From positions 186,001 through 250,000 of the forward strand of contig JAFEDK010000005.1 in the NCBI GenBank assembly GCA_018241665.1: a stretch of 64,000 bases of DNA, given 5' to 3'. Positions 1 to 64,000 of the stretch are shown one piece after another; position 1 is the first letter of the stretch; every line of letters begins with the position of its first letter. Source of the stretch: Pseudomonadota bacterium. GTDB lineage: Bacteria; Pseudomonadota; Gammaproteobacteria; Burkholderiales; Rhodocyclaceae. The notes under the pieces are model-generated. The model worked only from the letters and a program-made list of their open reading frames with translations. It made no database searches and was not told the DNA's origin. The position numbers and the translations under genes are program-made.

Positions 1-1036
1 CGATGATGCCCTTCGGACGCAGGTCGAAGTGGGCCTGGATCAGTTCGACGATCTTCTCGTCTGCGATCTTGCCGGTGCCGAAGGTTTCCACCATCAGGCT
101 CACCGGCTTGGCGACGCCGATCGCGTAGGCGACCTGCACCTCGCAGCGGTCGGCCAGGCCGGCGGCGACCACGTTCTTGGCCACATAGCGGCCGGCATAG
201 GCGCCGGAACGGTCCACCTTGGACGGATCCTTGCCGGAGAACGCGCCACCGCCGTGGTGGGCCGCGCCGCCGTAGGTGTCGACGATGATCTTGCGGCCGG
301 TCAGGCCGCAGTCGCCGTTCGGGCCACCGATGACGAAACGGCCGGTGGGGTTGATCAGGTAACGGGTGTTGCCGCTCAGGAATTCCTTCGGCAGCACCGG
401 CTTGATGACTTCCTCGATGACCGCCTCGGTGAGGTCGGCGTGGGAGATGTCCGGATGATGCTGGGTGGACACCACCACGGTGTCGATCGCCACCGGCTTG
501 CCGTCCACGTACTTGACGGTCAGCTGGCTCTTGGCGTCCGGGCGCAGCCACGGCAGGCGGCCATCCTTACGCACTTCCGCCTGGCGCTGCATGATGCGGT
601 GGGCGTAGTAGATCGGGAAGGGCATCAGGCTCGGCGTTTCGTTGGTCGCGTAGCCGAACATCAGGCCCTGGTCGCCGGCGCCCTGATCGAGGTCGAGGCC
701 CTCGCCCTCGTTCACGCCCTGGGCGATGTCGGAGGACTGGCGGTTGATCGCGGTCAGCACCGCGCAGCTCTTGTAGTCGAAACCGATTTCGGAATCGTCG
801 TAACCGATGCGCTTGACGGTGTTACGGGCGATGTCCATGTAGTTGATGTCGGCGCGCGTCGTGATCTCACCGGAGATCACCACCAGACCGGTGGACACCA
901 GGGTTTCGCAGGCGACGCGACCGTGCGGGTCCTGCGCGAGGATCGCGTCGAGGACGGCATCGGAAATCTGGTCGGCGACCTTGTCGGGGTGACCTTCGGA
1001 GACGGATTCCGAAGTAAAAAGGTATTCTCTGGCCAT
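1..1036 (-). CDS. metK: S-adenosylmethionine synthetase, C-terminus beyond the window
   Basis: MetK makes S-adenosylmethionine from methionine and ATP in the cytoplasm, supplying nearly all methylation reactions. About 345 residues are visible. The N-terminus begins [19 protein letters not shown], which is the family's start with the ATP-binding EGHPDK motif. Downstream the [15 protein letters not shown]-type active-site loop and a [13 protein letters not shown]-type segment can be read. The family is normally 385-395 residues, so about 40-50 residues lie outside. The ATG is preceded by AGGAG at 8 nt. The gene is divergent from the lpxL pair. Its leader of about 155 nt has its own promoter and a terminator-like hairpin, suggesting regulated expression (inference). 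Identity is secure. Confidence 0.97.
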
Positions 1037-1049
1037 GGAGGCGCTCCTG

Positions 1050-1095
1050 AAAAACAAAAATCCCCGTGACTGACGGCGTTGCCGTCTCGGGGGAT
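1050..1095 (-). terminator. Terminator-like hairpin in the metK leader
   Basis: On the minus strand an inner stem GACGGC/GCCGTC with loop AAC sits inside an outer stem ATCCCC/GGGGAT, followed directly by TTTTTGTTTTT. The ribosome binding site of metK comes right after. A hairpin plus U-tract between promoter and start codon is the layout of a transcription attenuator. Function is inferred. Confidence 0.6.
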
Positions 1096-1194
1096 TCTCG
1101 GAGCGGCGACGCTTTAGCAGTATTTTTGCCGGCACATCCGCAGCTGATCTGCGAACCGCCACCGCCCTGCAAGTTGTCGGATTAACTCGGCGGA
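1096..1194 (-). promoter_or_regulatory. Candidate regulatory leader (riboswitch-like) of metK
   Basis: This is the 5' part of the metK leader, between the predicted transcription start (near 1194) and the terminator-like hairpin. Read on the minus strand it contains CAACTTGCAGGGCGG, a hairpin CGCAG/CTGCG near the middle, and then TACTGCTAAAGCGTCGCC. GCAG in the first block can pair with CTGC in the last, and GGCG with CGCC, giving a possible long-range or pseudoknot fold. TTGCA followed by GCTAAAG recalls SAM-II/SAM-V aptamers, but I could not match a class consensus. The call is leader RNA of unknown class. Confidence 0.45.
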
Positions 1195-1200
1195 ATCACA

Positions 1201-1228
1201 ATTATAGCTTTGCCTTCCGGGCCGTCAA
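1201..1228 (-). promoter_or_regulatory. Sigma-70 promoter for metK
   Basis: On the minus strand, TTGACG (1223-1228) and a perfect TATAAT (1201-1206) are separated by 16 nt. This predicts a start near 1194 and a leader of roughly 155 nt before the metK ATG. Confidence 0.75.
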
Positions 1229-1250
1229 TTCGGCCACCCCACAGCCCCTG

Positions 1251-2129
1251 ATGGCGTCACTCATTTTCTCCCTTCTCGCCCGCCTGCCCCTCGGGCTCCT
1301 GCAGCGTCTCGGCTGCGTTGCCGGATGGCTGACCTACGCCGGTTCGCCCACCTACCGGCGGCGCCTGCGCGACAATCTGGCCCAAGCTCTCGGACCGGAG
1401 GAAGCCGCCCGGACCTGGCGCCGCGCGGTCGGCGAGACCGGCAAGCAGGCGCTGGAACTACCGTGGCTGCTGCTGCGCCCCCAGGCCGAGATCGTCACCA
1501 AGGTCGTCCGCGTCAGCGGCTGGGAACACGTCGAAACCGCCGAGGCCAGTGGCGGCGGCCTCCTCTTCATCACGCCGCACCTGGGGTGCTTCGAGATCAC
1601 CGCCCAGTATTTCTCCACCCACAAGCCGATCACGGTGCTCTACCGGGCACCACGCAAGGCGGTGCTGCAGCCCGTCATCAATGCCGGGCGCAGCCGCGGC
1701 AACATGCGCCTGGCACCGGCCGACGTGGGCGGCGTGCGGCGCCTGATCAAGGCCCTGCGCGCCGGCGAGGCGGTCGGCATGCTGCCGGACCAGGTCCCCG
1801 GGGCTGGTGAAGGCGCCTGGCTGCCCTTCTTCGGCCGTCCGGCCTACACGATGACGCTGGCCGCGCGCCTGTCCGAGGTGTCCGGCGTCAGCACGATCTT
1901 CGCATGGGCCGAACGCCTGCCCGGCGGCACCGGCTTCCACCTGCGCCTGCGGCCGGCCCTCGAAGCACTGACTGGCGACACGGAAGCCCGCGCCGCCGCC
2001 ATCAATCGCGAGATGGAAGCCCTGATCCGCGAGAACCCGTCCCAGTACCTGTGGGGCTACAACCGCTACAAGCGCCCCCGTGGCGCCGCCGCCCCCACTC
2101 CTCCCGCCTCCCGAGAAAACCAACAATGA
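1251..2129 (+). CDS. LpxL/HtrB-type lysophospholipid or lipid A acyltransferase (first copy)
   Basis: A 292-residue inner-membrane acyltransferase of the LpxL/HtrB/LpxM family, which adds secondary acyl chains to lipid A at the cytoplasmic face. A hydrophobic N-terminal anchor (residues 1-30) is followed by the catalytic HX4E motif in TPHLGCFE (H110, E115). A conserved DQVPG segment and a C-terminal YLWGYNRYKRP signature follow. Length is close to the family norm of about 300. The stop overlaps the start of the next gene (ATGA), so the two acyltransferases are translationally coupled. Which acyl position each copy serves cannot be told from sequence; ornithine lipid or phospholipid acylation is a less likely alternative. 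Confidence 0.88.
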   Translation: MASLIFSLLARLPLGLLQRLGCVAGWLTYAGSPTYRRRLRDNLAQALGPEEAARTWRRAVGETGKQALELPWLLLRPQAEIVTKVVRVSGWEHVETAEASGGGLLFITPHLGCFEITAQYFSTHKPITVLYRAPRKAVLQPVINAGRSRGNMRLAPADVGGVRRLIKALRAGEAVGMLPDQVPGAGEGAWLPFFGRPAYTMTLAARLSEVSGVSTIFAWAERLPGGTGFHLRLRPALEALTGDTEARAAAINREMEALIRENPSQYLWGYNRYKRPRGAAAPTPPASRENQQ

Positions 2130-2998
2130 GTCGTATCGTCGTCGCCCTGCTGTGGCTGCTCCACTGGCTGCCCCTGTCCATGCAGGCTCCCATCGGCCGC
2201 GGCCTCGGCCTGCTGCTGTACTGGATCATCGCGCCGCGCCGCAAGGTAGTGCTCACAAACCTGCGCCTGTGCTTTCCCGACCAGTCCGAAGCCGAGCGCC
2301 GCGCGCTGGCCAAGGAGCACTTCGCGCTGGCCGGCCGCAGTCTGCTCGAGCGCGGCATCGCATGGTTCGCGTCGGAAGAGCGGATGCGCCGCATCGTCCG
2401 CGTAGAGGGCGAGGAAATGCTCGCCAAGCTGATCGAGGACCGCCAGCCGGTGATCCTGCTGACGCCGCACTTCCTCGGTCTCGACCTGGGCGGCACGCGC
2501 CTGGCGTCGTCGTTCGACTGCGTCAGTATCTACGCCCGCCAGAAGGACCCGGTCATCGACCGCTGGCTATACCACGGCCGCAGCCGCTTCGGCAGCCAGG
2601 TGCTGCTGCGCCGGGACGAGAGCGTGCGGGCATCGATCAAGGCAATGAAGGAGCTCCGCCCCTTCTACTACCTGCCGGACATGGACAACGGCCCAGAAGA
2701 CTCGGTCTTCGTACCCTTCTTCGGCGTGCAGGCTGCCACCCTGTCTGCGCTACCGCGCCTGGCCAAGCTCGGCGGCGCGGTGGTGGTGCCCTGCGTGACG
2801 CGGATGCAGCCCGGCGGAGAAGGCTACGTGGTGGAACTGGGCGAGCCATGGACGGACTTCCCGACCAGCGACGTGGAAGCCGACACCCGCCGCATGAACG
2901 CCTGCATCGAAGATATGGTGCGCACGATGCCCGCCCAGTACTACTGGGTGCACCGCCGCTTCAAGACCCGCCCGCCCGGCGAGGCGAAGATCTATTGA
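2126..2998 (+). CDS. LpxL/HtrB-type acyltransferase (second copy)
   Basis: A 290-residue paralogue of the preceding gene. It keeps the hydrophobic anchor (residues 3-35, ending in the typical R-x-x-V-x-x-NL pattern) and the acyltransferase motif as TPHFLGLD (H115, D120), the HX4D form usual for LpxL. The C-terminal end reads YYWVHRRFKTRPPGE, a family hallmark. The ATG is chosen because it overlaps the upstream stop by 4 nt and starts a complete domain; an earlier in-frame start would run through the first acyltransferase. Tandem non-identical acyltransferases beside metK fit two late acylation steps of lipid A (inference). Confidence 0.9.
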   Translation: MSRIVVALLWLLHWLPLSMQAPIGRGLGLLLYWIIAPRRKVVLTNLRLCFPDQSEAERRALAKEHFALAGRSLLERGIAWFASEERMRRIVRVEGEEMLAKLIEDRQPVILLTPHFLGLDLGGTRLASSFDCVSIYARQKDPVIDRWLYHGRSRFGSQVLLRRDESVRASIKAMKELRPFYYLPDMDNGPEDSVFVPFFGVQAATLSALPRLAKLGGAVVVPCVTRMQPGGEGYVVELGEPWTDFPTSDVEADTRRMNACIEDMVRTMPAQYYWVHRRFKTRPPGEAKIY

Positions 2999-3031
2999 AG
3001 AGGCGTGTGTGTGTCGTGAGGGCTAATTTTT

Positions 3032-3098
3032 GTAGGGACGAATTCATTCGCCCGCGGCGCCTCGTTCAAGCACGGAGGGCGAATGAATTCGCTCCCAC
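3032..3098. repeat. Dispersed palindromic element copy 1 (67 bp)
   Basis: The left arm GTAGGGACGAATTCATTCG and right arm GGGCGAATGAATTCGCTCCC are inverted repeats around a loop of about 23 nt. Two GAATTC sites are present. The outer caps have diverged slightly (GTAGGGAC and GCTCCCAC instead of GTGGGGGC and GCCCCCAC). It lies between convergent genes. Confidence 0.9.
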
Positions 3099-3141
3099 GG
3101 GAGACTTGGTGAACACCCTTGTCGGGACTGGAAGCCCGCCC

Positions 3142-3369
3142 CTACGGCTCCTCGTCGCGGGCGGCAAGTTCCGCCAGCACCAGCGGAAAGGCGGCGCTGC
3201 CGACCAGGGCCACGCCGGACACCAGCAATACCAGCCCGGCGCCGGACTCCTGCAGTAACGGATGCAGATCCGCGCCAAAGCCGGCCAGCAACAACGCACC
3301 GGCGAGCAGGCACAGCAGGCCGGGGATGCCCATCAGCCAGGCGCCGGCGGGCAGTCGCTTGAGGGCCAT
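3142..3369 (-). CDS. Small two-helix membrane protein
   Basis: A 75-residue hydrophobic protein. It has two predicted membrane helices, roughly residues 8-32 (leucine/alanine/glycine rich) and 38-62, and a short acidic C-terminal tail ending RDEEP. The ATG used lies 1 nt after the trmB stop, which suggests co-translation with trmB. I do not recognise a family. The charged tail and tight coupling argue for a real gene, but no functional motif is visible. Confidence 0.6.
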   Translation of the reverse strand: MALKRLPAGAWLMGIPGLLCLLAGALLLAGFGADLHPLLQESGAGLVLLVSGVALVGSAAFPLVLAELAARDEEP

Positions 3370-3370
3370 C

Positions 3371-4108
3371 TCAGACCCGCTTGAAGACCACGTCCCACAC
3401 ACCGTGGCCGAGCTTGATGCCGCGGTTCTCGAACTTGGTCAGCGGCCGGTAGTCCGGCTTCGGCGCGAAACCGTCGGCGGTGTTGGCGAGCAGCGGCTCG
3501 GCGGACAGCACCTCCAGCATCTGGTGGGCGTATTCCTCCCAGTCGGTGGCGCAGTGCAGGTAGCCGCCGGGCGCCAGCCGCGAGGCGATCAGCTTGACGA
3601 AGGGCCCCTGCACCAGGCGGCGCTTGTGGTGACGCTTCTTCGGCCAGGGGTCCGGGAAGTAGATATGCACACCGGCCAGCGATCCTTCCGGGATCATGTC
3701 GCGCAGCACTTCCACCGCGTCATGCTGGACAATGCGCAGGTTGGTGAGACCACCCTCGTCGATCAGCTTGCACAGCCCACCGACACCCGGCGCATGCACC
3801 TCGATGCCGACGAAGTCGTCGCCCGGACGCACCCGGGCGATCTCAGCGGTGGCCTGGCCCATGCCGAAGCCGATCTCGACGATATGCGGCGCCTTGCGCC
3901 CGAAGACCGCGTCGAGATCCACCGGCTCCGGCCGGTACGGCAGGCCGACCCTGGGCATCATCTCGTCGAGGAAGCGATGCTGGGCCTCCGACATGCGCCC
4001 CTGGCGGAGCACGAAGCTGCGGATGGACTGGGACGTGAGACGGCCGCCCGGCGTGGACGACTGTTCATCGGATTCATCGGACGGGGGCGTTTGCTGTTCT
4101 TCGCTCAT
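3371..4108 (-). CDS. trmB: tRNA (guanine-N7-)-methyltransferase
   Basis: TrmB methylates G46 in the variable loop of tRNAs using SAM. The 245-residue protein has a disordered acidic N-terminus (about 25 residues). The SAM-binding segment [10 protein letters not shown] is near residue 100, followed by a [10 protein letters not shown] motif and the [14 protein letters not shown] signature that is diagnostic for the family. The C-terminal TKFENRG and GHGVWD motifs are also intact. It is followed 1 nt later by the small membrane protein gene. A palindromic repeat separates it from thiG upstream. Confidence 0.96.
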
Positions 4109-4132
4109 GGCGGATTCCGGAATTCAGAACAT

Positions 4133-4197
4133 ATAGGGGCGAAGCCATTCGCCCACCGCGGCATCCATGCACCGCGGGCGAATGAATTCGCCCCCAC
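4133..4197. repeat. Dispersed palindromic element copy 2 (65 bp)
   Basis: The right arm GGGCGAATGAATTCGCCC with CCAC cap is intact. The left arm has TTC changed to GCC, which destroys its GAATTC site. The loop is 2 nt shorter than in the 67 bp copies. It sits between thiG and trmB, which run the same way. Confidence 0.85.
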
Positions 4198-4212
4198 GAA
4201 AATACAAGAAAC

Positions 4213-4998
4213 TCAGCTACCGATCAGGCCACTGGTCGGCGAGCTCGGGCTGGCAGTGTAGTACTTCTTGGGCATGCGGCCGGACAGGAAGGCCTCGCGG
4301 CCGGCCTCGACGCCCTTCTTCATGGCGCCGGCCATCTTCACCGGATCCCTGGCCAGCGCGATCGCGGTGTTCATCAGCACCCCGTCGCAGCCCAGTTCCA
4401 TCGCGATGGCCGCGTCGGATGCGGTCCCGACACCGGCATCCACCAGCACCGGCACCTTCACCGCGTCACGCACCAGCTGCACGTTCCACGGGTTGAGGAT
4501 GCCCATGCCGGAGCCGATCAGCGAGGCCAGTGGCATCACCGCGACACAGCCGATGTCTTCGAGCATCTTGGCCTGGATCGGATCGTCGGCGCAGTAGACC
4601 ATCACCTCGAAGCCCTCCTTCACCAGCACCTCGGCGGCCTTCAGGGTTTCGGGCATGTTGGGGAACAGGGTGTGCGGATCGCCGAGCACCTCCAGCTTGA
4701 CCAGCTTGTGGTCGTCCAGCAGCTCGCGGGCCAGGCGCAGCGTGCGCACCGCGTCCTCGGCGGTGTAACAGCCAGCCGTGTTGGGCAGGTAGGTGAATTC
4801 GGACGGCGGCAGCGCATCCAGCAGGCTCGGAGCCTTCGGATCCTGGCCGATGTTGGTGCGGCGGATCGCCACGGTGACGATCTGCGCGCCACTGGCCACG
4901 ATGGCCTCGCGGGTCTCGGTGAAGTCCTTGTACTTGCCGGTTCCCACCAGCAGCCGGGAGGAATAGCTCTTGCCAGCAATCGTCAGCAAATCATCCAT
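4213..4998 (-). CDS. thiG: Thiazole synthase
   Basis: ThiG condenses 1-deoxyxylulose 5-phosphate, dehydroglycine and the ThiS thiocarboxylate into the thiazole phosphate of thiamine. The 261-residue TIM-barrel protein starts [20 protein letters not shown]. It carries the Schiff-base lysine in LVKLEVLGD (K101) and the phosphate-binding segments [21 protein letters not shown] and GVLMNTAIA. The ATG was chosen at the homologous N-terminus; an upstream extension would run back toward thiS. It lies 79 nt downstream of thiS, which supplies its sulfur carrier. Confidence 0.96.
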
Positions 4999-5077
4999 GG
5001 GGAAAGCCAACCTGAAAAATGAGTTGAACGTAGGAAGCGGGGAAAGTGCGCGGACCGGGGATACGGTACGGAGCCGC

Positions 5078-5305
5078 TCAACCGCCGCCGACCGCGACGA
5101 CGATCTCGAGGCGGTCGCCATCGGCCAGCTGGGCCTCGGCGTGTCGGCCCTTGGGCACGATCTCGCCGTTGCGCTCCACCGCCAGACGCTTGCCGGTCAG
5201 GCCCATGTCGTCGAGCAGGGCCGCCACACTGAGGGGCGCCACAAAGCTGCGCGCTTCGCCGTTGACGGTCAGGACCAGGGGGGTAGAAGAGACTTGGGAA
5301 GACAT
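5078..5305 (-). CDS. thiS: Sulfur carrier protein ThiS
   Basis: A 75-residue ubiquitin-fold sulfur carrier that ends in the required GG (VAVGGG). As a C-terminal thiocarboxylate it hands sulfur to ThiG. The N-terminal beta strand [10 protein letters not shown], the [12 protein letters not shown] segment and the GDRLEIV strand match the family. There is an extension of about 8 residues at the N-terminus compared with E. coli ThiS. It is encoded just before thiG on the same strand. Confidence 0.93.
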
Positions 5306-5331
5306 GGACGCAGTTTACCACGCCTCGCCGG

Positions 5332-5360
5332 TTGCCCTCCGCCCTCGCCATAAGTACAAT
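5332..5360 (+). promoter_or_regulatory. Promoter of tRNA-Gly
   Basis: TTGCCC (5332-5337) and TACAAT (5355-5360) are separated by 17 nt. The predicted transcription start is a few bases before the mature tRNA. Confidence 0.65.
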
Positions 5361-5373
5361 CACGGTCCTTCGA

Positions 5374-5447
5374 GCGGGCGTCGTATAATGGTAATACCTC
5401 AGCTTCCCAAGCTGATGCCGTGGGTTCGATTCCCATCGCCCGCTCCA
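5374..5447 (+). tRNA. tRNA-Gly (anticodon CCC)
   Basis: A full cloverleaf: acceptor GCGGGCG/CGCCCGC, anticodon stem TCAGC/GCTGA with loop TTCCCAA (anticodon CCC), T-loop TTCGATTC, encoded CCA. It reads GGG codons. A terminator hairpin follows 33 nt later. Confidence 0.95.
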
Positions 5448-5862
5448 CATCGGATTCATGCAGGCCGTTGATCTGCAAGTAAAAAGGCCAGCCTGAAGAG
5501 GTTGGCCTTTTTGCTGTCTGGTCGATATCTGGTCGGAGGTGGGTAGGGCGTGGTCTAGATACATAAAGCTCTTTCCAGCAGGCAGCCCATCGGCCGGAGC
5601 TGCCATCCGAACCACGACAAACAGAAAGCCGGAACCGCCCCATCAGCGGCATCCGCGGTCTTGAAGTCGTCGCTCCGGAGCGGCCCGTCGACCTTGTCTG
5701 GGCTATTTGACAGATGGGCACCCAGGGCGCCGCTTCGCACTGGCCAGCTTCCCGGCGGACCAACCGGCTGAGACTGGCCGGCACCGAAGCACCGCCTGCG
5801 GCCACAAGCCCGGGCAATCCGCCAGGCCAGGTAACCCGGATCACAGACAAGGACCCACGTCG
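5448..5862. other. Non-coding stretch after tRNA-Gly
   Basis: About 415 bases between tRNA-Gly and the DUF5710 gene. The first part holds the tRNA terminator hairpin. The rest has open frames on both strands but none gives a recognisable protein, and I see no integrase fragment and no duplicated tRNA end. Position beside a tRNA is typical of integration hot spots, so this could be an eroded insertion, but nothing proves it. Confidence 0.4.
5481..5512 (+). terminator. Terminator after tRNA-Gly
   Basis: A 13 bp stem, AAAAAGGCCAGCC with GGTTGGCCTTTTT, around a 6 nt loop. The poly-A and poly-T ends make it a possible bidirectional intrinsic terminator. Confidence 0.85.
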
Positions 5863-6186
5863 ATGCGCACCAACCTCCAAGTACCGTTTGCCGAAAAGGA
5901 CGAGGCCAAGCGCCTGGGCGCCCGCTGGGACCCGGCACGACGGCTGTGGTATGTGCAGAACGCCGCGGACCTCTCGGCGTTCAGCCGATGGCTGCCGGGT
6001 ACGGCGTTGGATGGCGCGACGGCAGCGCAGAAACCCACCAGCACGCGCAAGCCGGCAACGTCCGCCGCGCTGGTGAAGGTCGGGGCACGCTACTTCGAGC
6101 TCGACTGCGAATGCCTGCCCTGGGAAGGTTGCGCAAAATGCCAGGCCATTGTCTTGGAGAAGGACTGGCGGACCGGCGCCGGCTGA
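5863..6186 (+). CDS. DUF5710 domain protein
   Basis: A 107-residue protein. Residues 4-30 carry the short DUF5710 motif: VPFAEKDEAKRLGARWD followed by a WYV segment. This module is usually found at the ends of plasmid primases, topoisomerases and other DNA-processing proteins, where it may bind nucleic acid. Here it stands almost alone, with a C-terminal half containing four cysteines (C-x-C-x5-C-x2-C pattern around residues 87-98) that could bind a metal. The ATG is the first of the domain; an earlier in-frame start would add unrelated sequence. Function is unknown. Association with a tRNA-adjacent accessory stretch is noted. Confidence 0.7.
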   Translation: MRTNLQVPFAEKDEAKRLGARWDPARRLWYVQNAADLSAFSRWLPGTALDGATAAQKPTSTRKPATSAALVKVGARYFELDCECLPWEGCAKCQAIVLEKDWRTGAG

Positions 6187-6244
6187 ATGGCCAGCAACGA
6201 GTGGACACGCCGGACTGTCCATTTTTGATACAAAACCGTGCCCT

Positions 6245-6262
6245 CATGGATTTGTATCCATG
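6245..6262. promoter_or_regulatory. Perfect inverted repeat upstream of bacteriohemerythrin gene
   Basis: CATGGAT and ATCCATG, 7 bp arms, around a TTGT loop, 54 nt before the start codon. It could be an operator or an mRNA hairpin. No poly-T tract follows, so it is not a classical terminator. Confidence 0.4.
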
Positions 6263-6315
6263 TATCCTCACCGGACACGCCAAAACAAAACAGAACAGAA
6301 GAGGGGACACACATA

Positions 6316-6765
6316 ATGGAGATCGTCAGACCCGGATTGAGCACCGGAAACAAGATCGTCGACGACCAGCACCAGGAGATACTGACCCTCGCGCGGGAGG
6401 CCATGAACCGTTTCGACGAGAGCCGTGGCGGTAACTCCAGCGAGTTCCACACGCTGCTGAACACCCTGGCCACGCTGGCGGCCAGGCACTTTCATACCGA
6501 AGAAACCCTGCTCCGCCAGAACGCCTGCCCGACGCTCAAGGAGCATCAGGAGGAACACGCCGCGTATAGCGAACGGATCCTCGACCTGCTGATGAAAGCC
6601 ATGGCAGGAAACCTCGACCGCAGCGGGCTGTTGAGCGTCATGGAGGACTGGACGACGCATCATCTGCTCGTCTGGGACGCAGGCTGCGTCCACTACCTGC
6701 AGGAGGGCCGCCACGTGGAGACGCGCGACGGCATCCCCCTGCCCTCCAGCCCGACGGAGCACTGA
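6316..6765 (+). CDS. Bacteriohemerythrin
   Basis: A single-domain, 149-residue hemerythrin that binds O2 at a non-heme di-iron centre. Expected ligands are visible in order: H in DDQHQE (about residue 25), H and E in ARHFHTEETLL, H pair in KEHQEEH, and the closing H-x4-D in THHLLVWDAG. Length is slightly above the usual 130-140, due to a C-terminal tail. The ATG is preceded by GAGGGG at a suitable distance. It stands alone and probably serves O2 storage, delivery or sensing in microaerobic life (inference from family). Confidence 0.92.
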   Translation: MEIVRPGLSTGNKIVDDQHQEILTLAREAMNRFDESRGGNSSEFHTLLNTLATLAARHFHTEETLLRQNACPTLKEHQEEHAAYSERILDLLMKAMAGNLDRSGLLSVMEDWTTHHLLVWDAGCVHYLQEGRHVETRDGIPLPSSPTEH

Positions 6766-6797
6766 TGCCAGCCGGGCCGCCCGGCCCGGCACGCGGC

Positions 6798-7391
6798 TCA
6801 CATCAGGGACGGCTCGATACGCTCGGTGTTCGGCTCGAGGCGGGCCGCCACTTGGGCTTTGGATGGGGCCGGCTTCTTGACAGCCGGTTTCGGCTCGGCC
6901 TCAGGCTTCATGCCCCGCCCCAGGCGCGCACCGAAAAAGCCGAACAAGCCACCGAACACACTGGCCACCAGCGAACCCATGATGGGCACCGGCGAGGCCG
7001 GCGGGGCTACCGACACAGGCGGCGTAGCGTGGGCCTTCTTCAGCTCGGTGTGAGCCTGGTTCAAGCCGCTGAGCTGACGTCCCAAGTCTTCGACACGATT
7101 TTCCAGCTGCCGGTTTGAATTCTCCAGCTCGGTCATCCGCCTGACGAACTCCGGCGGAATCGCAGGTGCGGGAGACGGCGCCGCAGCGGCCTTGCGGGCA
7201 ACGGGCGGCGCAACCTTCTCCTTGTGGGGAGCAGGCTTCACAGCCGTCTTCTTTGGTGCAGCCTTGCTTGTCTTGGTGACCGAAGCATTCTTGGCAGCGG
7301 GCGCCGGGTGATGCGTGCTTTCATGGGGAGCCGCCTGGGCGCCCAGGGAAACGGCCAGAGCCAGGCCCGGGAGGATGTGACGATAAAGCAT
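6798..7391 (-). CDS. Secreted or membrane-anchored coiled-coil protein, unknown function
   Basis: A 197-residue protein. It has a signal peptide (LALAVSLGAQAAP, cleavage near residue 20), then a low-complexity region rich in Ala, Lys and Pro (residues 20-75). A short coiled coil follows (about 80-110, TELENSNRQLENRVEDLGRQ). A glycine-rich hydrophobic helix (VASVFGGLFGFFGA, about residues 140-158) precedes a basic, proline-rich tail. Such a layout suggests an envelope protein whose helix may sit in a membrane. It lies 136 nt downstream of the adaptor protein gene on the same strand. I do not recognise a family. Confidence 0.6.
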   Translation of the reverse strand: MLYRHILPGLALAVSLGAQAAPHESTHHPAPAAKNASVTKTSKAAPKKTAVKPAPHKEKVAPPVARKAAAAPSPAPAIPPEFVRRMTELENSNRQLENRVEDLGRQLSGLNQAHTELKKAHATPPVSVAPPASPVPIMGSLVASVFGGLFGFFGARLGRGMKPEAEPKPAVKKPAPSKAQVAARLEPNTERIEPSLM

Positions 7392-7527
7392 GGACTTCGT
7401 GAGCAATCGTTAGGAGCGGCTTGTCGGAACAGCCAGGAACAGGCAGCCGGCCGCAGGTGTGGCGTCCATTCCCGCAGGAAACACGGGCGAACACCGGAAG
7501 ACTTGTTGCGAAGCCGGGATTTTATGC

Positions 7528-8712
7528 TTAAGCCTGATCATCGGAAACCGGCTTGACCAGATCGCCGACATGCAGTTCGCCCTGCGGCCTGGAAACCACC
7601 CGGCTATGTTCATCGACGCCGGAGGTGATCTCGATCCAGTCGTCCTTGGTCCGGCCGAGGCCAACCTCGACCACCTGGATCCGGTTATCCCCATCGACGA
7701 CCAGCACGCGCGCGTTGCCCTTCTGGCGCAGCACGGCGGCGACCGGCACCGCGAGCACCTTGCGCCGGCCGAGCAGGATGCTGCCGGAGACATTCAGGCC
7801 GGCCTTGAGATCGGTGTCCGCCGGCAGATCGACATAGACCAGGCCATTGCGGCTCGTCAGGTCGATGGTCGGCGACACCAGGCGGATGCGCCCCTTCACG
7901 TCCGGCCCGAGGGGGCTGTCGACGGTGACATCCTGCCCGCGCGCCAGCTTGCCGAGCAGTTCGCCCTTCACTTCGGCGCGCCATTCCAGGCGCCCCTGGC
8001 GGATCAGGCGGAACAGCTCGCTGCCGGCCTGCACGATGGTGCCTTCGGCAGCGAAGCTGGCCGAGATCAGGCCGTCATCCGGCGCCACCAGCGTTGCGTA
8101 CTGCATGCGCAGCTGCTGGCGCCTCTCCTGCGCCCGCGCGGCGTTCACGCGGGCGTCGGCGGTGTGCTTCTGGGTTTCGTAGAGGGTCAGCTCCTGCTGG
8201 CTGACACCGCCCGACGGCGCCAGGCGCTTGCCGCGCTCCAGCGTGGCGACCGCCTGGGCCAGCGTCGCCTCGGCCTCCGCCACCTGGGCCTTGGCCGCGT
8301 CGATATCGGTTTCCACCGTGGCGGTATCCAGGCGGGCCAACACCTGCCCCTTCTTGACCTGGTCGCCGACGTTCACGAGCACACTGGACAGGCGCAGCCC
8401 GCCCACTTCGGCGCCGACGCGCGTCTCCTGCCAGGGCATCACGTTGCCGCTGGCACGGATCAGGTCGGGCCACACGGCGGATTTGGGATGCAGCCAGGAC
8501 ACCACACGCGGCGCAGGCGGTGGGGGCGGCGGCGCAACCACCGCCGGTGCGGCAGGCGTCTTGGCCGGTTGGCTGTTGATCGAGGACTGGGATGCAGCCG
8601 CCTGCTCGGCGCTCGAAAACGACGCCGAACCGAGCAGCAAGGCCAGCGGCGTAGCCAGGGCAAGCGCCGAGACGGTGCATTTCTTCAGGAAGGATTGATT
8701 CGCGAAAGACAA
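7528..8712 (-). CDS. Periplasmic adaptor (membrane fusion) protein
   Basis: A 394-residue HlyD/AcrA-type adaptor linking an inner-membrane pump to an outer-membrane channel. After a signal sequence comes a proline-rich linker, a lipoyl-like half (VNVGDQVKKGQVLARLD), a coiled-coil hairpin (AKAQVAEAEATLAQA to QQLRMQYATL), the returning lipoyl half (APDDGLISA), a beta-barrel and the membrane-proximal domain. A TTG start at 8712 is preferred: it has GAGG 8 nt upstream, follows the upstream stop by 10 nt and begins a good signal peptide. An ATG at 8784 would overlap the upstream gene and add an odd arginine-rich stretch. No transporter gene follows. Confidence 0.88.
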   Translation of the reverse strand: MSFANQSFLKKCTVSALALATPLALLLGSASFSSAEQAAASQSSINSQPAKTPAAPAVVAPPPPPPAPRVVSWLHPKSAVWPDLIRASGNVMPWQETRVGAEVGGLRLSSVLVNVGDQVKKGQVLARLDTATVETDIDAAKAQVAEAEATLAQAVATLERGKRLAPSGGVSQQELTLYETQKHTADARVNAARAQERRQQLRMQYATLVAPDDGLISASFAAEGTIVQAGSELFRLIRQGRLEWRAEVKGELLGKLARGQDVTVDSPLGPDVKGRIRLVSPTIDLTSRNGLVYVDLPADTDLKAGLNVSGSILLGRRKVLAVPVAAVLRQKGNARVLVVDGDNRIQVVEVGLGRTKDDWIEITSGVDEHSRVVSRPQGELHVGDLVKPVSDDQA

Positions 8713-8722
8713 GATTGGGACC

Positions 8723-10213
8723 TCAATTCGGAGCAGGCGCGTCGGCCGCCACGGTGCGCGGGGCCGGGTCGGCCACGGACGCATAGTGAGCCCCGCCGCC
8801 GGTCGCCCGGTTCAGCGCGATCCACGCCTGCAAGCGTTCCTGCTGAACGCTCAGATAGGTTTGCTGGGCATTGAGCATGGAGCGCCGGGCATCCTCCAGC
8901 TCGAGCAGATTGCTGGCTCCCTCACGGAAGCGGACCTCGACGGATTCGAAGAAGCGCTGGTACTCGCTGCCGGATATGCGCGCATTTTCCGCCCTTTCGT
9001 GGGCCGCTGCATACCGGGTAAGGCCGTCTTCCATCTCCTGGATGGCCAGGCGGATCCGCGCCTTGTAGTCGGCCAGCGCCTCGTCGTAACGGGATTTGGC
9101 CAGCTCCACCGCCGCCTTGCGCCGCCCGCCGTCGAAGATCGGCAGGCTCACCGACGGCCCGAAGGACCACGACCCGAAAGACACGCTGCCGGAGCCACCG
9201 CCCTTGTTCGCCGTGAAGCCGAAATCCCCGTTGAGGGTAAGGCGCGGGTAACGATCCGCTTCGGCCAGGCCGATGTCCGCCGACGCGGCCGCCAGGCTGC
9301 GTTCGGCGGAGCGGACGTCCGGCCGCTGCATCAACGCATCGCGGGGAATCGAAATATCGAAATGCTTGGGCACGGGCAGGCGCTCCAGTCCGGTCGGCTT
9401 GTCCGCCATCGCCAGCATCAGCTCCGGCCGCGGAATGCCGGTCAGGCGCGTCAGCTGGTTCTCCAGGCGCTCGCACTGGGCCCGCGTCGCCGCCAGCTGG
9501 GTACGCGCCTCCGCCACCGACGCGGTGCTGCGGATGGCCTGATAGGGCGCTGTGAAACCTTCCTTCACGCTGGCCTCGGTCAACCGGGCGGTGGCCTCCC
9601 GCGAGGCCACGTCCTGCTCGCTGAGCGCCGCGTAGGACTGGCAGGCCCGGTAGCTCAGGTAAGCATCCGCAACATCGGCGGCAAGGCTCACCCGCGCGTC
9701 GGCCAGCGTCGCCGCCTGCGCCGCTTCGCGCGCCAGCGCCCCTTCCCGGCCACGGCGGACCGCGCCGAACAGGTCGATCTCCCAGGAAGAATTCATCGAC
9801 AGCCAGGACTGGGTGAAGCTCCTGCTGTTCGACGCGCCGGAGGCCTGCACGCCGCTGGAGCCATCCACCGTCGGGCCCGCCGCCGCATTGGCCTGCCCGG
9901 TCAGCGAGCGGGACTGGTTGAGCTTGGCCATCGCCGCTTCCAGCGTCGGGCTGCTCGCGAAGGCCTTTTCGACCATGTGGTCGAGCACCGGATCGGACAA
10001 CTCGGTCCACCAGGTAACCGGCGTCTCCTTGACCCCGGCGCCCTTGACGGACACGGGTGCCGGCACGTCCGAGCGGGACGTCCATTTGTTCGGCACATCT
10101 GCCGACGACAGCTCCGGAGACTTGTAATTGGGCCCCACCGCCGTACATCCGCCGAGCACGCACAGGCAGGCCAGCGAGGTCCAGCGAATGTCCTTCAGGA
10201 CTTGAAACGGCAT
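8723..10213 (-). CDS. Outer-membrane efflux lipoprotein (NodT/OprM type)
   Basis: A 496-residue TolC-family channel lipoprotein. The signal peptide ends in lipobox LGGC, giving a lipidated Cys, followed by TAVGPNYKSPEL typical of NodT-type factors. Two OEP repeats follow; the second carries the conserved LPIFDGGRR and DALMQRPDVRSAERSL segments. It forms the exit duct of tripartite efflux and is followed 10 nt later by the adaptor gene, so the two are co-transcribed. The start at 10213 gives a short, normal signal peptide. The usual order adaptor-pump-channel is reversed here and the pump is absent. Confidence 0.92.
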   Translation of the reverse strand: MPFQVLKDIRWTSLACLCVLGGCTAVGPNYKSPELSSADVPNKWTSRSDVPAPVSVKGAGVKETPVTWWTELSDPVLDHMVEKAFASSPTLEAAMAKLNQSRSLTGQANAAAGPTVDGSSGVQASGASNSRSFTQSWLSMNSSWEIDLFGAVRRGREGALAREAAQAATLADARVSLAADVADAYLSYRACQSYAALSEQDVASREATARLTEASVKEGFTAPYQAIRSTASVAEARTQLAATRAQCERLENQLTRLTGIPRPELMLAMADKPTGLERLPVPKHFDISIPRDALMQRPDVRSAERSLAAASADIGLAEADRYPRLTLNGDFGFTANKGGGSGSVSFGSWSFGPSVSLPIFDGGRRKAAVELAKSRYDEALADYKARIRLAIQEMEDGLTRYAAAHERAENARISGSEYQRFFESVEVRFREGASNLLELEDARRSMLNAQQTYLSVQQERLQAWIALNRATGGGAHYASVADPAPRTVAADAPAPN

Positions 10214-10566
10214 GTTCTTGAACTTCTTACCTTCGACTGCGCCGGGGACAGGGCCCGCTCGCCAATGCACGGGAAATGCCCCCGCGCCAGACCGGCGAGA
10301 GTGCTAGCCCCCCCTCCCTGCTTCAAGTGAACTTTTGAAACAGCATGTGTCGGACCGGCGGGCGGGACTTGGGTTCAAATCCACAGTGACTGACGACACA
10401 CGTGGGGGCGAATTCATTCGCCCACGGAGCTTGATCAAACCGCAGAGGGCGAATGAATTCGCCCCCACGGTTCCAATCCCAATCCCAATCCCAATCCCAA
10501 TCCCAATCCCAGTTCCAGTTCCAGTTCCAGTTCCAGTTCCAGTTCCAGTTCCAGTTCCAGTTCCAG
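10214..10566. other. Intergenic region with palindrome copy 3 and a hexamer array
   Basis: About 350 bases between the outer-membrane factor and the pseudouridine synthase. It has no gene. It holds a 67 bp dispersed palindrome and, directly after it, a hexanucleotide tandem array. The first 190 bases should contain the promoter of the efflux pair, but I see no strong -35/-10 pair. Confidence 0.6.
10402..10468. repeat. Dispersed palindromic element copy 3 (67 bp)
   Basis: Canonical copy. Left cap GTGGGGGC, core GCGAATTCATTCGCCC, loop of about 23 nt (CGGAG...GATCAA...CCG), core GGGCGAATGAATTCGCCC, cap CCAC. Two GAATTC sites. Confidence 0.95.
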
Positions 10567-10568
10567 TC
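10473..10568. repeat. Hexanucleotide tandem array
   Basis: Six copies of CCAATC (10473-10508) run directly into nine copies of CCAGTT (10509-10562) and one CCAGTC. The array starts 4 nt after palindrome copy 3 and ends at the 3' end of the rluA-type gene, whose stop codon lies at its edge. A microsatellite of this size should be length-variable. Confidence 0.95.
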
Positions 10569-11235
10569 AAAATGGTATGGCGCTCTCGAAGCTCAGTGGC
10601 ACGCGCCGTTGCGGATGGATCAGGGTGATGGCGGCGGCGTGGAGGTGCAGGCGGCGGTGGCGTGCCGCGCTGTCCGGCGGCGCGTAGAGGGGATCACCAA
10701 GGATGGGATGGCCGAGGGATTGCAGATGCACGCGTAGCTGGTGGGTTCGGCCGGTGACGGGTTTCAGCTCGACGCGGGTGACGGCGTCCGGCCCGGTGCC
10801 GCGGCGTTCGACGACCCGGTAGCGGGTCAGCGCGCGGCGGCCGTGCTGCCGATCGACGATCTGGTGCGGATTGCGCTCCGGGTCGGCAGCCAGCGGCAGG
10901 TCGATCTCGCCGGCGTCCGGCCCGATATGCCCATGCACCAGCGCTTCGTAGCGTTTGCCGACGATGCGCTGCTCGAAGGCGAGGTTCATGCGCCGCTGCA
11001 TCTCGGCACCACGGGCCAGCAGGATCAGGCCCGACGTCGCCATGTCGAGGCGGTGCACCGCCAGCGCGTCGGCGAACTGCGCCTGCACGCGGGTCACCAG
11101 GCAGTCCTGGCGGTCCTCGCCGCGGGCCGGTATGGTCAGCAGGCCGGACGGCTTGTCGGCAACGATCAACGCGGCGTCGGCATGCACGATGACGACGCCC
11201 GGCGGCAGCGCCAGGCCTGTGTCCTTCAGTTCCAT
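10567..11235 (-). CDS. RluA-family pseudouridine synthase
   Basis: A 222-residue enzyme that isomerises uridine to pseudouridine in rRNA and/or tRNA. The catalytic Asp is in HRLDMATSGL (near residue 70), with the family's KPSGLLTIPARG, GKRYEALVHG, LKPVTGRTHQLRVHL and GHPILGDPLY motifs all present. No S4 domain is found, which fits RluA (23S U746 and tRNA U32) or related short members such as RluC/TruC-like proteins. The ATG at 11235 overlaps the end of the helicase gene by 10 nt. The last codons abut a hexamer tandem array, so the C-terminus could vary between strains. Confidence 0.9.
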   Translation of the reverse strand: MELKDTGLALPPGVVIVHADAALIVADKPSGLLTIPARGEDRQDCLVTRVQAQFADALAVHRLDMATSGLILLARGAEMQRRMNLAFEQRIVGKRYEALVHGHIGPDAGEIDLPLAADPERNPHQIVDRQHGRRALTRYRVVERRGTGPDAVTRVELKPVTGRTHQLRVHLQSLGHPILGDPLYAPPDSAARHRRLHLHAAAITLIHPQRRVPLSFESAIPF

Positions 11236-13403
11236 TGGCCGCTGGCCAGCTGGTGGCGGCCGCGCAGCACGGCCTTGTCGATACGCATCGCCTTCACGTA
11301 GCGGCTGACCCGCTCGGCCGCCTCCGGCACGTAGAGGTGCAGTTCGTCTCGGGCGCGGGTGGCCGCCACGTAGAAACGGTTGCTCTCCTCCCCGGCATCG
11401 CTGCCGGCCAGCGGGAAGGCGCCTTCTTCCAGGAAGGGCAGCAGCACCACGTCGAACTCCTGGCCCTTGGCCGCCTCGACGGAGCACAGCAGCACGGTGT
11501 CGGATTTGCGCAGGCGCTCGGCCTTGGTCTCCGCCTTGTGCAGCCAGCGGGCGAAATCCCGCAGCGGCAGGTTCTGGCGGCGCGCCACGTCGATGAAGCC
11601 GTCGATGGAACGAGCGACCAGCGCCGCCGTGGCCGGCGCCAGGAACAGCCGCCGGGCCACACCCTTCAGGTCGAGCAGCGCCACCGCCTGTTCGAGGAGC
11701 GCCGCGGCCGGCGCATCCGGCGGCGCGGCGCGCAAGGCGGCCAGCGTGCGGCCGAGACGTTCGCGGGCGCTGCGCTGGGCCGGGCTTTCATCGATGCTCG
11801 TCGCCTCCGCCTCGCGCAAGTGCTGCAGCGCATTGGCCTCGTGGTGCTGGCCGCTCTGGCGCAGGGCCTTCAGCTTGTCGAGGAAGCGGAATTCTTCCTG
11901 CAATTGCGCCTCGCCGGACTGGCCGGCGGCACGCTTGTCGGCCCGGGTCTGGGGCTTGAGCAGCGTGCCGTCGAGGAAGGCCTCGAACAACGAGGGCTGG
12001 GCGGCGGCGGTCTTCAGCGCCGTGTCGTCGAGGCGCTCGCTGCCCCATTCGAACTGCTGCCATTGCAGCAAGGCCTGCAGCACCTGCAGGCGCTTGTCGA
12101 CGCCGGGGATGGACTCATAGTCCTGTAGCGCGAAGGCGATGACGCCGCGCAGCATCAGCACCTCGGAGCGCAGCAGATAGCTCGCCAGGCCCTCCATGCG
12201 CCAGCCGATACCGGCCTCCAGCAAGGCGTTCTCGATGGGGATGGACTGGTAGGGCGCGCGCAGGATCACCGCGCAGGCGGCCGGGCGGCCACCATGCTGT
12301 TTCCAGGCTGCCAGGTCCGCCGCCACCTGCGCAGCGATGGCCCGGTGGTCGGCGCCGGGCTGCACGCGCAGCACCGTTTCATGCTCGCGCCCGGAATCCA
12401 CCGCCTTGTTCTTCAATGCCGCGGTGGCCGCCGCCAGCGGCGGGCCGTAGCGGTAGCTGCAGGTCAGCGGCAGGCGCACGACGCCAGGCCAGCCCTGGCC
12501 GAAGCGGGTGTGCAGAAAATCAGTACCCGCACCGGCCCAGCGGTGGATCACCTGGTCGAAGTCGCCGGCACCGGTAAAGAAGGCCTTGCCGCGCATTAGC
12601 AGCGCCTCCAGCACCGCGTAGCTGGCCGGGTTCATGTCCTGGAGTTCATCCACCACAACGATGCGATAGGCCGGCAACTCGATCGGGCGGTCCATATCGC
12701 TCAGGCGGCGGGCCAGGTCGTAGGTCGCATCGAACTCGGCGCGCCAGCGCGGCACATCCTCAAGGCCCGAGCGCAGCGCTTCCAGCGCGCCGTGCAACAG
12801 GAAGGCGGCAAGGGGGACGTCGAAGCGCTCAGCACAGTCCTCGGCGCTCTCCTCGTCGTCGCCACCGGGCGGCACCAGGCGCGCCTTGAGGCGGCGCGAC
12901 AGCTCGAGGAATTCGAAGATCGGTTCGTTGTGCTCGGGCAACCATAGCTCCCGCGGATGGCGCCGCGCAGCGTTTTCAGCCTGCAAGCGCGCCGCCGCGA
13001 TGCGCACCTGGGGTGCCAGGGCTTCCGGCGTGTCGAGCCGCGGCGCCTCCGCGCCCTCGGCCTGCAGCAGCACCTGACGGGCGAATTGGTCGAAGCTCAG
13101 GCATTTGACGCGCCGCGCCGTGCGTTCATCCACGCCGATGTCCACCAGGCGGGCCTGCAGCACCCGCGCCGCCTCTTCAGAAAACGTCAGTGCCAGGATG
13201 CTCTCCGGCCACACGCCGCGGGTGATCGACTCGGCGATGCGCAGCGCCAGCGTGGTGGTCTTGGCCGCCCCGGCATTGGCCATGGCGATCACGTAACGGG
13301 CACGGCAGGTCTGAATCTCGCGCTGCTCAGCAGTCGGCACGATGCCGATGGGGGCGAACTGGGGCGAGGAAGGCGGGCTCGGCGAAGTCGGAGTACGGGT
13401 CAT
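11226..13403 (-). CDS. UvrD/Rep-like superfamily 1 helicase with altered Walker A
   Basis: A 725-residue SF1A helicase. Motif I reads ANAGAAKTT (residues 42-50), where the Gly before the catalytic Lys (K48) is Ala; the canonical form is GxGKT/S. Motif II is intact (VVVDELQDMNP), as are a QVIHRWAGAG-like motif III and a C-terminal VEAAKGQEFDVVLLPFLEEG segment with a following AATRARDELHLY, typical of motifs V-VI. So it is probably an ATP-driven 3'-5' DNA translocase in repair or restart. The proline/serine-rich first 20 residues are unusual. The ATG at 13403 was chosen because upstream sequence runs into tRNA-Val. The stop overlaps rluA. Confidence 0.85.
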   Translation of the reverse strand: MTRTPTSPSPPSSPQFAPIGIVPTAEQREIQTCRARYVIAMANAGAAKTTTLALRIAESITRGVWPESILALTFSEEAARVLQARLVDIGVDERTARRVKCLSFDQFARQVLLQAEGAEAPRLDTPEALAPQVRIAAARLQAENAARRHPRELWLPEHNEPIFEFLELSRRLKARLVPPGGDDEESAEDCAERFDVPLAAFLLHGALEALRSGLEDVPRWRAEFDATYDLARRLSDMDRPIELPAYRIVVVDELQDMNPASYAVLEALLMRGKAFFTGAGDFDQVIHRWAGAGTDFLHTRFGQGWPGVVRLPLTCSYRYGPPLAAATAALKNKAVDSGREHETVLRVQPGADHRAIAAQVAADLAAWKQHGGRPAACAVILRAPYQSIPIENALLEAGIGWRMEGLASYLLRSEVLMLRGVIAFALQDYESIPGVDKRLQVLQALLQWQQFEWGSERLDDTALKTAAAQPSLFEAFLDGTLLKPQTRADKRAAGQSGEAQLQEEFRFLDKLKALRQSGQHHEANALQHLREAEATSIDESPAQRSARERLGRTLAALRAAPPDAPAAALLEQAVALLDLKGVARRLFLAPATAALVARSIDGFIDVARRQNLPLRDFARWLHKAETKAERLRKSDTVLLCSVEAAKGQEFDVVLLPFLEEGAFPLAGSDAGEESNRFYVAATRARDELHLYVPEAAERVSRYVKAMRIDKAVLRGRHQLASGQWN

Positions 13404-13486
13404 GGCGAATCGTCGGCAAGGCCGCGGCGGAGACGGAACCGGACTGTAGCGGGGAGCGTGGGCGGGGGGAAGCAGCGGGAAAGAAT

Positions 13487-13563
13487 TGGTGCGTCCTGAC
13501 GGAGTCGAACCGCCGACCTCCACGATGTCAACGTGGCGCTCTAACCAACTGAGCTAAGGACGC
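13487..13563 (-). tRNA. tRNA-Val (anticodon GAC)
   Basis: Cloverleaf on the minus strand: acceptor GCGTCCT/AGGACGC, D-stem with TTAGCTCAGTTGGTTAGAGC, anticodon stem CCACG/CGTGG with loop TTGACAT (anticodon GAC), T-loop GGTTCGACTCC, discriminator A and encoded CCA. It reads GUC/GUU codons. Confidence 0.95.
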
Positions 13564-13624
13564 ATACCCGGGCAATGATTGCCTGTGCTTGGCGCTGATG
13601 GCTTTGCACTGGGGAAGGGCGCGC

Positions 13625-13652
13625 ATTATAGCCGCCAAACGCGGCTTTGCAA
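13625..13652 (-). promoter_or_regulatory. Promoter of tRNA-Val
   Basis: On the minus strand TTGCAA (13647-13652) and TATAAT (13625-13630) are spaced by 16 nt. The predicted transcript starts about 55 nt before the tRNA. Confidence 0.65.
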
Positions 13653-13670
13653 GCATTCCGTTGCAAATTT

Positions 13671-14792
13671 TCAACGACTGAAGCCAGCGTCCTGATGGCG
13701 GAGGGCAATTCTCTCGAACTGGTCGGCAATCCGCAGGAAGGCATCCACCATATCGGGATCGAACTGCCTGCCGCGCTCTGCGGCGATGATCCCGACGACC
13801 TTGGCGTGCGGGAAGGCCGGTTTGTAGACCCGCCGGGAGATCAGCGCGTCATACACGTCGGCCACCGCCATCAGCCTCGCCGACAGCGGGATCGCCGTGC
13901 CCCTGAGGCCTTGCGGATAGCCTTCGCCATCCCAGCGCTCGTGGTGGCTGTAGGCAATCTCCAGCGCGTAGTCGAGGTAGGAACGGTTGTCGGCGGTGGC
14001 GCCGGCAATCGCCTTGGCGATGGCGTCGCGCCCGTAGGCGCAATGGCTCTGGATGATCAGGCGCTCCTCGGCATCCAGGCGCCCCGGCTTGAGCAGCACC
14101 GCGTCGGGAATCGCCACCTTGCCGACATCGTGCAACGCGGCCGACTTGGTGATCAGCGCGATCGCCTCGTCGTCGAGGAAGGGGGCGAAGTCAGGATGGC
14201 CCTGCAACGCCCGCGCCAGCACGCCGACATAGGCCTGGGTGCGCAGGATGTGGTTGCCGGTTTCGTTGTCGCGCACCTCGGCCAGCGTGCATAACGCGGT
14301 GATGATCGCGTCCTGCGCATTGATCAACTGCTGGCCGCGGCGCACCACCTCGCGGGTCCGTTCGGCAACCAGTTCCTCCAGCTCCTCGTTGCGCCGCAGC
14401 AGTTGCCGGCTGGCATCCGCCAGGGCCAGGTGGTTGCGCACCCGCGCCAGCACCACCGGCGGCGAAAAGGGTTTGTGGATGAAGTCCTCCGCGCCGAGAG
14501 ACAGGCCATAGGCCTCGTCGGTGTCGCTCTCCAGGCTGGACAGGAACAGGATCGGGATGTCGCGGGTGTCCGCGTCGGCCTTCAGCTGGCGGCACACCTC
14601 GAAGCCATCCACTTCCGGCATCATCACGTCGGTCAGCACCAGGTCGGCCCGACCGCCGGTCTTCACATAGTCGAGCAGGCCGCGGCCGTCGGCAAAGGCG
14701 TGCACCTCGAAGCGCTCCTCGAGCATTTCTTCGAGCACCAGCAGGATGGCGGGCTGGTCATCGGCGATCAGAATGTGGCGCTTGTAGGGCAT
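13671..14792 (-). CDS. Response regulator with HD-GYP c-di-GMP phosphodiesterase output
   Basis: A 373-residue RpfG-type regulator. The receiver domain (1-120) has the acidic pair DD at 11-12, phosphoacceptor D55 and K in HKPFSP. A coiled-coil linker (125-160) leads to an HD-GYP domain with HD at 221-222 (HDVGK), HHE at 283-285 and an intact GYP at 291-293, so c-di-GMP hydrolysis to pGpG/GMP is expected. It is 69 nt downstream of the hybrid kinase gene, which carries an HPt domain able to pass phosphate on. It is the likely output of that kinase (inference). Confidence 0.94.
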   Translation of the reverse strand: MPYKRHILIADDQPAILLVLEEMLEERFEVHAFADGRGLLDYVKTGGRADLVLTDVMMPEVDGFEVCRQLKADADTRDIPILFLSSLESDTDEAYGLSLGAEDFIHKPFSPPVVLARVRNHLALADASRQLLRRNEELEELVAERTREVVRRGQQLINAQDAIITALCTLAEVRDNETGNHILRTQAYVGVLARALQGHPDFAPFLDDEAIALITKSAALHDVGKVAIPDAVLLKPGRLDAEERLIIQSHCAYGRDAIAKAIAGATADNRSYLDYALEIAYSHHERWDGEGYPQGLRGTAIPLSARLMAVADVYDALISRRVYKPAFPHAKVVGIIAAERGRQFDPDMVDAFLRIADQFERIALRHQDAGFSR

Positions 14793-14861
14793 CACCGATT
14801 CTCACGAGGCACAGGATCATTCAGTTTTCCGGGTTTCAGTATACGCCCGGCGGCGACCCCG

Positions 14862-17624
14862 TCAGCCCTGCGGCAGGGTGGTTTCGACACGCCGGCGGGC
14901 CAGATGCGCGGTGATCGTGACGGATAAGCGCTCCAGGTGTTCGGCCAGGGCCAGGGCCAGCACCAGGGCCTCCGGATTGCCGTCGCGGGCCGACAGTTCG
15001 GTGCCGCGGGCCTGCTTGACGAGAGCGTCCTGCAGGATGCTTCCGGCCATGCCTTTCAAGCCGTGGGCGGCCTTGGTCAGGGCGGCAAAGTCCCGGGCGT
15101 CGACACACCGGCGCAGCTGTTCCACATCCCCCGGCAACTCCTGCAGCACGGTGCCGAGCAGCTTGGCAACGAAGGCCGGCTTGGCCTGGTAACGGGCGTC
15201 CAGCCTGGCGAAGCCGGCCTGGTCCGCATCGCCTGCGTTGTCTTCGGCGAACGAAGGGGGGCTGGCGGCCGGGGCCTGCTCGGCAAGGGGTAGCCAGGTG
15301 GCCAGGATCCGGTACAGCCGATCCGGCTCGACCGGCTTGGGCACGTGGCCGTTCATGCCGGCAGCGAGGCATTGCTCCCGGTCTTCCGCAAAGGCATTGG
15401 CGGTCATTGCCAGAATCGGAAGGCTGCGCCCGGCCTCCAGCTGGCGGATGCGCCGGGTGGCTTCCAGCCCGTCCATCACTGGCATCTGGATGTCCATCAG
15501 GATCAGGTCGAAATGCGCGCCAGCGGCCATCCGCTCCACCGCCAATGCGCCGTTGTCAGCCACCTCCACCTGCAGGCCGACCTCTTCCAGCAGGTCCCGC
15601 GCCACCTGCTGGTTCACCACGTTGTCCTCCACCAGCAGGATGCGCGCACCGGCCTTGGCGGCATCGAAACCCACGTTCGCCGCCGCTGCCGCGCCCCCTG
15701 CCCCACCGTCCGCGCCCAGAGCCCGCGCCAGCGCCTCGGTCAGCTGCAGGCGCTGCACGGGCTTGGCAAGCACGCCGTCGAAATGCACCGCAGAGGCTTC
15801 GTCGGGTGGCAGCTCGGCGCCATAGGCGGTGACCATCAGGATCAGCAGTGGCGCCCCCAACGGCAGCTGACGGATCCGCGCGGCCACCTCGTAGCCGTCC
15901 ATGCCGGGCATCCGCCAGTCGAGCAGGATCACGCGGTAGGGCATGCCGGCGCTGTCGGCGGCGGCGATCAGCTCCAGCGCCTCGGGCCCCGAGGCCGCCG
16001 TATCAACCTGCAGGCCCAGACTTTCGAGCAGCACCTGCAGCATCTCGCGGGCATCGGGCAGGTCGTCCACCACCAGCACGCGCTCGCCGGCAAAGTGCGC
16101 CGGCCTCACGATGGCCTTGCCGTCACCCGGCTGCAGGTGGATCACGCACCAGAAGGTGCTGCCTTCGCCCGGCACGCTGTCCACGCCGACCTCGCCGCCC
16201 ATCAGCACGGCCAGGCGCTTGACGATGGCCAGCCCCAGGCCGCTGCCACCGTAGCGGCGGGTCGTCCCGCTGCTGGCCTGCTCAAAGGCCTGGAACAGAC
16301 GCGGGCGCAGTTCCGCCGGCACACCGACGCCGCTATCCTGCACTTCCAGGCGCAGGCCCAGCAGCTCGCCGCGCCGCGACTGCAGGCGGGCGCGTAGCGC
16401 GATGCTGCCGTGCTCGGTGAACTTGACCGCGTTGTTGGCGAAATTCAGCAGGATCTGGGCCACCCGCAGCGCGTCACCGCGCAGCACCCGCGGAATCGCC
16501 GGGTCCACCTGGCACACCACCTCGACCCCCTTTTCCGCCGCACGGGCACCGATCAGCGCGGCGGTGTTCTCGAAGATCGACTCCAGCTCGAAGTCCGTCG
16601 ATTCCAGCTCGATCTTGCCGGCCTCGATCTTCGAGAAGTCGAGGATGTCGTTGAGGATGCCGAGCAGGTTCTGGGCAGAGTCGGCGATGGTGGCCAGCTG
16701 CTGCAGCTGACGTGGCTCCTGCACATGGCGTTGCAGCAGATGGGTAAGGCCGACGATGGCGTTCATCGGCGTGCGGATCTCGTGGCTCATCGTGGCCAGA
16801 AACACGCTCTTGGCGCGGCTCGCCGATTCGGCGGTCTCCTTGGCGCTGACCAGTTCGGCAGTCCGTTCTGCAACCTGCTCTTCCAGGTGCTGGCGATGCT
16901 CGCGCAGGGCCTGCTCGACCTTCTCCCGCTCGCTGATCTCGCCGAGCAGTTCCTCGTGGTAGGCCTGCAGTTCCTCGCGCATCGTCGCGAAGCTCCCCAC
17001 CAGATCACCCACTTCATCGCGCCCTGCCGGGGGCAGCGCCACATCCACACGACGCTGGGCCAGCGCCTTGGCGGCGCGGGACAGGCGCAGCAGCGGGCGC
17101 AGCACGATGCCCTCCACCATCACGCTCCAAACCAGGCCCAGCAGCGCCACGCAGCCGGCCAGCATCAGGCTCAGCTGGCCATGCTGAACGTGGCGCTTGG
17201 CCAGCCAGCGGCTCAGGTCGATCTGCACCCGCAAGTGGCCGGCCGGCACGCCCAGGTAAGCGATGTCCTTGTCGATCACCTGCATCGCCGGATGGGGCGT
17301 GATCGCCGCCGGCGCGCCGACCATCGGCGGATAGATCTGCCGGCCGCGCGCGTCGCTGAGGCGGACCTCGTGCCAGTCGCGGTTCTTCTTCTGCAGCTCG
17401 CCCAGGTTCTCGGTGATGATGTCGAGCTGGCTGGCCAGCATCAGCGGGATCAGGCCCTCGATGACGCTGTCCAGGTGGTGATTGACCTCCTCCAGGTACT
17501 CGGCACGCTGGTCTTCCAGGTAGCGCGGCGTCCACACGAAATTGAGAGCGGCCAGGATCAACGCGCTGCCAAGCAGCAGCGGCAAAAGCAGCTTCCAGCG
17601 CAAGGAACGGCTCACTGCGGCCAC
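14862..17624 (-). CDS. Hybrid sensor histidine kinase (HAMP-HisKA-HATPase-REC-REC-HPt)
   Basis: A 920-residue BarA-like phosphorelay kinase. TM1 is about residues 10-30, followed by a small periplasmic domain (31-150), TM2 (about 151-172), HAMP (172-225) and a coiled coil. HisKA has H281 in [10 protein letters not shown] and the HATPase has GSGLGLAI near 460. Two receivers follow with D569 (LLDWRMPG) and D711 (LMDIQMP), then a C-terminal HPt with H854 in [15 protein letters not shown] start directly abuts the stop of the upstream PhnD-like binding-protein gene (TAG-GTG), implying translational coupling. The binding protein is probably its periplasmic ligand-sensing partner. The downstream HD-GYP regulator is the likely target. 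Confidence 0.93.
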
Positions 17625-18491
17625 CTATTTGCGTTCAGCGATCCAGTACTTCTCAAGCCCCCACTGACGCATCGGCAGATAGTCGTCGAGGGAGGTCGCC
17701 ACCGGCCGCGGCATCGGAACATCGTCGAGCAGTGCCTTGCCAGCCGGGCTGGCACCGATGGCCAGCAGGGCCTGGCGCAGGGCGTCCCGAACTACAGGAG
17801 GAACGCGGGGATGGGCGGCGACCGGATGGGACGGCATGTCCCGGGTCGTGTACAACACCCGCAGCTGGGCCTGAATCGCCGGCGCCTGCTCGGCAAGGGT
17901 CTTCTGCACGCCGCCACCGGCCTCGGTGAGGCCATTGAGCACATGCAGATAGACGGAGCTGTGGGTCTTCACGTTGAGCATCTGCACGCGCACGCCATGC
18001 AGTCGTTCCAGATCCGCACGCGCCAGCAGGCTGGCCCCCACCGCATTCGGCGACGGCACCGCGAGAGTCTTGCCGTCCAGGTCCTTCACGCTTTTCAGCG
18101 GGCTGTCCTTGCGCACCACGATGATGCCGCGCAGGGGCTCTTCGTCGCGCACCAGCGGAATGTAGCCCTGGGAATCCCGCACTTTCAGGATGTGATAGGG
18201 GTTGGCGTAGACGAAATCGAAACTGCCCGCCTCCACCGCAGCCTCGAATTCCGGCACCGACAGGGTCACCTCCAGCTTGAGGTCCAGTCCGGTGCGGCGG
18301 ACCAGCTCGTCGACGAGCGGCTTCCAGATGGCGAACAGCTTGCGCTGCTCGAATTGCGGCACGACGCCAAGGGTGTAAGTGCCCGCCGCGATTGCCGGCA
18401 GCGGAAGCGCCATGCCGGCGAACAACGCCGCCAGCACGCTCAGACTGCGGCGCCGGCCGGGCCGGTGAGTGTACTCATGCAACAGACTCAT
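17625..18491 (-). CDS. PhnD-like periplasmic substrate-binding protein (sensor partner)
   Basis: A 288-residue protein of the phosphate/phosphite/phosphonate-binding family. A basic signal peptide (cleavage near AIAAG, residue 32) is followed by the type 2 binding fold: LGVVPQFEQRKLFAIWKPLV, then DFVYANPYHIL and VPSPNAVGASLLARADLE, segments typical of PhnD/PtxB-like proteins. No ABC transporter permease or ATPase genes accompany it. Instead its stop codon touches the start of a hybrid kinase gene. Such solitary PhnD-like proteins are thought to feed ligand information to a sensor kinase. The ligand is unknown; phosphonate binding should not be assumed. The ATG at 18491 was chosen for the signal peptide. 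Confidence 0.85.
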   Translation of the reverse strand: MSLLHEYTHRPGRRRSLSVLAALFAGMALPLPAIAAGTYTLGVVPQFEQRKLFAIWKPLVDELVRRTGLDLKLEVTLSVPEFEAAVEAGSFDFVYANPYHILKVRDSQGYIPLVRDEEPLRGIIVVRKDSPLKSVKDLDGKTLAVPSPNAVGASLLARADLERLHGVRVQMLNVKTHSSVYLHVLNGLTEAGGGVQKTLAEQAPAIQAQLRVLYTTRDMPSHPVAAHPRVPPVVRDALRQALLAIGASPAGKALLDDVPMPRPVATSLDDYLPMRQWGLEKYWIAERK

Positions 18492-18662
18492 GCCGAACTC
18501 CCTGAATCCGGCCATGGCGTCGGCAAGGCACGCTCTGCTGGAAGGCGCCATGGGCCACGTGTTCTTCTTATCGCATGCCCGTGCCCATGATGGCACTTCG
18601 CGCCGTCGACGTACAGGCATATGCCCACAGCCCACGGCGACAGTAGGCTCCGATGCCGGAAG

Positions 18663-21098
18663 TCAGTCCGTGCCTGCCAGCAGGTCGAGCAACAGCGGGT
18701 GGGGAACCGGGCGGCTGAAAAGATAGCCCTGGCCGCCGCCGCAGCCCAGTCCAAGCAGCATCGTTGCCTGTTCGCGGCGCTCGATGCCCTCGACGATGAT
18801 CTCCATGCCGAGGGAGCCGGCGAGGGCCACGATGGCTTCGATGATGGCCATGCCTTCACGCCTTTCCGGCAGGTGGACGATGAAGGAACGGTCGATCTTG
18901 ATGCGGTCGATCGGCAGGTCGCGCAGCACGCTGAGGGACGAGTAGCCGGTACCGAAATCGTCGATGCTCACCGCGATGCCGTGCTGCTTGAGGGCGGCCA
19001 GGATCTCCATGCTGCGCTCGATGGTCTGCAGGGTGCTCTCGGTGATCTCCAGCTCCAGCGCCGAGGCAGGGAAACCAGTCTGGGCCAGCGTGGCCAGTAC
19101 GCTGGCGATGAAGTCCTCGCGCATGAACTCCCGCGCCGACACATTGACGGCCAGCCGCAACTGCTCGCCACTGCGCTGGCAGAGGCCGGCCACCTCGCGG
19201 CAGGCCCGCTCGAGCACCCAGCGCCCAAGGCGGTCGATGACGCCGCTCTCCTCGGCCACCGGGATGAAGCGCACCGGCGGGATCATGCCGTGCTGCGGAT
19301 GGTTCCAGCGCACCAGCGCCTCGACCCCGACGATGCGCCCGTCGGCCAGGTTCACCTGCGGCTGGTAGTGGAGCAGCAACTGGTCCTCGTCGATGGCGCG
19401 GCGCAGGCCCTGCTCCAGGTTCAGCCGTTCGTTGCTGCGCTCCGCCATCTCGGGGGAATAGAACTGGTAGCGGTTGCGCCCGCCGGCCTTGGCCGAATAC
19501 ATGGCGATGTCGGCGGCCCGCATCAACGCGTGGCGGTCGCCGCCATCCTCCGGATAGACCGCGATGCCGATGCTCCCCGAGACGGTAATGCCCTCCCGGC
19601 CGAGGCGGATCGGCGCGCTGACGGTCTGCAGGATCTTGCCGGCCAATTCGGCCGCGTATTCCGGGCTGCTGCTGCCGGTGAGCACCACGAACTCGTCGCC
19701 CCCCAGGCGGGCAATCGTGTCGGTGGCGCGCAGGGTGCCGCGCAGACGGCCGGCAACGACGCGCAACAACTCGTCGCCGACCACATGCCCGAGGGTGTCG
19801 TTCACCACCTTGAAGCTGTCCAGGTCGAGAAACAGCAGCAGGCAGTGCTGCTGGCTGCGTCGCGCCTGCTCGATGGCCTGCTCGATGCGATCGTCGAACA
19901 GCAGGCGGTTCGGCAGGCCGGTGAGCGGGTCATGGTGCGCCAGGTGGTGCAGCTTCTCCTCGACGACGTGCATCTCGCTGACGTCGGAGAAGGCGATCAC
20001 GTAGTTGCCGACCTGCCCCCTGGCGTCATGCACCACACTGAGGCTCTGCCAGGCCGGAAAAGCCTCGCCGCCGCGCCGCCGGCAGATCACCTCGCCCTGC
20101 CAGTAGCCATCCGGATTGGCCGCCAGCTCGGCAAAAAAGGCCGCGCTGCCCCGCTCTCCGCGCTGGATGCGCAGCAGCACGTCCACGTCGAAACCGCGCG
20201 CCTCGACCTCGCCGTAACCGGTGATCCGCGTGAAGGCGGGATTCACCGCGCAGACCCGCCGCGCCCCATCGGCGATCAGGATCGCCTCGGCAGCGGTATG
20301 GAAGACCACGCTCGACTGGCGCAGACGCTCTTCGATCTTGTGCCTCTCGGTCACGTCCTGCAGCACACCGACCACCCGGCGCACCGGCCGGGAGGCATGG
20401 GCCTTCACGTGAGCCTCGATGTAATGGGGCTCACCATTGTCCCGGGCGGTACGGAACTCGATGCGCCGCGCATCGTCGCTGAGCAGCGCGGCCTGCAGGC
20501 CGGCGGCAACCCGTTCGCGGTCATCGGGATTGACGCGGGCCAGGAAAGACGCCTCCCGGTCGCCCTCGGCGACCAGGCTGCCCTCGCCGAACACGGCGGC
20601 AGGGCCGTCATCGCCCGGGATGCGCGGCTGCCCGGGTTGCCACTCGAACACGCCCAGCGCCGCCGCCTCCAGCGCCAGCTTGAGGCGCAGCTCGCTGCGC
20701 TCCACCGCCACCTCGACCTCCCGGCGGGCCAGCGCCATCTGGATCGAGGCATGCAGCTCGCGCACATCCCAGGGCTTCACCAGATAGCCGAAGGGCCGGC
20801 TGTCGAGGGCCCGCCGCAGGGTGTCGTCCTCAGCGAAGGCGGTCAGGTAGATCACCGGGATCTGGTGACGGGCCTGGATCTCGGTGGCGGCCTCGACCCC
20901 GTCCATGTCCCCTTCCAGGTGGATGTCCATCAGCACCAGGTCGGGGGCCACCTCGGCCACCTGGCGCACCGCCTGCTCGCCGCTCCCCACCATCGCGCCG
21001 ACGCGATAGCCGAGAGACTGCAGCTGGTTCTTGAGGTCGAAGGCGACGACGCGTTCGTCCTCGACGAGCATCAGATTGATCGGCTTGTCGGCAATCAT
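18663..21098 (-). CDS. REC-PAS-PAS-GGDEF-EAL c-di-GMP signalling protein
   Basis: An 811-residue cytoplasmic regulator. The receiver (1-120) has phosphoacceptor D58 in LMDIHLEG. Two PAS domains cover about 135-255 and 262-380. The GGDEF domain has an intact GGDEF (466-470) and an inhibitory-site RxxD (RATD, 457-460) at the correct spacing. The EAL domain has EALVRW (593-597), ELEITES, DDFGTGYSS and an EGIE near the end, all catalytic residues in place. It could therefore both make and degrade c-di-GMP, switched by phosphorylation. Its start overlaps the stop of the upstream histidine kinase by 4 nt (ATGA), so that kinase is its probable partner. Confidence 0.95.
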   Translation of the reverse strand: MIADKPINLMLVEDERVVAFDLKNQLQSLGYRVGAMVGSGEQAVRQVAEVAPDLVLMDIHLEGDMDGVEAATEIQARHQIPVIYLTAFAEDDTLRRALDSRPFGYLVKPWDVRELHASIQMALARREVEVAVERSELRLKLALEAAALGVFEWQPGQPRIPGDDGPAAVFGEGSLVAEGDREASFLARVNPDDRERVAAGLQAALLSDDARRIEFRTARDNGEPHYIEAHVKAHASRPVRRVVGVLQDVTERHKIEERLRQSSVVFHTAAEAILIADGARRVCAVNPAFTRITGYGEVEARGFDVDVLLRIQRGERGSAAFFAELAANPDGYWQGEVICRRRGGEAFPAWQSLSVVHDARGQVGNYVIAFSDVSEMHVVEEKLHHLAHHDPLTGLPNRLLFDDRIEQAIEQARRSQQHCLLLFLDLDSFKVVNDTLGHVVGDELLRVVAGRLRGTLRATDTIARLGGDEFVVLTGSSSPEYAAELAGKILQTVSAPIRLGREGITVSGSIGIAVYPEDGGDRHALMRAADIAMYSAKAGGRNRYQFYSPEMAERSNERLNLEQGLRRAIDEDQLLLHYQPQVNLADGRIVGVEALVRWNHPQHGMIPPVRFIPVAEESGVIDRLGRWVLERACREVAGLCQRSGEQLRLAVNVSAREFMREDFIASVLATLAQTGFPASALELEITESTLQTIERSMEILAALKQHGIAVSIDDFGTGYSSLSVLRDLPIDRIKIDRSFIVHLPERREGMAIIEAIVALAGSLGMEIIVEGIERREQATMLLGLGCGGGQGYLFSRPVPHPLLLDLLAGTD

Positions 21099-22516
21099 CG
21101 GGGTCTCCGGGTCGGCAGGGCCAGCGGGAAGCGTAGCGCGAAACGGGCCCCCTCGCCGCTCGCCACGGTGAACCGGCCGCGCAGCTGGTCCGCCAGCAGC
21201 GGCACCAGCTGAAGGCCGAGGGAGGTCACGCCAGCCAGGTCGAAGCCCTCCGGCAGTCCGACGCCATCGTCGGTCACCGCCAGATCGAGCTCCCCGTCCA
21301 CCTCCTGCAGCTCGATCTGCACCGCACCGCCGCGACCGGCCGGGAAGGCGTGCTTGAAGGCATTGGTGACCAGCTCATTGACGATCAGGCCGCAGGGCAC
21401 GGCGCGCTCCAGGTCGAGGAACTGCGGCTCGCCCGGCAGCACGCAGCGCAGCGCGATGCGCGCGCTGTCCTCCCGGTAGCTGCTGAGCAGCAACTGGGTG
21501 AGGCGATCGAGGTATTCGCCGAGGTCGATGCGCGAGAAGTCCTTGCGCTCGTACAGCTGCTGGTGGGTCAGGGCCATCGCCCGCACGCGGCTCTGGCTCT
21601 CCGCCAGGATGTTGCGCAGGCGCGGATCGCTGGCGTGGGTCGCCTGCAGGTTGAGCAGGCTCGAGATGACCTGCAGGTTGTTCTTGACCCGGTGGTGCAC
21701 CTCGTTGAGCAATACGGTCTTTTCCTGCAGCGCATTCTCCAGCGTCTGCTGCACGCGCCGCCGCTCGGTGATGTCCACGATGGAGGCCAGCACCATGGTC
21801 CCTTCGTCGGTGTCGATCGGGTTGAGGCCGATTTCCACCGGAAACTCACTGCCGTCGGCACGCCGCGCGAACAGGTCGCGGCCGACGCCCATCGGCCGCG
21901 CCAGCGGCGCGTGGAAGAAACCGTTGCGGAACTGCTGATGCTCGCCGCGCAGGCGCTCGGGCACCAGCATCTCGACGGCCTCGCCGATCAGCGCCTCGCG
22001 GGGATAGCCGAACAACTGCTCGGTCTGGGCATTGACCAGCACCATGCGGCCACTGCGATCCACCATCACCATCGCGCTCGGGGCAAACTCGACGACGCGC
22101 CGGAAACGCTCCTCCTGGCGCTTGCGCTCGGTGATGTCCACCACCGCCGCCAGCACCATGAAGCTGCCGCCGGCCTCGATCGGCGTCAGGCCGATCTCCA
22201 CCGGGAACTCGCTGCCGTCCCGCCGCCGCGCGAACAGGTCGCGCCCGCTGCCCATCGGCCGCGGATGCGGATCGGCAAAGAAGCCGGCCCGGTAGGCCGG
22301 ATGATGGCCGGCCAGTCGTGACGGCACCAGGCGGTCCACGGACTCCCCCAGCAACTCGTCGCGGCCGTAGCCGAACAGGCGCTCCGCCTGGGCATTGACC
22401 AGCACGATGCGGCCTTCGCCATTCACCATGACCATGGCGGTCGGTGCCCACTCGACGACCCGGCGGAATGACGCATCGCCGGCCGGAAAGGGCTCGCTAC
22501 GGGATTGCTCGTTCAT
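21095..22516 (-). CDS. PAS-PAS-HisKA_2 sensor histidine kinase
   Basis: A 473-residue kinase without membrane segments. It begins with two highly similar PAS domains (about 15-130 and 137-252), both containing PTAMVMV or PSAMVMV, the NAQ-x-E-x-LFGY motif and SEFPVEIGL, so an internal duplication is clear. The dimerisation domain is HisKA_2 with EVHHRVKNNLQVISSLLNLQ (H274/H275), then a HATPase with NELVTNAFKHAFP. It probably senses a cytoplasmic cue such as redox or a small ligand and phosphorylates the receiver of the overlapping REC-GGDEF-EAL gene. The ATG at 22516 begins just before the first PAS; an upstream start would add an unrelated leader. Confidence 0.93.
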   Translation of the reverse strand: MNEQSRSEPFPAGDASFRRVVEWAPTAMVMVNGEGRIVLVNAQAERLFGYGRDELLGESVDRLVPSRLAGHHPAYRAGFFADPHPRPMGSGRDLFARRRDGSEFPVEIGLTPIEAGGSFMVLAAVVDITERKRQEERFRRVVEFAPSAMVMVDRSGRMVLVNAQTEQLFGYPREALIGEAVEMLVPERLRGEHQQFRNGFFHAPLARPMGVGRDLFARRADGSEFPVEIGLNPIDTDEGTMVLASIVDITERRRVQQTLENALQEKTVLLNEVHHRVKNNLQVISSLLNLQATHASDPRLRNILAESQSRVRAMALTHQQLYERKDFSRIDLGEYLDRLTQLLLSSYREDSARIALRCVLPGEPQFLDLERAVPCGLIVNELVTNAFKHAFPAGRGGAVQIELQEVDGELDLAVTDDGVGLPEGFDLAGVTSLGLQLVPLLADQLRGRFTVASGEGARFALRFPLALPTRRPR

Positions 22517-22623
22517 GGACGCTTCTCCGATGGGCTGCCCTGCAAGCGTTGGATCGTGGCCGAAAGGCACGGTTCCTGCTGTGACGGGTTACTCTGAATC
22601 CACATTTGCATCCCTCTGCAACC

Positions 22624-22953
22624 ATGCCCGAACTCAAGACCCTGGCCCTTTTCGTCCTCACCGCGCTGGCCGAGATCCTCGGCTGCTACCTGCCCTGGCT
22701 GTGGCTGCGGGAAGGCCGCAGCGCCTGGCTGCTACTGCCCGCCGCGCTGAGCCTGGCCGCCTTCGCCTGGCTACTGACCCTCCACCCCAGCGCCGCCGGC
22801 CGCACCTACGCGGCCTACGGCGGGGTCTACATCGGCGTCGCGCTGCTATGGCTGTGGGCGGTGGACGGCATCCGCCCGACCCTGTGGGATGCCGTCGGCG
22901 GCAGCGTGGCCCTGGCCGGCATGGCGATCATCATGTTCGCACCGCGATCCTGA
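22624..22953 (+). CDS. YnfA family small membrane protein
   Basis: A 109-residue protein of the UPF0060/YnfA family, related to small multidrug resistance transporters. Four membrane helices are visible (about 5-25, 30-50, 60-78 and 85-105). Family signatures [27 protein letters not shown] and LWLWAVDG are present. Length matches the family. It is divergent from the PAS-PAS kinase. Transport has been discussed for the family, but the substrate is not settled, so no function is claimed here. Confidence 0.92.
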
Positions 22954-22977
22954 CCTCCCCGCATGAGCGGCTCCTCT

Positions 22978-23030
22978 GTGGGGGCGAATTCATTCGCCCT
23001 GGGACTGCGGGCGAATGAATTCGCCCCCAC
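22978..23030. repeat. Dispersed palindromic element copy 4 (53 bp, short loop)
   Basis: Both arms and both GTGGGGGC/GCCCCCAC caps are perfect, with two GAATTC sites. The loop is about 9 nt instead of 23. It lies between convergent genes. A fragment GTGAATTCGCCCC at 23053-23065, 22 nt further on, may be the remnant of another copy. Confidence 0.92.
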
Positions 23031-23073
23031 AGTCAAACCCATCCCACGTCAAGTGAATTCGCCCCTGGTCCCT

Positions 23074-26496
<3,423 letters not shown>

Positions 26497-26646
26497 GAAC
26501 AGGCCCAAAAAGCGCCGCGACTGAAAAACGTCAAGGACGGCGTAACAGGCGCTAACGGCAGGTACCCGCCAGTCTGAAGGCAGCTGTCACGGCATTGACA
26601 CCCCGATTCCACGCTTTCGTCACAGGCAGCGTGCACATTGTCACGG

Positions 26647-27588
26647 ATGGACATTCCCCCCCCGCGCCCCGCCCGCCGGCTGCTCACCGCACATGTGCTG
26701 CTGTGGCTGCCGGCCCTGCTGCTGACCAGTGCCGACGCGCTGGCCTGGGGCCTGTACACCCATGTCTATTTCGCCCAGCTGCTGCTGTGGGCGATCCCCC
26801 TCGCCGACCCGGCCCTGCGCCGCCTGGCACGCCGCCACCCGAAGCTGGTGATGGCCGGCGCCTGCCTGCCCGACGTGGCCCTCACCGCCCGCAGCGCCGG
26901 GGCCGAGGCGCTGGCCACCAGCCATCGCTGGCCCCAGCTGCACGGCCTGATGGACGCTGCCCGCGGCGACGCCGAACAGGCTGCGGTGCTCGGCTACGCC
27001 AGCCACCTGATGGCCGACATCATCGCCCACAACCACTTCGTGCCGGCCCACGAACGGCTGTGGTTCGAGTCGGAACTGGCCACCCACGTGGCGGTGGAAT
27101 GGGCCATGGACCGCCACGTGGCCTCCCAGCTGTTTGCCCGCCCGGCGGACCTGATGCGCAGCGAGCGGGACGTTCTCGCACCGCTGATGGGGCGCGCCTT
27201 CCACTGCCATCCGGACAAGGTCGGCCAGGCCCTCGCCACCCTCACCAAGGGCGAGAGCTGGCTGCGCAGCAGCGGCCTGCACGCCGGCCTGTACCACGCC
27301 GCGCGCTTCATCGACCGCCGCGTGCAACGCCGCTTCAATCTCTACCTCGGCCACACCGGCCGCCGCCTCGGCCAGCTCGGCCGCCTGCTGGAAGGCGAGC
27401 AGCCCGGCTGGCTGGCTGAAGTCGAACCGGTCGAAGCCCGCGCCCGCCTGGTCAGCGCACCGCGCCGCCTGCTGCGGGCCTGCCTGCCACTGCCGGAGGA
27501 CTTCTTCGTCGCCCAGGGCCACGTCGCCTACAAGCCGACCATCGCCTCCGGCCGCACCCACCCGTCGAATTCCTCCGCCGTCACGTAA
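26647..27588 (+). CDS. Zinc-dependent phospholipase C-like protein
   Basis: A 313-residue protein with a hydrophobic N-terminus (residues 15-33) and a histidine-rich domain of the zinc-dependent phospholipase C/S1-P1 nuclease fold: [45 protein letters not shown]. These His and Asp residues would ligate zinc. It is probably an exported or membrane-anchored hydrolase; the substrate cannot be assigned. Its 3' end runs 61 bp into the 3' end of fumC on the opposite strand, so the last 20 residues are read from the other strand of fumC. The ATG was taken over an in-frame TTG three codons earlier. Confidence 0.82.
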
Positions 27589-28919
27589 CCCAGCGCCAGC
27601 GCCGCCTCCCGCAGCGTGGTGCCGCGATAGTGGGCCAGCTTGGCGATCTCGCTGGCGCGGTCGTAGCCGATGTGCGGACTCAGCGCCGTCACCAGCATCA
27701 GCGAACGCCCGACCAGCTCGGCGATACGCGGACGGTTCACCTCGATGCCCCGCGCGCAGTGCGTGTCGAAGCTGGCCATGCCGTCCGCCAGCAGGCGCGC
27801 ACTGCCGAGGAAATTGTGGGCGATCAGCGGCTTGAAGACGTTCAGCTCGAAATTGCCGGAGGCCGCGCCGAGGGTCAGCGCCACATCGTTGCCGAAGACC
27901 TGGCAGCACAGCATCGTCAGCGCCTCGCACTGGGTCGGATTGACCTTGCCGGGCATGATCGAGCTGCCCGGCTCGTTCTCCGGGATCAGCAATTCGCCGA
28001 GGCCGGAGCGCGGCCCCGAGGCCAGCCAGCGTACGTCGTTGGCGATCTTCATCAGCGCCGTGGCGAGCTGCTTGAGGGCGCCGTGGGCGCCGACCAGCGC
28101 ATCGTGGCCGGCCAGCGCGGCGAACTTGTCGGGTGCGCTGCGGAAAGCCAGCCCGGTGCGCCCCGCCAGCTCGGTGGCAACCCGCTCGCCGAAACCCGGA
28201 GGCGCGTTGAGCCCGGTGCCCACCGCAGTGCCGCCGATGGCCAGTGCCTGCACGGCCGGCAGGCTGGCGGCGATGGACGCTTCCGCCAGGTCGAGCTGGG
28301 CCACCCAGCCGCCCATCTCCTGGCCAACGGTCAGCGGCGTGGCGTCCTGAAGATGGGTGCGGCCGATCTTGACGATGTCGGCAAACTCCGCGGCCTTGGC
28401 CGCCAGCGTCGCCGACAACGCACGCAGCGCCGGCAGCACAGCGTCGGCCAGCACCTGCATGGCCGCCACGTGCATCGCCGTCGGGAAGACATCGTTGGAC
28501 GACTGGCCCAGGTTCACGTGGTCGTTGGGATGAACCCGCCGCCCCATGCCACGCTCGCCGCCGAGCAGCTCGGAGGCCCGGTTGGCGAGCACCTCGTTCA
28601 TGTTCATGTTGGTCTGGGTGCCGGAGCCCGTCTGCCATACCGACAGCGGAAAGGCCTCCGGGTGATCGCCGACCAGCACCTCGTCGGCCGCCGCGACGAT
28701 GGCCGCCGCCTTGTCGGTGGCCAGCACACCGAGCTCCCCATTGACCACCGCGCAGGCGCGCTTGACCTCGGCCAGCGCGGCGATCAGCGCAGCCGGCATG
28801 CGTTCGGTGGAAATCGCGAAGTGGTGCAGGGAGCGCTGGGTCTGGGCACCCCACAGGGCGCTGGCGGGAACCTCGATGGGGCCGAAGGCATCCCTCTCGG
28901 TGCGGTTTGGGGGGCTCAT
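27528..28919 (-). CDS. fumC: Class II fumarate hydratase
   Basis: FumC interconverts fumarate and malate in the TCA cycle without an iron-sulfur cluster. The 463-residue protein has the superfamily signature [11 protein letters not shown], the [14 protein letters not shown] and [14 protein letters not shown] substrate-binding segments, and [16 protein letters not shown]. Length fits class II fumarases. A second ATG (28919) is chosen because AGGAG lies 6 nt upstream of it but touches the first ATG at 28925. It overlaps the convergent phospholipase-like gene by 61 bp at the 3' ends. Confidence 0.96.
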
Positions 28920-28994
28920 GCGCATCTCCTGGCAGCCAGCGATGCTTTCAGTCTAGTCTCCCGGTGGCGGCACGCCCGGGTGCCGCCACCGGGC

Positions 28995-29519
28995 CTACAG
29001 CAGGGTGATCGCGCCGTAGGCCAGCGTGGCGCCGATCGCGCCGCCGGCCAGCACATCGCTGGGGTAGTGCAGGCCGAGTACCGGACGGGACACGGCCACC
29101 AGCGCCGCGAAGCCGAACACGGCCGGCGCCAGCGGCGGGAAGTGCTGGGCCAGCACCAGGGAGAAGCTCACCGCGTGCAACGTGTGGCCGGACGGGAAGC
29201 TGAACTTGTCGAGGGGCGAGCCGGCGCACACCACGTCGCTGACCACCTCGAAGGGGCGCGGGCGCAGCGTGCGGGTCTTGAGGATCTTGTAGACGATCAC
29301 CCCGAGCACGCCGGCCGCCAGCATCTGGCGCAAGGCCGGCAAGGCCTCGGCGCCGAACAGCGCGAACAGGCAGGCCGCCAGCGTGTACCACGCCACGCCG
29401 TCACCAAGCCGACTCACCGCACGCATCAGGTCACGCAGCCCGCGATGGCGGGACAGGCGGTTGGAGCGGACCGCCAGGCGGTCGTCGAGCAGTTGCAGGC
29501 GGGCGGGCAGCACGAACAT
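28995..29519 (-). CDS. PAP2-family membrane phosphatase
   Basis: A 174-residue integral membrane acid phosphatase of the PAP2 superfamily. The three phosphatase motifs are present: KTRTLRPRPFE, FPSGHTLHAVSF and SRPVLGLHYPSDVLAG, carrying the catalytic His pair. Four to five membrane helices are predicted. It likely dephosphorylates a lipid phosphate such as phosphatidic acid or undecaprenyl pyrophosphate. The start lies 4 nt after the stop of the upstream glycosyltransferase, so the two form an operon possibly working on the same lipid (inference). Confidence 0.9.
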   Translation of the reverse strand: MFVLPARLQLLDDRLAVRSNRLSRHRGLRDLMRAVSRLGDGVAWYTLAACLFALFGAEALPALRQMLAAGVLGVIVYKILKTRTLRPRPFEVVSDVVCAGSPLDKFSFPSGHTLHAVSFSLVLAQHFPPLAPAVFGFAALVAVSRPVLGLHYPSDVLAGGAIGATLAYGAITLL

Positions 29520-29523
29520 GGGT

Positions 29524-30732
29524 TTACCTCCGGGCGGCGACGGGGGAACTCAGGATGACCTGGCGCTGCACGGCCACCAGGCGCTCGACGATGGCGTGCC
29601 AGGCCAGGCTGGCCACCCGCTCCCGCGCAGCGAGACGCTGGCGGGAGCGCAATTCGGGGGCTTCGGCGAGGGCCACTGCGCCTTCCACGAAGGCCGCCTC
29701 GTCGCCGGGTGCGGCCAGCCAGCCATGGACCTGATGACTGACCAGTTCCTGGGCGGCGGCGTCCCGGTAGGCGACCACCGGCAGGCCGCTGGCCAGGGCC
29801 TCGGCGACCACGTTGCCGTAGGTCTCGGTGAGGCTCGGAAAGAGGAACAGGTCGCCGCTGGCGTAGTGCTCGGCCAGTGCCTCGCCGGTCTGCGGGCCGG
29901 TGAAGATGGCCTGCGGCTGGCGTCCGTGCATGGCCGCCATCGCCGGGCCGCTGCCGACCATGACCAGGCGGGCCCGCGGCTGGCGGGCCTGGATCGCCTC
30001 GAAGGCTTTTTCCAGCAGGGCCAGGTTCTTTTCCGGGGCGATCCGGCCGACATACACCACGGCCAGGTCGTCCGGCGCCAGGCCCCAGCTGTGACGCAGG
30101 ATGCCGCTGCGGCGGACGGGGTCGAAAAGCTGGGTATCCACGCCGCGCGACACTACGTCCACCCGCGGAATGCCCTGGCCGGCCAGATCCAGGCACAGGG
30201 CGCGGGTCGGCACCAGGGTCAGGTCGGCGCGGTTGTGGAATTTGCGCAGATAGGCGGCGATCGGGCGCTTCAGCCAGCCGACGCCGTAGTGGCCGCTGTA
30301 GCGGTGGAAATTGGTGTGAAACTCGCTGATCACCGGCAGGTTCAGCTTGCGCGCGGCGGTCAGCGCCGACCAGCCGAGCGGGCCTTCGGTGACCACCTGC
30401 ACCACGTCCGGGCGCTGGTGCGACCAGCGCCGCAGCAGCACCTTGCGGGCCGGCAGGCCGAGCTGCAGGTTGGCATAGCGCGGCAGCGGAATGCCGCGGG
30501 ACAGCATCTCCTCGACGCCGTCGGCACCACCGTCGATGGCGCCCCCCTCGTGGGCCTGGCGCGGGCGGATCAGGTCCACCCGATGGCCGGCGGCGACCAG
30601 GCCGTCGACCATGCGCCCGGTGGTCATCGCCACGCCGTTGATTTCGGGTGGATAAGTCTCGGTCACCACCGCCACCCGAAGGGAGGTCTGGTGGCTCGTG
30701 AGTTCCTGGCAGATGAGTCCGGCACGGTCCAT
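29524..30732 (-). CDS. GT4-type glycosyltransferase
   Basis: A 402-residue GT-B fold glycosyltransferase. The N-terminal Rossmann domain has VAVVTETYPPEINGVAMT, typical of GT4 enzymes acting on lipid acceptors such as diacylglycerol or phosphatidylinositol. The C-terminal donor domain has YVGRIAPEKNLALLEKAF and FPSLTETYGNVVAEALASG, the E-x7-E motif for the nucleotide sugar. No signal or membrane helix is apparent; it is likely membrane-associated. Directly upstream of the PAP2 phosphatase by 4 nt. Product is unknown; a glycolipid is plausible. Confidence 0.9.
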   Translation of the reverse strand: MDRAGLICQELTSHQTSLRVAVVTETYPPEINGVAMTTGRMVDGLVAAGHRVDLIRPRQAHEGGAIDGGADGVEEMLSRGIPLPRYANLQLGLPARKVLLRRWSHQRPDVVQVVTEGPLGWSALTAARKLNLPVISEFHTNFHRYSGHYGVGWLKRPIAAYLRKFHNRADLTLVPTRALCLDLAGQGIPRVDVVSRGVDTQLFDPVRRSGILRHSWGLAPDDLAVVYVGRIAPEKNLALLEKAFEAIQARQPRARLVMVGSGPAMAAMHGRQPQAIFTGPQTGEALAEHYASGDLFLFPSLTETYGNVVAEALASGLPVVAYRDAAAQELVSHQVHGWLAAPGDEAAFVEGAVALAEAPELRSRQRLAARERVASLAWHAIVERLVAVQRQVILSSPVAARR

Positions 30733-30860
30733 TCCGCCAGTGTCACGGCGGCATGCTGCACGGGTGTTACGGCGAGTTTATCGGTGGATGACGGACGCCG
30801 CCGGCCTTCCCGCCAGCCCCGATTTGCCGCATCCTTGCGGCCCCTCCCGTAAAGACGGAC

Positions 30861-30902
30861 CCTGTGGTGCTGATCCTGTGGTGCTGATCCTGTGGGGATG
30901 AT
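30861..30902. repeat. Three 14-bp tandem units abutting palindrome copy 5
   Basis: CCTGTGGTGCTGAT occurs twice and CCTGTGGGGATGAT once, followed without a gap by CCTGTGGGGGCG, which is the start of the palindromic element. Each unit begins with the same bases as the element edge. Confidence 0.9.
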
Positions 30903-30905
30903 CCT

Positions 30906-30972
30906 GTGGGGGCGAATTCATTCGCCCACGGAGGTGGATTGACGTGCCGAGGGCGAATGAATTCGCCCCCAC
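30906..30972. repeat. Dispersed palindromic element copy 5 (67 bp)
   Basis: Canonical copy with perfect caps and cores and two GAATTC sites. The loop is CGGAG...GCCGAG-like. It is the only copy located between divergent genes. Confidence 0.95.
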
Positions 30973-31095
30973 AATAGCTCCCCCCACAACAGCCTCCCCG
31001 CCACAATAGCCCACCGCAGAAGCCCCCACCGCCGGCGCCTCCCCGGGAGACCCGACCGACTGGAACCCGCCCCGCAGCGCATTTACTCCCATTCC

Positions 31096-31560
31096 ATGGA
31101 CTCCCCGCCCCAACCTACCCCCGAATGGCAGATCTGGTTCGACGGCTCGGCTTACCCCAATCCGGGTCGGCTGGGGCTGGGGGCGGTGCTGCGCGGCCCG
31201 GACGGACAGTACATCGAGTTGAGCACCATCGGCCCAGGCAACGGCTGCAACAACGAGGCCGAGCTGCTGGCCCTCGAACAGGCCCTGCGCCTGGCCGGGG
31301 AGGCTGGAGCCGCCCACCTGCGGGTGCGTGGCGACAGCGATTTCGTGGTCCGTCATCTGAACGGCGAAGCGCGCACCGACATCGCCCGCCTGCACGGCAT
31401 CATCGAGCGGCTGCGGACCGAGCTGGATGCTTTCGTGTCGGTGCGCCTGGAATGGGTCCCCCGTCACCGCAACCTGGACGCCGACCGCCTGTCGCGGGCC
31501 GCCCTGGGCCTGCCGGACAAGCCGGCAACCCGGCCTATTTCGCGGCGTCGGCGGCGCTGA
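31096..31560 (+). CDS. RNase H-like protein
   Basis: A 154-residue RNase HI-fold protein of the RVT_3 type. Acidic residues at the expected places are visible: D in WFDGSAYPNPG, E in NEAELLAL, D in RGDSDFVV and a terminal D in NLDADRLSRAALG. These fit the DEDD active site that cleaves RNA in RNA/DNA hybrids. It is closer to the plant/archaeal-like small RNase H proteins than to E. coli RnhA, and the tail is arginine-rich (SRRRRR). Its 3' end overlaps the convergent Gx transporter gene by 26 bp. Confidence 0.85.
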   Translation: MDSPPQPTPEWQIWFDGSAYPNPGRLGLGAVLRGPDGQYIELSTIGPGNGCNNEAELLALEQALRLAGEAGAAHLRVRGDSDFVVRHLNGEARTDIARLHGIIERLRTELDAFVSVRLEWVPRHRNLDADRLSRAALGLPDKPATRPISRRRRR

Positions 31561-32092
31561 CGCCGCTTTCCGCGAGCTCGTCACCCAGCAGGCGGGCGGC
31601 GATCAGGCCGTTGGCGAGGCCGAATACCGTCGCCGCCAGCGCGAAGATCGGCACCAGGTAGAACACCCCGTCGTGGGGCACCAGCCATACCCGTGCGACC
31701 AGCACCTGGCCGCCGATGTGGGCAAAGGCCGCCAGCACGCTCTGACTGACCGGCCCGAACCAGCGCTTCGGCAGATGCATTGCAAGGCCCAGCACTACCA
31801 GGCTCATCACGCCGCCGGTCAGGCTCAGGAAGAAGCCCGGCGCCAGGAACTGGCCGAGCAGCAGGCTGCCGACCAGCACCCGCAGCAGCGCCACCCAGGC
31901 TGCCTCACGCCAGCCCCAGCGGGCCAGCACAACCAGCGTGATGATGTTGGCGAGGCCCGGCTTGATGCCTGGCAGCGGCAGCGGGATGGCTGCCTCGGCG
32001 ACGGTCAGCACGATGGCCGCCGCCGCGTGGCGGGCCACCCGGTGGTCGTCCGCCGTCGGTGTGAGTTCGATCTCAGTAGTTGAGGGAGTCAT
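31535..32092 (-). CDS. Gx transporter family membrane protein
   Basis: A 185-residue integral membrane protein with about five or six helices. It belongs to the Gx/heptaprenyl diphosphate synthase component I-like family, recognisable by EAAIPLPLPGIKPGLANIITL and an ALLRVLVGSLLLG segment near residue 75. In many bacteria this family sits next to NusG domain II and ApbE-like proteins, as the NusG-II gene does here. Function is uncertain; an electron-transport or small-molecule transport role has been suggested from context. An alternative ATG lies three codons upstream. The start overlaps the end of the NusG-II gene by 20 nt. Confidence 0.8.
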   Translation of the reverse strand: MTPSTTEIELTPTADDHRVARHAAAAIVLTVAEAAIPLPLPGIKPGLANIITLVVLARWGWREAAWVALLRVLVGSLLLGQFLAPGFFLSLTGGVMSLVVLGLAMHLPKRWFGPVSQSVLAAFAHIGGQVLVARVWLVPHDGVFYLVPIFALAATVFGLANGLIAARLLGDELAESGVSAADAAK

Positions 32093-32480
32093 AGTCGGCA
32101 TTGCGCCCCGACAGGGACAGGCTGACCTCGTTGGGGGCACAGATCGCCACCGCACCGGCGCTGTTAAGCCAGCCCTGGCGCACGCAGTACTGGCGCGGGC
32201 CGGGGTCGGCGGCAACGCGGGCGCGGCCCGGCTGCACCTCGATGCGGGTGGTGCCGAGCGGGCCGGGCACCTCGACGATGCGCGGCGCATTGAGATTCAC
32301 TTCAGCAAACACGCGCCCGCCAGCGCGGATGATGGCCTTGTCCGGATGCCCGCCCTGCCACAGGGTCAGCGCCGACAGCACGCACACCATCAGCGCAGCG
32401 CCAAGTACCAGAAAGTCGCCTGCCCGCAGGTAGGCCGCCCAGGCGGCCAGCCAGTTGCGCAGCGCGACAACCCGGTTCAT
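32073..32480 (-). CDS. NusG domain II-containing membrane-anchored protein
   Basis: A 135-residue protein with one membrane helix (about residues 20-42) and an extracytoplasmic NusG domain II. The family signature YCVRQGWL followed by AICAPNEVSLSLSG is clear, with two Cys that may form a disulfide. It lies between rapZ and the Gx transporter gene and overlaps both by a few bases, so the three are one transcription unit. Domain II of NusG in these stand-alone proteins has no proven role. Confidence 0.85.
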   Translation of the reverse strand: MNRVVALRNWLAAWAAYLRAGDFLVLGAALMVCVLSALTLWQGGHPDKAIIRAGGRVFAEVNLNAPRIVEVPGPLGTTRIEVQPGRARVAADPGPRQYCVRQGWLNSAGAVAICAPNEVSLSLSGRNADYDSLNY

Positions 32481-33316
32481 TTGAAGGAGCGATGGCGCAC
32501 CTGGACCCGCGCATTGTCCTGGAAGCGGGCCGCCAGTTGCTCGGCCACATACACCGAGCGGTGCTGGCCGCCGGTACAGCCGATGGCGATGGTCAGGTAG
32601 CTGCGGTTGTCATTGACGTAGGACGGCAGCCAGGAGGCCACGAAGGCGTAGATGTCATTGACCATCTGCGCCACCTCCGGGACCCGTTCCAGGAAGTCGA
32701 TGACCGGCTGGTCGCGCCCGGTAAGCGGCCGTAGCAAGGGGTCGTAGTGGGGATTGGGCAGGCAGCGCACGTCGAAGACCAGGTCGGCGTCCAGCGGAAT
32801 ACCGTGCTTGAAACCGAAGGACTGGAACAGCACGGCGATCTGGCTGCCCGCTTCCAGGCCGACGAAGTTCTTGATCCAGTTGCGCAGGGTGTTGGCCGCC
32901 AGGTCGCTGGTGTCGATACGCTGCCCCAGCTCGGCGATCAGCGCCAGCTCTTCCCGTTCGCGGGCAATGGCTTCATTGAGGGTGCTGTAGGCGTCGCCGA
33001 GGGGATGGCGGCGGCGGGTCTCGGAAAAACGGGCGAGCAGCACGTCGTCACGGGCGTCGAGGAACAGGAAGCGCAGGTCGTCCACCATGCTCCGCAGGGC
33101 CTCGACCTGCCGCGGCAAGGAGGCAATGCCGGCCCCCGAGCGCACGTCGACAGCCACCGCAATGCGCTTGTAACCCGCGCCACGCAAGTGAGAGACCAAC
33201 TGCGGCAACAGTGCCGACGGCAGGTTGTCCACCACATAGTGGCCGCAGTCCTCCATGACATTGAGCGCGACGCTCTTGCCTGAGCCGGACAAACCACTGA
33301 TCAGTACGAGTTGCAT
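32477..33316 (-). CDS. rapZ: RNase adapter protein RapZ
   Basis: A 279-residue nucleotide-binding protein. The P-loop GLSGSGKS is at residues 8-15, the Walker B-like FLDARDDVLLARFSETRRRHPL follows near 100, and the C-terminal IGCTGGQHRSVYVAEQLA segment is the family hallmark. In E. coli RapZ presents the sRNA GlmZ to RNase E, linking cell-wall precursor supply to glmS. The ATG giving MQLVLISGLSGSG is chosen; the upstream in-frame start adds no conserved residues. The usual hprK/ptsN neighbours are absent from this side. Its stop overlaps the NusG-II start by 4 nt. Confidence 0.95.
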   Translation of the reverse strand: MQLVLISGLSGSGKSVALNVMEDCGHYVVDNLPSALLPQLVSHLRGAGYKRIAVAVDVRSGAGIASLPRQVEALRSMVDDLRFLFLDARDDVLLARFSETRRRHPLGDAYSTLNEAIAREREELALIAELGQRIDTSDLAANTLRNWIKNFVGLEAGSQIAVLFQSFGFKHGIPLDADLVFDVRCLPNPHYDPLLRPLTGRDQPVIDFLERVPEVAQMVNDIYAFVASWLPSYVNDNRSYLTIAIGCTGGQHRSVYVAEQLAARFQDNARVQVRHRSFK

Positions 33317-33468
33317 GACTTCAGACGATCCTGTTTCGAGACGACGGGTGCCATGGAGTGCAGCCTGACACAATTTGAAGACGATAAGTACGCGGGTACA
33401 GAAACAGCATAAACAATTTCCACACCCAAAACCAATTTGGTTTTATTGAACTCGACGTTTTTATCAAA

Positions 33469-34386
33469 TCAACAGGCTTTCAGAAGGTGGCCGTCGCACC
33501 TGGCGACGCCCGCCCGCTGAAGTTCCCGCAGCAACCATTCGGCCAGCTCCCCGAAGCTTAGACCGAGAAAGCGCGTATTGGCTTCCCGATAGAGGGGTAC
33601 GGCGGCCAGATAGTCCGGCAGGCCGTCGATCTCCAGGCTCCGCCGCTCCAGCAGCGTGAACGTGAAGCATGCCCGGATCGCGTTGCGGGCCATCCGCGCG
33701 CCATCCTCTTCGAAAGCGCGCAGGCGTGCGAAGGCTGCATTCAGCGCCTCCTCCACCTCGACGAAGGGCGCGCCGTGGCCGGGGATCACCCGCTCCACCG
33801 GCAGGCGGGCGATGACCTCCAGCGTGGCCCGCGCGCCGGCCAGCCCGCCACCTTCGCCAATCACCTCGGCAAACAGGATGCCGAAGCCGTCCCGCCACAG
33901 GGCGTCGCCGGAGATCAGCAGGCGTGCATCGGGCGCATGGAAGACCAGCGCGTCCATGTCGTGGCCCGGCGCTGCCAGGGCCTGCCATTCGAGGCCGCCC
34001 ATCTGCAGGCGCTCGCCAGGCGCGATGACGTGATCGTGCCGGAAGGCCTCGCCCTGCTGCGCGGCGGTGCTGAGCAGCAGGGCCGCCTCGTCCCACGCAT
34101 GGACGGCCTCTGCAATCCCCGCCGGCACGCCGATCGTGCAGCCGAAAACGCGCTGCACCGCCGCGTTGCCGCCGATGTGGTCGGAATGGGAATGGGTGTT
34201 GAGGAGACGGCCCAGACGCCGTCCGTCCAGGGCCTCACGCAGCAGCGCGACGGTCTGGTCGGCATGGGTCACGTAGCCGCTATCCACCAGCGTCGCCGTG
34301 TCGCCGTCGAACAGCAACACGTTGTTGGCGGACAACCAGCCCCGCTCCAGCACCCGGATGCCGGGTGGCAGCACACAGGCAGACAT
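33469..34386 (-). CDS. MBL-fold metallo-hydrolase
   Basis: A 305-residue glyoxalase II-like metallo-beta-lactamase fold protein. The metal motif THSHSDHIGGN (HxHxDH) is near residue 63, with further ligands in APGHDMDALVFH, SGDAL and PGHGAPF. These indicate a dinuclear metal hydrolase. No signal peptide. The gene follows two DUF1289 genes on the same strand with a 9 nt gap. The substrate is unknown; thioester or lactone hydrolysis is common in the family. A 24-residue alpha-helical C-terminal part is rich in Leu and Glu. Confidence 0.88.
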   Translation of the reverse strand: MSACVLPPGIRVLERGWLSANNVLLFDGDTATLVDSGYVTHADQTVALLREALDGRRLGRLLNTHSHSDHIGGNAAVQRVFGCTIGVPAGIAEAVHAWDEAALLLSTAAQQGEAFRHDHVIAPGERLQMGGLEWQALAAPGHDMDALVFHAPDARLLISGDALWRDGFGILFAEVIGEGGGLAGARATLEVIARLPVERVIPGHGAPFVEVEEALNAAFARLRAFEEDGARMARNAIRACFTFTLLERRSLEIDGLPDYLAAVPLYREANTRFLGLSFGELAEWLLRELQRAGVARCDGHLLKAC

Positions 34387-34395
34387 GGCCGGGCC

Positions 34396-34575
34396 TCAGT
34401 CGGACTCGTCGGCCGGCTGGCCGGCGACGGGCTTCAGGCTGTCGGTCGCGCTGTCCTGCCCACCGGCAGAGGAGTCGGTGTCGCCGAAGATCTCGTCGGC
34501 GCTGCGGCCGCAGCCGATGCAGTAGCCGCTTTCGTCGATCTGGCAGATCCCGACGCAGGGATTGTCGTCGCTCAT
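34396..34575 (-). CDS. DUF1289 small Cys-rich protein A
   Basis: A 59-residue protein. It begins MSDDNPCVGICQIDESGYCIGCGRS, the DUF1289 pattern with four cysteines (C-x3-C and C-x2-C) that likely bind a metal or iron-sulfur centre. The second half is acidic and Ser/Asp-rich and ends DESD. It lies 9 nt before the MBL gene and 9 nt after a second DUF1289 gene. Function unknown; the family is sometimes called YdhL-like. It is too short for typical gene-length cutoffs and easily missed. Confidence 0.8.
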   Translation of the reverse strand: MSDDNPCVGICQIDESGYCIGCGRSADEIFGDTDSSAGGQDSATDSLKPVAGQPADESD

Positions 34576-34584
34576 CGGACGTCC

Positions 34585-34785
34585 TCAGGCCGGCTGCGCG
34601 CCAGCCGCCGGGCCATCGAAGAGGACGGCCTGGCGCTCGGCGATCAGGTCGAGGATGGCCTGCTTGCGCGCCTCGCTGGCGCGGCTCCACTCGGTGATCT
34701 CGGGAATGGTACGGAAACAGCCGGCACAGTAACCGGCGGCTTCATCCATGCTGCAGACATTGATACAGGGGGACGGAATGCTCAT
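34585..34785 (-). CDS. DUF1289 small Cys-rich protein B
   Basis: A 66-residue DUF1289 protein: SPCINVCSMDEAAGYCAGCFRTIPEI, with the same four-Cys spacing as its neighbour, followed by an EW-x-RASE-x-RK-AIL helix typical of the fuller family. It resembles YdhL. Upstream are the 13-mer array and palindrome copy 6, so the promoter probably lies downstream of or within the repeats. The pairing of two different DUF1289 genes is unusual and may be a duplication with divergence. Confidence 0.85.
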   Translation of the reverse strand: MSIPSPCINVCSMDEAAGYCAGCFRTIPEITEWSRASEARKQAILDLIAERQAVLFDGPAAGAQPA

Positions 34786-34850
34786 GGGACGCTCTCTGGG
34801 TAAAGACATGCCCACCGCTGCGTGGCGACGGGTCGTGGTTGAAACCTTCC

Positions 34851-34936
34851 GGGCTGGGCCTGTGGGCTGGGCCTGTGGGCTGGGCCTGTGGGCTGGGCCT
34901 GTGGGCTGGGCCTGTGGGCTGGGCCTGTGGGCTGGG
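34851..34936. repeat. 13-bp tandem array abutting palindrome copy 6
   Basis: Six perfect units of CCTGTGGGCTGGG (34859-34936) plus a leading partial unit, running without a gap into CCTGTGGGGGCG of the palindrome. The units begin with the same bases as the element's outer edge. Confidence 0.95.
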
Positions 34937-34939
34937 CCT

Positions 34940-35006
34940 GTGGGGGCGAATTCATTCGCCCGCGGAGCCTGTTCGACCCACAGAGGGCGAATGAATTCGC
35001 CCCCAC
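34940..35006. repeat. Dispersed palindromic element copy 6 (67 bp)
   Basis: Canonical copy with perfect arms and caps and two GAATTC sites. The loop reads GCGGAGCCTGTTCGACCC. It is immediately preceded by the 13-mer array. Confidence 0.95.
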
Positions 35007-35048
35007 AGGAAGATCTGAGAATCTGAGAAAAACCGGCGGAAGCTCGGC

Positions 35049-35633
35049 TCACAGCTGCTTCTCATCGCGGATACGCTTGCCGACGGCCGGCGGGTGGTGC
35101 TGGCCCATGGCCCGCAGCAGTGCCGCGACGTTGTCCTCGATCTGCAGCAGGCCACGGTTCTCGGCCTTCATGAAACCTTCGCCGATACCGCGGTCGAGCA
35201 TCTGGATCAGTGGCGAGTAATAGCTTTCCACGTTGAGCAGGCCGACCGGCTTGGCATGGAAGCCGAGCTGGGCCCAAGTCAGGATCTCGAAAAGCTCCTC
35301 GAAGGTGCCCAGGCCGCCAGGCAGCGCGATGAAGCCGTCGGCCAGCTCGGCCATGCGCGCCTTGCGGGTGTGCATGGAATCCACCACTTCCAGGCGGGTC
35401 AGTCCTTCGTGGCCGACCTCCCATTCCAGCAGCGCCCGCGGAATCACCCCCACCACCTTGCCACCGGCTGCCAGGCAGGCGTCGGCGACGGCCCCCATCA
35501 GGCCGACGTTGCCGCCGCCATAGACCAGCTCGACACCCTTCTCGGCCAGCGTCTGCCCAAGCTTCTCCGCAACTTCCCGGTACACCGGCCGGACGCCCAT
35601 GCGGGAGCCGCAGAATACGCAGATACGCCGCAT
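35049..35633 (-). CDS. LOG-family protein (TIGR00730), nucleotide phosphoribohydrolase-like
   Basis: A 194-residue Rossmann-fold protein of the LONELY GUY family. It has CVFCGSRMG at the N-terminus, [16 protein letters not shown], and the catalytic motif [12 protein letters not shown] (PGGxGTxxE) with the upstream [21 protein letters not shown] enzymes cleave 5'-monophosphate nucleosides, in plants activating cytokinins; bacterial members may hydrolyse other nucleotides such as IMP/AMP. The start gives [10 protein letters not shown]. It lies 10 nt after the second DsbA-like isomerase gene. Confidence 0.93.
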
Positions 35634-35643
35634 CGCCCGCTCC

Positions 35644-36246
35644 TCAGTACGGTCCTTTGGCCAGCCAGCGCTCCAGCTGGGGCAGCCGGTCGTTGCCCCA
35701 GAAGCCCTCCCCTTCGACGATGAAGAAGGGCGAGCCGAACACGCCACGCGCTTCGGCCAGGTCGATCTCGGCCTTCAGGCGGGCCTTGGTGCCGGCATCC
35801 GAGAAGGCCGCCGCGATGTCGTCCCGGTCGAGGCCCAGCGCTTCGGCGATTTCCAGAAGCACGGCGGTCTCGGCGATGTTGCGGCCATCCACGAAATAGG
35901 CGCGGTAAACCGCGTGGGCGAAGGCCCGCGCCTCGTCCGGGTTACGGTCGCTGAGCCACTGGAAGGCACGGGCCGCGTGCTCGGTGTGCAGCGGATAGGG
36001 GCTGGGTTCCTTGAAGGGGATCCCGAAGAAGGCCGCCGAACGCTCCACATCACGCCGCACGTACTCGGAACGCATCAGCGCGGACGGGATGCGCATACCG
36101 CCCTGGGGCTGATAATGGGCGTCGAGCACGATGGCATGCCACATCACGTTGCGGCCGTGCCTTTCGGCAATCGCGTCGATCTGCTCGGAGGCCAGGTAAC
36201 CGTAGGGCGAGGAAAAGTCGAAGTAGAAATCGATCGGGGCGGACAT
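35644..36246 (-). CDS. DsbA-family 2-hydroxychromene-2-carboxylate isomerase-like protein, copy B
   Basis: A 200-residue thioredoxin-fold protein of the HCCA isomerase/GST-kappa group. It begins [20 protein letters not shown], with the active serine pair replacing the Cys-x-x-Cys of DsbA. It ends with [21 protein letters not shown], the cis-Pro and substrate-site signature. In naphthalene degradation the family acts on a glutathione adduct; in other bacteria the role is unknown. It is a close relative of the upstream copy A and about 100 nt downstream of it. Confidence 0.88.
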
Positions 36247-36347
36247 CCAGGTCTCCGGGGTCGTAGGGCGGTGTTCAATACCCCGCATTATCCATGGCAG
36301 GCGCTTCGCGATGGGCAACAGACCCGCGGCACAAGTTCCTTACGTAA

Positions 36348-36968
36348 TCAGAAGCCGCCTTCGGCCAGCCACTTCTCGACCTGCGACAGACGGTCGGCCC
36401 CCCAGAAGGCCTCGCCGTCCACGAATATGAAGGGCGAGCCGAACACGCCGCGGGCCAGCGCCAGCTCGCTCTCGGCGATCAGGCGGGTCTTGATCTCGGC
36501 GCTGCCGAGGACGGCGGACAGTTCGTCCCGATCCAGGCGCAGGCCGGCCGCCACGTCGAGCACCACGGCCAGGTCGGAGATATTCTGGTCGTCGACGAAA
36601 TAGGCACGGTAGATCGCCAACCCGAACTGGCGGGCCAGCGCCGGGTCCCGGTCGTTGATCCACAGGAAGGCGCGGGCCGCGTGCTGGGTGGGCAAGGGGA
36701 AGCTGCTCGGCTGACGGTAGGGCAGGCCGAAATAGCGCGCCGAGCGCTGGATGTCGTGCAGGGAATAGGCACCCTTCAGCGGAATGCTGGGCAACGGTCC
36801 GAGGCCAGTGACCTTGAAGGTGGCGCCAAGCAGGAAGGGATGCCACAACACGCTGCGCCCATAGCGGGCGGCCAGCTCGTCGATCTTCTCGGCGGCGAAG
36901 TAGCCGTACGGGGACGAGAAGTCGAAATAGAAATCCAGCGGCGCGGCGGAACGGTGGGGCGTGTTCAT
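36348..36968 (-). CDS. DsbA-family 2-hydroxychromene-2-carboxylate isomerase-like protein, copy A
   Basis: A 206-residue paralogue of copy B with the same landmarks: [20 protein letters not shown] near the start, QHAARAFLWINDRDP in the helical insertion and [22 protein letters not shown] near the end. The two share the insert pattern but differ in the loops, so this is an older duplication, not a recent copy. It follows the thioesterase gene by 17 nt. It probably forms an operon with the thioesterase, copy B and the LOG gene. A glutathione-dependent detoxification role is plausible but not shown. Confidence 0.88.
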   Translation of the reverse strand: MNTPHRSAAPLDFYFDFSSPYGYFAAEKIDELAARYGRSVLWHPFLLGATFKVTGLGPLPSIPLKGAYSLHDIQRSARYFGLPYRQPSSFPLPTQHAARAFLWINDRDPALARQFGLAIYRAYFVDDQNISDLAVVLDVAAGLRLDRDELSAVLGSAEIKTRLIAESELALARGVFGSPFIFVDGEAFWGADRLSQVEKWLAEGGF

Positions 36969-36985
36969 GGCGGCAATTCTCCCGT

Positions 36986-37426
36986 TCAGGCGGCCTTCGG
37001 CCACAGAATCATCTGGGTACAGCGGAACAAGGCCAGGCGGCGGTCGCTGCCGCCGCTGCGCACTTCGGCGTCCCACACATGGGTGTTGCGGCCGAGATGC
37101 ACGGCCGTCGCATCGCACAGCAGCACGCCCTCGGTCTGGGTGCCCAGGAAATTGCTCTTCAGCTCGATGGTAGTGAAGCTCTGCGCCCCATCGGGCAGAT
37201 GGGCGACGGTGGCGTAGCCGGCCGAGGTGTCGGCCAGCGCGATGATCGTCGCGGCGTGCAGGAAGCCGTTGGGTGCCAGCATCTCCGGGCGGATCAACAT
37301 GCGCGAGGACAGCTTGCCGGGCTCCAGGGCAACCGCCTCGAAACCGAACCAGCCCGGTAGATGCCCGGTACCACGGGCGTTGAGGGATTCCAGGCTGACG
37401 CCGTCGCGCAGTTTGAAGTCGGCCAT
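36986..37426 (-). CDS. PaaI-type hotdog-fold thioesterase
   Basis: A 146-residue hotdog-fold acyl-CoA thioesterase. The catalytic region MLAPNGFLHAATIIALADTSAG carries the conserved N/G/H and the Asp typical of PaaI-like enzymes. TIELKSNFLG follows. PaaI members hydrolyse acyl-CoA or hydroxyphenylacetyl-CoA thioesters. It heads the putative operon with the two isomerase-like genes. No signal peptide. Palindrome copy 7 lies about 110 nt upstream. Confidence 0.87.
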   Translation of the reverse strand: MADFKLRDGVSLESLNARGTGHLPGWFGFEAVALEPGKLSSRMLIRPEMLAPNGFLHAATIIALADTSAGYATVAHLPDGAQSFTTIELKSNFLGTQTEGVLLCDATAVHLGRNTHVWDAEVRSGGSDRRLALFRCTQMILWPKAA

Positions 37427-37538
37427 CGCCGCATGTCTCCTGTTATGTGTTGCCGGTTATCCGGCTTGTTGTCCGTTGCTCGTATCCCCGGGGCTTGCAT
37501 TCCGGCCACCCCGTTGCGGCGCCTATACCCCCCACCTT

Positions 37539-37605
37539 GTGGGGGCGAATGAATTCGCCCTGCACGCATCGATCGACCCCCGCGGGCGAATGAATTCGCC
37601 CCTAC
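37539..37605. repeat. Dispersed palindromic element copy 7 (67 bp, same-way cores)
   Basis: Caps GTGGGGGC and CCCCTAC are inverted, but both inner cores read GCGAATGAATTCGC. In all other full copies the left core is GCGAATTCATTCGC. Each core still contains GAATTC. This copy looks as if its left core was inverted or converted from the right. Confidence 0.9.
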
Positions 37606-37662
37606 GGGCAGGATCATGTGCGCCCCAAGCCCTGCCCGGCGGGGAGCAGGGCCTCCTGCCGA

Positions 37663-38805
37663 TCAGGCGTCCAGCGCCTCCAGCGCGGACAGGTAGCGCG
37701 GCGTGAGGTCTTCCGGCCGGCTGACGTTGATGCCCAGGTCGCGGATCAGGCCATTCTTCAGGCCGTAGGCCCAGCCATGTACGGTGAGGGACTGGCCGCG
37801 GCGCCAGGCATCCTGCACGACGATGGTCTGGCAGACGTTGACCACCTGCTCCAGCGCATTGAGCTCGCACAGGCGATCCTGGCGCAGCTCCGGCGGCAGC
37901 GCATCGACGCGCCGGGAGTGCTTCACATGCACGTCCTGCACGTGGCGCAGCCACAGGTCCACCAGGCCGACGCGCTCGCGGCGCAGGGCCGCACCGACGC
38001 CACCACAGCCATAGTGGCCGACCACCATGATGTGCTTGACCTTCAGCACGTCGACGGCGAACTGGATCACCGACAGGCAGTTGAGGTCGGTATGCACCAC
38101 CACGTTGGCGACGTTGCGATGGACGAAAACCTCGCCCGGCAGCAGGCCGATGATCTCGTTGGCCGGCACGCGGGAGTCGGAACAGCCGATCCACAGGTAT
38201 TCCGGCGCCTGCAGCGTGGACAGCTTTTCGAAGAATTGCGGGTCCACCTGGCGCATGCGCTTGGCCCAGGCCAGGTTGTAGTCGAAGAGGTGGAACAGGT
38301 TCTCGTTCTTGACCTCGGTCTCGTTCCAGTTTTCCAGATCGAGAGCAAGGAACATCGTGCCTTCGAGCGGGGCCGGGTAATAGGCCGGCGCTTCGGTGAA
38401 GCCCAGCTCGCGGTAAAGCTTGACGGCGATGCGCATCGCCGGCTGGGTATCGAGCAGGATCCGGCGGTAACCCAGGCTCTTGGCCGCCTTGATGGCCGCC
38501 AGGGCCAGTTCGCGCCCGACGCCATTGCCGCGGAGCTCGGGCTCCACGTACAGGCGCTTCATCTCGCAAACACCTTCGGTGAAGGGACGAATGCCGACGC
38601 AGCCGGCCGGCTGGCCCTCGAATTCGGCGAAGAACAGGCGGCCGGCCGGTGCAGAATACGCACCCGGCAAGCTGGCCATCTCGTCACCGAAATTCTGGAA
38701 CGCCAGATCGACCCCCAGCCATCCCGCATAATTGCGGAAAAACTGGCGGACGTGTTCGAGTTCGGCGGTGTTGTCGGAACCAAGGACGCGGAGTGTTACT
38801 GCCAT
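37663..38805 (-). CDS. GNAT acetyltransferase-beta carbonic anhydrase fusion
   Basis: A single 380-residue frame with two domains. Residues 1-155 are a GNAT N-acetyltransferase with CoA-binding LRGNGVGREL (92-101) and GYRRILLDT. Residues 165-380 are a beta-class carbonic anhydrase: zinc ligands C208, H264 and C267 with the catalytic dyad D210/R212 (GCSDSRVPANE, VVGHYGCGGV). The end GWAYGLKNGLIRDLG is typical of Can. There is no stop, frameshift or good internal start at the joint (around residues 156-170), so a real fusion is made. The ATG yields MAVTLRVLG. The carbonic anhydrase supplies bicarbonate for carboxylases; the acetyl acceptor of the GNAT part is unknown. Confidence 0.9.
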   Translation of the reverse strand: MAVTLRVLGSDNTAELEHVRQFFRNYAGWLGVDLAFQNFGDEMASLPGAYSAPAGRLFFAEFEGQPAGCVGIRPFTEGVCEMKRLYVEPELRGNGVGRELALAAIKAAKSLGYRRILLDTQPAMRIAVKLYRELGFTEAPAYYPAPLEGTMFLALDLENWNETEVKNENLFHLFDYNLAWAKRMRQVDPQFFEKLSTLQAPEYLWIGCSDSRVPANEIIGLLPGEVFVHRNVANVVVHTDLNCLSVIQFAVDVLKVKHIMVVGHYGCGGVGAALRRERVGLVDLWLRHVQDVHVKHSRRVDALPPELRQDRLCELNALEQVVNVCQTIVVQDAWRRGQSLTVHGWAYGLKNGLIRDLGINVSRPEDLTPRYLSALEALDA

Positions 38806-38971
38806 CGAGCTTCTCTTCCTGTGAAAACGGAACAGGCCGATACGATACCCGTCCTCTCCCCCCGTTTCACCCCCGCTGGCTGCCGGGAGATTCGCAGCCG
38901 AGCCCGCCCCGGCCCATCGCAAGAACCCTGAGGGGCGCATCGGGCAAGGATTCTGACACAAGAAATTACGT

Positions 38972-38985
38972 TTACGTTAACGTAA
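38972..38985. promoter_or_regulatory. AT-rich perfect palindrome, candidate MerR-type operator
   Basis: TTACGTTAACGTAA is a perfect 14 bp palindrome, preceded 1 bp upstream by another TTACG half. CGT-TA-ACG cores of this type are known from operators of LiuR-like MerR regulators. It lies just 3' of a MerR-family gene and 167 nt upstream of the GNAT-carbonic anhydrase gene, which it may control (inference). Confidence 0.5.
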
Positions 38986-39001
38986 TTTTCCTGCTAAAAA
39001 T

Positions 39002-39439
39002 TTATGGTGCGTCGCGCAAACGGGCGACCAGTTCGGCCCGGGCCTCGGCTGCGCCGGCCGGATTCTCGGCCAGCAGCTCGGTGCACTGTTTCTCGAGCAT
39101 GGCGATTTCCGTCAGCACGGCTTCGATGTCCTCGCGCTGCTGTTCGATGGCCCTGCGCCGCTCGGCCAGCACGCCGAGAAAGCGCTTCAGCTGGGGCGAG
39201 GAATTGCGCACGCCGTCGTACATGCCGAGCAGTTCACCGATCTCGGCCAGCGACAGGCCGAGGCGCTTGCCGCGCAGGATCAGGCGCAGCCGGGTACGGT
39301 CGCGCCGCACGTAGATGCGGTTGCGGCCGGCGCGGGTCGGCGCGAGCAGGCCTTCGTCCTCGTAGAAACGGATCGCCCGCGGGGTAATCCCGAACTCGCG
39401 GGCGAGATCGGTGATGGTGTAGGTTTGTTCCTGGCTCAT
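39002..39439 (-). CDS. MerR-family transcriptional regulator (LiuR-like)
   Basis: A 145-residue MerR regulator. The N-terminal winged helix reads YTITDLAREFGITPRAIRFYEDEGLLAPTR, a textbook MerR helix-turn-helix, then a coiled coil (about 78-118) for dimerisation. The lack of paired metal-binding Cys in the C-terminus argues against metal sensing. It matches the LiuR/HmrR-size class that controls branched-chain amino acid or acyl-CoA metabolism. Its own gene is divergent from the MBL-phaC unit, so it may control that operon. The palindrome at 38972 lies just past its stop. Confidence 0.88.
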   Translation of the reverse strand: MSQEQTYTITDLAREFGITPRAIRFYEDEGLLAPTRAGRNRIYVRRDRTRLRLILRGKRLGLSLAEIGELLGMYDGVRNSSPQLKRFLGVLAERRRAIEQQREDIEAVLTEIAMLEKQCTELLAENPAGAAEARAELVARLRDAP

Positions 39440-39566
39440 GAGTCGAGTCGGACGCGGCATACGGCGTCAGGGCACGGAATGGCGCGCAGTAGATCAGATT
39501 TCAACTGCGCGGGCAACGCGAAAACTGCCCGAAAAACACAACAATACCCAACTAGGAGAACGGCAT

Positions 39567-40589
39567 ATGAGTGAGACGCTGGAATACCCCTTCGAGACCC
39601 TTCCAGCCGAAGGCGCAACGCTGGAGGTGGCGCCCGGAGTGCATTGGATCCGGATGCCGCTGCCCTTCGCCCTCAACCACATCAACCTGTGGCTGATCGA
39701 GGACGGCGACGGCGTGGCGATCGTCGATACCGGCTTTGGCCTGGACGCCACCCGGGACGCCTGGCAGCGCATCCTGGCGGAAGTCGGCAAGCCGGTGACG
39801 CGGATCATCGTGACCCATTTCCACCCGGATCACCTGGGCCTGGCCCAATGGCTGTCGGAACTCACCGGCGCCGGCATCACGATGACCCACGGGGAATACC
39901 TCAGCGGCCACGCGGTCTGGCACCAGCTGGGCGGCTACGGCACCGCACCGATGGTCGCCCAGTTCCGCCGCAACGGCCTCGACGAGGAACGCTGCGAAGC
40001 ACTCGCCCAACGCGGCAACGCTTACGAGCGCGGCGTGCCCTCATTGCCGACCCGCTACCACCGCGTCGTGGACGGCGAACGCCTGCGCATCGGCGGCCGC
40101 GACTGGGAGGTCATCGTCGGCTACGGCCACTCACCAGAACATATGTCGCTGCATTGCGCCGATGCCGGCATCCTCATTTCCGGCGACATGCTGCTGCCGC
40201 GGATCTCCACCAACGTCAGTGTTTTCGCGGTCACGCCCGAGGATGATCCCCTCGGCCGCTTCCTCGATTCGATCCGCAAGTTCAAGCGATTGCCGGTAAC
40301 AACGCTCGTGCTACCATCACACGGGAGTCCTTTCCGCAACATCGGTTTACGCGTGGATCAGCTCATCGAGCACCACGACGCCCGCTGCGCGGAACTGCTC
40401 GCGGCCTGTGAGGTGCCGCGCTGTGCCGGGGAATTGCTGACAACGCTGTTCCCGCGGCCGCTCGACACCCATCAGGTCATGTTTGCCATGGGGGAAGCCA
40501 TCGCCCACCTGAACCATCTCGAGCGCAAAAGGGAGGTGTGCCGGTCGGTGGATAGCGATGGGATAGTCCGTTTCGTCAAAAGCCAATAA
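39567..40589 (+). CDS. MBL-fold metallo-hydrolase upstream of phaC
   Basis: A 340-residue metallo-beta-lactamase fold hydrolase. VTHFHPDHLGLAQW is the HxHxDH metal motif. Other ligand motifs are YGHSPEHMSLH, SGDMLLPRI and LPSHGSPFR. A helical C-terminal part reads HLNHLERKR. TAGGAGAA precedes the ATG. It ends 16 nt before phaC, so the two share a transcript. Such MBL proteins next to acyl-CoA or PHA genes are often presumed thioesterases or lactonases. No signal peptide is seen. Confidence 0.88.
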   Translation: MSETLEYPFETLPAEGATLEVAPGVHWIRMPLPFALNHINLWLIEDGDGVAIVDTGFGLDATRDAWQRILAEVGKPVTRIIVTHFHPDHLGLAQWLSELTGAGITMTHGEYLSGHAVWHQLGGYGTAPMVAQFRRNGLDEERCEALAQRGNAYERGVPSLPTRYHRVVDGERLRIGGRDWEVIVGYGHSPEHMSLHCADAGILISGDMLLPRISTNVSVFAVTPEDDPLGRFLDSIRKFKRLPVTTLVLPSHGSPFRNIGLRVDQLIEHHDARCAELLAACEVPRCAGELLTTLFPRPLDTHQVMFAMGEAIAHLNHLERKREVCRSVDSDGIVRFVKSQ

Positions 40590-40605
40590 CCAGGAGAGCC
40601 CACGA

Positions 40606-42429
40606 ATGGCTGCGCCAGAAAAAGAAACCGTCAAGTCCGAACTGCCGGACCCCAAAGAAGTCGCCAAGACCTACGCCGAAGTCGCGCAACGGGCCTCCAA
40701 ACTGCTCGCCGACCATATCCAGAAGCAGGTCAAGAAGGGGCTCAACACCCCGTCCGACGAACTGGGCATCGCCCAGGCCTTCATGGACATGATGGGCAAG
40801 CTGCTTGCCAACCCCTACCGGCTGGCCCAGGCCCAGATGAACCTCGTCTGGGACTACTTCTCCCTGTGGCAACACTCCGTCATGCGCTTCACCGGCATGG
40901 GCGGAAGCCCGGTGGTCTCCCCGGCCAAGGACGACAAGCGCTTCAAGGACGAAGAGTGGCAGGAACACTTCCTGTTCGACTTCATGAAGCAGTCCTACCT
41001 GATCGCCGCCCGTCACATCCATGACACGGTCAGCAGCGTGGACGGCCTCGACGACCAGAGCCAGAAGAAGGTCAACTTCTACACCCGTCAGTACATCGAC
41101 GCCCTGTCCCCGTCCAACTTCGCGATGACCAATCCGGAAGTCTTCCGCGAAACCGTCAAGAGCCACGGACAGAACCTCATCAAGGGTCTGAACAACCTGC
41201 TGCGCGACGTCGAGGACGGTGGCGGCAACCTGCGCGTCAAGATGACCGACACCACGGCTTTCGAGCTGGGCAAGAACGTCGCCACCACGCCGGGCAAGGT
41301 CGTCTTCCAGAACGACATGATGCAGTTGCTGCAGTACACGCCCAGCACGCCCGACCAGTTCAAGCGCCCGCTGATGATCGTGCCGCCGTGGATCAACAAG
41401 TTCTACATCCTCGACCTGCGCGAGAAGAACTCCTACATCAAGTGGTGCGTGGACCAGGGCCACACCGTCTTCGTGATCTCCTGGGTCAACCCGGACGAGC
41501 GCCTGGCCGAGAAGAGCTTCGACTCCTACCTGCTGGAAGGCACGCTGGCTGCCGTGGATGCCATCGTCGAGCAGACCGGCGCCAAGGAAATCAACGCGGC
41601 CGGCTACTGCCTGGGCGGCACCCTGCTGGCCACCACGCTGGCCTACATGGCCGGCAAGCGGGACAAGCGGATCGCCTCCGGTACCTTCTTCACGACCATG
41701 ACCGACTTTGCCGATCCGGGCGAGCTGGGCGTGTTCATCGATGAAGGCCAGGTCTCCAGCCTCGAGAAGAAGATGTTCGAGCGCGGCTACCTGGAAGGCT
41801 CCGAGATGGCCGGCACCTTCAACATGCTGCGTGCCAACGACCTGATCTGGTCCTTCGTGGTCAACAACTACCTGATGGGCAAGGACCCCTTCCCCTTCGA
41901 TCTTCTGTACTGGAACTCCGATTCCACGCGCATGCCGGCGAAGATGCACAGCTTCTACCTGCGCAACATGTACATGAAGAACCTGCTGAAGGAGCCGGGT
42001 GGCATCGAAGTCGGCGGCGTGGCCATCGACCTCGGCAAGATCAAGGTCCCGACCTACTTCATCTCCACCATCGAAGACCACATCGCCCCGTGGAAGAGCA
42101 CCTACTCCGGTGCCCGTAACTTCGGCGGCGCAGTGCGCTTCGTGCTGGGTGGCTCCGGCCACATTGCCGGCATCGTCAACCCGCCGGTAGCCAACAAGTA
42201 TGGCTTCTGGACCAACACAGGGGCCAAGCTGCCCGACACCGCCGACGAGTTCTTCACCAACGCCGAGCAGCATCCGGGCTCCTGGTGGACCGACTGGCAG
42301 GCCTGGCTGGAAGGCCAGGACGCCAGCAAGGTGCCGGCCCGCGACCCCGTCAAGGGCAACCTCAAGGTGCTCGAAGACGCGCCGGGCTCCTACGTCAAGA
42401 CCCGTCTCGACGCCAAGAAGGCCGCCTGA
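40606..42429 (+). CDS. phaC: Class I polyhydroxyalkanoate synthase
   Basis: PhaC polymerises 3-hydroxyacyl-CoA monomers into PHA granules. The 607-residue alpha/beta-hydrolase-like enzyme has the lipase-like box GYCLGGT with catalytic Cys (C335), the conserved WNSDSTRMPAKMH region and the Asp/His partners in SGHIAGIVNPP. The length and single-gene form fit class I. AGGAG lies upstream of the ATG. It forms an operon with the MBL gene and ends with an intrinsic terminator. Its presence implies carbon storage as PHB or similar. Confidence 0.96.
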   Translation: MAAPEKETVKSELPDPKEVAKTYAEVAQRASKLLADHIQKQVKKGLNTPSDELGIAQAFMDMMGKLLANPYRLAQAQMNLVWDYFSLWQHSVMRFTGMGGSPVVSPAKDDKRFKDEEWQEHFLFDFMKQSYLIAARHIHDTVSSVDGLDDQSQKKVNFYTRQYIDALSPSNFAMTNPEVFRETVKSHGQNLIKGLNNLLRDVEDGGGNLRVKMTDTTAFELGKNVATTPGKVVFQNDMMQLLQYTPSTPDQFKRPLMIVPPWINKFYILDLREKNSYIKWCVDQGHTVFVISWVNPDERLAEKSFDSYLLEGTLAAVDAIVEQTGAKEINAAGYCLGGTLLATTLAYMAGKRDKRIASGTFFTTMTDFADPGELGVFIDEGQVSSLEKKMFERGYLEGSEMAGTFNMLRANDLIWSFVVNNYLMGKDPFPFDLLYWNSDSTRMPAKMHSFYLRNMYMKNLLKEPGGIEVGGVAIDLGKIKVPTYFISTIEDHIAPWKSTYSGARNFGGAVRFVLGGSGHIAGIVNPPVANKYGFWTNTGAKLPDTADEFFTNAEQHPGSWWTDWQAWLEGQDASKVPARDPVKGNLKVLEDAPGSYVKTRLDAKKAA

Positions 42430-42455
42430 GCGGACGCCTGACGCCGTAACAAGCG

Positions 42456-42485
42456 GAAAGGGGGCTACGGCCCCCTTTCTGTTTT
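42456..42485 (+). terminator. Terminator after phaC
   Basis: GAAAGGGGGC paired with GCCCCCTTTC around a TACG-type loop, followed by TGTTTT. Confidence 0.85.
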
Positions 42486-42516
42486 GCTCCCTGCCCCCTC
42501 TCACCCCATTTCTGCC

Positions 42517-43017
42517 GTGGCCACCTATCCCCTCGCAGCGCCCCTGCCCCACGGCCTGCCCGTGGTGCTCGACACCAACGTGGTGTTGTCCCTGTGGATG
42601 TTCGAAGACCCCGGCCTGATCCCGCTGCGGGCCGCCGTCGAGAGCGGCGCGCTGTGCCCGGTCAGCCGCGCGGACTGCCTCGACGAACTGGCCCGGGTAC
42701 TGGCCTACCCGCAGTTCAAACAGACGCCGGAGCGCCAGGCTGAGATCGCCGCGGCCTACCGGGCCCGCTGCATCCTCGTCGAGCCCGCCGATCCGCCGGC
42801 CTGCGAACTCCCGAACTGCCTCGACCGGGACGACCAGAAATTTCTCGAGCTTGCCCGCGACAGTGGAGCCCAGGCCCTGCTGTCCCGCGACAAGCTGGTC
42901 CTCAAGCTCGGCCGGCGCCCGGTGATCGCCGCCCGCTTCGCGATCCTCCCCCCGGAAAAGCTGCAAAGCCTGCTGCCCGGGCCCGGAGACGCGCCACAAG
43001 AAATTAACGCGGCATGA
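42517..43017 (+). CDS. PIN-domain protein (putative toxin component type)
   Basis: A 166-residue PIN-fold ribonuclease-like protein of the putative-toxin PIN family: VLDTNVVLSLW (first Asp), RADCLDELARVLAY (Glu), and DRDDQKFLELARDSGAQALLSRDKLV (Asp cluster). The acidic residues for metal-dependent RNA cleavage are present. A GTG start is inferred because the only earlier in-frame start, a TTG, lies inside the phaC terminator. No antitoxin gene is adjacent, so a toxin role is not supported; RNA processing is as likely. Confidence 0.75.
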   Translation: MATYPLAAPLPHGLPVVLDTNVVLSLWMFEDPGLIPLRAAVESGALCPVSRADCLDELARVLAYPQFKQTPERQAEIAAAYRARCILVEPADPPACELPNCLDRDDQKFLELARDSGAQALLSRDKLVLKLGRRPVIAARFAILPPEKLQSLLPGPGDAPQEINAA

Positions 43018-43078
43018 GCGCGTCTGCCATGTTGGGCGACTAGACTGGGTCTACACCTGTTCATCACGGAGTATCGCC

Positions 43079-43897
43079 ATGGCTCTCGACAGTGGTTTCG
43101 ACCCCGCCACCCTGCTCACCACCTACCTTATCCCCCTCGGCTGGAAACTCGCCGGTGCGGTTGCACTGTGGATCATCGGGGGCTGGCTAATCAATGCCAT
43201 CAGCAACCTGTCGAGCCGCGGCATGACCCGCCAGAAGGTCGAGCCGACCCTGGTGCGCTACGTGGAAGCCACCCTGCGGGTGATCATGCGCATCGTGCTG
43301 GTGATCGTCATCCTGTCCGTCTTCGGCATCGAGACGACCAGCTTCGCGGCGCTGATCGCCGCTGCCGGCGTGGCCATCGGCGTGGCCTGGAGCGGCCTGC
43401 TGTCCAACTTCGCGGCCGGCGCCTTCCTGATCATCCTGCGTCCGTTCAAGGTCGGCGACTTCATCAGCGGCGCCGGCATCACCGGCACCGTTAAGGAAAT
43501 CGGCCTGTTCGCCACCACCATCGACCAGCCCGACGACGTGCGCACCACCGTCGGCAACAACAAGCTGTTCTCCGACAACATCGTGAACTACACCGCCAAC
43601 CCGTCCCGCCGCGTCGAACTGTTCGCCCAGCTGGCCCACAGCGTCGCGCCGCAACAGGCGATGGAGCTGATCCGCAACCGGGTCGCGCAGATCCCCAACG
43701 TGCTGGCGACCCCCGCGCCGGACGTGGAGATCCTGGAGTTCAACGCCGCCGGCACCCGCCTCGTGGTGCGCCCCCACTGCCACAACGACCACTACTGGCA
43801 GGTGTACTTCGACACCAACAAGATGCTGGCCGAGATCAGCAGTGCCAACGGCTGGCCAGTGCCGGCGCCGCATCAGGTGCTGCGCCAGCAGGTCTGA
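43079..43897 (+). CDS. mscS: Small-conductance mechanosensitive channel (MscS)
   Basis: A 272-residue MscS-like channel that opens on membrane tension and lets solutes out in osmotic downshock. Three membrane helices (about 20-42, 60-85, 90-120) are followed by the pore helix GVAIGVAWSGLLSNFAAGAFLIILRPFKVGDFI, with its alternating Gly/Ala pattern, and the cytoplasmic beta domain (GTVKEIGLFATTI, NNKLFSDNIVNYT). Length fits the short MscS type. It stands alone between the PIN gene and the convergent metal-receptor gene. Confidence 0.94.
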   Translation: MALDSGFDPATLLTTYLIPLGWKLAGAVALWIIGGWLINAISNLSSRGMTRQKVEPTLVRYVEATLRVIMRIVLVIVILSVFGIETTSFAALIAAAGVAIGVAWSGLLSNFAAGAFLIILRPFKVGDFISGAGITGTVKEIGLFATTIDQPDDVRTTVGNNKLFSDNIVNYTANPSRRVELFAQLAHSVAPQQAMELIRNRVAQIPNVLATPAPDVEILEFNAAGTRLVVRPHCHNDHYWQVYFDTNKMLAEISSANGWPVPAPHQVLRQQV

Positions 43898-43909
43898 GGC
43901 CGGGCAGCC

Positions 43910-44731
43910 TCAGACCGCCAGTTCCCGCCGCAAGGCCGCCAGGTAACGCAGCCCGGTGGCGGCCCGGCTACCGTACCAGGACGTCATCTCCCCGTCGATC
44001 AAGCGGGCCGGCAGCCCGGCCAATCCGGCCACTTCAGTCACATGTGCAGCGCGGAAGCGATAGGGCTCCGACGACAGGAAGACCCGGTCCACCTCCGCCA
44101 GCCACGGCACATTCCACTCGAAAGCCGGATAACGCACCCCATCGCCAAGCGCCGGCCAGGTATCCCAGCCGACCAGCGCCAGGCTCGCCGCGATGTAGGT
44201 ATCCGGCGCCACCGTCATCCACGGCTCACGCCAGATCAGGTACAGAACCCTCTCCCGCGGCAGCGCGCGGCCGGCCGCCTGCGCCAGCGCGATCGCCTCC
44301 GTCAGCTCATCGGCCAACGCCCCAGCCCGCGCCTCGCAGCCGAACACCGCGCCAAACAGGCGGTACAACGGCAGGTTGTCCTCCGGCTGGCACGGGTGGG
44401 TGACGATCACGTTCGGCACGAAGCGGGCGATCTCCTCCACACAGTCCTTGCGGTTCTCGTCGATATTGACGATCACGTGGGTCGGCGCCAGTTCGCGCAG
44501 GCGGGCCAGGTTCACGTCCTTCGTCCCGCCGACCTTGGGAATGGTCTTGAGGGTCGCCCGTGGATGGATGCAAAAGCCGGTACGCCCGACCAATTGGTCG
44601 GCCAAACCGAGTTCGCACACCAGTTCGGTCAGCGACGGCACCAGCGACACGATGCGTGCCGGCCCATCCCACGGACGGTGGCGCTGCCCGGCCGCATCCA
44701 CCAGGAAATCGACATCATTCTCGTTCATCAT
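43910..44731 (-). CDS. BtuF-like helical-backbone metal receptor without signal peptide
   Basis: A 273-residue protein with the type III periplasmic-binding fold used for cobalamin and siderophore binding: RIVSLVPSLTELVCELGLADQLVGRTGFC, then PKVGGTKDVNLARLRELAPTHVIVN. No signal peptide or lipobox is seen, so it would remain in the cytoplasm unless the start is wrong; no better upstream start exists because the ald promoter region is there. Cytoplasmic members occur in other bacteria as cobalamin-binding proteins of unknown role. No transporter genes adjoin. An alternative ATG is one codon later. Confidence 0.8.
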   Translation of the reverse strand: MMNENDVDFLVDAAGQRHRPWDGPARIVSLVPSLTELVCELGLADQLVGRTGFCIHPRATLKTIPKVGGTKDVNLARLRELAPTHVIVNIDENRKDCVEEIARFVPNVIVTHPCQPEDNLPLYRLFGAVFGCEARAGALADELTEAIALAQAAGRALPRERVLYLIWREPWMTVAPDTYIAASLALVGWDTWPALGDGVRYPAFEWNVPWLAEVDRVFLSSEPYRFRAAHVTEVAGLAGLPARLIDGEMTSWYGSRAATGLRYLAALRRELAV

Positions 44732-44831
44732 CGGCGCAGTATCTCAGGACCCGCGTCCTTGTTGGAAGCCGGCGCAAGTCGCGGTAATCTCGGGCGCTAA
44801 GCTGCAGCCGCACCATAAAACGGAGAAAATC

Positions 44832-45947
<1,116 letters not shown>

Positions 45948-45958
45948 TCCCGCCTCGC

Positions 45959-45992
45959 TCCGTCACGGCATTCGGCCACATGCCGTGACGGA
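45959..45992. terminator. 13-bp perfect stem-loop after ald
   Basis: TCCGTCACGGCAT pairs perfectly with ATGCCGTGACGGA around an 8 nt loop. It lacks a strong U-tract, so it may be a weak or Rho-assisted terminator, or protect the 3' end. Confidence 0.6.
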
Positions 45993-46022
45993 ACGTTGTT
46001 GACACGGAAAGGGAAAAGGCGA

Positions 46023-46044
46023 ATTATCTGCCTATGCAGTAATT
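46023..46044. promoter_or_regulatory. MarR-type operator 1 (marR promoter)
   Basis: ATTATCTGC and GCAGTAAT form an inverted repeat with core CTGCCTATGCAG (46028-46039), 14 nt before the marR start codon. It resembles the palindrome at the efflux operon promoter 560 nt away. Confidence 0.6.
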
Positions 46045-46057
46045 GCTTTGGCCGTAA

Positions 46058-46534
46058 ATGCCCGATACCAACAAGCCCCTTCCGCCTTACACCGTCGAGA
46101 ACTACCAGCAGGAAGAGAGTCTCGGCTTCCTGCTGCATCAGGCCAAGCTCCGCCTCACCCAGACTCTCGACGAGCGCGTCGGCGACCTGGACATCACCAC
46201 CGCCCAATGGACGGTGCTCAAGCAGATCGCCCTGCGCAACGGCGAAACCGCCAGCACCCTGTGCAAGTGCAGCGGCTGCGACACCGGCTCGATGACGCGC
46301 ATGCTTGACCGCCTGGAAGAGAAGGGCCTGATCCGCCGGGAACGCAGCACCACCGACCGGCGAGTCGTATTGCTGCACGTCACCGACACGGGCAAGGCGC
46401 TGCTGCCGCTGATCGTGCCGCGCGTCGTCGATGTCCTCAATCAGGCGCTGACGGACTTCACCCCCGACGAGATCGCGCAGGCCAAGCAGTTGATCAGTCG
46501 CATCGTCGCCAACCTGGACAAACGCAGTACCTGA
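46058..46534 (+). CDS. MarR-family transcriptional regulator
   Basis: A 158-residue winged-helix regulator, EmrR/MprA-like. The DNA-binding region has DITTAQWTVLKQIALRNGETASTLCKCSGCDTGSMTRMLDRLEEKGLIRRERSTTDRRVVLLHVT, with the wing DRR. Two close Cys (CKCSGC) in the recognition region are notable and could give redox or metal sensitivity. It sits directly upstream of the efflux operon, and palindromes of similar sequence are in both promoters. It therefore very likely represses itself and the operon. Confidence 0.92.
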   Translation: MPDTNKPLPPYTVENYQQEESLGFLLHQAKLRLTQTLDERVGDLDITTAQWTVLKQIALRNGETASTLCKCSGCDTGSMTRMLDRLEEKGLIRRERSTTDRRVVLLHVTDTGKALLPLIVPRVVDVLNQALTDFTPDEIAQAKQLISRIVANLDKRST

Positions 46535-46557
46535 AACGGGAAACAATCACCGGACAT

Positions 46558-46581
46558 GCGGCGGAGCACGCCGCTTTTTTT
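46558..46581 (+). terminator. Terminator after marR
   Basis: GCGGCG/CGCCGC stem, GAGCA loop and a run of T. It separates marR from the efflux operon, which therefore needs its own promoter. Confidence 0.85.
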
Positions 46582-46588
46582 GAAGCAA

Positions 46589-46608
46589 ATACCTGCCTTG
46601 GCAGATAC
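46589..46608. promoter_or_regulatory. MarR-type operator 2 (efflux operon promoter)
   Basis: ATACCTGCC and GGCAGATAC, with core CTGCCTTGGCAG (46593-46604) as a perfect palindrome, about 37 nt before the outer-membrane lipoprotein start. Confidence 0.65.
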
Positions 46609-46644
46609 CGCACAGACAGTTTCAGCCCAATACAGGGAATTCAC

Positions 46645-48066
46645 ATGAAACGACCTCTCGCCCTCTTGCTCCCACTGCTCGGCCTGCTGGCCGCCTGCGC
46701 CAACCCCGGTGGGCTGGCCCCCCGCGCCGAAACCCTGGCCCCGGAACAGCTCGCCGGCACCCGGAGCCTGGCCGATGCCCCCGCCGGAGCCTGGCCGACC
46801 GACAGCTGGTGGTCCGCCTACGGCGACCCGCAACTCGACCGCCTGGCGGCCGACGCGCTGCGCGACAGCCCCAGCCTGACCCTCGCCCGCGCCCGCCTCG
46901 ACCAGGCCCGCGCGATGGCCGGCCTGGCCGCCGCGGCCGACGGTCTGCAGGTCGGCGCCAATGCGGAAGGCGCCCAGCAGCGCCTGTCCGAAAACTACAT
47001 CTTCCCGCCCGGCCTCGGCGGGCGTTACACCAGCCTCAACCGGGCTGCGCTGGATTTCAGCCTCGACCTGGATTTCTGGGGCCGCAACCGCGCCGCACTG
47101 GACGCCGCCGTCGGCCAGGCCCGTGCCGCGCAGGCTGAAGCCGCCGGCGCCCGCCTGGTACTGGCCAGCGCGGTGACGCGCGCCTACCTGCAGTTCGATC
47201 GCCTGTACCAGCTGCACGCCATCGCCGACGCCACCGTTCGCCAGCGCGAGAAACTGCAGGAGCTGGTCCGCCTTCGCCTGAAGGCCGGCCTCGAGAACCA
47301 GGCCGACCTGCGCCAGGCCGACGCCGGCATCTCCGCGGCCCGCGCCGAACGCAGCGCCCTCGACGTGCAACTGGCGCTGGTCCGCAATCAGCTGGCCGCC
47401 CTCACCGGCCACGGCCCCGACGCCGGCCTCGACCTCACGCCGCCGGCCCTGCGCGACGTCGCCGCAACGCTGCCGAGCCAGCTGCCGGCCGACCTCCTCG
47501 GCCGCCGGCCGGACGTGAACGCCCAGCGCTGGCGCGTCGAGGCCAGCCGCCGCGAGAGCGACGCCGCCCGTGCCGACTTCTACCCGAACGTCAATCTCAG
47601 CGCCTTCGTCGGCCTGCAGTCCATCGGCCTGTCCAATCTCTTCGAAGGCGGCAGCCGCATGCTCGGCGTCGGCCCGGCGATCCACCTGCCGGTGTTCGAC
47701 AGCGGCCGCCTGCGCAGCCGCCTGGCCGAACGCAACGCCGAACAGGACGTGGCCATCGCCCAGTACAACGCCACCCTCGTCGATGCCCTCCGCGACGTGG
47801 CCGACCAGCTCGCCAGCTGGCGCGGCGCCGACATCGAAGGGCGCGACCAGCAAGCCGCGCTGGCCCGCTACGAGGACGCCTGGCGCCTCACCGAAGTGCG
47901 CTACAAGGCTGGCCTCGCCAGCTACACGGCGGTTCTCGCCGCCGAAACCCCCTTGCTCGCCCAGCGCCGCCTCACCGCGGAGCTGCGCACCCGCCGCCTC
48001 GACGCCAGCGCCGGCCTGGCCCGCGCGCTGGGCGGCGGCTATCTGCCCACCAACACGTCCCACTGA
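46645..48066 (+). CDS. Outer-membrane efflux lipoprotein (NodT type) of the EmrAB-like operon
   Basis: A 473-residue TolC-type channel with lipobox LLAAC (signal peptide of about 18 residues). The family landmarks SWWSAYGDPQLDRLAADAL and LPVFDSGRLRSRLAERNAEQD are present, and RRPDVNAQRWRVEASRRESDAARADFYPNVNLSAF marks the second repeat. It is the first gene of a three-gene drug-efflux operon, 23 nt before the adaptor gene, and follows marR with an operator-like palindrome between. Codon use is normal. Confidence 0.93.
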   Translation: MKRPLALLLPLLGLLAACANPGGLAPRAETLAPEQLAGTRSLADAPAGAWPTDSWWSAYGDPQLDRLAADALRDSPSLTLARARLDQARAMAGLAAAADGLQVGANAEGAQQRLSENYIFPPGLGGRYTSLNRAALDFSLDLDFWGRNRAALDAAVGQARAAQAEAAGARLVLASAVTRAYLQFDRLYQLHAIADATVRQREKLQELVRLRLKAGLENQADLRQADAGISAARAERSALDVQLALVRNQLAALTGHGPDAGLDLTPPALRDVAATLPSQLPADLLGRRPDVNAQRWRVEASRRESDAARADFYPNVNLSAFVGLQSIGLSNLFEGGSRMLGVGPAIHLPVFDSGRLRSRLAERNAEQDVAIAQYNATLVDALRDVADQLASWRGADIEGRDQQAALARYEDAWRLTEVRYKAGLASYTAVLAAETPLLAQRRLTAELRTRRLDASAGLARALGGGYLPTNTSH

Positions 48067-48089
48067 TCCCGCCAAGAAGGAACCGGACC

Positions 48090-49337
48090 ATGACCAGCCC
48101 CGACAGCACCGCTGCAAACACCACCAACGGCAAGCGCAAGCGCAGCCTCATCACCATCGCCGTCGCCTGCGCGCTGGCCGGCGCCGCCTGGGGCGGCTGG
48201 TGGATGACCCACGGCCGCTACCTGGAACACACCGACGACGCCTACGTGGCCGGCAACGTCGTGCAAATCACCCCGCAGGTGGCCGGAACGGTGGTCTCCA
48301 TCGACGCCGACGACACCCAGCTGGTGAAGGCTGGCCAGCCGCTGGTGCGCCTCGACGACGCGGATGCCCGCGTCGCGCTGCAACAGGCCGAAGCCCAGCT
48401 CGGCCAGACGGTGCGGGAAGTGCGCGCGCTGTACGCCGGCGGCGGCGCCCTCGAAGCGGCGGTGAAGCAGAAGGAGGCCGATCTCGCCAAGGCCAGGGAC
48501 GACCTGGCCCGCCGCCAGCAGGTGGCCGGCACCGGCGCCGTCGCGGCCGAAGAAATCGAGCACGCCCGCGCCGCGCTGCGCGCCGCCGAAACCGCCGTGC
48601 AGACGGCCCGTGAACAACTCGCCACCAACCGTGTGCAGACCAGCGGCACCCGCGTCGACAGCCACCCCAACGTGTTGCGGGCGGCGGCCAAGGTCGAGGA
48701 AAGCTACCTGGCCTTCGCGCGCAGCGTGGTGCCCGCGCCACTCGGCGGCCTCGTCGCCCGCCGCGCGGTGCAGGTCGGCCAGCGCGTGGCAGCCGGTGCG
48801 CCGCTGATGGCAGTGGTGCCGCTAGAACAGGTGTGGGTGGACGCCAACTTCAAGGAGAGCCAGCTCGGCCGCATGCGCATCGGCCAGCCGGTCAGCCTGA
48901 GCGCCGATGTGTACGGCTCCAAGGTCGAATACCACGGCAAGATCGCCGGCCTGGCTGCCGGCACCGGCGCCGCCTTCGCGCTGCTGCCCGCCCAGAACGC
49001 CAGCGGCAACTGGATCAAGGTGGTGCAGCGGGTGCCGGTGCGGATCAGCCTCGACCCGCAGGAACTCGCCGCCCATCCGCTGCGCATCGGCCTGTCGATG
49101 CAGGTGGAGGTGGATCTCCATGAAGAGGGCGACGCCCCGCTCGGCGTCGCGCCGACCGCGCCTGTCGCCCAGACCGACGTCTTCGCCGACCTGGGCAAGG
49201 CCGCCCGCGAACGCATCCGCGCGATCATCTCGGCCAACAACGGCGGACAGACGGCCGAGCTGCAACAGCCCGAGCTCACGCTGCCGAGTATTCCACCGGC
49301 CGCGGCCCTGGCCACTCCGCGCCGCACCCGGGCCTGA
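48090..49337 (+). CDS. emrA: EmrA-like adaptor protein
   Basis: A 415-residue HlyD/EmrA-family membrane fusion protein. One N-terminal membrane helix (about residues 20-38), then HTDDAYVAGNVVQITPQVAGTVVSI, typical for EmrA adaptors of MFS pumps. A coiled-coil hairpin spans about 95-185, followed by APLGGLVARRAVQVGQRVAAGAPLMAVVPLEQVWVDANFKESQL and a C-terminal tail. It joins the EmrB-like pump encoded 3 nt downstream with the outer-membrane channel upstream. Symbol given because all three EmrAB parts are adjacent. Confidence 0.92.
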   Translation: MTSPDSTAANTTNGKRKRSLITIAVACALAGAAWGGWWMTHGRYLEHTDDAYVAGNVVQITPQVAGTVVSIDADDTQLVKAGQPLVRLDDADARVALQQAEAQLGQTVREVRALYAGGGALEAAVKQKEADLAKARDDLARRQQVAGTGAVAAEEIEHARAALRAAETAVQTAREQLATNRVQTSGTRVDSHPNVLRAAAKVEESYLAFARSVVPAPLGGLVARRAVQVGQRVAAGAPLMAVVPLEQVWVDANFKESQLGRMRIGQPVSLSADVYGSKVEYHGKIAGLAAGTGAAFALLPAQNASGNWIKVVQRVPVRISLDPQELAAHPLRIGLSMQVEVDLHEEGDAPLGVAPTAPVAQTDVFADLGKAARERIRAIISANNGGQTAELQQPELTLPSIPPAAALATPRRTRA

Positions 49338-49340
49338 GCG

Positions 49341-50894
49341 ATGAGCGCCACCCCCGCTCCGCTGCCGCCCCTCGAACCGGGGGCGCGCCGGCTGGCCACC
49401 GTGGCCCTGTCGCTGGCGACCTTCATGAACGTGCTGGACACCACCATCGCCAACGTGTCCCTGCCCAACATCGCCGGCGACCTGGGCGTCAGCCCGACCC
49501 AGGGCACCTGGGTCATCACCTCATTCGGCGTCGCCAACGCCATCGCCGTGCCGCTGACCGGCTGGCTCAGCCAGCGCGTCGGGCAGGTGCGCCTGTTCGT
49601 CGCCTCGGTGGTGCTGTTCGTGCTCGCCTCGCTGCTGTGCGGCCTGGCCGGCAGCCTGGAGATGCTGATCGCCGCGCGGGTGCTGCAGGGCGCCGTCGCC
49701 GGGCCGATGATCCCGCTGTCCCAGGCCCTGCTTCTGCAGGCCTACCCGCGGGAAAAGTCCGGCATGGCACTGGCGATGTGGTCGATGACGACCCTGGTCG
49801 CGCCGGTGATGGGCCCCATCCTCGGCGGCTGGCTGTCGGACAATCTGTCCTGGCCGTGGATCTTCTACATCAACGTGCCGGTCGGCATCGGCGCGGCCTG
49901 GATGAGCTGGCAGTTACTGAAACACCGCGAGACGCCAACCCGCCAGCTGCCCATCGACAAGGTGGGCCTGGCACTGCTGGTGATCTGGGTCGGTGCGCTG
50001 CAGATCATGCTCGACAAGGGCAAGGAACTGGACTGGTTCGAGTCCGGCGAGATCGTCGCGCTGGCGGTGGTCACGGTGGTGGGCTTCGCGCTGTTCGTCG
50101 TCTGGGAACTGACCGAGGAACACCCGGTGGTGGATCTGACCCTGTTCGCCCGCCCCAACTTCCTGTTCGGCGTCATCGCACTGGCCACCGCCTACGGGGT
50201 GTTCTTCGGCAACGTGGTGGTGCTGCCCCTGTGGCTGCAGCAATACATGGGCTACACGGCCACCTGGGCCGGGCTGGTGACGGCGCCGATCGGCATCCTG
50301 GCGCTGCTGCTGTCGCCGGTGATCGGCAAGATCCTGCCGCGCACCGATCCACGCCGCCTGGCCACCGTGGCCTTTCTGGTGTTCGCGCTGGTGTCCTTCA
50401 TGCGCTCCGGCTTCTCCACCGACATCGCGCCGGGCAGCATCGTGGTGCCGCAGCTGATCCAGGGCATCGCGATGGCCTGCTTCTTCATCCCGCTGGTGTC
50501 CATCACCCTGTCGGGCCTGCCGATGGAGCGCGTGCCGTCGGCCTCGGGGGTGTCGAACTTCGTGCGGATCACCTGCGGCGCCTTTGGCGCATCGCTGATG
50601 ACAACCCTGTGGGAACGCCGCGCAGCGCTGCACCACGAGCAGCTGGCCGCCCAGGTCAGCGCCTACAACCCGGTTGCCAGCGATACGCTGAACCAGTTGC
50701 AGGCCCAGGGTTTCGATCTGGCGCGCGGCCTCGGCGTGCTGGAGCGCCAGGTCAGCGTGCAGGCCTTCTCGCTGGCCGCCAATGATGTGTTCTGGATGTC
50801 GGGCTGCCTGTTCCTGCTGCTGCTCGTCAGCGTGTGGCTGACCCACCCGACACACGGACGTCCCCCAGCCGGGGGCGGTGATGCAGCCCACTGA
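49341..50894 (+). CDS. emrB: EmrB-like DHA2-family MFS multidrug transporter
   Basis: A 517-residue 14-helix proton-driven exporter. Motifs MNVLDTTIANVSLPNIAGDLG (helix 1), WVITSFGVANAIAVPLTGWLSQRVGQ, RVLQGAVAGPMIPLSQALLLQAYPREKSGMALAMWSM and the GPILGGWL motif C-like segment are characteristic of DHA2. The ATG follows the adaptor stop by 3 nt. Together with the preceding two genes it forms an envelope-spanning efflux system for hydrophobic drugs or uncouplers. The tail ends GGGDAAH and converges on an SDR gene. Confidence 0.94.
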   Translation: MSATPAPLPPLEPGARRLATVALSLATFMNVLDTTIANVSLPNIAGDLGVSPTQGTWVITSFGVANAIAVPLTGWLSQRVGQVRLFVASVVLFVLASLLCGLAGSLEMLIAARVLQGAVAGPMIPLSQALLLQAYPREKSGMALAMWSMTTLVAPVMGPILGGWLSDNLSWPWIFYINVPVGIGAAWMSWQLLKHRETPTRQLPIDKVGLALLVIWVGALQIMLDKGKELDWFESGEIVALAVVTVVGFALFVVWELTEEHPVVDLTLFARPNFLFGVIALATAYGVFFGNVVVLPLWLQQYMGYTATWAGLVTAPIGILALLLSPVIGKILPRTDPRRLATVAFLVFALVSFMRSGFSTDIAPGSIVVPQLIQGIAMACFFIPLVSITLSGLPMERVPSASGVSNFVRITCGAFGASLMTTLWERRAALHHEQLAAQVSAYNPVASDTLNQLQAQGFDLARGLGVLERQVSVQAFSLAANDVFWMSGCLFLLLLVSVWLTHPTHGRPPAGGGDAAH

Positions 50895-50909
50895 GGCAGC
50901 CGGCACAAG

Positions 50910-51677
50910 CTACAGCGGCAAACCCCGCGGCTTGCGTCCGGCCCGCGCGAACAGGCGGTCGAACAGCGGGTTGGGCAGCAGGCGCAGCAGCTTGGCGACC
51001 ACGCCCATCTGCCACGGGATGACGGTGTAGCCGACGCCCGCCTCGATGGCCCGCGCAAAGCGCCGCGCGGCCTCGTCGGCGGGCAGCAGGAAGGGCATCG
51101 GGTAAGGGTTGATGGCGGTCATCGGCGTGTCGATGTAGCCCGGCGCGATGGTCACGACCTTCACGCCGCTGCCCCGCAGTTCGACGCGCAGGCTCTCGAG
51201 ATAAGCGATCGCCGCCGCCTTCGACGCGCTGTAGGCCCCGGCACCGGGCAGGCCGCGGATGCCGGCCACCGAGGCGATGCCGACCAGGCGCCCGCGGCCG
51301 CAGCCCCGCATGGGCGCGACGAAGGGCTGGAAGCTGGCGACCATGCCCAGCACGTTGGTGCGCATCACCCGCTCGAAGGCCGCCAGGTCGTCGGCCTCCT
51401 CGGTCAGCGTGCCCACCGACACGCCGGCGTTGGCAATCACCACATCGGGCACCCCGAAGCGGGCCATGAAATCGGTGGCGGCAGCGGCGAGCGCCCCCGG
51501 CTCCGCCACGTCGAGGCAATACACCGCATGCTCACCGGGCAGGCTGGCGGCCAGTCCGGCCAGCACCTCGCGACGCCGCCCGACCAGGCCCAGGCTGGCC
51601 CCGGCGGCCGCGTAATGGCGTGCCAGCGCGGCACCGATGCCGCTCGAGGCGCCGGTGATGAAGACGCGGAGAGTCAC
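50910..51677 (-). CDS. Short-chain dehydrogenase/reductase
   Basis: A 255-residue classical SDR: VFITGASSGIGAALARHYA (TGxxxGxG), NAGVS, catalytic Ser in VGIASVAG, Tyr and Lys in GAYSASKAAA. It is NAD(P)-dependent; substrate unknown. A GTG start at 51677 gives the standard N-terminus, though an ATG at 51728 would add a proline-rich leader. It is the last gene of the argS-SPOR-dsbA-SDR series on this strand. The C-terminal hydrophobic RLLRLLPNPLFDRLFARAG may associate with a membrane. Confidence 0.85.
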   Translation of the reverse strand: MTLRVFITGASSGIGAALARHYAAAGASLGLVGRRREVLAGLAASLPGEHAVYCLDVAEPGALAAAATDFMARFGVPDVVIANAGVSVGTLTEEADDLAAFERVMRTNVLGMVASFQPFVAPMRGCGRGRLVGIASVAGIRGLPGAGAYSASKAAAIAYLESLRVELRGSGVKVVTIAPGYIDTPMTAINPYPMPFLLPADEAARRFARAIEAGVGYTVIPWQMGVVAKLLRLLPNPLFDRLFARAGRKPRGLPL

Positions 51678-51752
51678 GGGGAGAAAGGCGGGGAAGGGAA
51701 AACGGGGGAAAGGGCCTGGCGGCGGCATCGACGCCGCCGCGGCCGGAGTGGC

Positions 51753-52394
51753 TTACTTGCGGCCTTGTTCGCCGCGGGCGCGGACGATCAGCTGGTCGGC
51801 GATCTTCAGCGCGTTCTCGTGGGTCCCCGCGATGGAGCCGGAGGTGAAGTACTTGCCGTCGACGGCCAGCGTCGGCACGCCCTGGATCTTGTAGTCGCGG
51901 CCGAGCTTCTCGATGCGCTGCAGGCCGACCTGCACGCCGAAGGAGCGGTAGGCGTCGAGGAACTTCTTGCCGTCGATGCCCTTCTTGACCGCCCATTCCT
52001 GGGCGCCCGCCTCGGTGTGCAGGGGCTGCTTGTCGGTCTGCACGGCCTCGAAGATCTGCCCGTGCAGGCGGGCCAGGTCGCCGGTGGCGGCCAGCGTCAG
52101 GTGCAGGCGTGCCAGCCCGGTCAGCTGGGGGTTGCCCCAGGTCACGGGTACGCGGTGGAAATAAACGTCGGCCGGGAGCTTCTTGAGCCACAGCTCCAGC
52201 AGCGGATCGAAGGCGCGGCAGTGCGGGCAGCCGTAATGGAAGAACTCGATCACCTCAACCTTGCCCTTGGCCTCGGTCGGCTGCGGCGGCGACACCAGTT
52301 CGAAACCGCCACTGTTCTGGGCCAGGACAGGCCGCCCGAGGAGGCCGATGGCCGCCGCGGCGGAAAGCTGTTTGAGGACATCACGACGCTGCAT
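51753..52394 (-). CDS. dsbA: DsbA thiol:disulfide interchange protein with Tat-type signal
   Basis: A 213-residue periplasmic oxidase that makes disulfide bonds. The active site is FHYGCPHCRAF (C56, C59, the CPHC of DsbA) and the cis-Pro loop is GVPTLAV. The signal sequence begins MQRRDVLKQLSAAAAIG, which has a twin-arginine RR-x-x-LK motif, whereas most DsbA proteins use Sec/SRP. AGGAG lies upstream of the ATG. The gene follows a SPOR protein gene by 29 nt. Confidence 0.93.
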   Translation of the reverse strand: MQRRDVLKQLSAAAAIGLLGRPVLAQNSGGFELVSPPQPTEAKGKVEVIEFFHYGCPHCRAFDPLLELWLKKLPADVYFHRVPVTWGNPQLTGLARLHLTLAATGDLARLHGQIFEAVQTDKQPLHTEAGAQEWAVKKGIDGKKFLDAYRSFGVQVGLQRIEKLGRDYKIQGVPTLAVDGKYFTSGSIAGTHENALKIADQLIVRARGEQGRK

Positions 52395-52423
52395 TACGGT
52401 TTCTCCTTGAATCGGCAAAGCAC

Positions 52424-53170
52424 TCATTGAGCGGTGCCGGCCGGCTTTGGTTCCTTGGGCTTGATCCGGACGATGGCGGCATTGATGCCGCTGGATGCCA
52501 GCTGCTGCTTGGCCTTGTTCATTTCATCGGCGCCGAGGTAGGGGCCGGTCCTGACCCGATGCACGGTGCCCTTGTCGGGCACATCCACCTTCTGCACGCT
52601 GGCCTCCACCCCCATCAACGCAAGACGCGCCTTCAGGTTGTCCGCCTCGGACGGATCCTCGAAGGAGCCCGCCTGCAGATAGAACTTCTCGGGCGTCACC
52701 GGCTTGTCGAGCAGCGCAGCCTCGGCCTTGGCGCGTTCGGCATCGGCCTTGGCCTTGTCACCCTTCGGCAACTCGGCCGGCTTGGCGCCGGGCTTGTCGG
52801 TCTTCTCGGGCTTGGCCGGCCGGATGTCCTCGGTGGTTTCCTCGGGCTTGCCCGGCGCCGGCAGCGCATCGGTGCCCTTCGGCAGCACGTTGTAGAAGTC
52901 GAAGCGCGGCTTCTCCACCGGTTTGTCGCCGGCCTTGCCGGGCAGCGCGATGGGTTCGCTGCTCTGTGGCTTGGGCGGCGGCGGCGGAGCGACCGGCTTG
53001 TCTTCCTGCTTCGGCTTCTGGAACGGCGACGCCGACGTGAAGTACAGCGCAATCCCCGCCGCGACCAGGGCGCCGAGGATCAGGCCGACGAAGATACCGA
53101 CCAGGGTGCTGCCCCGGCTGCCTGATTTCGGCTTGTTGGTCGGAAGACGGGGTTTGAGGTCACGGCTCAT
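52424..53170 (-). CDS. SPOR-domain protein
   Basis: A 248-residue single-pass protein, N-in topology. One membrane helix (about residues 24-45), a long proline/lysine-rich linker (46-165) and a C-terminal SPOR domain (about 170-240: KFYLQAGSFEDPSEADNLKARL, VHRVRTGPYLGADEMNKAKQQL). SPOR domains bind denuded peptidoglycan glycan at the septum, as in FtsN. Here it lies between argS and dsbA, a layout common in betaproteobacteria. It is probably a cell-division or cell-wall protein. Confidence 0.9.
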   Translation of the reverse strand: MSRDLKPRLPTNKPKSGSRGSTLVGIFVGLILGALVAAGIALYFTSASPFQKPKQEDKPVAPPPPPKPQSSEPIALPGKAGDKPVEKPRFDFYNVLPKGTDALPAPGKPEETTEDIRPAKPEKTDKPGAKPAELPKGDKAKADAERAKAEAALLDKPVTPEKFYLQAGSFEDPSEADNLKARLALMGVEASVQKVDVPDKGTVHRVRTGPYLGADEMNKAKQQLASSGINAAIVRIKPKEPKPAGTAQ

Positions 53171-53188
53171 GAACGACGGGTCCGGCGA

Positions 53189-54922
53189 TTACATGGATTC
53201 GGGGGCGGAAACACCAAGCAGGCGCAGGCCGTTGCGGATCACCTCGCGCACCGCGGCAGCCAGGGCCAGGCGGGCCAGCTTGAGGCCTTCGTCATCCACC
53301 AGCATGCGCTCGGCATTGTAGTAACTGTGGAACTCTCCGGCCAGATCCTTCAGATAGAAGGCGATCTGGTGCGGGGCGTAGTCGGCGGCGGCGCTGCGAA
53401 CAACTTCCGGGAAGGCGGTCAGGCGCGCGCACAGGGCCAGCTCGCGCTCGTTGTCGAGGCGGCCCAGGTCGGCCTCGAGCAGGTCGGCCGGCGTACCGCT
53501 CCACTGGTTGAGCACCGAGCACAGGCGGGCATGGGCGTACTGGATGTAATACACCGGGTTCTCGTTGCTCTGGCTCTTGGCCAGGTCGAGGTCGAAGTCC
53601 AGGTGCTGGTCGGCCTTGCGCAGCACGTAGAAGAAGCGGCAGGCGTCGTTGCCGACCTCCTTGCGCAACTCGCGCAGCGTGACGAACTCGCCGGAGCGGG
53701 TGGACATCGCCGCCTTCTGGCCGTCGCGGTACAGCACCGCGAACTGCACCAGCGCCACGTCGAGCTTCTCGGGCGGCAGGCCGAGGGCCTGCAGGGCACC
53801 CTTCACGCGCGGGATGTAGCCGTGGTGGTCGGCACCCCAGATGTCGATGATGCGGTCGAAGCCGCGCTCGTACTTGTTGGCGTGGTAGGCGATGTCGGAC
53901 GCGAAATAGGTGAACAGGCCGTTCTCGCGCTGCACGACGCGGTCCTTCTCGTCGCCGAAGGCGGTGGAGCGGAACCACTTGGCGCCATCCTGCTCGTACA
54001 GGTGGCCGCCGGCTTCCAGCGCGGTGACGGCCTTCTCGACCAGGCCGGTGTCGAACAGGGAGCGCTCGGAGAACCACTTGTCGAAGCTCACGCCGAACTC
54101 GCCCAGATCCTCGCGGCCCTCGCCGAGCTGCTCGGTGAGTGCAAAGCCATGCACCCAGGCGTAGTCGGAGCCGAGCAGGTTCTTGGCGTTGGCGATCAGC
54201 GCGTCCAGATGGCCTTCCTTGTCGGCCTCGACGGACGGCGCACCGGCCAGCACGTCGGCGGCGGACACCTTGGCGAAGCGGTCGGCGTGGGATTCCTTGA
54301 TCTGCGCCGCCATGTCCTTCACGTAGTCGCCTTGGTAGGCGTTGGGCGGGAAGGCCACGCTGATGCCGAACAGATCGAGATAGCGCAGCCAGGTGGACAG
54401 CGCCAGGATGTCCATCTGCCGGCCGGCGTCGTTGATGTAGTACTCGCGGGTGACTTCGAAACCGGCGAAGTCGAGCACGTCGGACAGGGACGCACCGTAG
54501 GCCGCGCCGCGGCCGTGGCCGACGTGCAGCGGGCCGGTGGGGTTGGCGGAGACGAATTCCACCTGCACCTTGACGCCGCTCTTGTCGCCGCGGCCGAAAG
54601 CCTCGCCGCGCTCGAGCACGCTGCGCACGACGGCGGTCTTGGCGTCGGAGACCAGCGTGAAGTTGATGAAGCCGGCGCCGGCCACTTCGGCCTTGGCGAC
54701 CAGGTCGGACTTGGGCAGTTCGGCCAGCAGCAGGTTGGCCAGCTCGCGCGGATTGCGCTTCAGCGGCTTGGCCAGCTGCAGCGCCAGGTTGCTTGCAAAA
54801 TCACCATGGCCGGCCTGCTTGGGGCGTTCCAGGTTGATGGGGGTTTCGGCCTGTTCGGGGGCGACGCTCAACAGGGCGGCGCGCAGGAGGTCGGCAAGCT
54901 GGGTTTTGGAATCGGCGCTCAT
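53189..54922 (-). CDS. argS: Arginyl-tRNA synthetase
   Basis: A 577-residue class I synthetase. The HIGH motif appears as GPLHVGHGRG and the DALR C-terminal anticodon domain as AFYLKDLAGEFHSYYN. The N-terminal Add-1 domain includes PKQAGHGDFASNLALQLAK. As in many ArgRS proteins, no canonical KMSKS is present; AAMSTRSG is in its place. Length matches the family. The ATG at 54922 gives MSADSKTQL. It heads the argS-SPOR-dsbA unit with an 18 nt gap to the SPOR gene. Confidence 0.96.
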   Translation of the reverse strand: MSADSKTQLADLLRAALLSVAPEQAETPINLERPKQAGHGDFASNLALQLAKPLKRNPRELANLLLAELPKSDLVAKAEVAGAGFINFTLVSDAKTAVVRSVLERGEAFGRGDKSGVKVQVEFVSANPTGPLHVGHGRGAAYGASLSDVLDFAGFEVTREYYINDAGRQMDILALSTWLRYLDLFGISVAFPPNAYQGDYVKDMAAQIKESHADRFAKVSAADVLAGAPSVEADKEGHLDALIANAKNLLGSDYAWVHGFALTEQLGEGREDLGEFGVSFDKWFSERSLFDTGLVEKAVTALEAGGHLYEQDGAKWFRSTAFGDEKDRVVQRENGLFTYFASDIAYHANKYERGFDRIIDIWGADHHGYIPRVKGALQALGLPPEKLDVALVQFAVLYRDGQKAAMSTRSGEFVTLRELRKEVGNDACRFFYVLRKADQHLDFDLDLAKSQSNENPVYYIQYAHARLCSVLNQWSGTPADLLEADLGRLDNERELALCARLTAFPEVVRSAAADYAPHQIAFYLKDLAGEFHSYYNAERMLVDDEGLKLARLALAAAVREVIRNGLRLLGVSAPESM

Positions 54923-55076
54923 GGCAAACACTGCGACTAAAAGCACAGGATTATATCCAAGCAGGCGTTACCACGGCGGGACGCCGGTGCGGCGGCGGTA
55001 ACAAAGTACGACCGGCATGGCAAAAATCATGTCCTTGCCCTATCTTTGCAGCCTGTGTGCGCAGCCGGAAACGACC

Positions 55077-55736
55077 GTGAGCCTCTTCCGACCGACCATC
55101 CTCCTGACCAGCCTGCTCGCCGCTGCCGCGGCTCGCGCCGAGCCCGCCACGCTGCACTGGCCGGTGCCGATGCCTGCCGGCGCGGGCTGGCGCATCATCG
55201 ACTTGCGGGAGGGCCAGGGCGTCCGCCACGAGGAATACCTGCCCCGCGGCCAAGGCCTGGAGGACTACCGCGACCGCATCCTGGTGCAGCGCTTCGCCGC
55301 CCAGGACATGGGCCCCGACAGCTATCTCGCTTATATCGCCGCCGGGCTGGCACGGCATTGCGCCGGCTTCACCACCAGCGGAATGGTCAGCGCAATGCGC
55401 GATGGACTGCCCAGCGCCACCCGCACGGCCTACTGCAGCAACTTCCAGAACCGTCCCTACGGCTATGTCATCGCCCAGAAGGCGATCCGCGATGGCGAGC
55501 ACCTGTTCGTCGTCGAACGGGAATGGCGCGTGCCCCCTTTCTCGATCGACGACGCCGGCATGGCCAGCCTCAGTTTTGGCAGCCCCGACGAAGACGCGGC
55601 GTTGAAGCGGGAGATCCAGCTGGCCACCCGCTGGCTGCTGGAGCAGGTGCAGCCGGGCCGCAGCGCGCCCCCTCCCGTTGCGGCCACGCCGGAGCCGCCT
55701 CCGAAAACGCCAGCGCGCCCCGCCAAGCGGCGCTGA
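55077..55736 (+). CDS. Exported protein, CNP1-like, unknown function
   Basis: A 219-residue protein with a signal peptide (LTSLLAAAAARAEPA, cleavage after residue 22). The mature part has WPVPMPAGAGWRIIDLREGQG, HEEYLPRGQGLEDYRDRILVQRF and a central LARHCAGFTT with YCSNFQNRPYGYV, giving two or three Cys. The tail is Pro-rich (PEPPPKTPARPAKRR). It may resemble the CNP1-like family, but I am not sure. GTG at 55077 is preferred for the signal peptide; ATGs at 55017 and 55029 are possible. No functional partner is evident. Confidence 0.6.
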   Translation: MSLFRPTILLTSLLAAAAARAEPATLHWPVPMPAGAGWRIIDLREGQGVRHEEYLPRGQGLEDYRDRILVQRFAAQDMGPDSYLAYIAAGLARHCAGFTTSGMVSAMRDGLPSATRTAYCSNFQNRPYGYVIAQKAIRDGEHLFVVEREWRVPPFSIDDAGMASLSFGSPDEDAALKREIQLATRWLLEQVQPGRSAPPPVAATPEPPPKTPARPAKRR

Positions 55737-55808
55737 CGACCCACCTCGCCGGCTTTCGTCGCCCGGCCTTTCCGGGCACAATCCGCGTTTTCCTTTTCTA
55801 CAGCCGCC

Positions 55809-57347
55809 GTGCGTCTCTTCCGACTCGTCAAGATCGTCTCCGTGAGCCTGAAATACGGGCTCGACCAGATGGTCCTCTCCAACGAGCCGACCGGCCGCCT
55901 GGCCTGGCTGGCGAAGCTCACCCGCTTCCGCCGGACTTTCAACGAACCATCCGGCGCACGCTTGCGCCAGGCCCTCGAATCCCTCGGCCCGATCTTCGTC
56001 AAGTTCGGGCAGATGCTGTCCACCCGCCGCGACCTGCTGCCGCCGGCCATCGCCGAAGAGCTGGCCCGCCTGCAGGACCGGGTCCCCCCCTTCTCCAGTG
56101 CGGAAGCCCTCGCCCAGTTGCGGGAAGCCTACGGCAAGCCCGTCGATGAGGTCTTCGCGCGCTTCGAACGGGAGCCGGTCGCTTCTGCCTCCATCGCCCA
56201 GGTACATTTCGCCGAGTTGCCCGACGGCACCGAAGTGGCCGTCAAGATCCTGCGCCCCGGCATTGCCCCGGTGATCGCCCACGACCTGGCCCTGCTCGAC
56301 GCGGCCGCTACGGTGCTCGAGAAGGTGTGGCCGGAGGGCCGCCGCCTCAAGCCGCGAGAAGTGGTCGCCGAGTTCTCCAAGTACCTGCGCGACGAGCTCG
56401 ACCTGATGCGCGAGGCCGCCAACTGCTCCCAGCTGCGGCGCAACTTCAAGGACTCCGATCTCCTCGTCGTCCCCGAAGTGCATTGGGACTTCTGCTCCAC
56501 CAACGTGATGGTGATGGAGCGCATGAAGGGCATCCCGATCTCCCAGCTCGAAGCCCTGAAGCAGAACGGCATCGACCTCAAGCACCTGTCCCGCGCCGGC
56601 GTCGAGATCTTCTTCACCCAGGTGTTCCGTGACGGCTTCTTCCATGCCGACATGCACCCCGGCAACATTTTCGTGGCTACCGACGGCCCGGCCCGCGGGC
56701 GCTACATCGCGCTGGACTTCGGCATCATCGGCACCCTCAACGACTCCGACAAGAAGTACCTGGCCACCAACTTCCTGGCCTTCTTCCAACGCGATTACCG
56801 ACGCGTCGCGCTGGCCCACATCGAGGCCGGCTGGGTCCCGTCGCACACCCGCGTGGACGAGTTTGAAGGGGCGATCCGCGCGGTCTGCGAGCCGATTTTC
56901 GACCGCCCGCTGAAGGACATCTCCTTCGGCAAGACCCTGCTGCGCCTGTTCCAGACCGCCCGCCGCTTCGAGATGGAAGTCCAGCCCCAGCTGGTGCTGC
57001 TGCAAAAAACGCTGCTCAACATCGAGGGCCTCGGCCGCCAGCTCGACCCCGACCTCGACCTGTGGAAGACTGCCAAGCCCTTCCTCGAACGCTGGATGAA
57101 CGACCAGATCGGTTGGCGTGCGCTGCTGCGCCACGTCAAGGACGAAGCCCCATCATGGGCCGCCACACTGCCGCAGCTGCCGCGCCTGGTGCACAAGGCG
57201 CTGGCCACCCAGCCGGTGGCGGAAGACCACCGCGCCGAACTCGCCCGCCTGGTCACCGAAAGCCGCCGCACCCGCTACTGGCTGATCGGCTGCACCGTGC
57301 TGCTAGCCGCACTGGCCACCACCGAAGCCTGGCACCTGCTGCACTGA
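55809..57347 (+). CDS. ubiB: ABC1 atypical kinase UbiB
   Basis: A 512-residue COQ8/UbiB family protein for ubiquinone biosynthesis. The KxGQ motif [11 protein letters not shown], nucleotide-binding VAVKILRPG, and [21 protein letters not shown] (catalytic) are intact. Two C-terminal membrane helices are predicted near residues 490-512 ([19 protein letters not shown]). A GTG start is used. It has ATPase rather than protein kinase activity in characterised members and is needed for aerobic ubiquinone. Palindrome copy 8 follows its stop by about 30 nt. Confidence 0.95.
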
Positions 57348-57362
57348 GACTGAGACACCGGA

Positions 57363-57376
57363 CCTGTGGCACTGAA
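57363..57376. repeat. Single 14-bp unit before palindrome copy 8
   Basis: CCTGTGGCACTGAA is followed by CCTGTGGGGGCG of the element. It is a one-unit counterpart of the arrays next to copies 5 and 6. Confidence 0.7.
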
Positions 57377-57379
57377 CCT

Positions 57380-57446
57380 GTGGGGGCGAATTCATTCGCC
57401 CGCGGACTCGGATCAACCGGCAGCGGGCGAATGAATTCGCCCCCAC
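57380..57446. repeat. Dispersed palindromic element copy 8 (67 bp)
   Basis: Canonical copy with perfect caps, cores and two GAATTC sites. The loop is GCGGACTCGGATCAACCGGC. It lies between two genes in the same direction, ubiB and the arginase-aminotransferase gene. Confidence 0.95.
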
Positions 57447-57546
57447 GGGTGTGGTAAGCCTCACACCCGGCCTTGAACGAAGCCACCGCGGCCCGCTCAA
57501 ACAGGCATGACGGCCATCTCGGCCCAACCGCCTTCGGAGGAAGACC

Positions 57547-59676
57547 ATGCCCGCCCCGCTCGTGCCCGTCCGTCCGGTCCGCATCGTCGGTGTCGGATCC
57601 TGCCTCGGCGCACCGATCTTCGGCCCCGCCGCCGGCCCCCGCACCCTCAAGGATCTCGGCCTCGATGCCCAGTTGCGCAGCCGCGGCATCCCGGCCCGCT
57701 GGCATTCCCTGCACGAGCCGAGCGCACCCAAACCACCGCGCGCATCCCTGCCGGAACGGCTGGGCAACGTCAGCGCACTGCTCCACGATCTGGCTGACGA
57801 AGTCGCCGCCCTGTGCGCCGACGGCACGGTGCCGCTGGTACTCGGCGGCGACCACGCGATCGGCACCGGCACCTGGCGCGGCGCGGCGCGGGCCGTGGAG
57901 GGACGCGGCAAGCTGGGATTGATCTGGATCGACGCCCACCTGGACTCGCACACCGTGCAGACCAGCCACAGCGGCAACATCCACGGCATGCCACTGGCCG
58001 CGCTGCTCGGCGTTGGCGACCCGAGCCTCACCGACGTACCCGGCCCCCGCCTCGATCCGGCCCACGTGACCATCGTTGGCGCACGCTCCTGGGAGCCGGA
58101 GGAGCTGGCCCTGCTCAAGCGCCTCGGCGTACGCATCTTCTTCATGCCCGAGGTCAAGCGCCGCGGCCTGCCGGCCGTGCTGTGCGAAGCCATGAGCATC
58201 GCCCGCGACGGCACCGCGGGATTCGGCGTATCGGTGGACCTCGACTCCGTGGATTGCGCGCTGCTGCCGGCCACCACCTGCCTGGAACCGGACGGTCTCG
58301 ATCCGCAGGAACTCGCCGACTGCCTGCACGGCCTGCGCAGCTGCGCCGACCTGGTGGCGCTGGAAATCGTCGAGTATGTGCCCGAACGGGACCGGGACGG
58401 CAGCGGCGCCCGCTGGGTACTGGACTTTGCGTCGGCGGCCCTCGGCCCCACCACCACCAACCTGCTGGCCCGCGAGCAGACCTTCGGCGCCCACAACTAC
58501 GCGCCGCTGCCGGTGGTGTTCACCCGCGGTGAAGGCGTCTGGCTATGGGACGTGGAAGGCCGGCGCTACCTGGACATGATGAGCGCCTACTCGGCGGTCA
58601 GCTTCGGCCACAGCCATCCACGCCTGGTCAAGGTCCTCGCCGACCAGGCCCAGCGCCTGGCACTGACCTCCCGCGCTTACGCCAACGACCGCCTGCCGCT
58701 GATGCTGGAGCGCCTCTCGGCCCTGCTCGGCTACGACCAGGCGCTGCCGGTGAACACCGGCCTGGAGGCCGTCGAGACGGCCCTCAAGGCGGCCCGCAAG
58801 TGGGGCCACAAGATCAAGGGCGTACCGGAGGGGCAGGCAGAGATCATTGTCTGTGCCGACAACTTCCACGGCCGCTCGACGACCATCGTCGGCTTCTCGT
58901 CGGAAGCCCAGTACCGGGACGGCTTCGGCCCCTTCGCGCCGGGCTTCCGCAGCATCCCCTTCGGCGACGCCGAGGCCCTCGCCGCCGCCATCACGCCGCA
59001 CACCGCGGCCTTCCTGTTTGAACCTATCCAGGGCGAAGGCGGCATCCACGTGCCGCCGGACGGCTGGCTGGCCCGCTGCGCCGAGATCTGCCGCGCCAAC
59101 AACGTGCTGCTGATCGCCGACGAGGTGCAGACCGGCCTTGGCCGCACCGGCCGCCTGCTGGCCTGCCAGCACGACGGCGTGCGCCCGGACGGCGTGATCC
59201 TCGGCAAGGCCCTCGGCGGCGGCCTGCTGCCGGTCTCGGCCTTCCTGGCCGACGAAGCGGTGATGCGGGTCTTCCGCCCCGGCGACCACGGCTCCACCTT
59301 CGGCGGCAACCCGCTTGGCGCCGCCGTCGCCGCCGAAGCCCTGGCCCTGCTCAGCGAGGAGAAGCTGGTGGAGCGCGCCGACCGCCTCGGCGCCGCCTTC
59401 ATGGCCCGCCTTCAGGCCATCCGCAATCCGCTGATCCGCGAAGTACGCGGCCGCGGCCTGTTGATCGGCATGGAGCTGGACACCCGCCGCGTCAATGCCC
59501 GCACTGCGGCAGAATGGCTGCTGGCCCGCGGCCTGATGACCAAGGACACCCACGACTCCGTACTGCGCTTCGCACCGCCGCTGGTCGTGACCGAAGCCGA
59601 ACTGGACTGGGCAGTGAACGTCATCGAAGATGCGCTGGCCGACCTCGAACAACGTCTTTCCGGAAACAAGCCATGA
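57547..59676 (+). CDS. Arginase-ornithine aminotransferase fusion
   Basis: A 709-residue bifunctional protein. Residues 1-300 are an arginase: GGDHAIG (H103), WIDAHLDSH (D129, H131, D133), SGNIHGMP and SVDLDSVD (D231, D233), supplying the Mn2+ ligands; the usual Pro after SxDxDxxD is Cys here. Residues 308-709 are an ornithine aminotransferase: GAHNYAPLPVVFTRGEGVW, NTGLEAVETALKAARKWG, and PLP-binding Lys K554 in ILGKALGGG. No stop or frameshift at the joint. Together they turn arginine into ornithine and urea, then glutamate semialdehyde. The ATG overlaps nothing upstream; a GGAGGAAG precedes it. Its stop overlaps the YajD gene by 4 nt. Confidence 0.93.
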   Translation: MPAPLVPVRPVRIVGVGSCLGAPIFGPAAGPRTLKDLGLDAQLRSRGIPARWHSLHEPSAPKPPRASLPERLGNVSALLHDLADEVAALCADGTVPLVLGGDHAIGTGTWRGAARAVEGRGKLGLIWIDAHLDSHTVQTSHSGNIHGMPLAALLGVGDPSLTDVPGPRLDPAHVTIVGARSWEPEELALLKRLGVRIFFMPEVKRRGLPAVLCEAMSIARDGTAGFGVSVDLDSVDCALLPATTCLEPDGLDPQELADCLHGLRSCADLVALEIVEYVPERDRDGSGARWVLDFASAALGPTTTNLLAREQTFGAHNYAPLPVVFTRGEGVWLWDVEGRRYLDMMSAYSAVSFGHSHPRLVKVLADQAQRLALTSRAYANDRLPLMLERLSALLGYDQALPVNTGLEAVETALKAARKWGHKIKGVPEGQAEIIVCADNFHGRSTTIVGFSSEAQYRDGFGPFAPGFRSIPFGDAEALAAAITPHTAAFLFEPIQGEGGIHVPPDGWLARCAEICRANNVLLIADEVQTGLGRTGRLLACQHDGVRPDGVILGKALGGGLLPVSAFLADEAVMRVFRPGDHGSTFGGNPLGAAVAAEALALLSEEKLVERADRLGAAFMARLQAIRNPLIREVRGRGLLIGMELDTRRVNARTAAEWLLARGLMTKDTHDSVLRFAPPLVVTEAELDWAVNVIEDALADLEQRLSGNKP

Positions 59677-60023
59677 GCGACAAACTCGACCGCCTCGTCC
59701 TCGAAGCCCGCCGCGCCGCCGACAAGCGCGCGGAGGGCTACCGCGAGAAAGCCCTGAAGATCTACCCGTGGGTCTGCGGCCGCTGCGCCCGCGAATTCAC
59801 CGTCACCAACCTGCGCGAGCTGACGGTGCACCACCGCGACCACAACCACGACAACAACCCGCCCGACGGCAGCAACTGGGAGCTGCTGTGCCTGTACTGC
59901 CACGACAACGAACACCAGCGCCAACTCGAAGCCACCCAGGGCAACGTGACTGCCAAACAACCCGGCAAGGCCGCCACCCATTCCCCGTTCGCAGGGCTGG
60001 GGGCGCTGCTGAAGAAGGATTGA
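59673..60023 (+). CDS. YajD-type HNH nuclease family protein
   Basis: A 116-residue HNH protein. Zinc Cys pair CGRC and CLYC with the HNH segment LTVHHRDHNHDNNPPDGSNWELLCLYCHDNEH. This matches YajD, a small family of unknown role. The C-terminal tail ends GLGALLKKD, typical of the family. It overlaps the arginase-aminotransferase stop by 4 nt, suggesting co-translation, but no link in function is known. Confidence 0.9.
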   Translation: MSDKLDRLVLEARRAADKRAEGYREKALKIYPWVCGRCAREFTVTNLRELTVHHRDHNHDNNPPDGSNWELLCLYCHDNEHQRQLEATQGNVTAKQPGKAATHSPFAGLGALLKKD

Positions 60024-60162
60024 GCCCGGGCGGAGTACGCGCCGCAGCAACGGAATTCCGCCAACACCCTGTCCCAGCCGGCACACTGGCCTGCCATCGC
60101 CGTCTTCACCCCGCCCGACAAGGGGCGTAGCATTCGGCCCCTTGCCTTCCCCCCGCATCGCC

Positions 60163-61425
60163 ATGAGCATCAGCCCCGCCCGCGCCTGCGGCATCGACTT
60201 CGGCACCTCCAACTCCACCGTCGGCTGGCTGCGCCCTGGTCTGCCGACGCTGCTGCCTCTCGAGGACGGGAAGGCGACGCTGCCATCCGCCGTGTTCTTC
60301 AACGCGGACGAGGAGACCACCCATTACGGGCGGGATGCGCTGGCGGAATATCTGGAAGGCTACGAAGGGCGATTGATGCGGGCCATCAAGAGCCTGCTGG
60401 GCAGCAACCTGATGGACGGCAGCACCGAGGTCGGTGGCCGCGCGCTGCGCTTCCGCGACCTGCTGGCGAGCTTCATCGGCGAGCTGAAGAGCCGCGCCGA
60501 GACCGAGGCCGGGCGCAGCTTCGAGCAGGCGGTGTTCGGTCGCCCGGTGTATTTCGTGGACGACAACCCGGCCGCCGACCAGCGCGCCCAGGACACCCTG
60601 GAGGCGATCGCCCGCCAGGTTGGCTTCAAGGACGTCAGCTTCCAGTTCGAGCCGATCGGCGCGGCGCTGCACTACGAGGCCGGCCTCGACCGGGAGGAGT
60701 TGGTACTGATCGCCGACATCGGCGGCGGTACCGCCGACTTTTCGCTGGTGCGCCTGTCGCCGGAACGGGCCAAGAGCGTCGACCGCCGCGAGGACCTGCT
60801 CGGCAACGCCGGCCTGCACGTGGGCGGCACCGACTTCGACCGGGCGCTGAGCCTGGAATGCGTGATGCCGCTGCTCGGCTACAAGGGGCTGATGAAGAGC
60901 GGCGCCGAAGTGCCATCGGCGCTGTTCTTCCAGCTGGCTACCTGGCACACCATCAACTTCGCCTACACCCGGCAGGCCTTTGCCGATTTCCAGGCCATTT
61001 ACCGGGACGCGGCGGCCCGCCAGGAACTGGATCGCCTGGCCCGCCTGATCGGTCAACGCGAAGGGCACTGGCTGGCCCTGCAGGTCGAACAGGCCAAGAT
61101 CGACCTGTCCTCCGCCAGCACGGCCCACATGGAGCTGGACCGCCTGGAGCCGGGGCTCACCCACGAGATCAGCCGCGAGGCCTTCACGCTGGCCACCCGC
61201 AGCCTGGTCGAGCGCGTTGCGGCCACCGTCGACACGCTGCTCGACCAGGCCGGCGTGGCCCGCGACCAGGTGGACACGCTGTACTTCACCGGCGGCGCCA
61301 GCGGCGTGCCCCAGCTGCGCGAGCGCATCGCTGCCGAACTGCCCAAAGCCCGCGCGGTGGAAGGCGACCTGTTCGGCAGCATCGGCGCCGGCCTGGCGGT
61401 GGAAGCATCGCGCCGTTACGGCTGA
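60163..61425 (+). CDS. Short Hsp70-like ATPase (YegD type)
   Basis: A 420-residue Hsp70/actin-fold ATPase without the C-terminal peptide-binding domain. Phosphate 1 motif GIDFGTSNSTVG, connecting LIADIGGGTADFSL (phosphate 2), and adenosine motif YFTGGASGVPQLRERI are present. Close to E. coli YegD. It probably acts as a nucleotide-dependent chaperone or scaffold, role unproven. The ATG at 60163 is chosen as the first in the domain. It is followed by solo palindrome copy 9 and converges with the carboxylase genes. Confidence 0.88.
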   Translation: MSISPARACGIDFGTSNSTVGWLRPGLPTLLPLEDGKATLPSAVFFNADEETTHYGRDALAEYLEGYEGRLMRAIKSLLGSNLMDGSTEVGGRALRFRDLLASFIGELKSRAETEAGRSFEQAVFGRPVYFVDDNPAADQRAQDTLEAIARQVGFKDVSFQFEPIGAALHYEAGLDREELVLIADIGGGTADFSLVRLSPERAKSVDRREDLLGNAGLHVGGTDFDRALSLECVMPLLGYKGLMKSGAEVPSALFFQLATWHTINFAYTRQAFADFQAIYRDAAARQELDRLARLIGQREGHWLALQVEQAKIDLSSASTAHMELDRLEPGLTHEISREAFTLATRSLVERVAATVDTLLDQAGVARDQVDTLYFTGGASGVPQLRERIAAELPKARAVEGDLFGSIGAGLAVEASRRYG

Positions 61426-61465
61426 CAGCCGGTTTCCTCCTTCGGGGAACTTGCCGGACACACCC

Positions 61466-61491
61466 GTGGGGGCAAATGAATTCGCCCCCAC
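61466..61491. repeat. Dispersed palindromic element copy 9 (26 bp solo hairpin)
   Basis: GTGGGGGCAAATGAATTC joined to GCCCCCAC: both caps with a single core and one GAATTC. It looks like a deletion product of a full element in which the loop and left core were lost. Confidence 0.85.
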
Positions 61492-61520
61492 AGAAGGTGC
61501 TCGGCGCCGGGGCGACAGAT

Positions 61521-61550
61521 AAAAAAAGGGGCCGTCCTGAGACGACCCCG
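61521..61550 (-). terminator. Terminator after the acyl-CoA carboxylase operon
   Basis: On the minus strand GGGGTCGTC pairs with GACGGCCCC (one T-G pair), loop TCAG, followed by TTTTTTT. It is about 105 nt past the biotin carboxylase stop. Confidence 0.8.
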
Positions 61551-61654
61551 CTCCCTCGACAGGAACCCGCTTTTCGGCGGATCTCCCTCCCCATCGAACG
61601 AAAACCAACTGTCGCGCCGTCCGGCCGGGAAAGCCGGAGGGCGCCGGGTATTGA

Positions 61655-63658
61655 TTACTCGAACTCGATGATGATTTCGTCCACCGACAGGCTTGCACCG
61701 GCCGAGGCGGAGATCTTCTTGACCTTGCAGTCCTGCTCGGCCTTCAGGATGTTTTCCATCTTCATCGCTTCGATGACTGCCAGCTTCTCGCCGGCCTTCA
61801 CTTCCTGGCCGACCTGCACGGAAATTTCGCGCAGCAGGCCCGGCATCGGGGACAGCAGGTACTTGGACAGATCGGGCGGCAGCTTCTCGGGCATCAGCGC
61901 CAGCAGTTCGGCGGCACGGGCGCTCATGACCATGAAGTCGGCGCGGGTGCCCCAGTGGAACAGGCTGTACTTGATCTTGTGGCGCTCGACCTGGAGGGTG
62001 AACTCCTCGCCGTTGCAGGTGCCGTTGAAAAGGGACTCGCCGAGTTTCCAGTCGGACTTGATCTCGTAGCTCTCGCCCTTGTATTCCACGTGGTAGCCGC
62101 CGTCGATCGGACGGGCGATGACCGGGTGGTGCTCGTTGCCTTCCTTGTTCAGGCGGATGACCATCCAGTGGTCGTCAACGATGCGCTCGTGGCCTTGCAG
62201 CTGGCCGGTGATCGACGCGGAACGGTCGGTGAAGGCACGATAGACATAGGCGGCAACCGAGACCAGCAGGGCCGGATCATCATGCGGCACCATCGAGGCA
62301 TCGAAGCCCGTCGGGTAGTGCTTGGGGATGAAGCCGGTGTCGAAGATGCCGGAATGGAAAACCGGATGCTGCATCAGCGCGGCCTGGAACGGAATGTTCG
62401 AGGAAATGCCGCGAATGACGAAGCCGTTCAGCGCATCGCGCATGCGGGCAATCGCCTGCTCGCGGGTGGCGCCGTGCACGATCAGCTTGGCGATCATCGA
62501 GTCGTAGTACATCGAGATCTCGCCGCCGTCGTACACACCGGTGTCGACGCGCACCTGGCCCGCCACTTCCTTCGGCGGCTGGAACTTGACCAGGCGACCG
62601 GTGGACGGCAGGAAGCCGCGGAACGGGTCTTCGGCGTTGATACGGCATTCCATCGCCCAGCCGTTGATCTGCACGTCGGCCTGGGCCAGCGGCAGCTTCT
62701 CGCCGTAGGCGACGCGGATCATCTGCTCGACGAGGTCGAGGCCGGTGATCAGCTCGGTGACCGGGTGTTCCACCTGGAGACGGGTGTTCATCTCGAGGAA
62801 GTAGAACTCCTTGGTCGCGCCGGACACGACGAACTCGACGGTACCCGCGGATTCGTAGTTCACCGCGCGGGCCAGCGCCACAGCCTGCTCACCCATGGCC
62901 TTGCGCATCTCGGGATCGACGAAGGGGCTCGGCGCCTCTTCGATGACCTTCTGGTGGCGACGCTGGATCGAGCAATCGCGCTCGTTCAGATACACGTAGT
63001 TGCCGTGGCTGTCGCCGAGCACCTGGATTTCGATGTGGCGCGGCTCGAGCACGTACTTCTCGATGAAGACGCGGTCGTCGCCGAAGGAGTTGCGCGCTTC
63101 GTTGACGCAGGACGAGAAGCCTTCGTGGGCTTCGGCGTCGTTGTACGCCACACGCAGGCCCTTGCCGCCGCCGCCGGCGGAGGCCTTGATCATCACCGGA
63201 TAGCCGATCTTCCTGGCGATTTCCACGGCGGCATCGGGGCCGTCGATGGCATCGTTGTAGCCGGGGATGGTGTTGACCTTGGCTTCGATGGCCAGCTTCT
63301 TGGACTCGATCTTGTCACCCATCTTGGCGATGGAGTAGTGCTTCGGACCGATGAACTTGATGCCTTCTTCTTCCAGGCGGCGCGAGAACTCGGCGTTCTC
63401 GGACAGGAAGCCGTAGCCGGGGTGGACCGCCTCAGCGCCGGTCTGCTTGCAGGCGGCGATGATCTTGTCGGCGACCAGGTAGGATTCCTTGGAAGCCGCC
63501 GGTCCGATGCACACGGCCTCGTCGGCCAGGTCCACGAACAGGGCGTCCTTGTCGGCCTCGGAATAGACGGCGACGGTCTTGATGCCCATCTTGCGGGCAG
63601 TCTTGATGACGCGGCAGGCGATTTCGCCGCGGTTTGCAATCAGGATCTTGGTAAACAT
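61655..63658 (-). CDS. pccA: Acyl-CoA carboxylase biotin carboxylase/BCCP subunit (propionyl-CoA type)
   Basis: A 667-residue alpha subunit. The N-terminal biotin carboxylase domain begins FTKILIANRGEIACRVI. It has ATP-grasp motifs MIKASAGGGGKGLRVA and EMNTRLQVEHPVTE. After a BT linker domain comes the C-terminal BCCP with the biotin site EAMKMEN (K633). It makes carboxybiotin for the carboxyltransferase encoded just upstream on this strand. Propionyl-CoA carboxylase is the best guess; acetyl-, methylcrotonyl- or other acyl-CoA substrates are possible. The ATG at 63658 fits the domain start. It ends an operon with the partial gene. Confidence 0.93.
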   Translation of the reverse strand: MFTKILIANRGEIACRVIKTARKMGIKTVAVYSEADKDALFVDLADEAVCIGPAASKESYLVADKIIAACKQTGAEAVHPGYGFLSENAEFSRRLEEEGIKFIGPKHYSIAKMGDKIESKKLAIEAKVNTIPGYNDAIDGPDAAVEIARKIGYPVMIKASAGGGGKGLRVAYNDAEAHEGFSSCVNEARNSFGDDRVFIEKYVLEPRHIEIQVLGDSHGNYVYLNERDCSIQRRHQKVIEEAPSPFVDPEMRKAMGEQAVALARAVNYESAGTVEFVVSGATKEFYFLEMNTRLQVEHPVTELITGLDLVEQMIRVAYGEKLPLAQADVQINGWAMECRINAEDPFRGFLPSTGRLVKFQPPKEVAGQVRVDTGVYDGGEISMYYDSMIAKLIVHGATREQAIARMRDALNGFVIRGISSNIPFQAALMQHPVFHSGIFDTGFIPKHYPTGFDASMVPHDDPALLVSVAAYVYRAFTDRSASITGQLQGHERIVDDHWMVIRLNKEGNEHHPVIARPIDGGYHVEYKGESYEIKSDWKLGESLFNGTCNGEEFTLQVERHKIKYSLFHWGTRADFMVMSARAAELLALMPEKLPPDLSKYLLSPMPGLLREISVQVGQEVKAGEKLAVIEAMKMENILKAEQDCKVKKISASAGASLSVDEIIIEFE

Positions 63659-63678
63659 GTCTTGGGCGTCCTCGGCGA

Positions 63679-64000
63679 TCACAGCGGAATGTTGCCGTGC
63701 TTGCGCCACGGGTTATCGAGCTGCTTGTCCTTCAGCATCGCCAGCGAGCGGGCGATCCGCTTGCGGGTGGCGTGCGGCATGATGACGTCGTCGATGAAGC
63801 CGCGGGCGCTGGCCACGAACGGGTTGGCGAACTTTTCCTTGTACTCGGCTTCGCGCTCGGCGAGCTTGGCGGGGTCGTTCTTCTCTTCGCGGAAAATGAT
63901 CTCCACCGCGCCCTTCGGGCCCATCACCGCGATTTCGGCGGACGGCCAGGCGAGGTTCACGTCGCCGCGCAGGTGCTTGGAAGACATCACGTCATACGCG
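63679..64000 (-). CDS. pccB: Acyl-CoA carboxylase carboxyltransferase subunit, N-terminus beyond the window
   Basis: The last 106 or so residues of the beta subunit: [32 protein letters not shown], and the C-terminal [11 protein letters not shown], all typical of propionyl-CoA carboxylase PccB. It is 20 nt upstream of pccA and in the same direction. The rest of the gene lies outside the window. Confidence 0.92.

Follow-up and report, generated by a model that had tools for sequence, protein, structure and literature searches.

In Pseudomonas fluorescens SBW25, REPINs are extragenic doublets of inverted REPs separated by a spacer, and the same genome encodes RAYTs (PMC3116915). Doublets are better preserved there than singlets, and REPINs are also found in tandem clusters. 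The repeats analysed here are alike in all of these respects and unlike in REP sequence. The REPs tabulated by Nunvar et al. 2010 (PMC2817692) begin with a GT(A/G)G head followed by a palindrome with a short unpaired centre. Inverted REPs flank the RAYT gene, RAYT and REP coevolve, and TTCA centres appear in Table 1, all of which resembles the present family; the sequence GTRGGGGCGAATTCATTCGCCC is absent from that table. Under its own criteria, that paper found RAYTs in gammaproteobacteria alone. The GTAG-tagged REP super-family of Di Nocera et al. 2013 (PMC3733652), which includes a Thauera family, is also similar in its GTAG or GTGG tag, its dimers and its location near the 3' ends of genes. 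Neither GGGCGAA nor GAATTC was matched in the main text of PMC3733652, the figure sequences being outside that scope.

Published TnpAREP enzymes cleave at CT (PMC8266576). Attempts to shift the cut by altering the tag failed in two of the three systems described there; in the remaining one, a GTGG tag shifted the cut to CC. The cut dinucleotides of these group 2 and group 3 REPtrons, CT, or CC in one enzyme given a GTGG tag (PMC8266576), would fit the CY dinucleotide found beside the tags in this study.

A literature search with the core sequence returned one unrelated match and no relevant one, although supplements and figure sequences could contain it. Since the defining features of REPs, REPINs and RAYTs that sequence analysis could address were found, with replication of the pair as a unit no more than suggested, the repeats belong to a known kind, and within that REPIN/RAYT kind the family appears new by its core sequence.

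Anatomy and number of the repeats

On one strand, each half of the repeat reads as a tag, GTGG or GTAG, and then GGGCGAATTCATTCGCCC, an 18-nt palindrome centred on TTCA. The two halves are inverted with respect to each other and a spacer of 23 nt lies between them, so that the unit measures 22 + 23 + 22 = 67 bp. The original prediction described a family of nine dispersed 67-bp palindromic elements in the window, the whole 64-kb stretch of DNA analysed. All nine are present where they were reported, and none overlaps a gene called with a simple codon-usage gene predictor (0/9), as had been proposed. A search of the window with the 17-nt core, allowing at most 3 mismatches, gave 34 matches versus 0.26 expected from shuffles. 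Because the core is nearly palindromic, each of 17 halves was matched on both strands.

The elements have no assigned strand. Exactly six of them are 67 bp long, in agreement with the prediction: 3032..3098, 10402..10468, 30906..30972, 34940..35006, 37539..37605 and 57380..57446. The added claim that every full copy has the same caps and two cores that are reverse complements is correct to the letter for 10402, 30906, 34940 and 57380, the copies with perfect arms, and incorrect for the other two. At 3032, an intergenic copy tagged GTAG/GTGG, both arms are slightly mutated and the caps are altered to GTAGGGAC / GCTCCCAC. At 37539 the sense of the left core is reversed, the core GCGAATGAATTCGC is identical in both halves and the right-end tag is GTAG. 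Two further pairs deviate in length. The intergenic copy at 4133..4197 (65 bp) has a decayed or mutated left arm with the tag ATAG, and the copy at 22978..23030 (53 bp) has a short spacer. The element at 61466..61491 is not a pair but a lone 26-bp palindrome with a tag at each end. A similar 26-bp form occupies the same place in the related genome G016, and the element is probably a collapsed REPIN.

The whole genome was found to contain 762 half-sites (390 + 372) with at most 1 mismatch, while a reversed control pattern produced 0 genome-wide matches at the same threshold. Perfect-arm head-to-head pairs with palindromes 22–24 nt apart numbered 217. The pair pattern reads the same on both strands, and the 217 matches per strand therefore stand for 217 elements. 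A sample of 934,258 bp (17% of 5,425,507 bp), which includes the window, yielded 198 halves with at most 3 mismatches in 88 clusters, about one cluster per 10.6 kb; the nine copies in 64 kb had been noted for their density in the window. Simple head-to-head pairs made up 57/88 clusters of the sample, and 64/77 head-to-head pairs were exactly 67 bp, so that inverted REPs at fixed spacing, the arrangement that defines a REPIN, are the main unit. GTGG tags were carried by 124/175 REPs and GTAG tags by 31/175, which are the tags expected of REPs. The repeats are also extragenic and well above 100 copies, as REPs should be: 0/88 clusters lay within genes predicted by the simple predictor in the sample, versus 83.5% of random positions.

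The loops had been described as partly conserved, and the likeness is genuine. When 63 distinct 23-nt spacers of 67-bp copies from the sample were oriented, they produced a single consensus, TCCGCCGGTTGATCAACCTCCGC, with a mean identity of 66% and 17.8 bits, compared with 3.2 bits (sd 0.16) for letter-shuffled spacers. One oriented spacer consensus argues that the pair, rather than the single REP, was copied. The shared consensus and one clean empty site, described below, would both fit replication of the pair as a unit. A continuous hairpin extending through the spacer was also considered and rejected: oriented spacer halves pair less than shuffles do (212 vs 237, sd 8). Before orientation the gap was larger (212 vs 297, sd 13), probably in part through mixed orientations of an asymmetric consensus. 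Relatedness among the spacers confounds the test as a whole. The nine window copies are part of a REPIN population of non-autonomous miniature elements with the tag GTRG followed by GGGCGAATTCATTCGCCC.

A REPIN-flanked RAYT gene and its relatives

The genome was searched with the PF01797 profile, and the sole match at E ≤ 0.001 lay at C3:133924-134235, within a gene at C3:133855-134301. Its product, P0001, scored 150 bits against NCBIfam NF047646 (REP-associated tyrosine transposase), for which the cut-off is 80. P0001 contains the motifs MPDHLH and ARYIVANP, which supply the HUH and Tyr elements of a RAYT. Its HUH and Tyr regions align by sequence with those of E. coli TnpAREP (PDB 4er8), at E = 1e-5 and only 28.6 bits. 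The original prediction proposed that a RAYT gene flanked by the same caps be sought, and perfect-arm REPINs of this family were found on both sides of the gene, at C3:133752/133793 and C3:134420/134461. The surrounding region is dense in REPs and holds a six-unit array with a period of ~115 bp at C3:129478-130110. With a single RAYT flanked by its own REPINs, the suggestion that these are REP/BIME-like elements served by a RAYT-type transposase is supported as to kind, and their movement by the enzyme may be inferred.

The nucleotides adjoining the tag were examined in 162 REPs. Position -2 was C in 80%, and position -1 was C or T in 92%. A guide model, which would tie the tag's third position (A or G) to the second nucleotide of the dinucleotide beside it, was not supported. 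CC and CT occurred 42 and 56 times beside GTGG and 11 and 9 times beside GTAG, so the predicted link was missing (Fisher p = 0.34). The result was equally null after removal of similar flanks (p = 0.44), among REPINs (p = 0.50) and among single REPs (p = 0.69).

We consider it very probable that this is a REPIN population copied or moved by the single REPIN-flanked RAYT encoded elsewhere in the genome. As a Y1 HUH single-strand transposase, the RAYT would most likely recognise the tag and hairpin in single-stranded DNA and cleave at the CY dinucleotide adjoining the tag. The 67-bp unit would thereby be copied or moved into intergenic sites, where insertions would be tolerated mainly downstream of genes.

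The distribution of the core was compared across 60 genomes. Core half-sites were present in 16/22 congeners and in 0/37 genomes outside the genus. The source genome has 762, G016 has 221 and G008 has 28, with fewer in the others. No RAYT match at E ≤ 0.001 was obtained in G016, G020 or G021. With 221 half-sites and no RAYT match in G016, copies can evidently persist after a RAYT is gone or exist without one. The gene next to the source-genome RAYT is present in all three relatives with no RAYT within the adjoining 1.5 kb, and an ancestral RAYT was possibly lost from them.

Fifteen RAYT loci from other genomes were inspected. Repeats headed by GTGG or GTAG, in most cases on a different stem, were found at 13/15, and tag-headed palindromes of the REP type at 8/15. 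Stems with GACTTCAGTC occur in G013, which has two RAYT loci, and in G019, and the same sequence lies within other stem contexts at the RAYT loci of G018, G003 and L033. The G033 RAYT locus has the stem GGCTTCAGCC. GTGG- or GTAG-headed inverted repeats span the RAYT gene in L034, L035, L037, L038 and L045, and no repeats with these heads were found at the RAYT loci L036 and L046. A RAYT-based contig search gave six loci of other organisms and possibly left out records close to the source genome. In G008 the palindromes are mixed, with one arm GAATTCATTC as in the source genome and the other GAACTTGTTC, and a RAYT fragment adjoins them at a contig end. This fragment starts where the source genome has the REPIN C4:132699, judged from one flank limited by the contig, and the location of the RAYT gene may thus vary.

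The G019 RAYT adjoins the same gene as the source-genome RAYT. That it is a simple vertical ortholog accompanied by a one-base-pair change in the stem was not supported by the RAYT tree, in which the source-genome RAYT pairs with its L033 counterpart (0.945), whereas support is 0.245 at the node that unites these two with the RAYTs of G019 and G013. Entry to the tree required an open segment of at least 110 aa, a PDHxH motif and a BLAST match. A protein was obtained from 11/16 loci, and L034, L035, L037, L049 and L051 gave none.

Filled, decayed and empty sites in related genomes

The comparison of orthologous intergenic sites, also proposed in the original prediction, uncovered both presence and absence of the element. 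The window aligns in long syntenic blocks with G021, and with G020 and G016 from ~5.9 kb on. Synteny breaks coincide with repeats in 8/9 cases (G021), 7/8 (G020) and 5/5 (G016), the breaks off repeats being at 5523-5863 (G021) and 33746-34284 (G020). A REP with at most 3 mismatches was missing at 9/9 orthologous window sites in G021, 7/7 in G020 and 3/7 in G016, which keeps REPs at the other 4/7 comparable sites. At the perfect-arm copy 57380..57446 the G016 sequence runs straight across, and the difference consists of the 67-bp unit plus 4 bp, which leaves the exact insertion boundary ambiguous. No other window site is empty in so clean a way, since the flanks beyond the element differ there as well; the gap at 57380 could be the product of excision in G016. 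Outside the window, at C51:311528, G000 and G016 have a complete REPIN with an almost identical spacer, decayed in G020 and G021, and C51:310556 is a REPIN in the source genome and a single REP in G016. Some differences at other sites of this 224-kb neighbourhood were untidy, and 13/33 clusters there lacked a usable flank from at least two relatives.

These comparisons bear on whether the elements are instead fixed structural or regulatory sites held by selection, such as bidirectional terminators, stabilisers of mRNA 3' ends or gyrase/IHF sites, without any mobility. Strong hairpins are predicted with RNA parameters, four of the seven sites are retained in G016, and the location relative to genes is far from even. 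The bias by gene orientation that the original prediction wished to see examined is pronounced: REPs occupy 24/55 convergent, 47/333 tandem and 7/94 divergent intergenic regions (30 bp or longer), as delimited by a crude gene caller, and the preference for 3' ends (convergent vs divergent) has p = 3.5e-7. The convergent bias would also arise if selection removed insertions close to promoters. The turnover seen in the absence of the REP at every comparable site in G021 and G020, and at 3/7 in G016, argues against fixed sites as the main explanation, as do the confinement of the core to one genus among the genomes searched and the physical linkage of REPs to the RAYT. We felt that immobile sites were a very improbable main explanation, though a secondary role of this kind may exist. 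Remoter still is the idea that the copies are MITEs served by a DDE transposase, with inverted repeats at their ends and duplicated target sites. Like MITEs they are short, palindromic, dispersed and devoid of coding capacity, but a tag with two hairpins is not a simple terminal repeat, and the same genome encodes a Y1 transposase flanked by REPs. A REPIN population served by the RAYT remains the reading that we prefer.

Tandem arrays at REP heads

Several REPINs in the window adjoin tandem arrays. The copy at 10402 is followed by a hexanucleotide array, and arrays form both flanks of the copy at 30906. On the left of the latter, a 14-nt array of CCTGTGGTGCTGAT and variants (30861..30909, + strand) adjoins the REP head. 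Likewise, a 13-nt array of ~7 units of GGGCTGGGCCTGT (34851..34944, + strand) adjoins the left REP head of the copy at 34940. Requiring at least 80% identity and allowing periods of 8–45, 21/133 free REP ends were found to adjoin a tandem unit, compared with 10/4000 control intergenic positions. The period was 13–16 nt in 15/21 of these, and the unit began with the REP tag in 15/21, where the copied head was 4–8 nt long. In most units the opening nucleotides of the REP head come first, and flanking sequence followed by CY closes the unit. The motif CYGTRG lay 8–40 nt upstream on the same strand at 32/133 ends, versus 4/133 on the opposite strand and 104/4000 controls. Some caution is due, as arrays were still present at 10/133 ends when the same flanks were examined 45 nt further out, as expected of long arrays that reach that far.

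Tandem Repeats Finder identified 106 arrays, of which 25 touch a REP; one of the 25 is an array of REPs. CYGTRGG was present in 16/25 REP-touching arrays and 3/81 elsewhere. No REP-touching CYGTRGG array was found by the same program among 53 arrays of G016, G020 and G021. Array density per Mb was 78 in G016, 105 in G020, 112 in G021 and 114 in the source genome (87 without REP-touching arrays). In a separate scan of fetched stretches, arrays adjoined 0/14 free ends in G016, 0/10 in G020, 0/11 in G021 and 0/32 in 12 RAYT loci, figures obtained with a different palindrome filter from that of the source-genome scan and in a set that excludes the source genome. A whole-genome pattern search gave 8 array sites for 61 exact ends in G016 and 136 for 407 in the source genome (p = 0.001). 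The pattern for array sites is less strict than that for exact ends and counts the units of one array separately, so both ratios are upper bounds and the p value shares the flaw. The 8 sites in G016 mean that arrays are not strictly tied to a RAYT. An origin of arrays through RAYT only was accordingly rejected: G016, which has no RAYT match, has fewer array sites but not zero.

It is a doubtful proposal, though one worth stating, that REP heads seed minisatellites, with arrays of mostly 13–16 nt period growing outward from the CY/GTRG boundary by replication slippage or by RAYT. Replication stalled at the base of the hairpin might slip back, or RAYT might cut and rejoin at successive CY/GTGG sites. 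Slippage at the hairpin base would explain the arrays most simply; arrays made by RAYT, if true, would give the enzyme an additional, new activity. No such arrays were seen in passages of PMC3116915 and PMC3733652, the tandem repeats described there being whole REPINs or REPs with flanks, and a literature search on tandem arrays at REP heads returned none among the matches listed.

This family is a further large REPIN population linked to a RAYT, in a genus whose species differ widely in copy number and in the presence of a RAYT. The relatives are syntenic enough for sites to be scored as filled, decayed or empty, which makes them a useful system for studying how REPINs are gained and decay and how a RAYT is lost. 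The arrays at REP heads offer a specific, testable clue to the effect of the hairpin or the enzyme on adjoining DNA.

GAATTC content and tandem arrays at REP heads

The hexanucleotide GAATTC was counted 349 times in the 934 kb sample of the window's own genome, while about 85 occurrences were expected from base composition. 168 REPs contain it. Short tandem arrays adjoin REP heads at window positions 30861-30909 and 34851-34944, and at 134352-134422 of contig C3 and 83923-84015 of contig C5 in the same genome. The majority of the array units repeat the head at their start and have CY, the proposed cleavage dinucleotide, at their end. REPIN copy 3 (10402..10468) is immediately flanked by hexanucleotide arrays, CCCAAT followed by CCAGTT (about 10470-10566). 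When the orthologous site was compared in relatives G016, G020 and G021, these hexanucleotides were not seen there as arrays.

RAYT gene ends

At RAYT locus L032 the stop codon lies within CTGTAGGGG (about 9845-9857, minus strand), which combines the putative cleavage dinucleotide with the tag. The RAYT stop codon of L047 is likewise contained in CTGTAGGGG. In relative G008 the RAYT stop codon passes directly into a full REP. The REPIN site at C4:132699 of the window's genome corresponds to the start point of a RAYT fragment in G008:C159, a match that rests on one flank, the sole one within the G008 contig.

Copy 4 site and possible internal duplications

The intergenic region orthologous to window 22978 (copy 4) in G016, G020 and G021 contains, by eye, other inverted sequences headed by GTAG or GTGG. 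These are perhaps decayed REPs of a different family. Off-diagonal matches of 67-75% identity were found between the window and relatives at 21762-22105/22125-22468 and at 35654-36242/36358-36946, which suggests internal duplication of genes or gene pairs.
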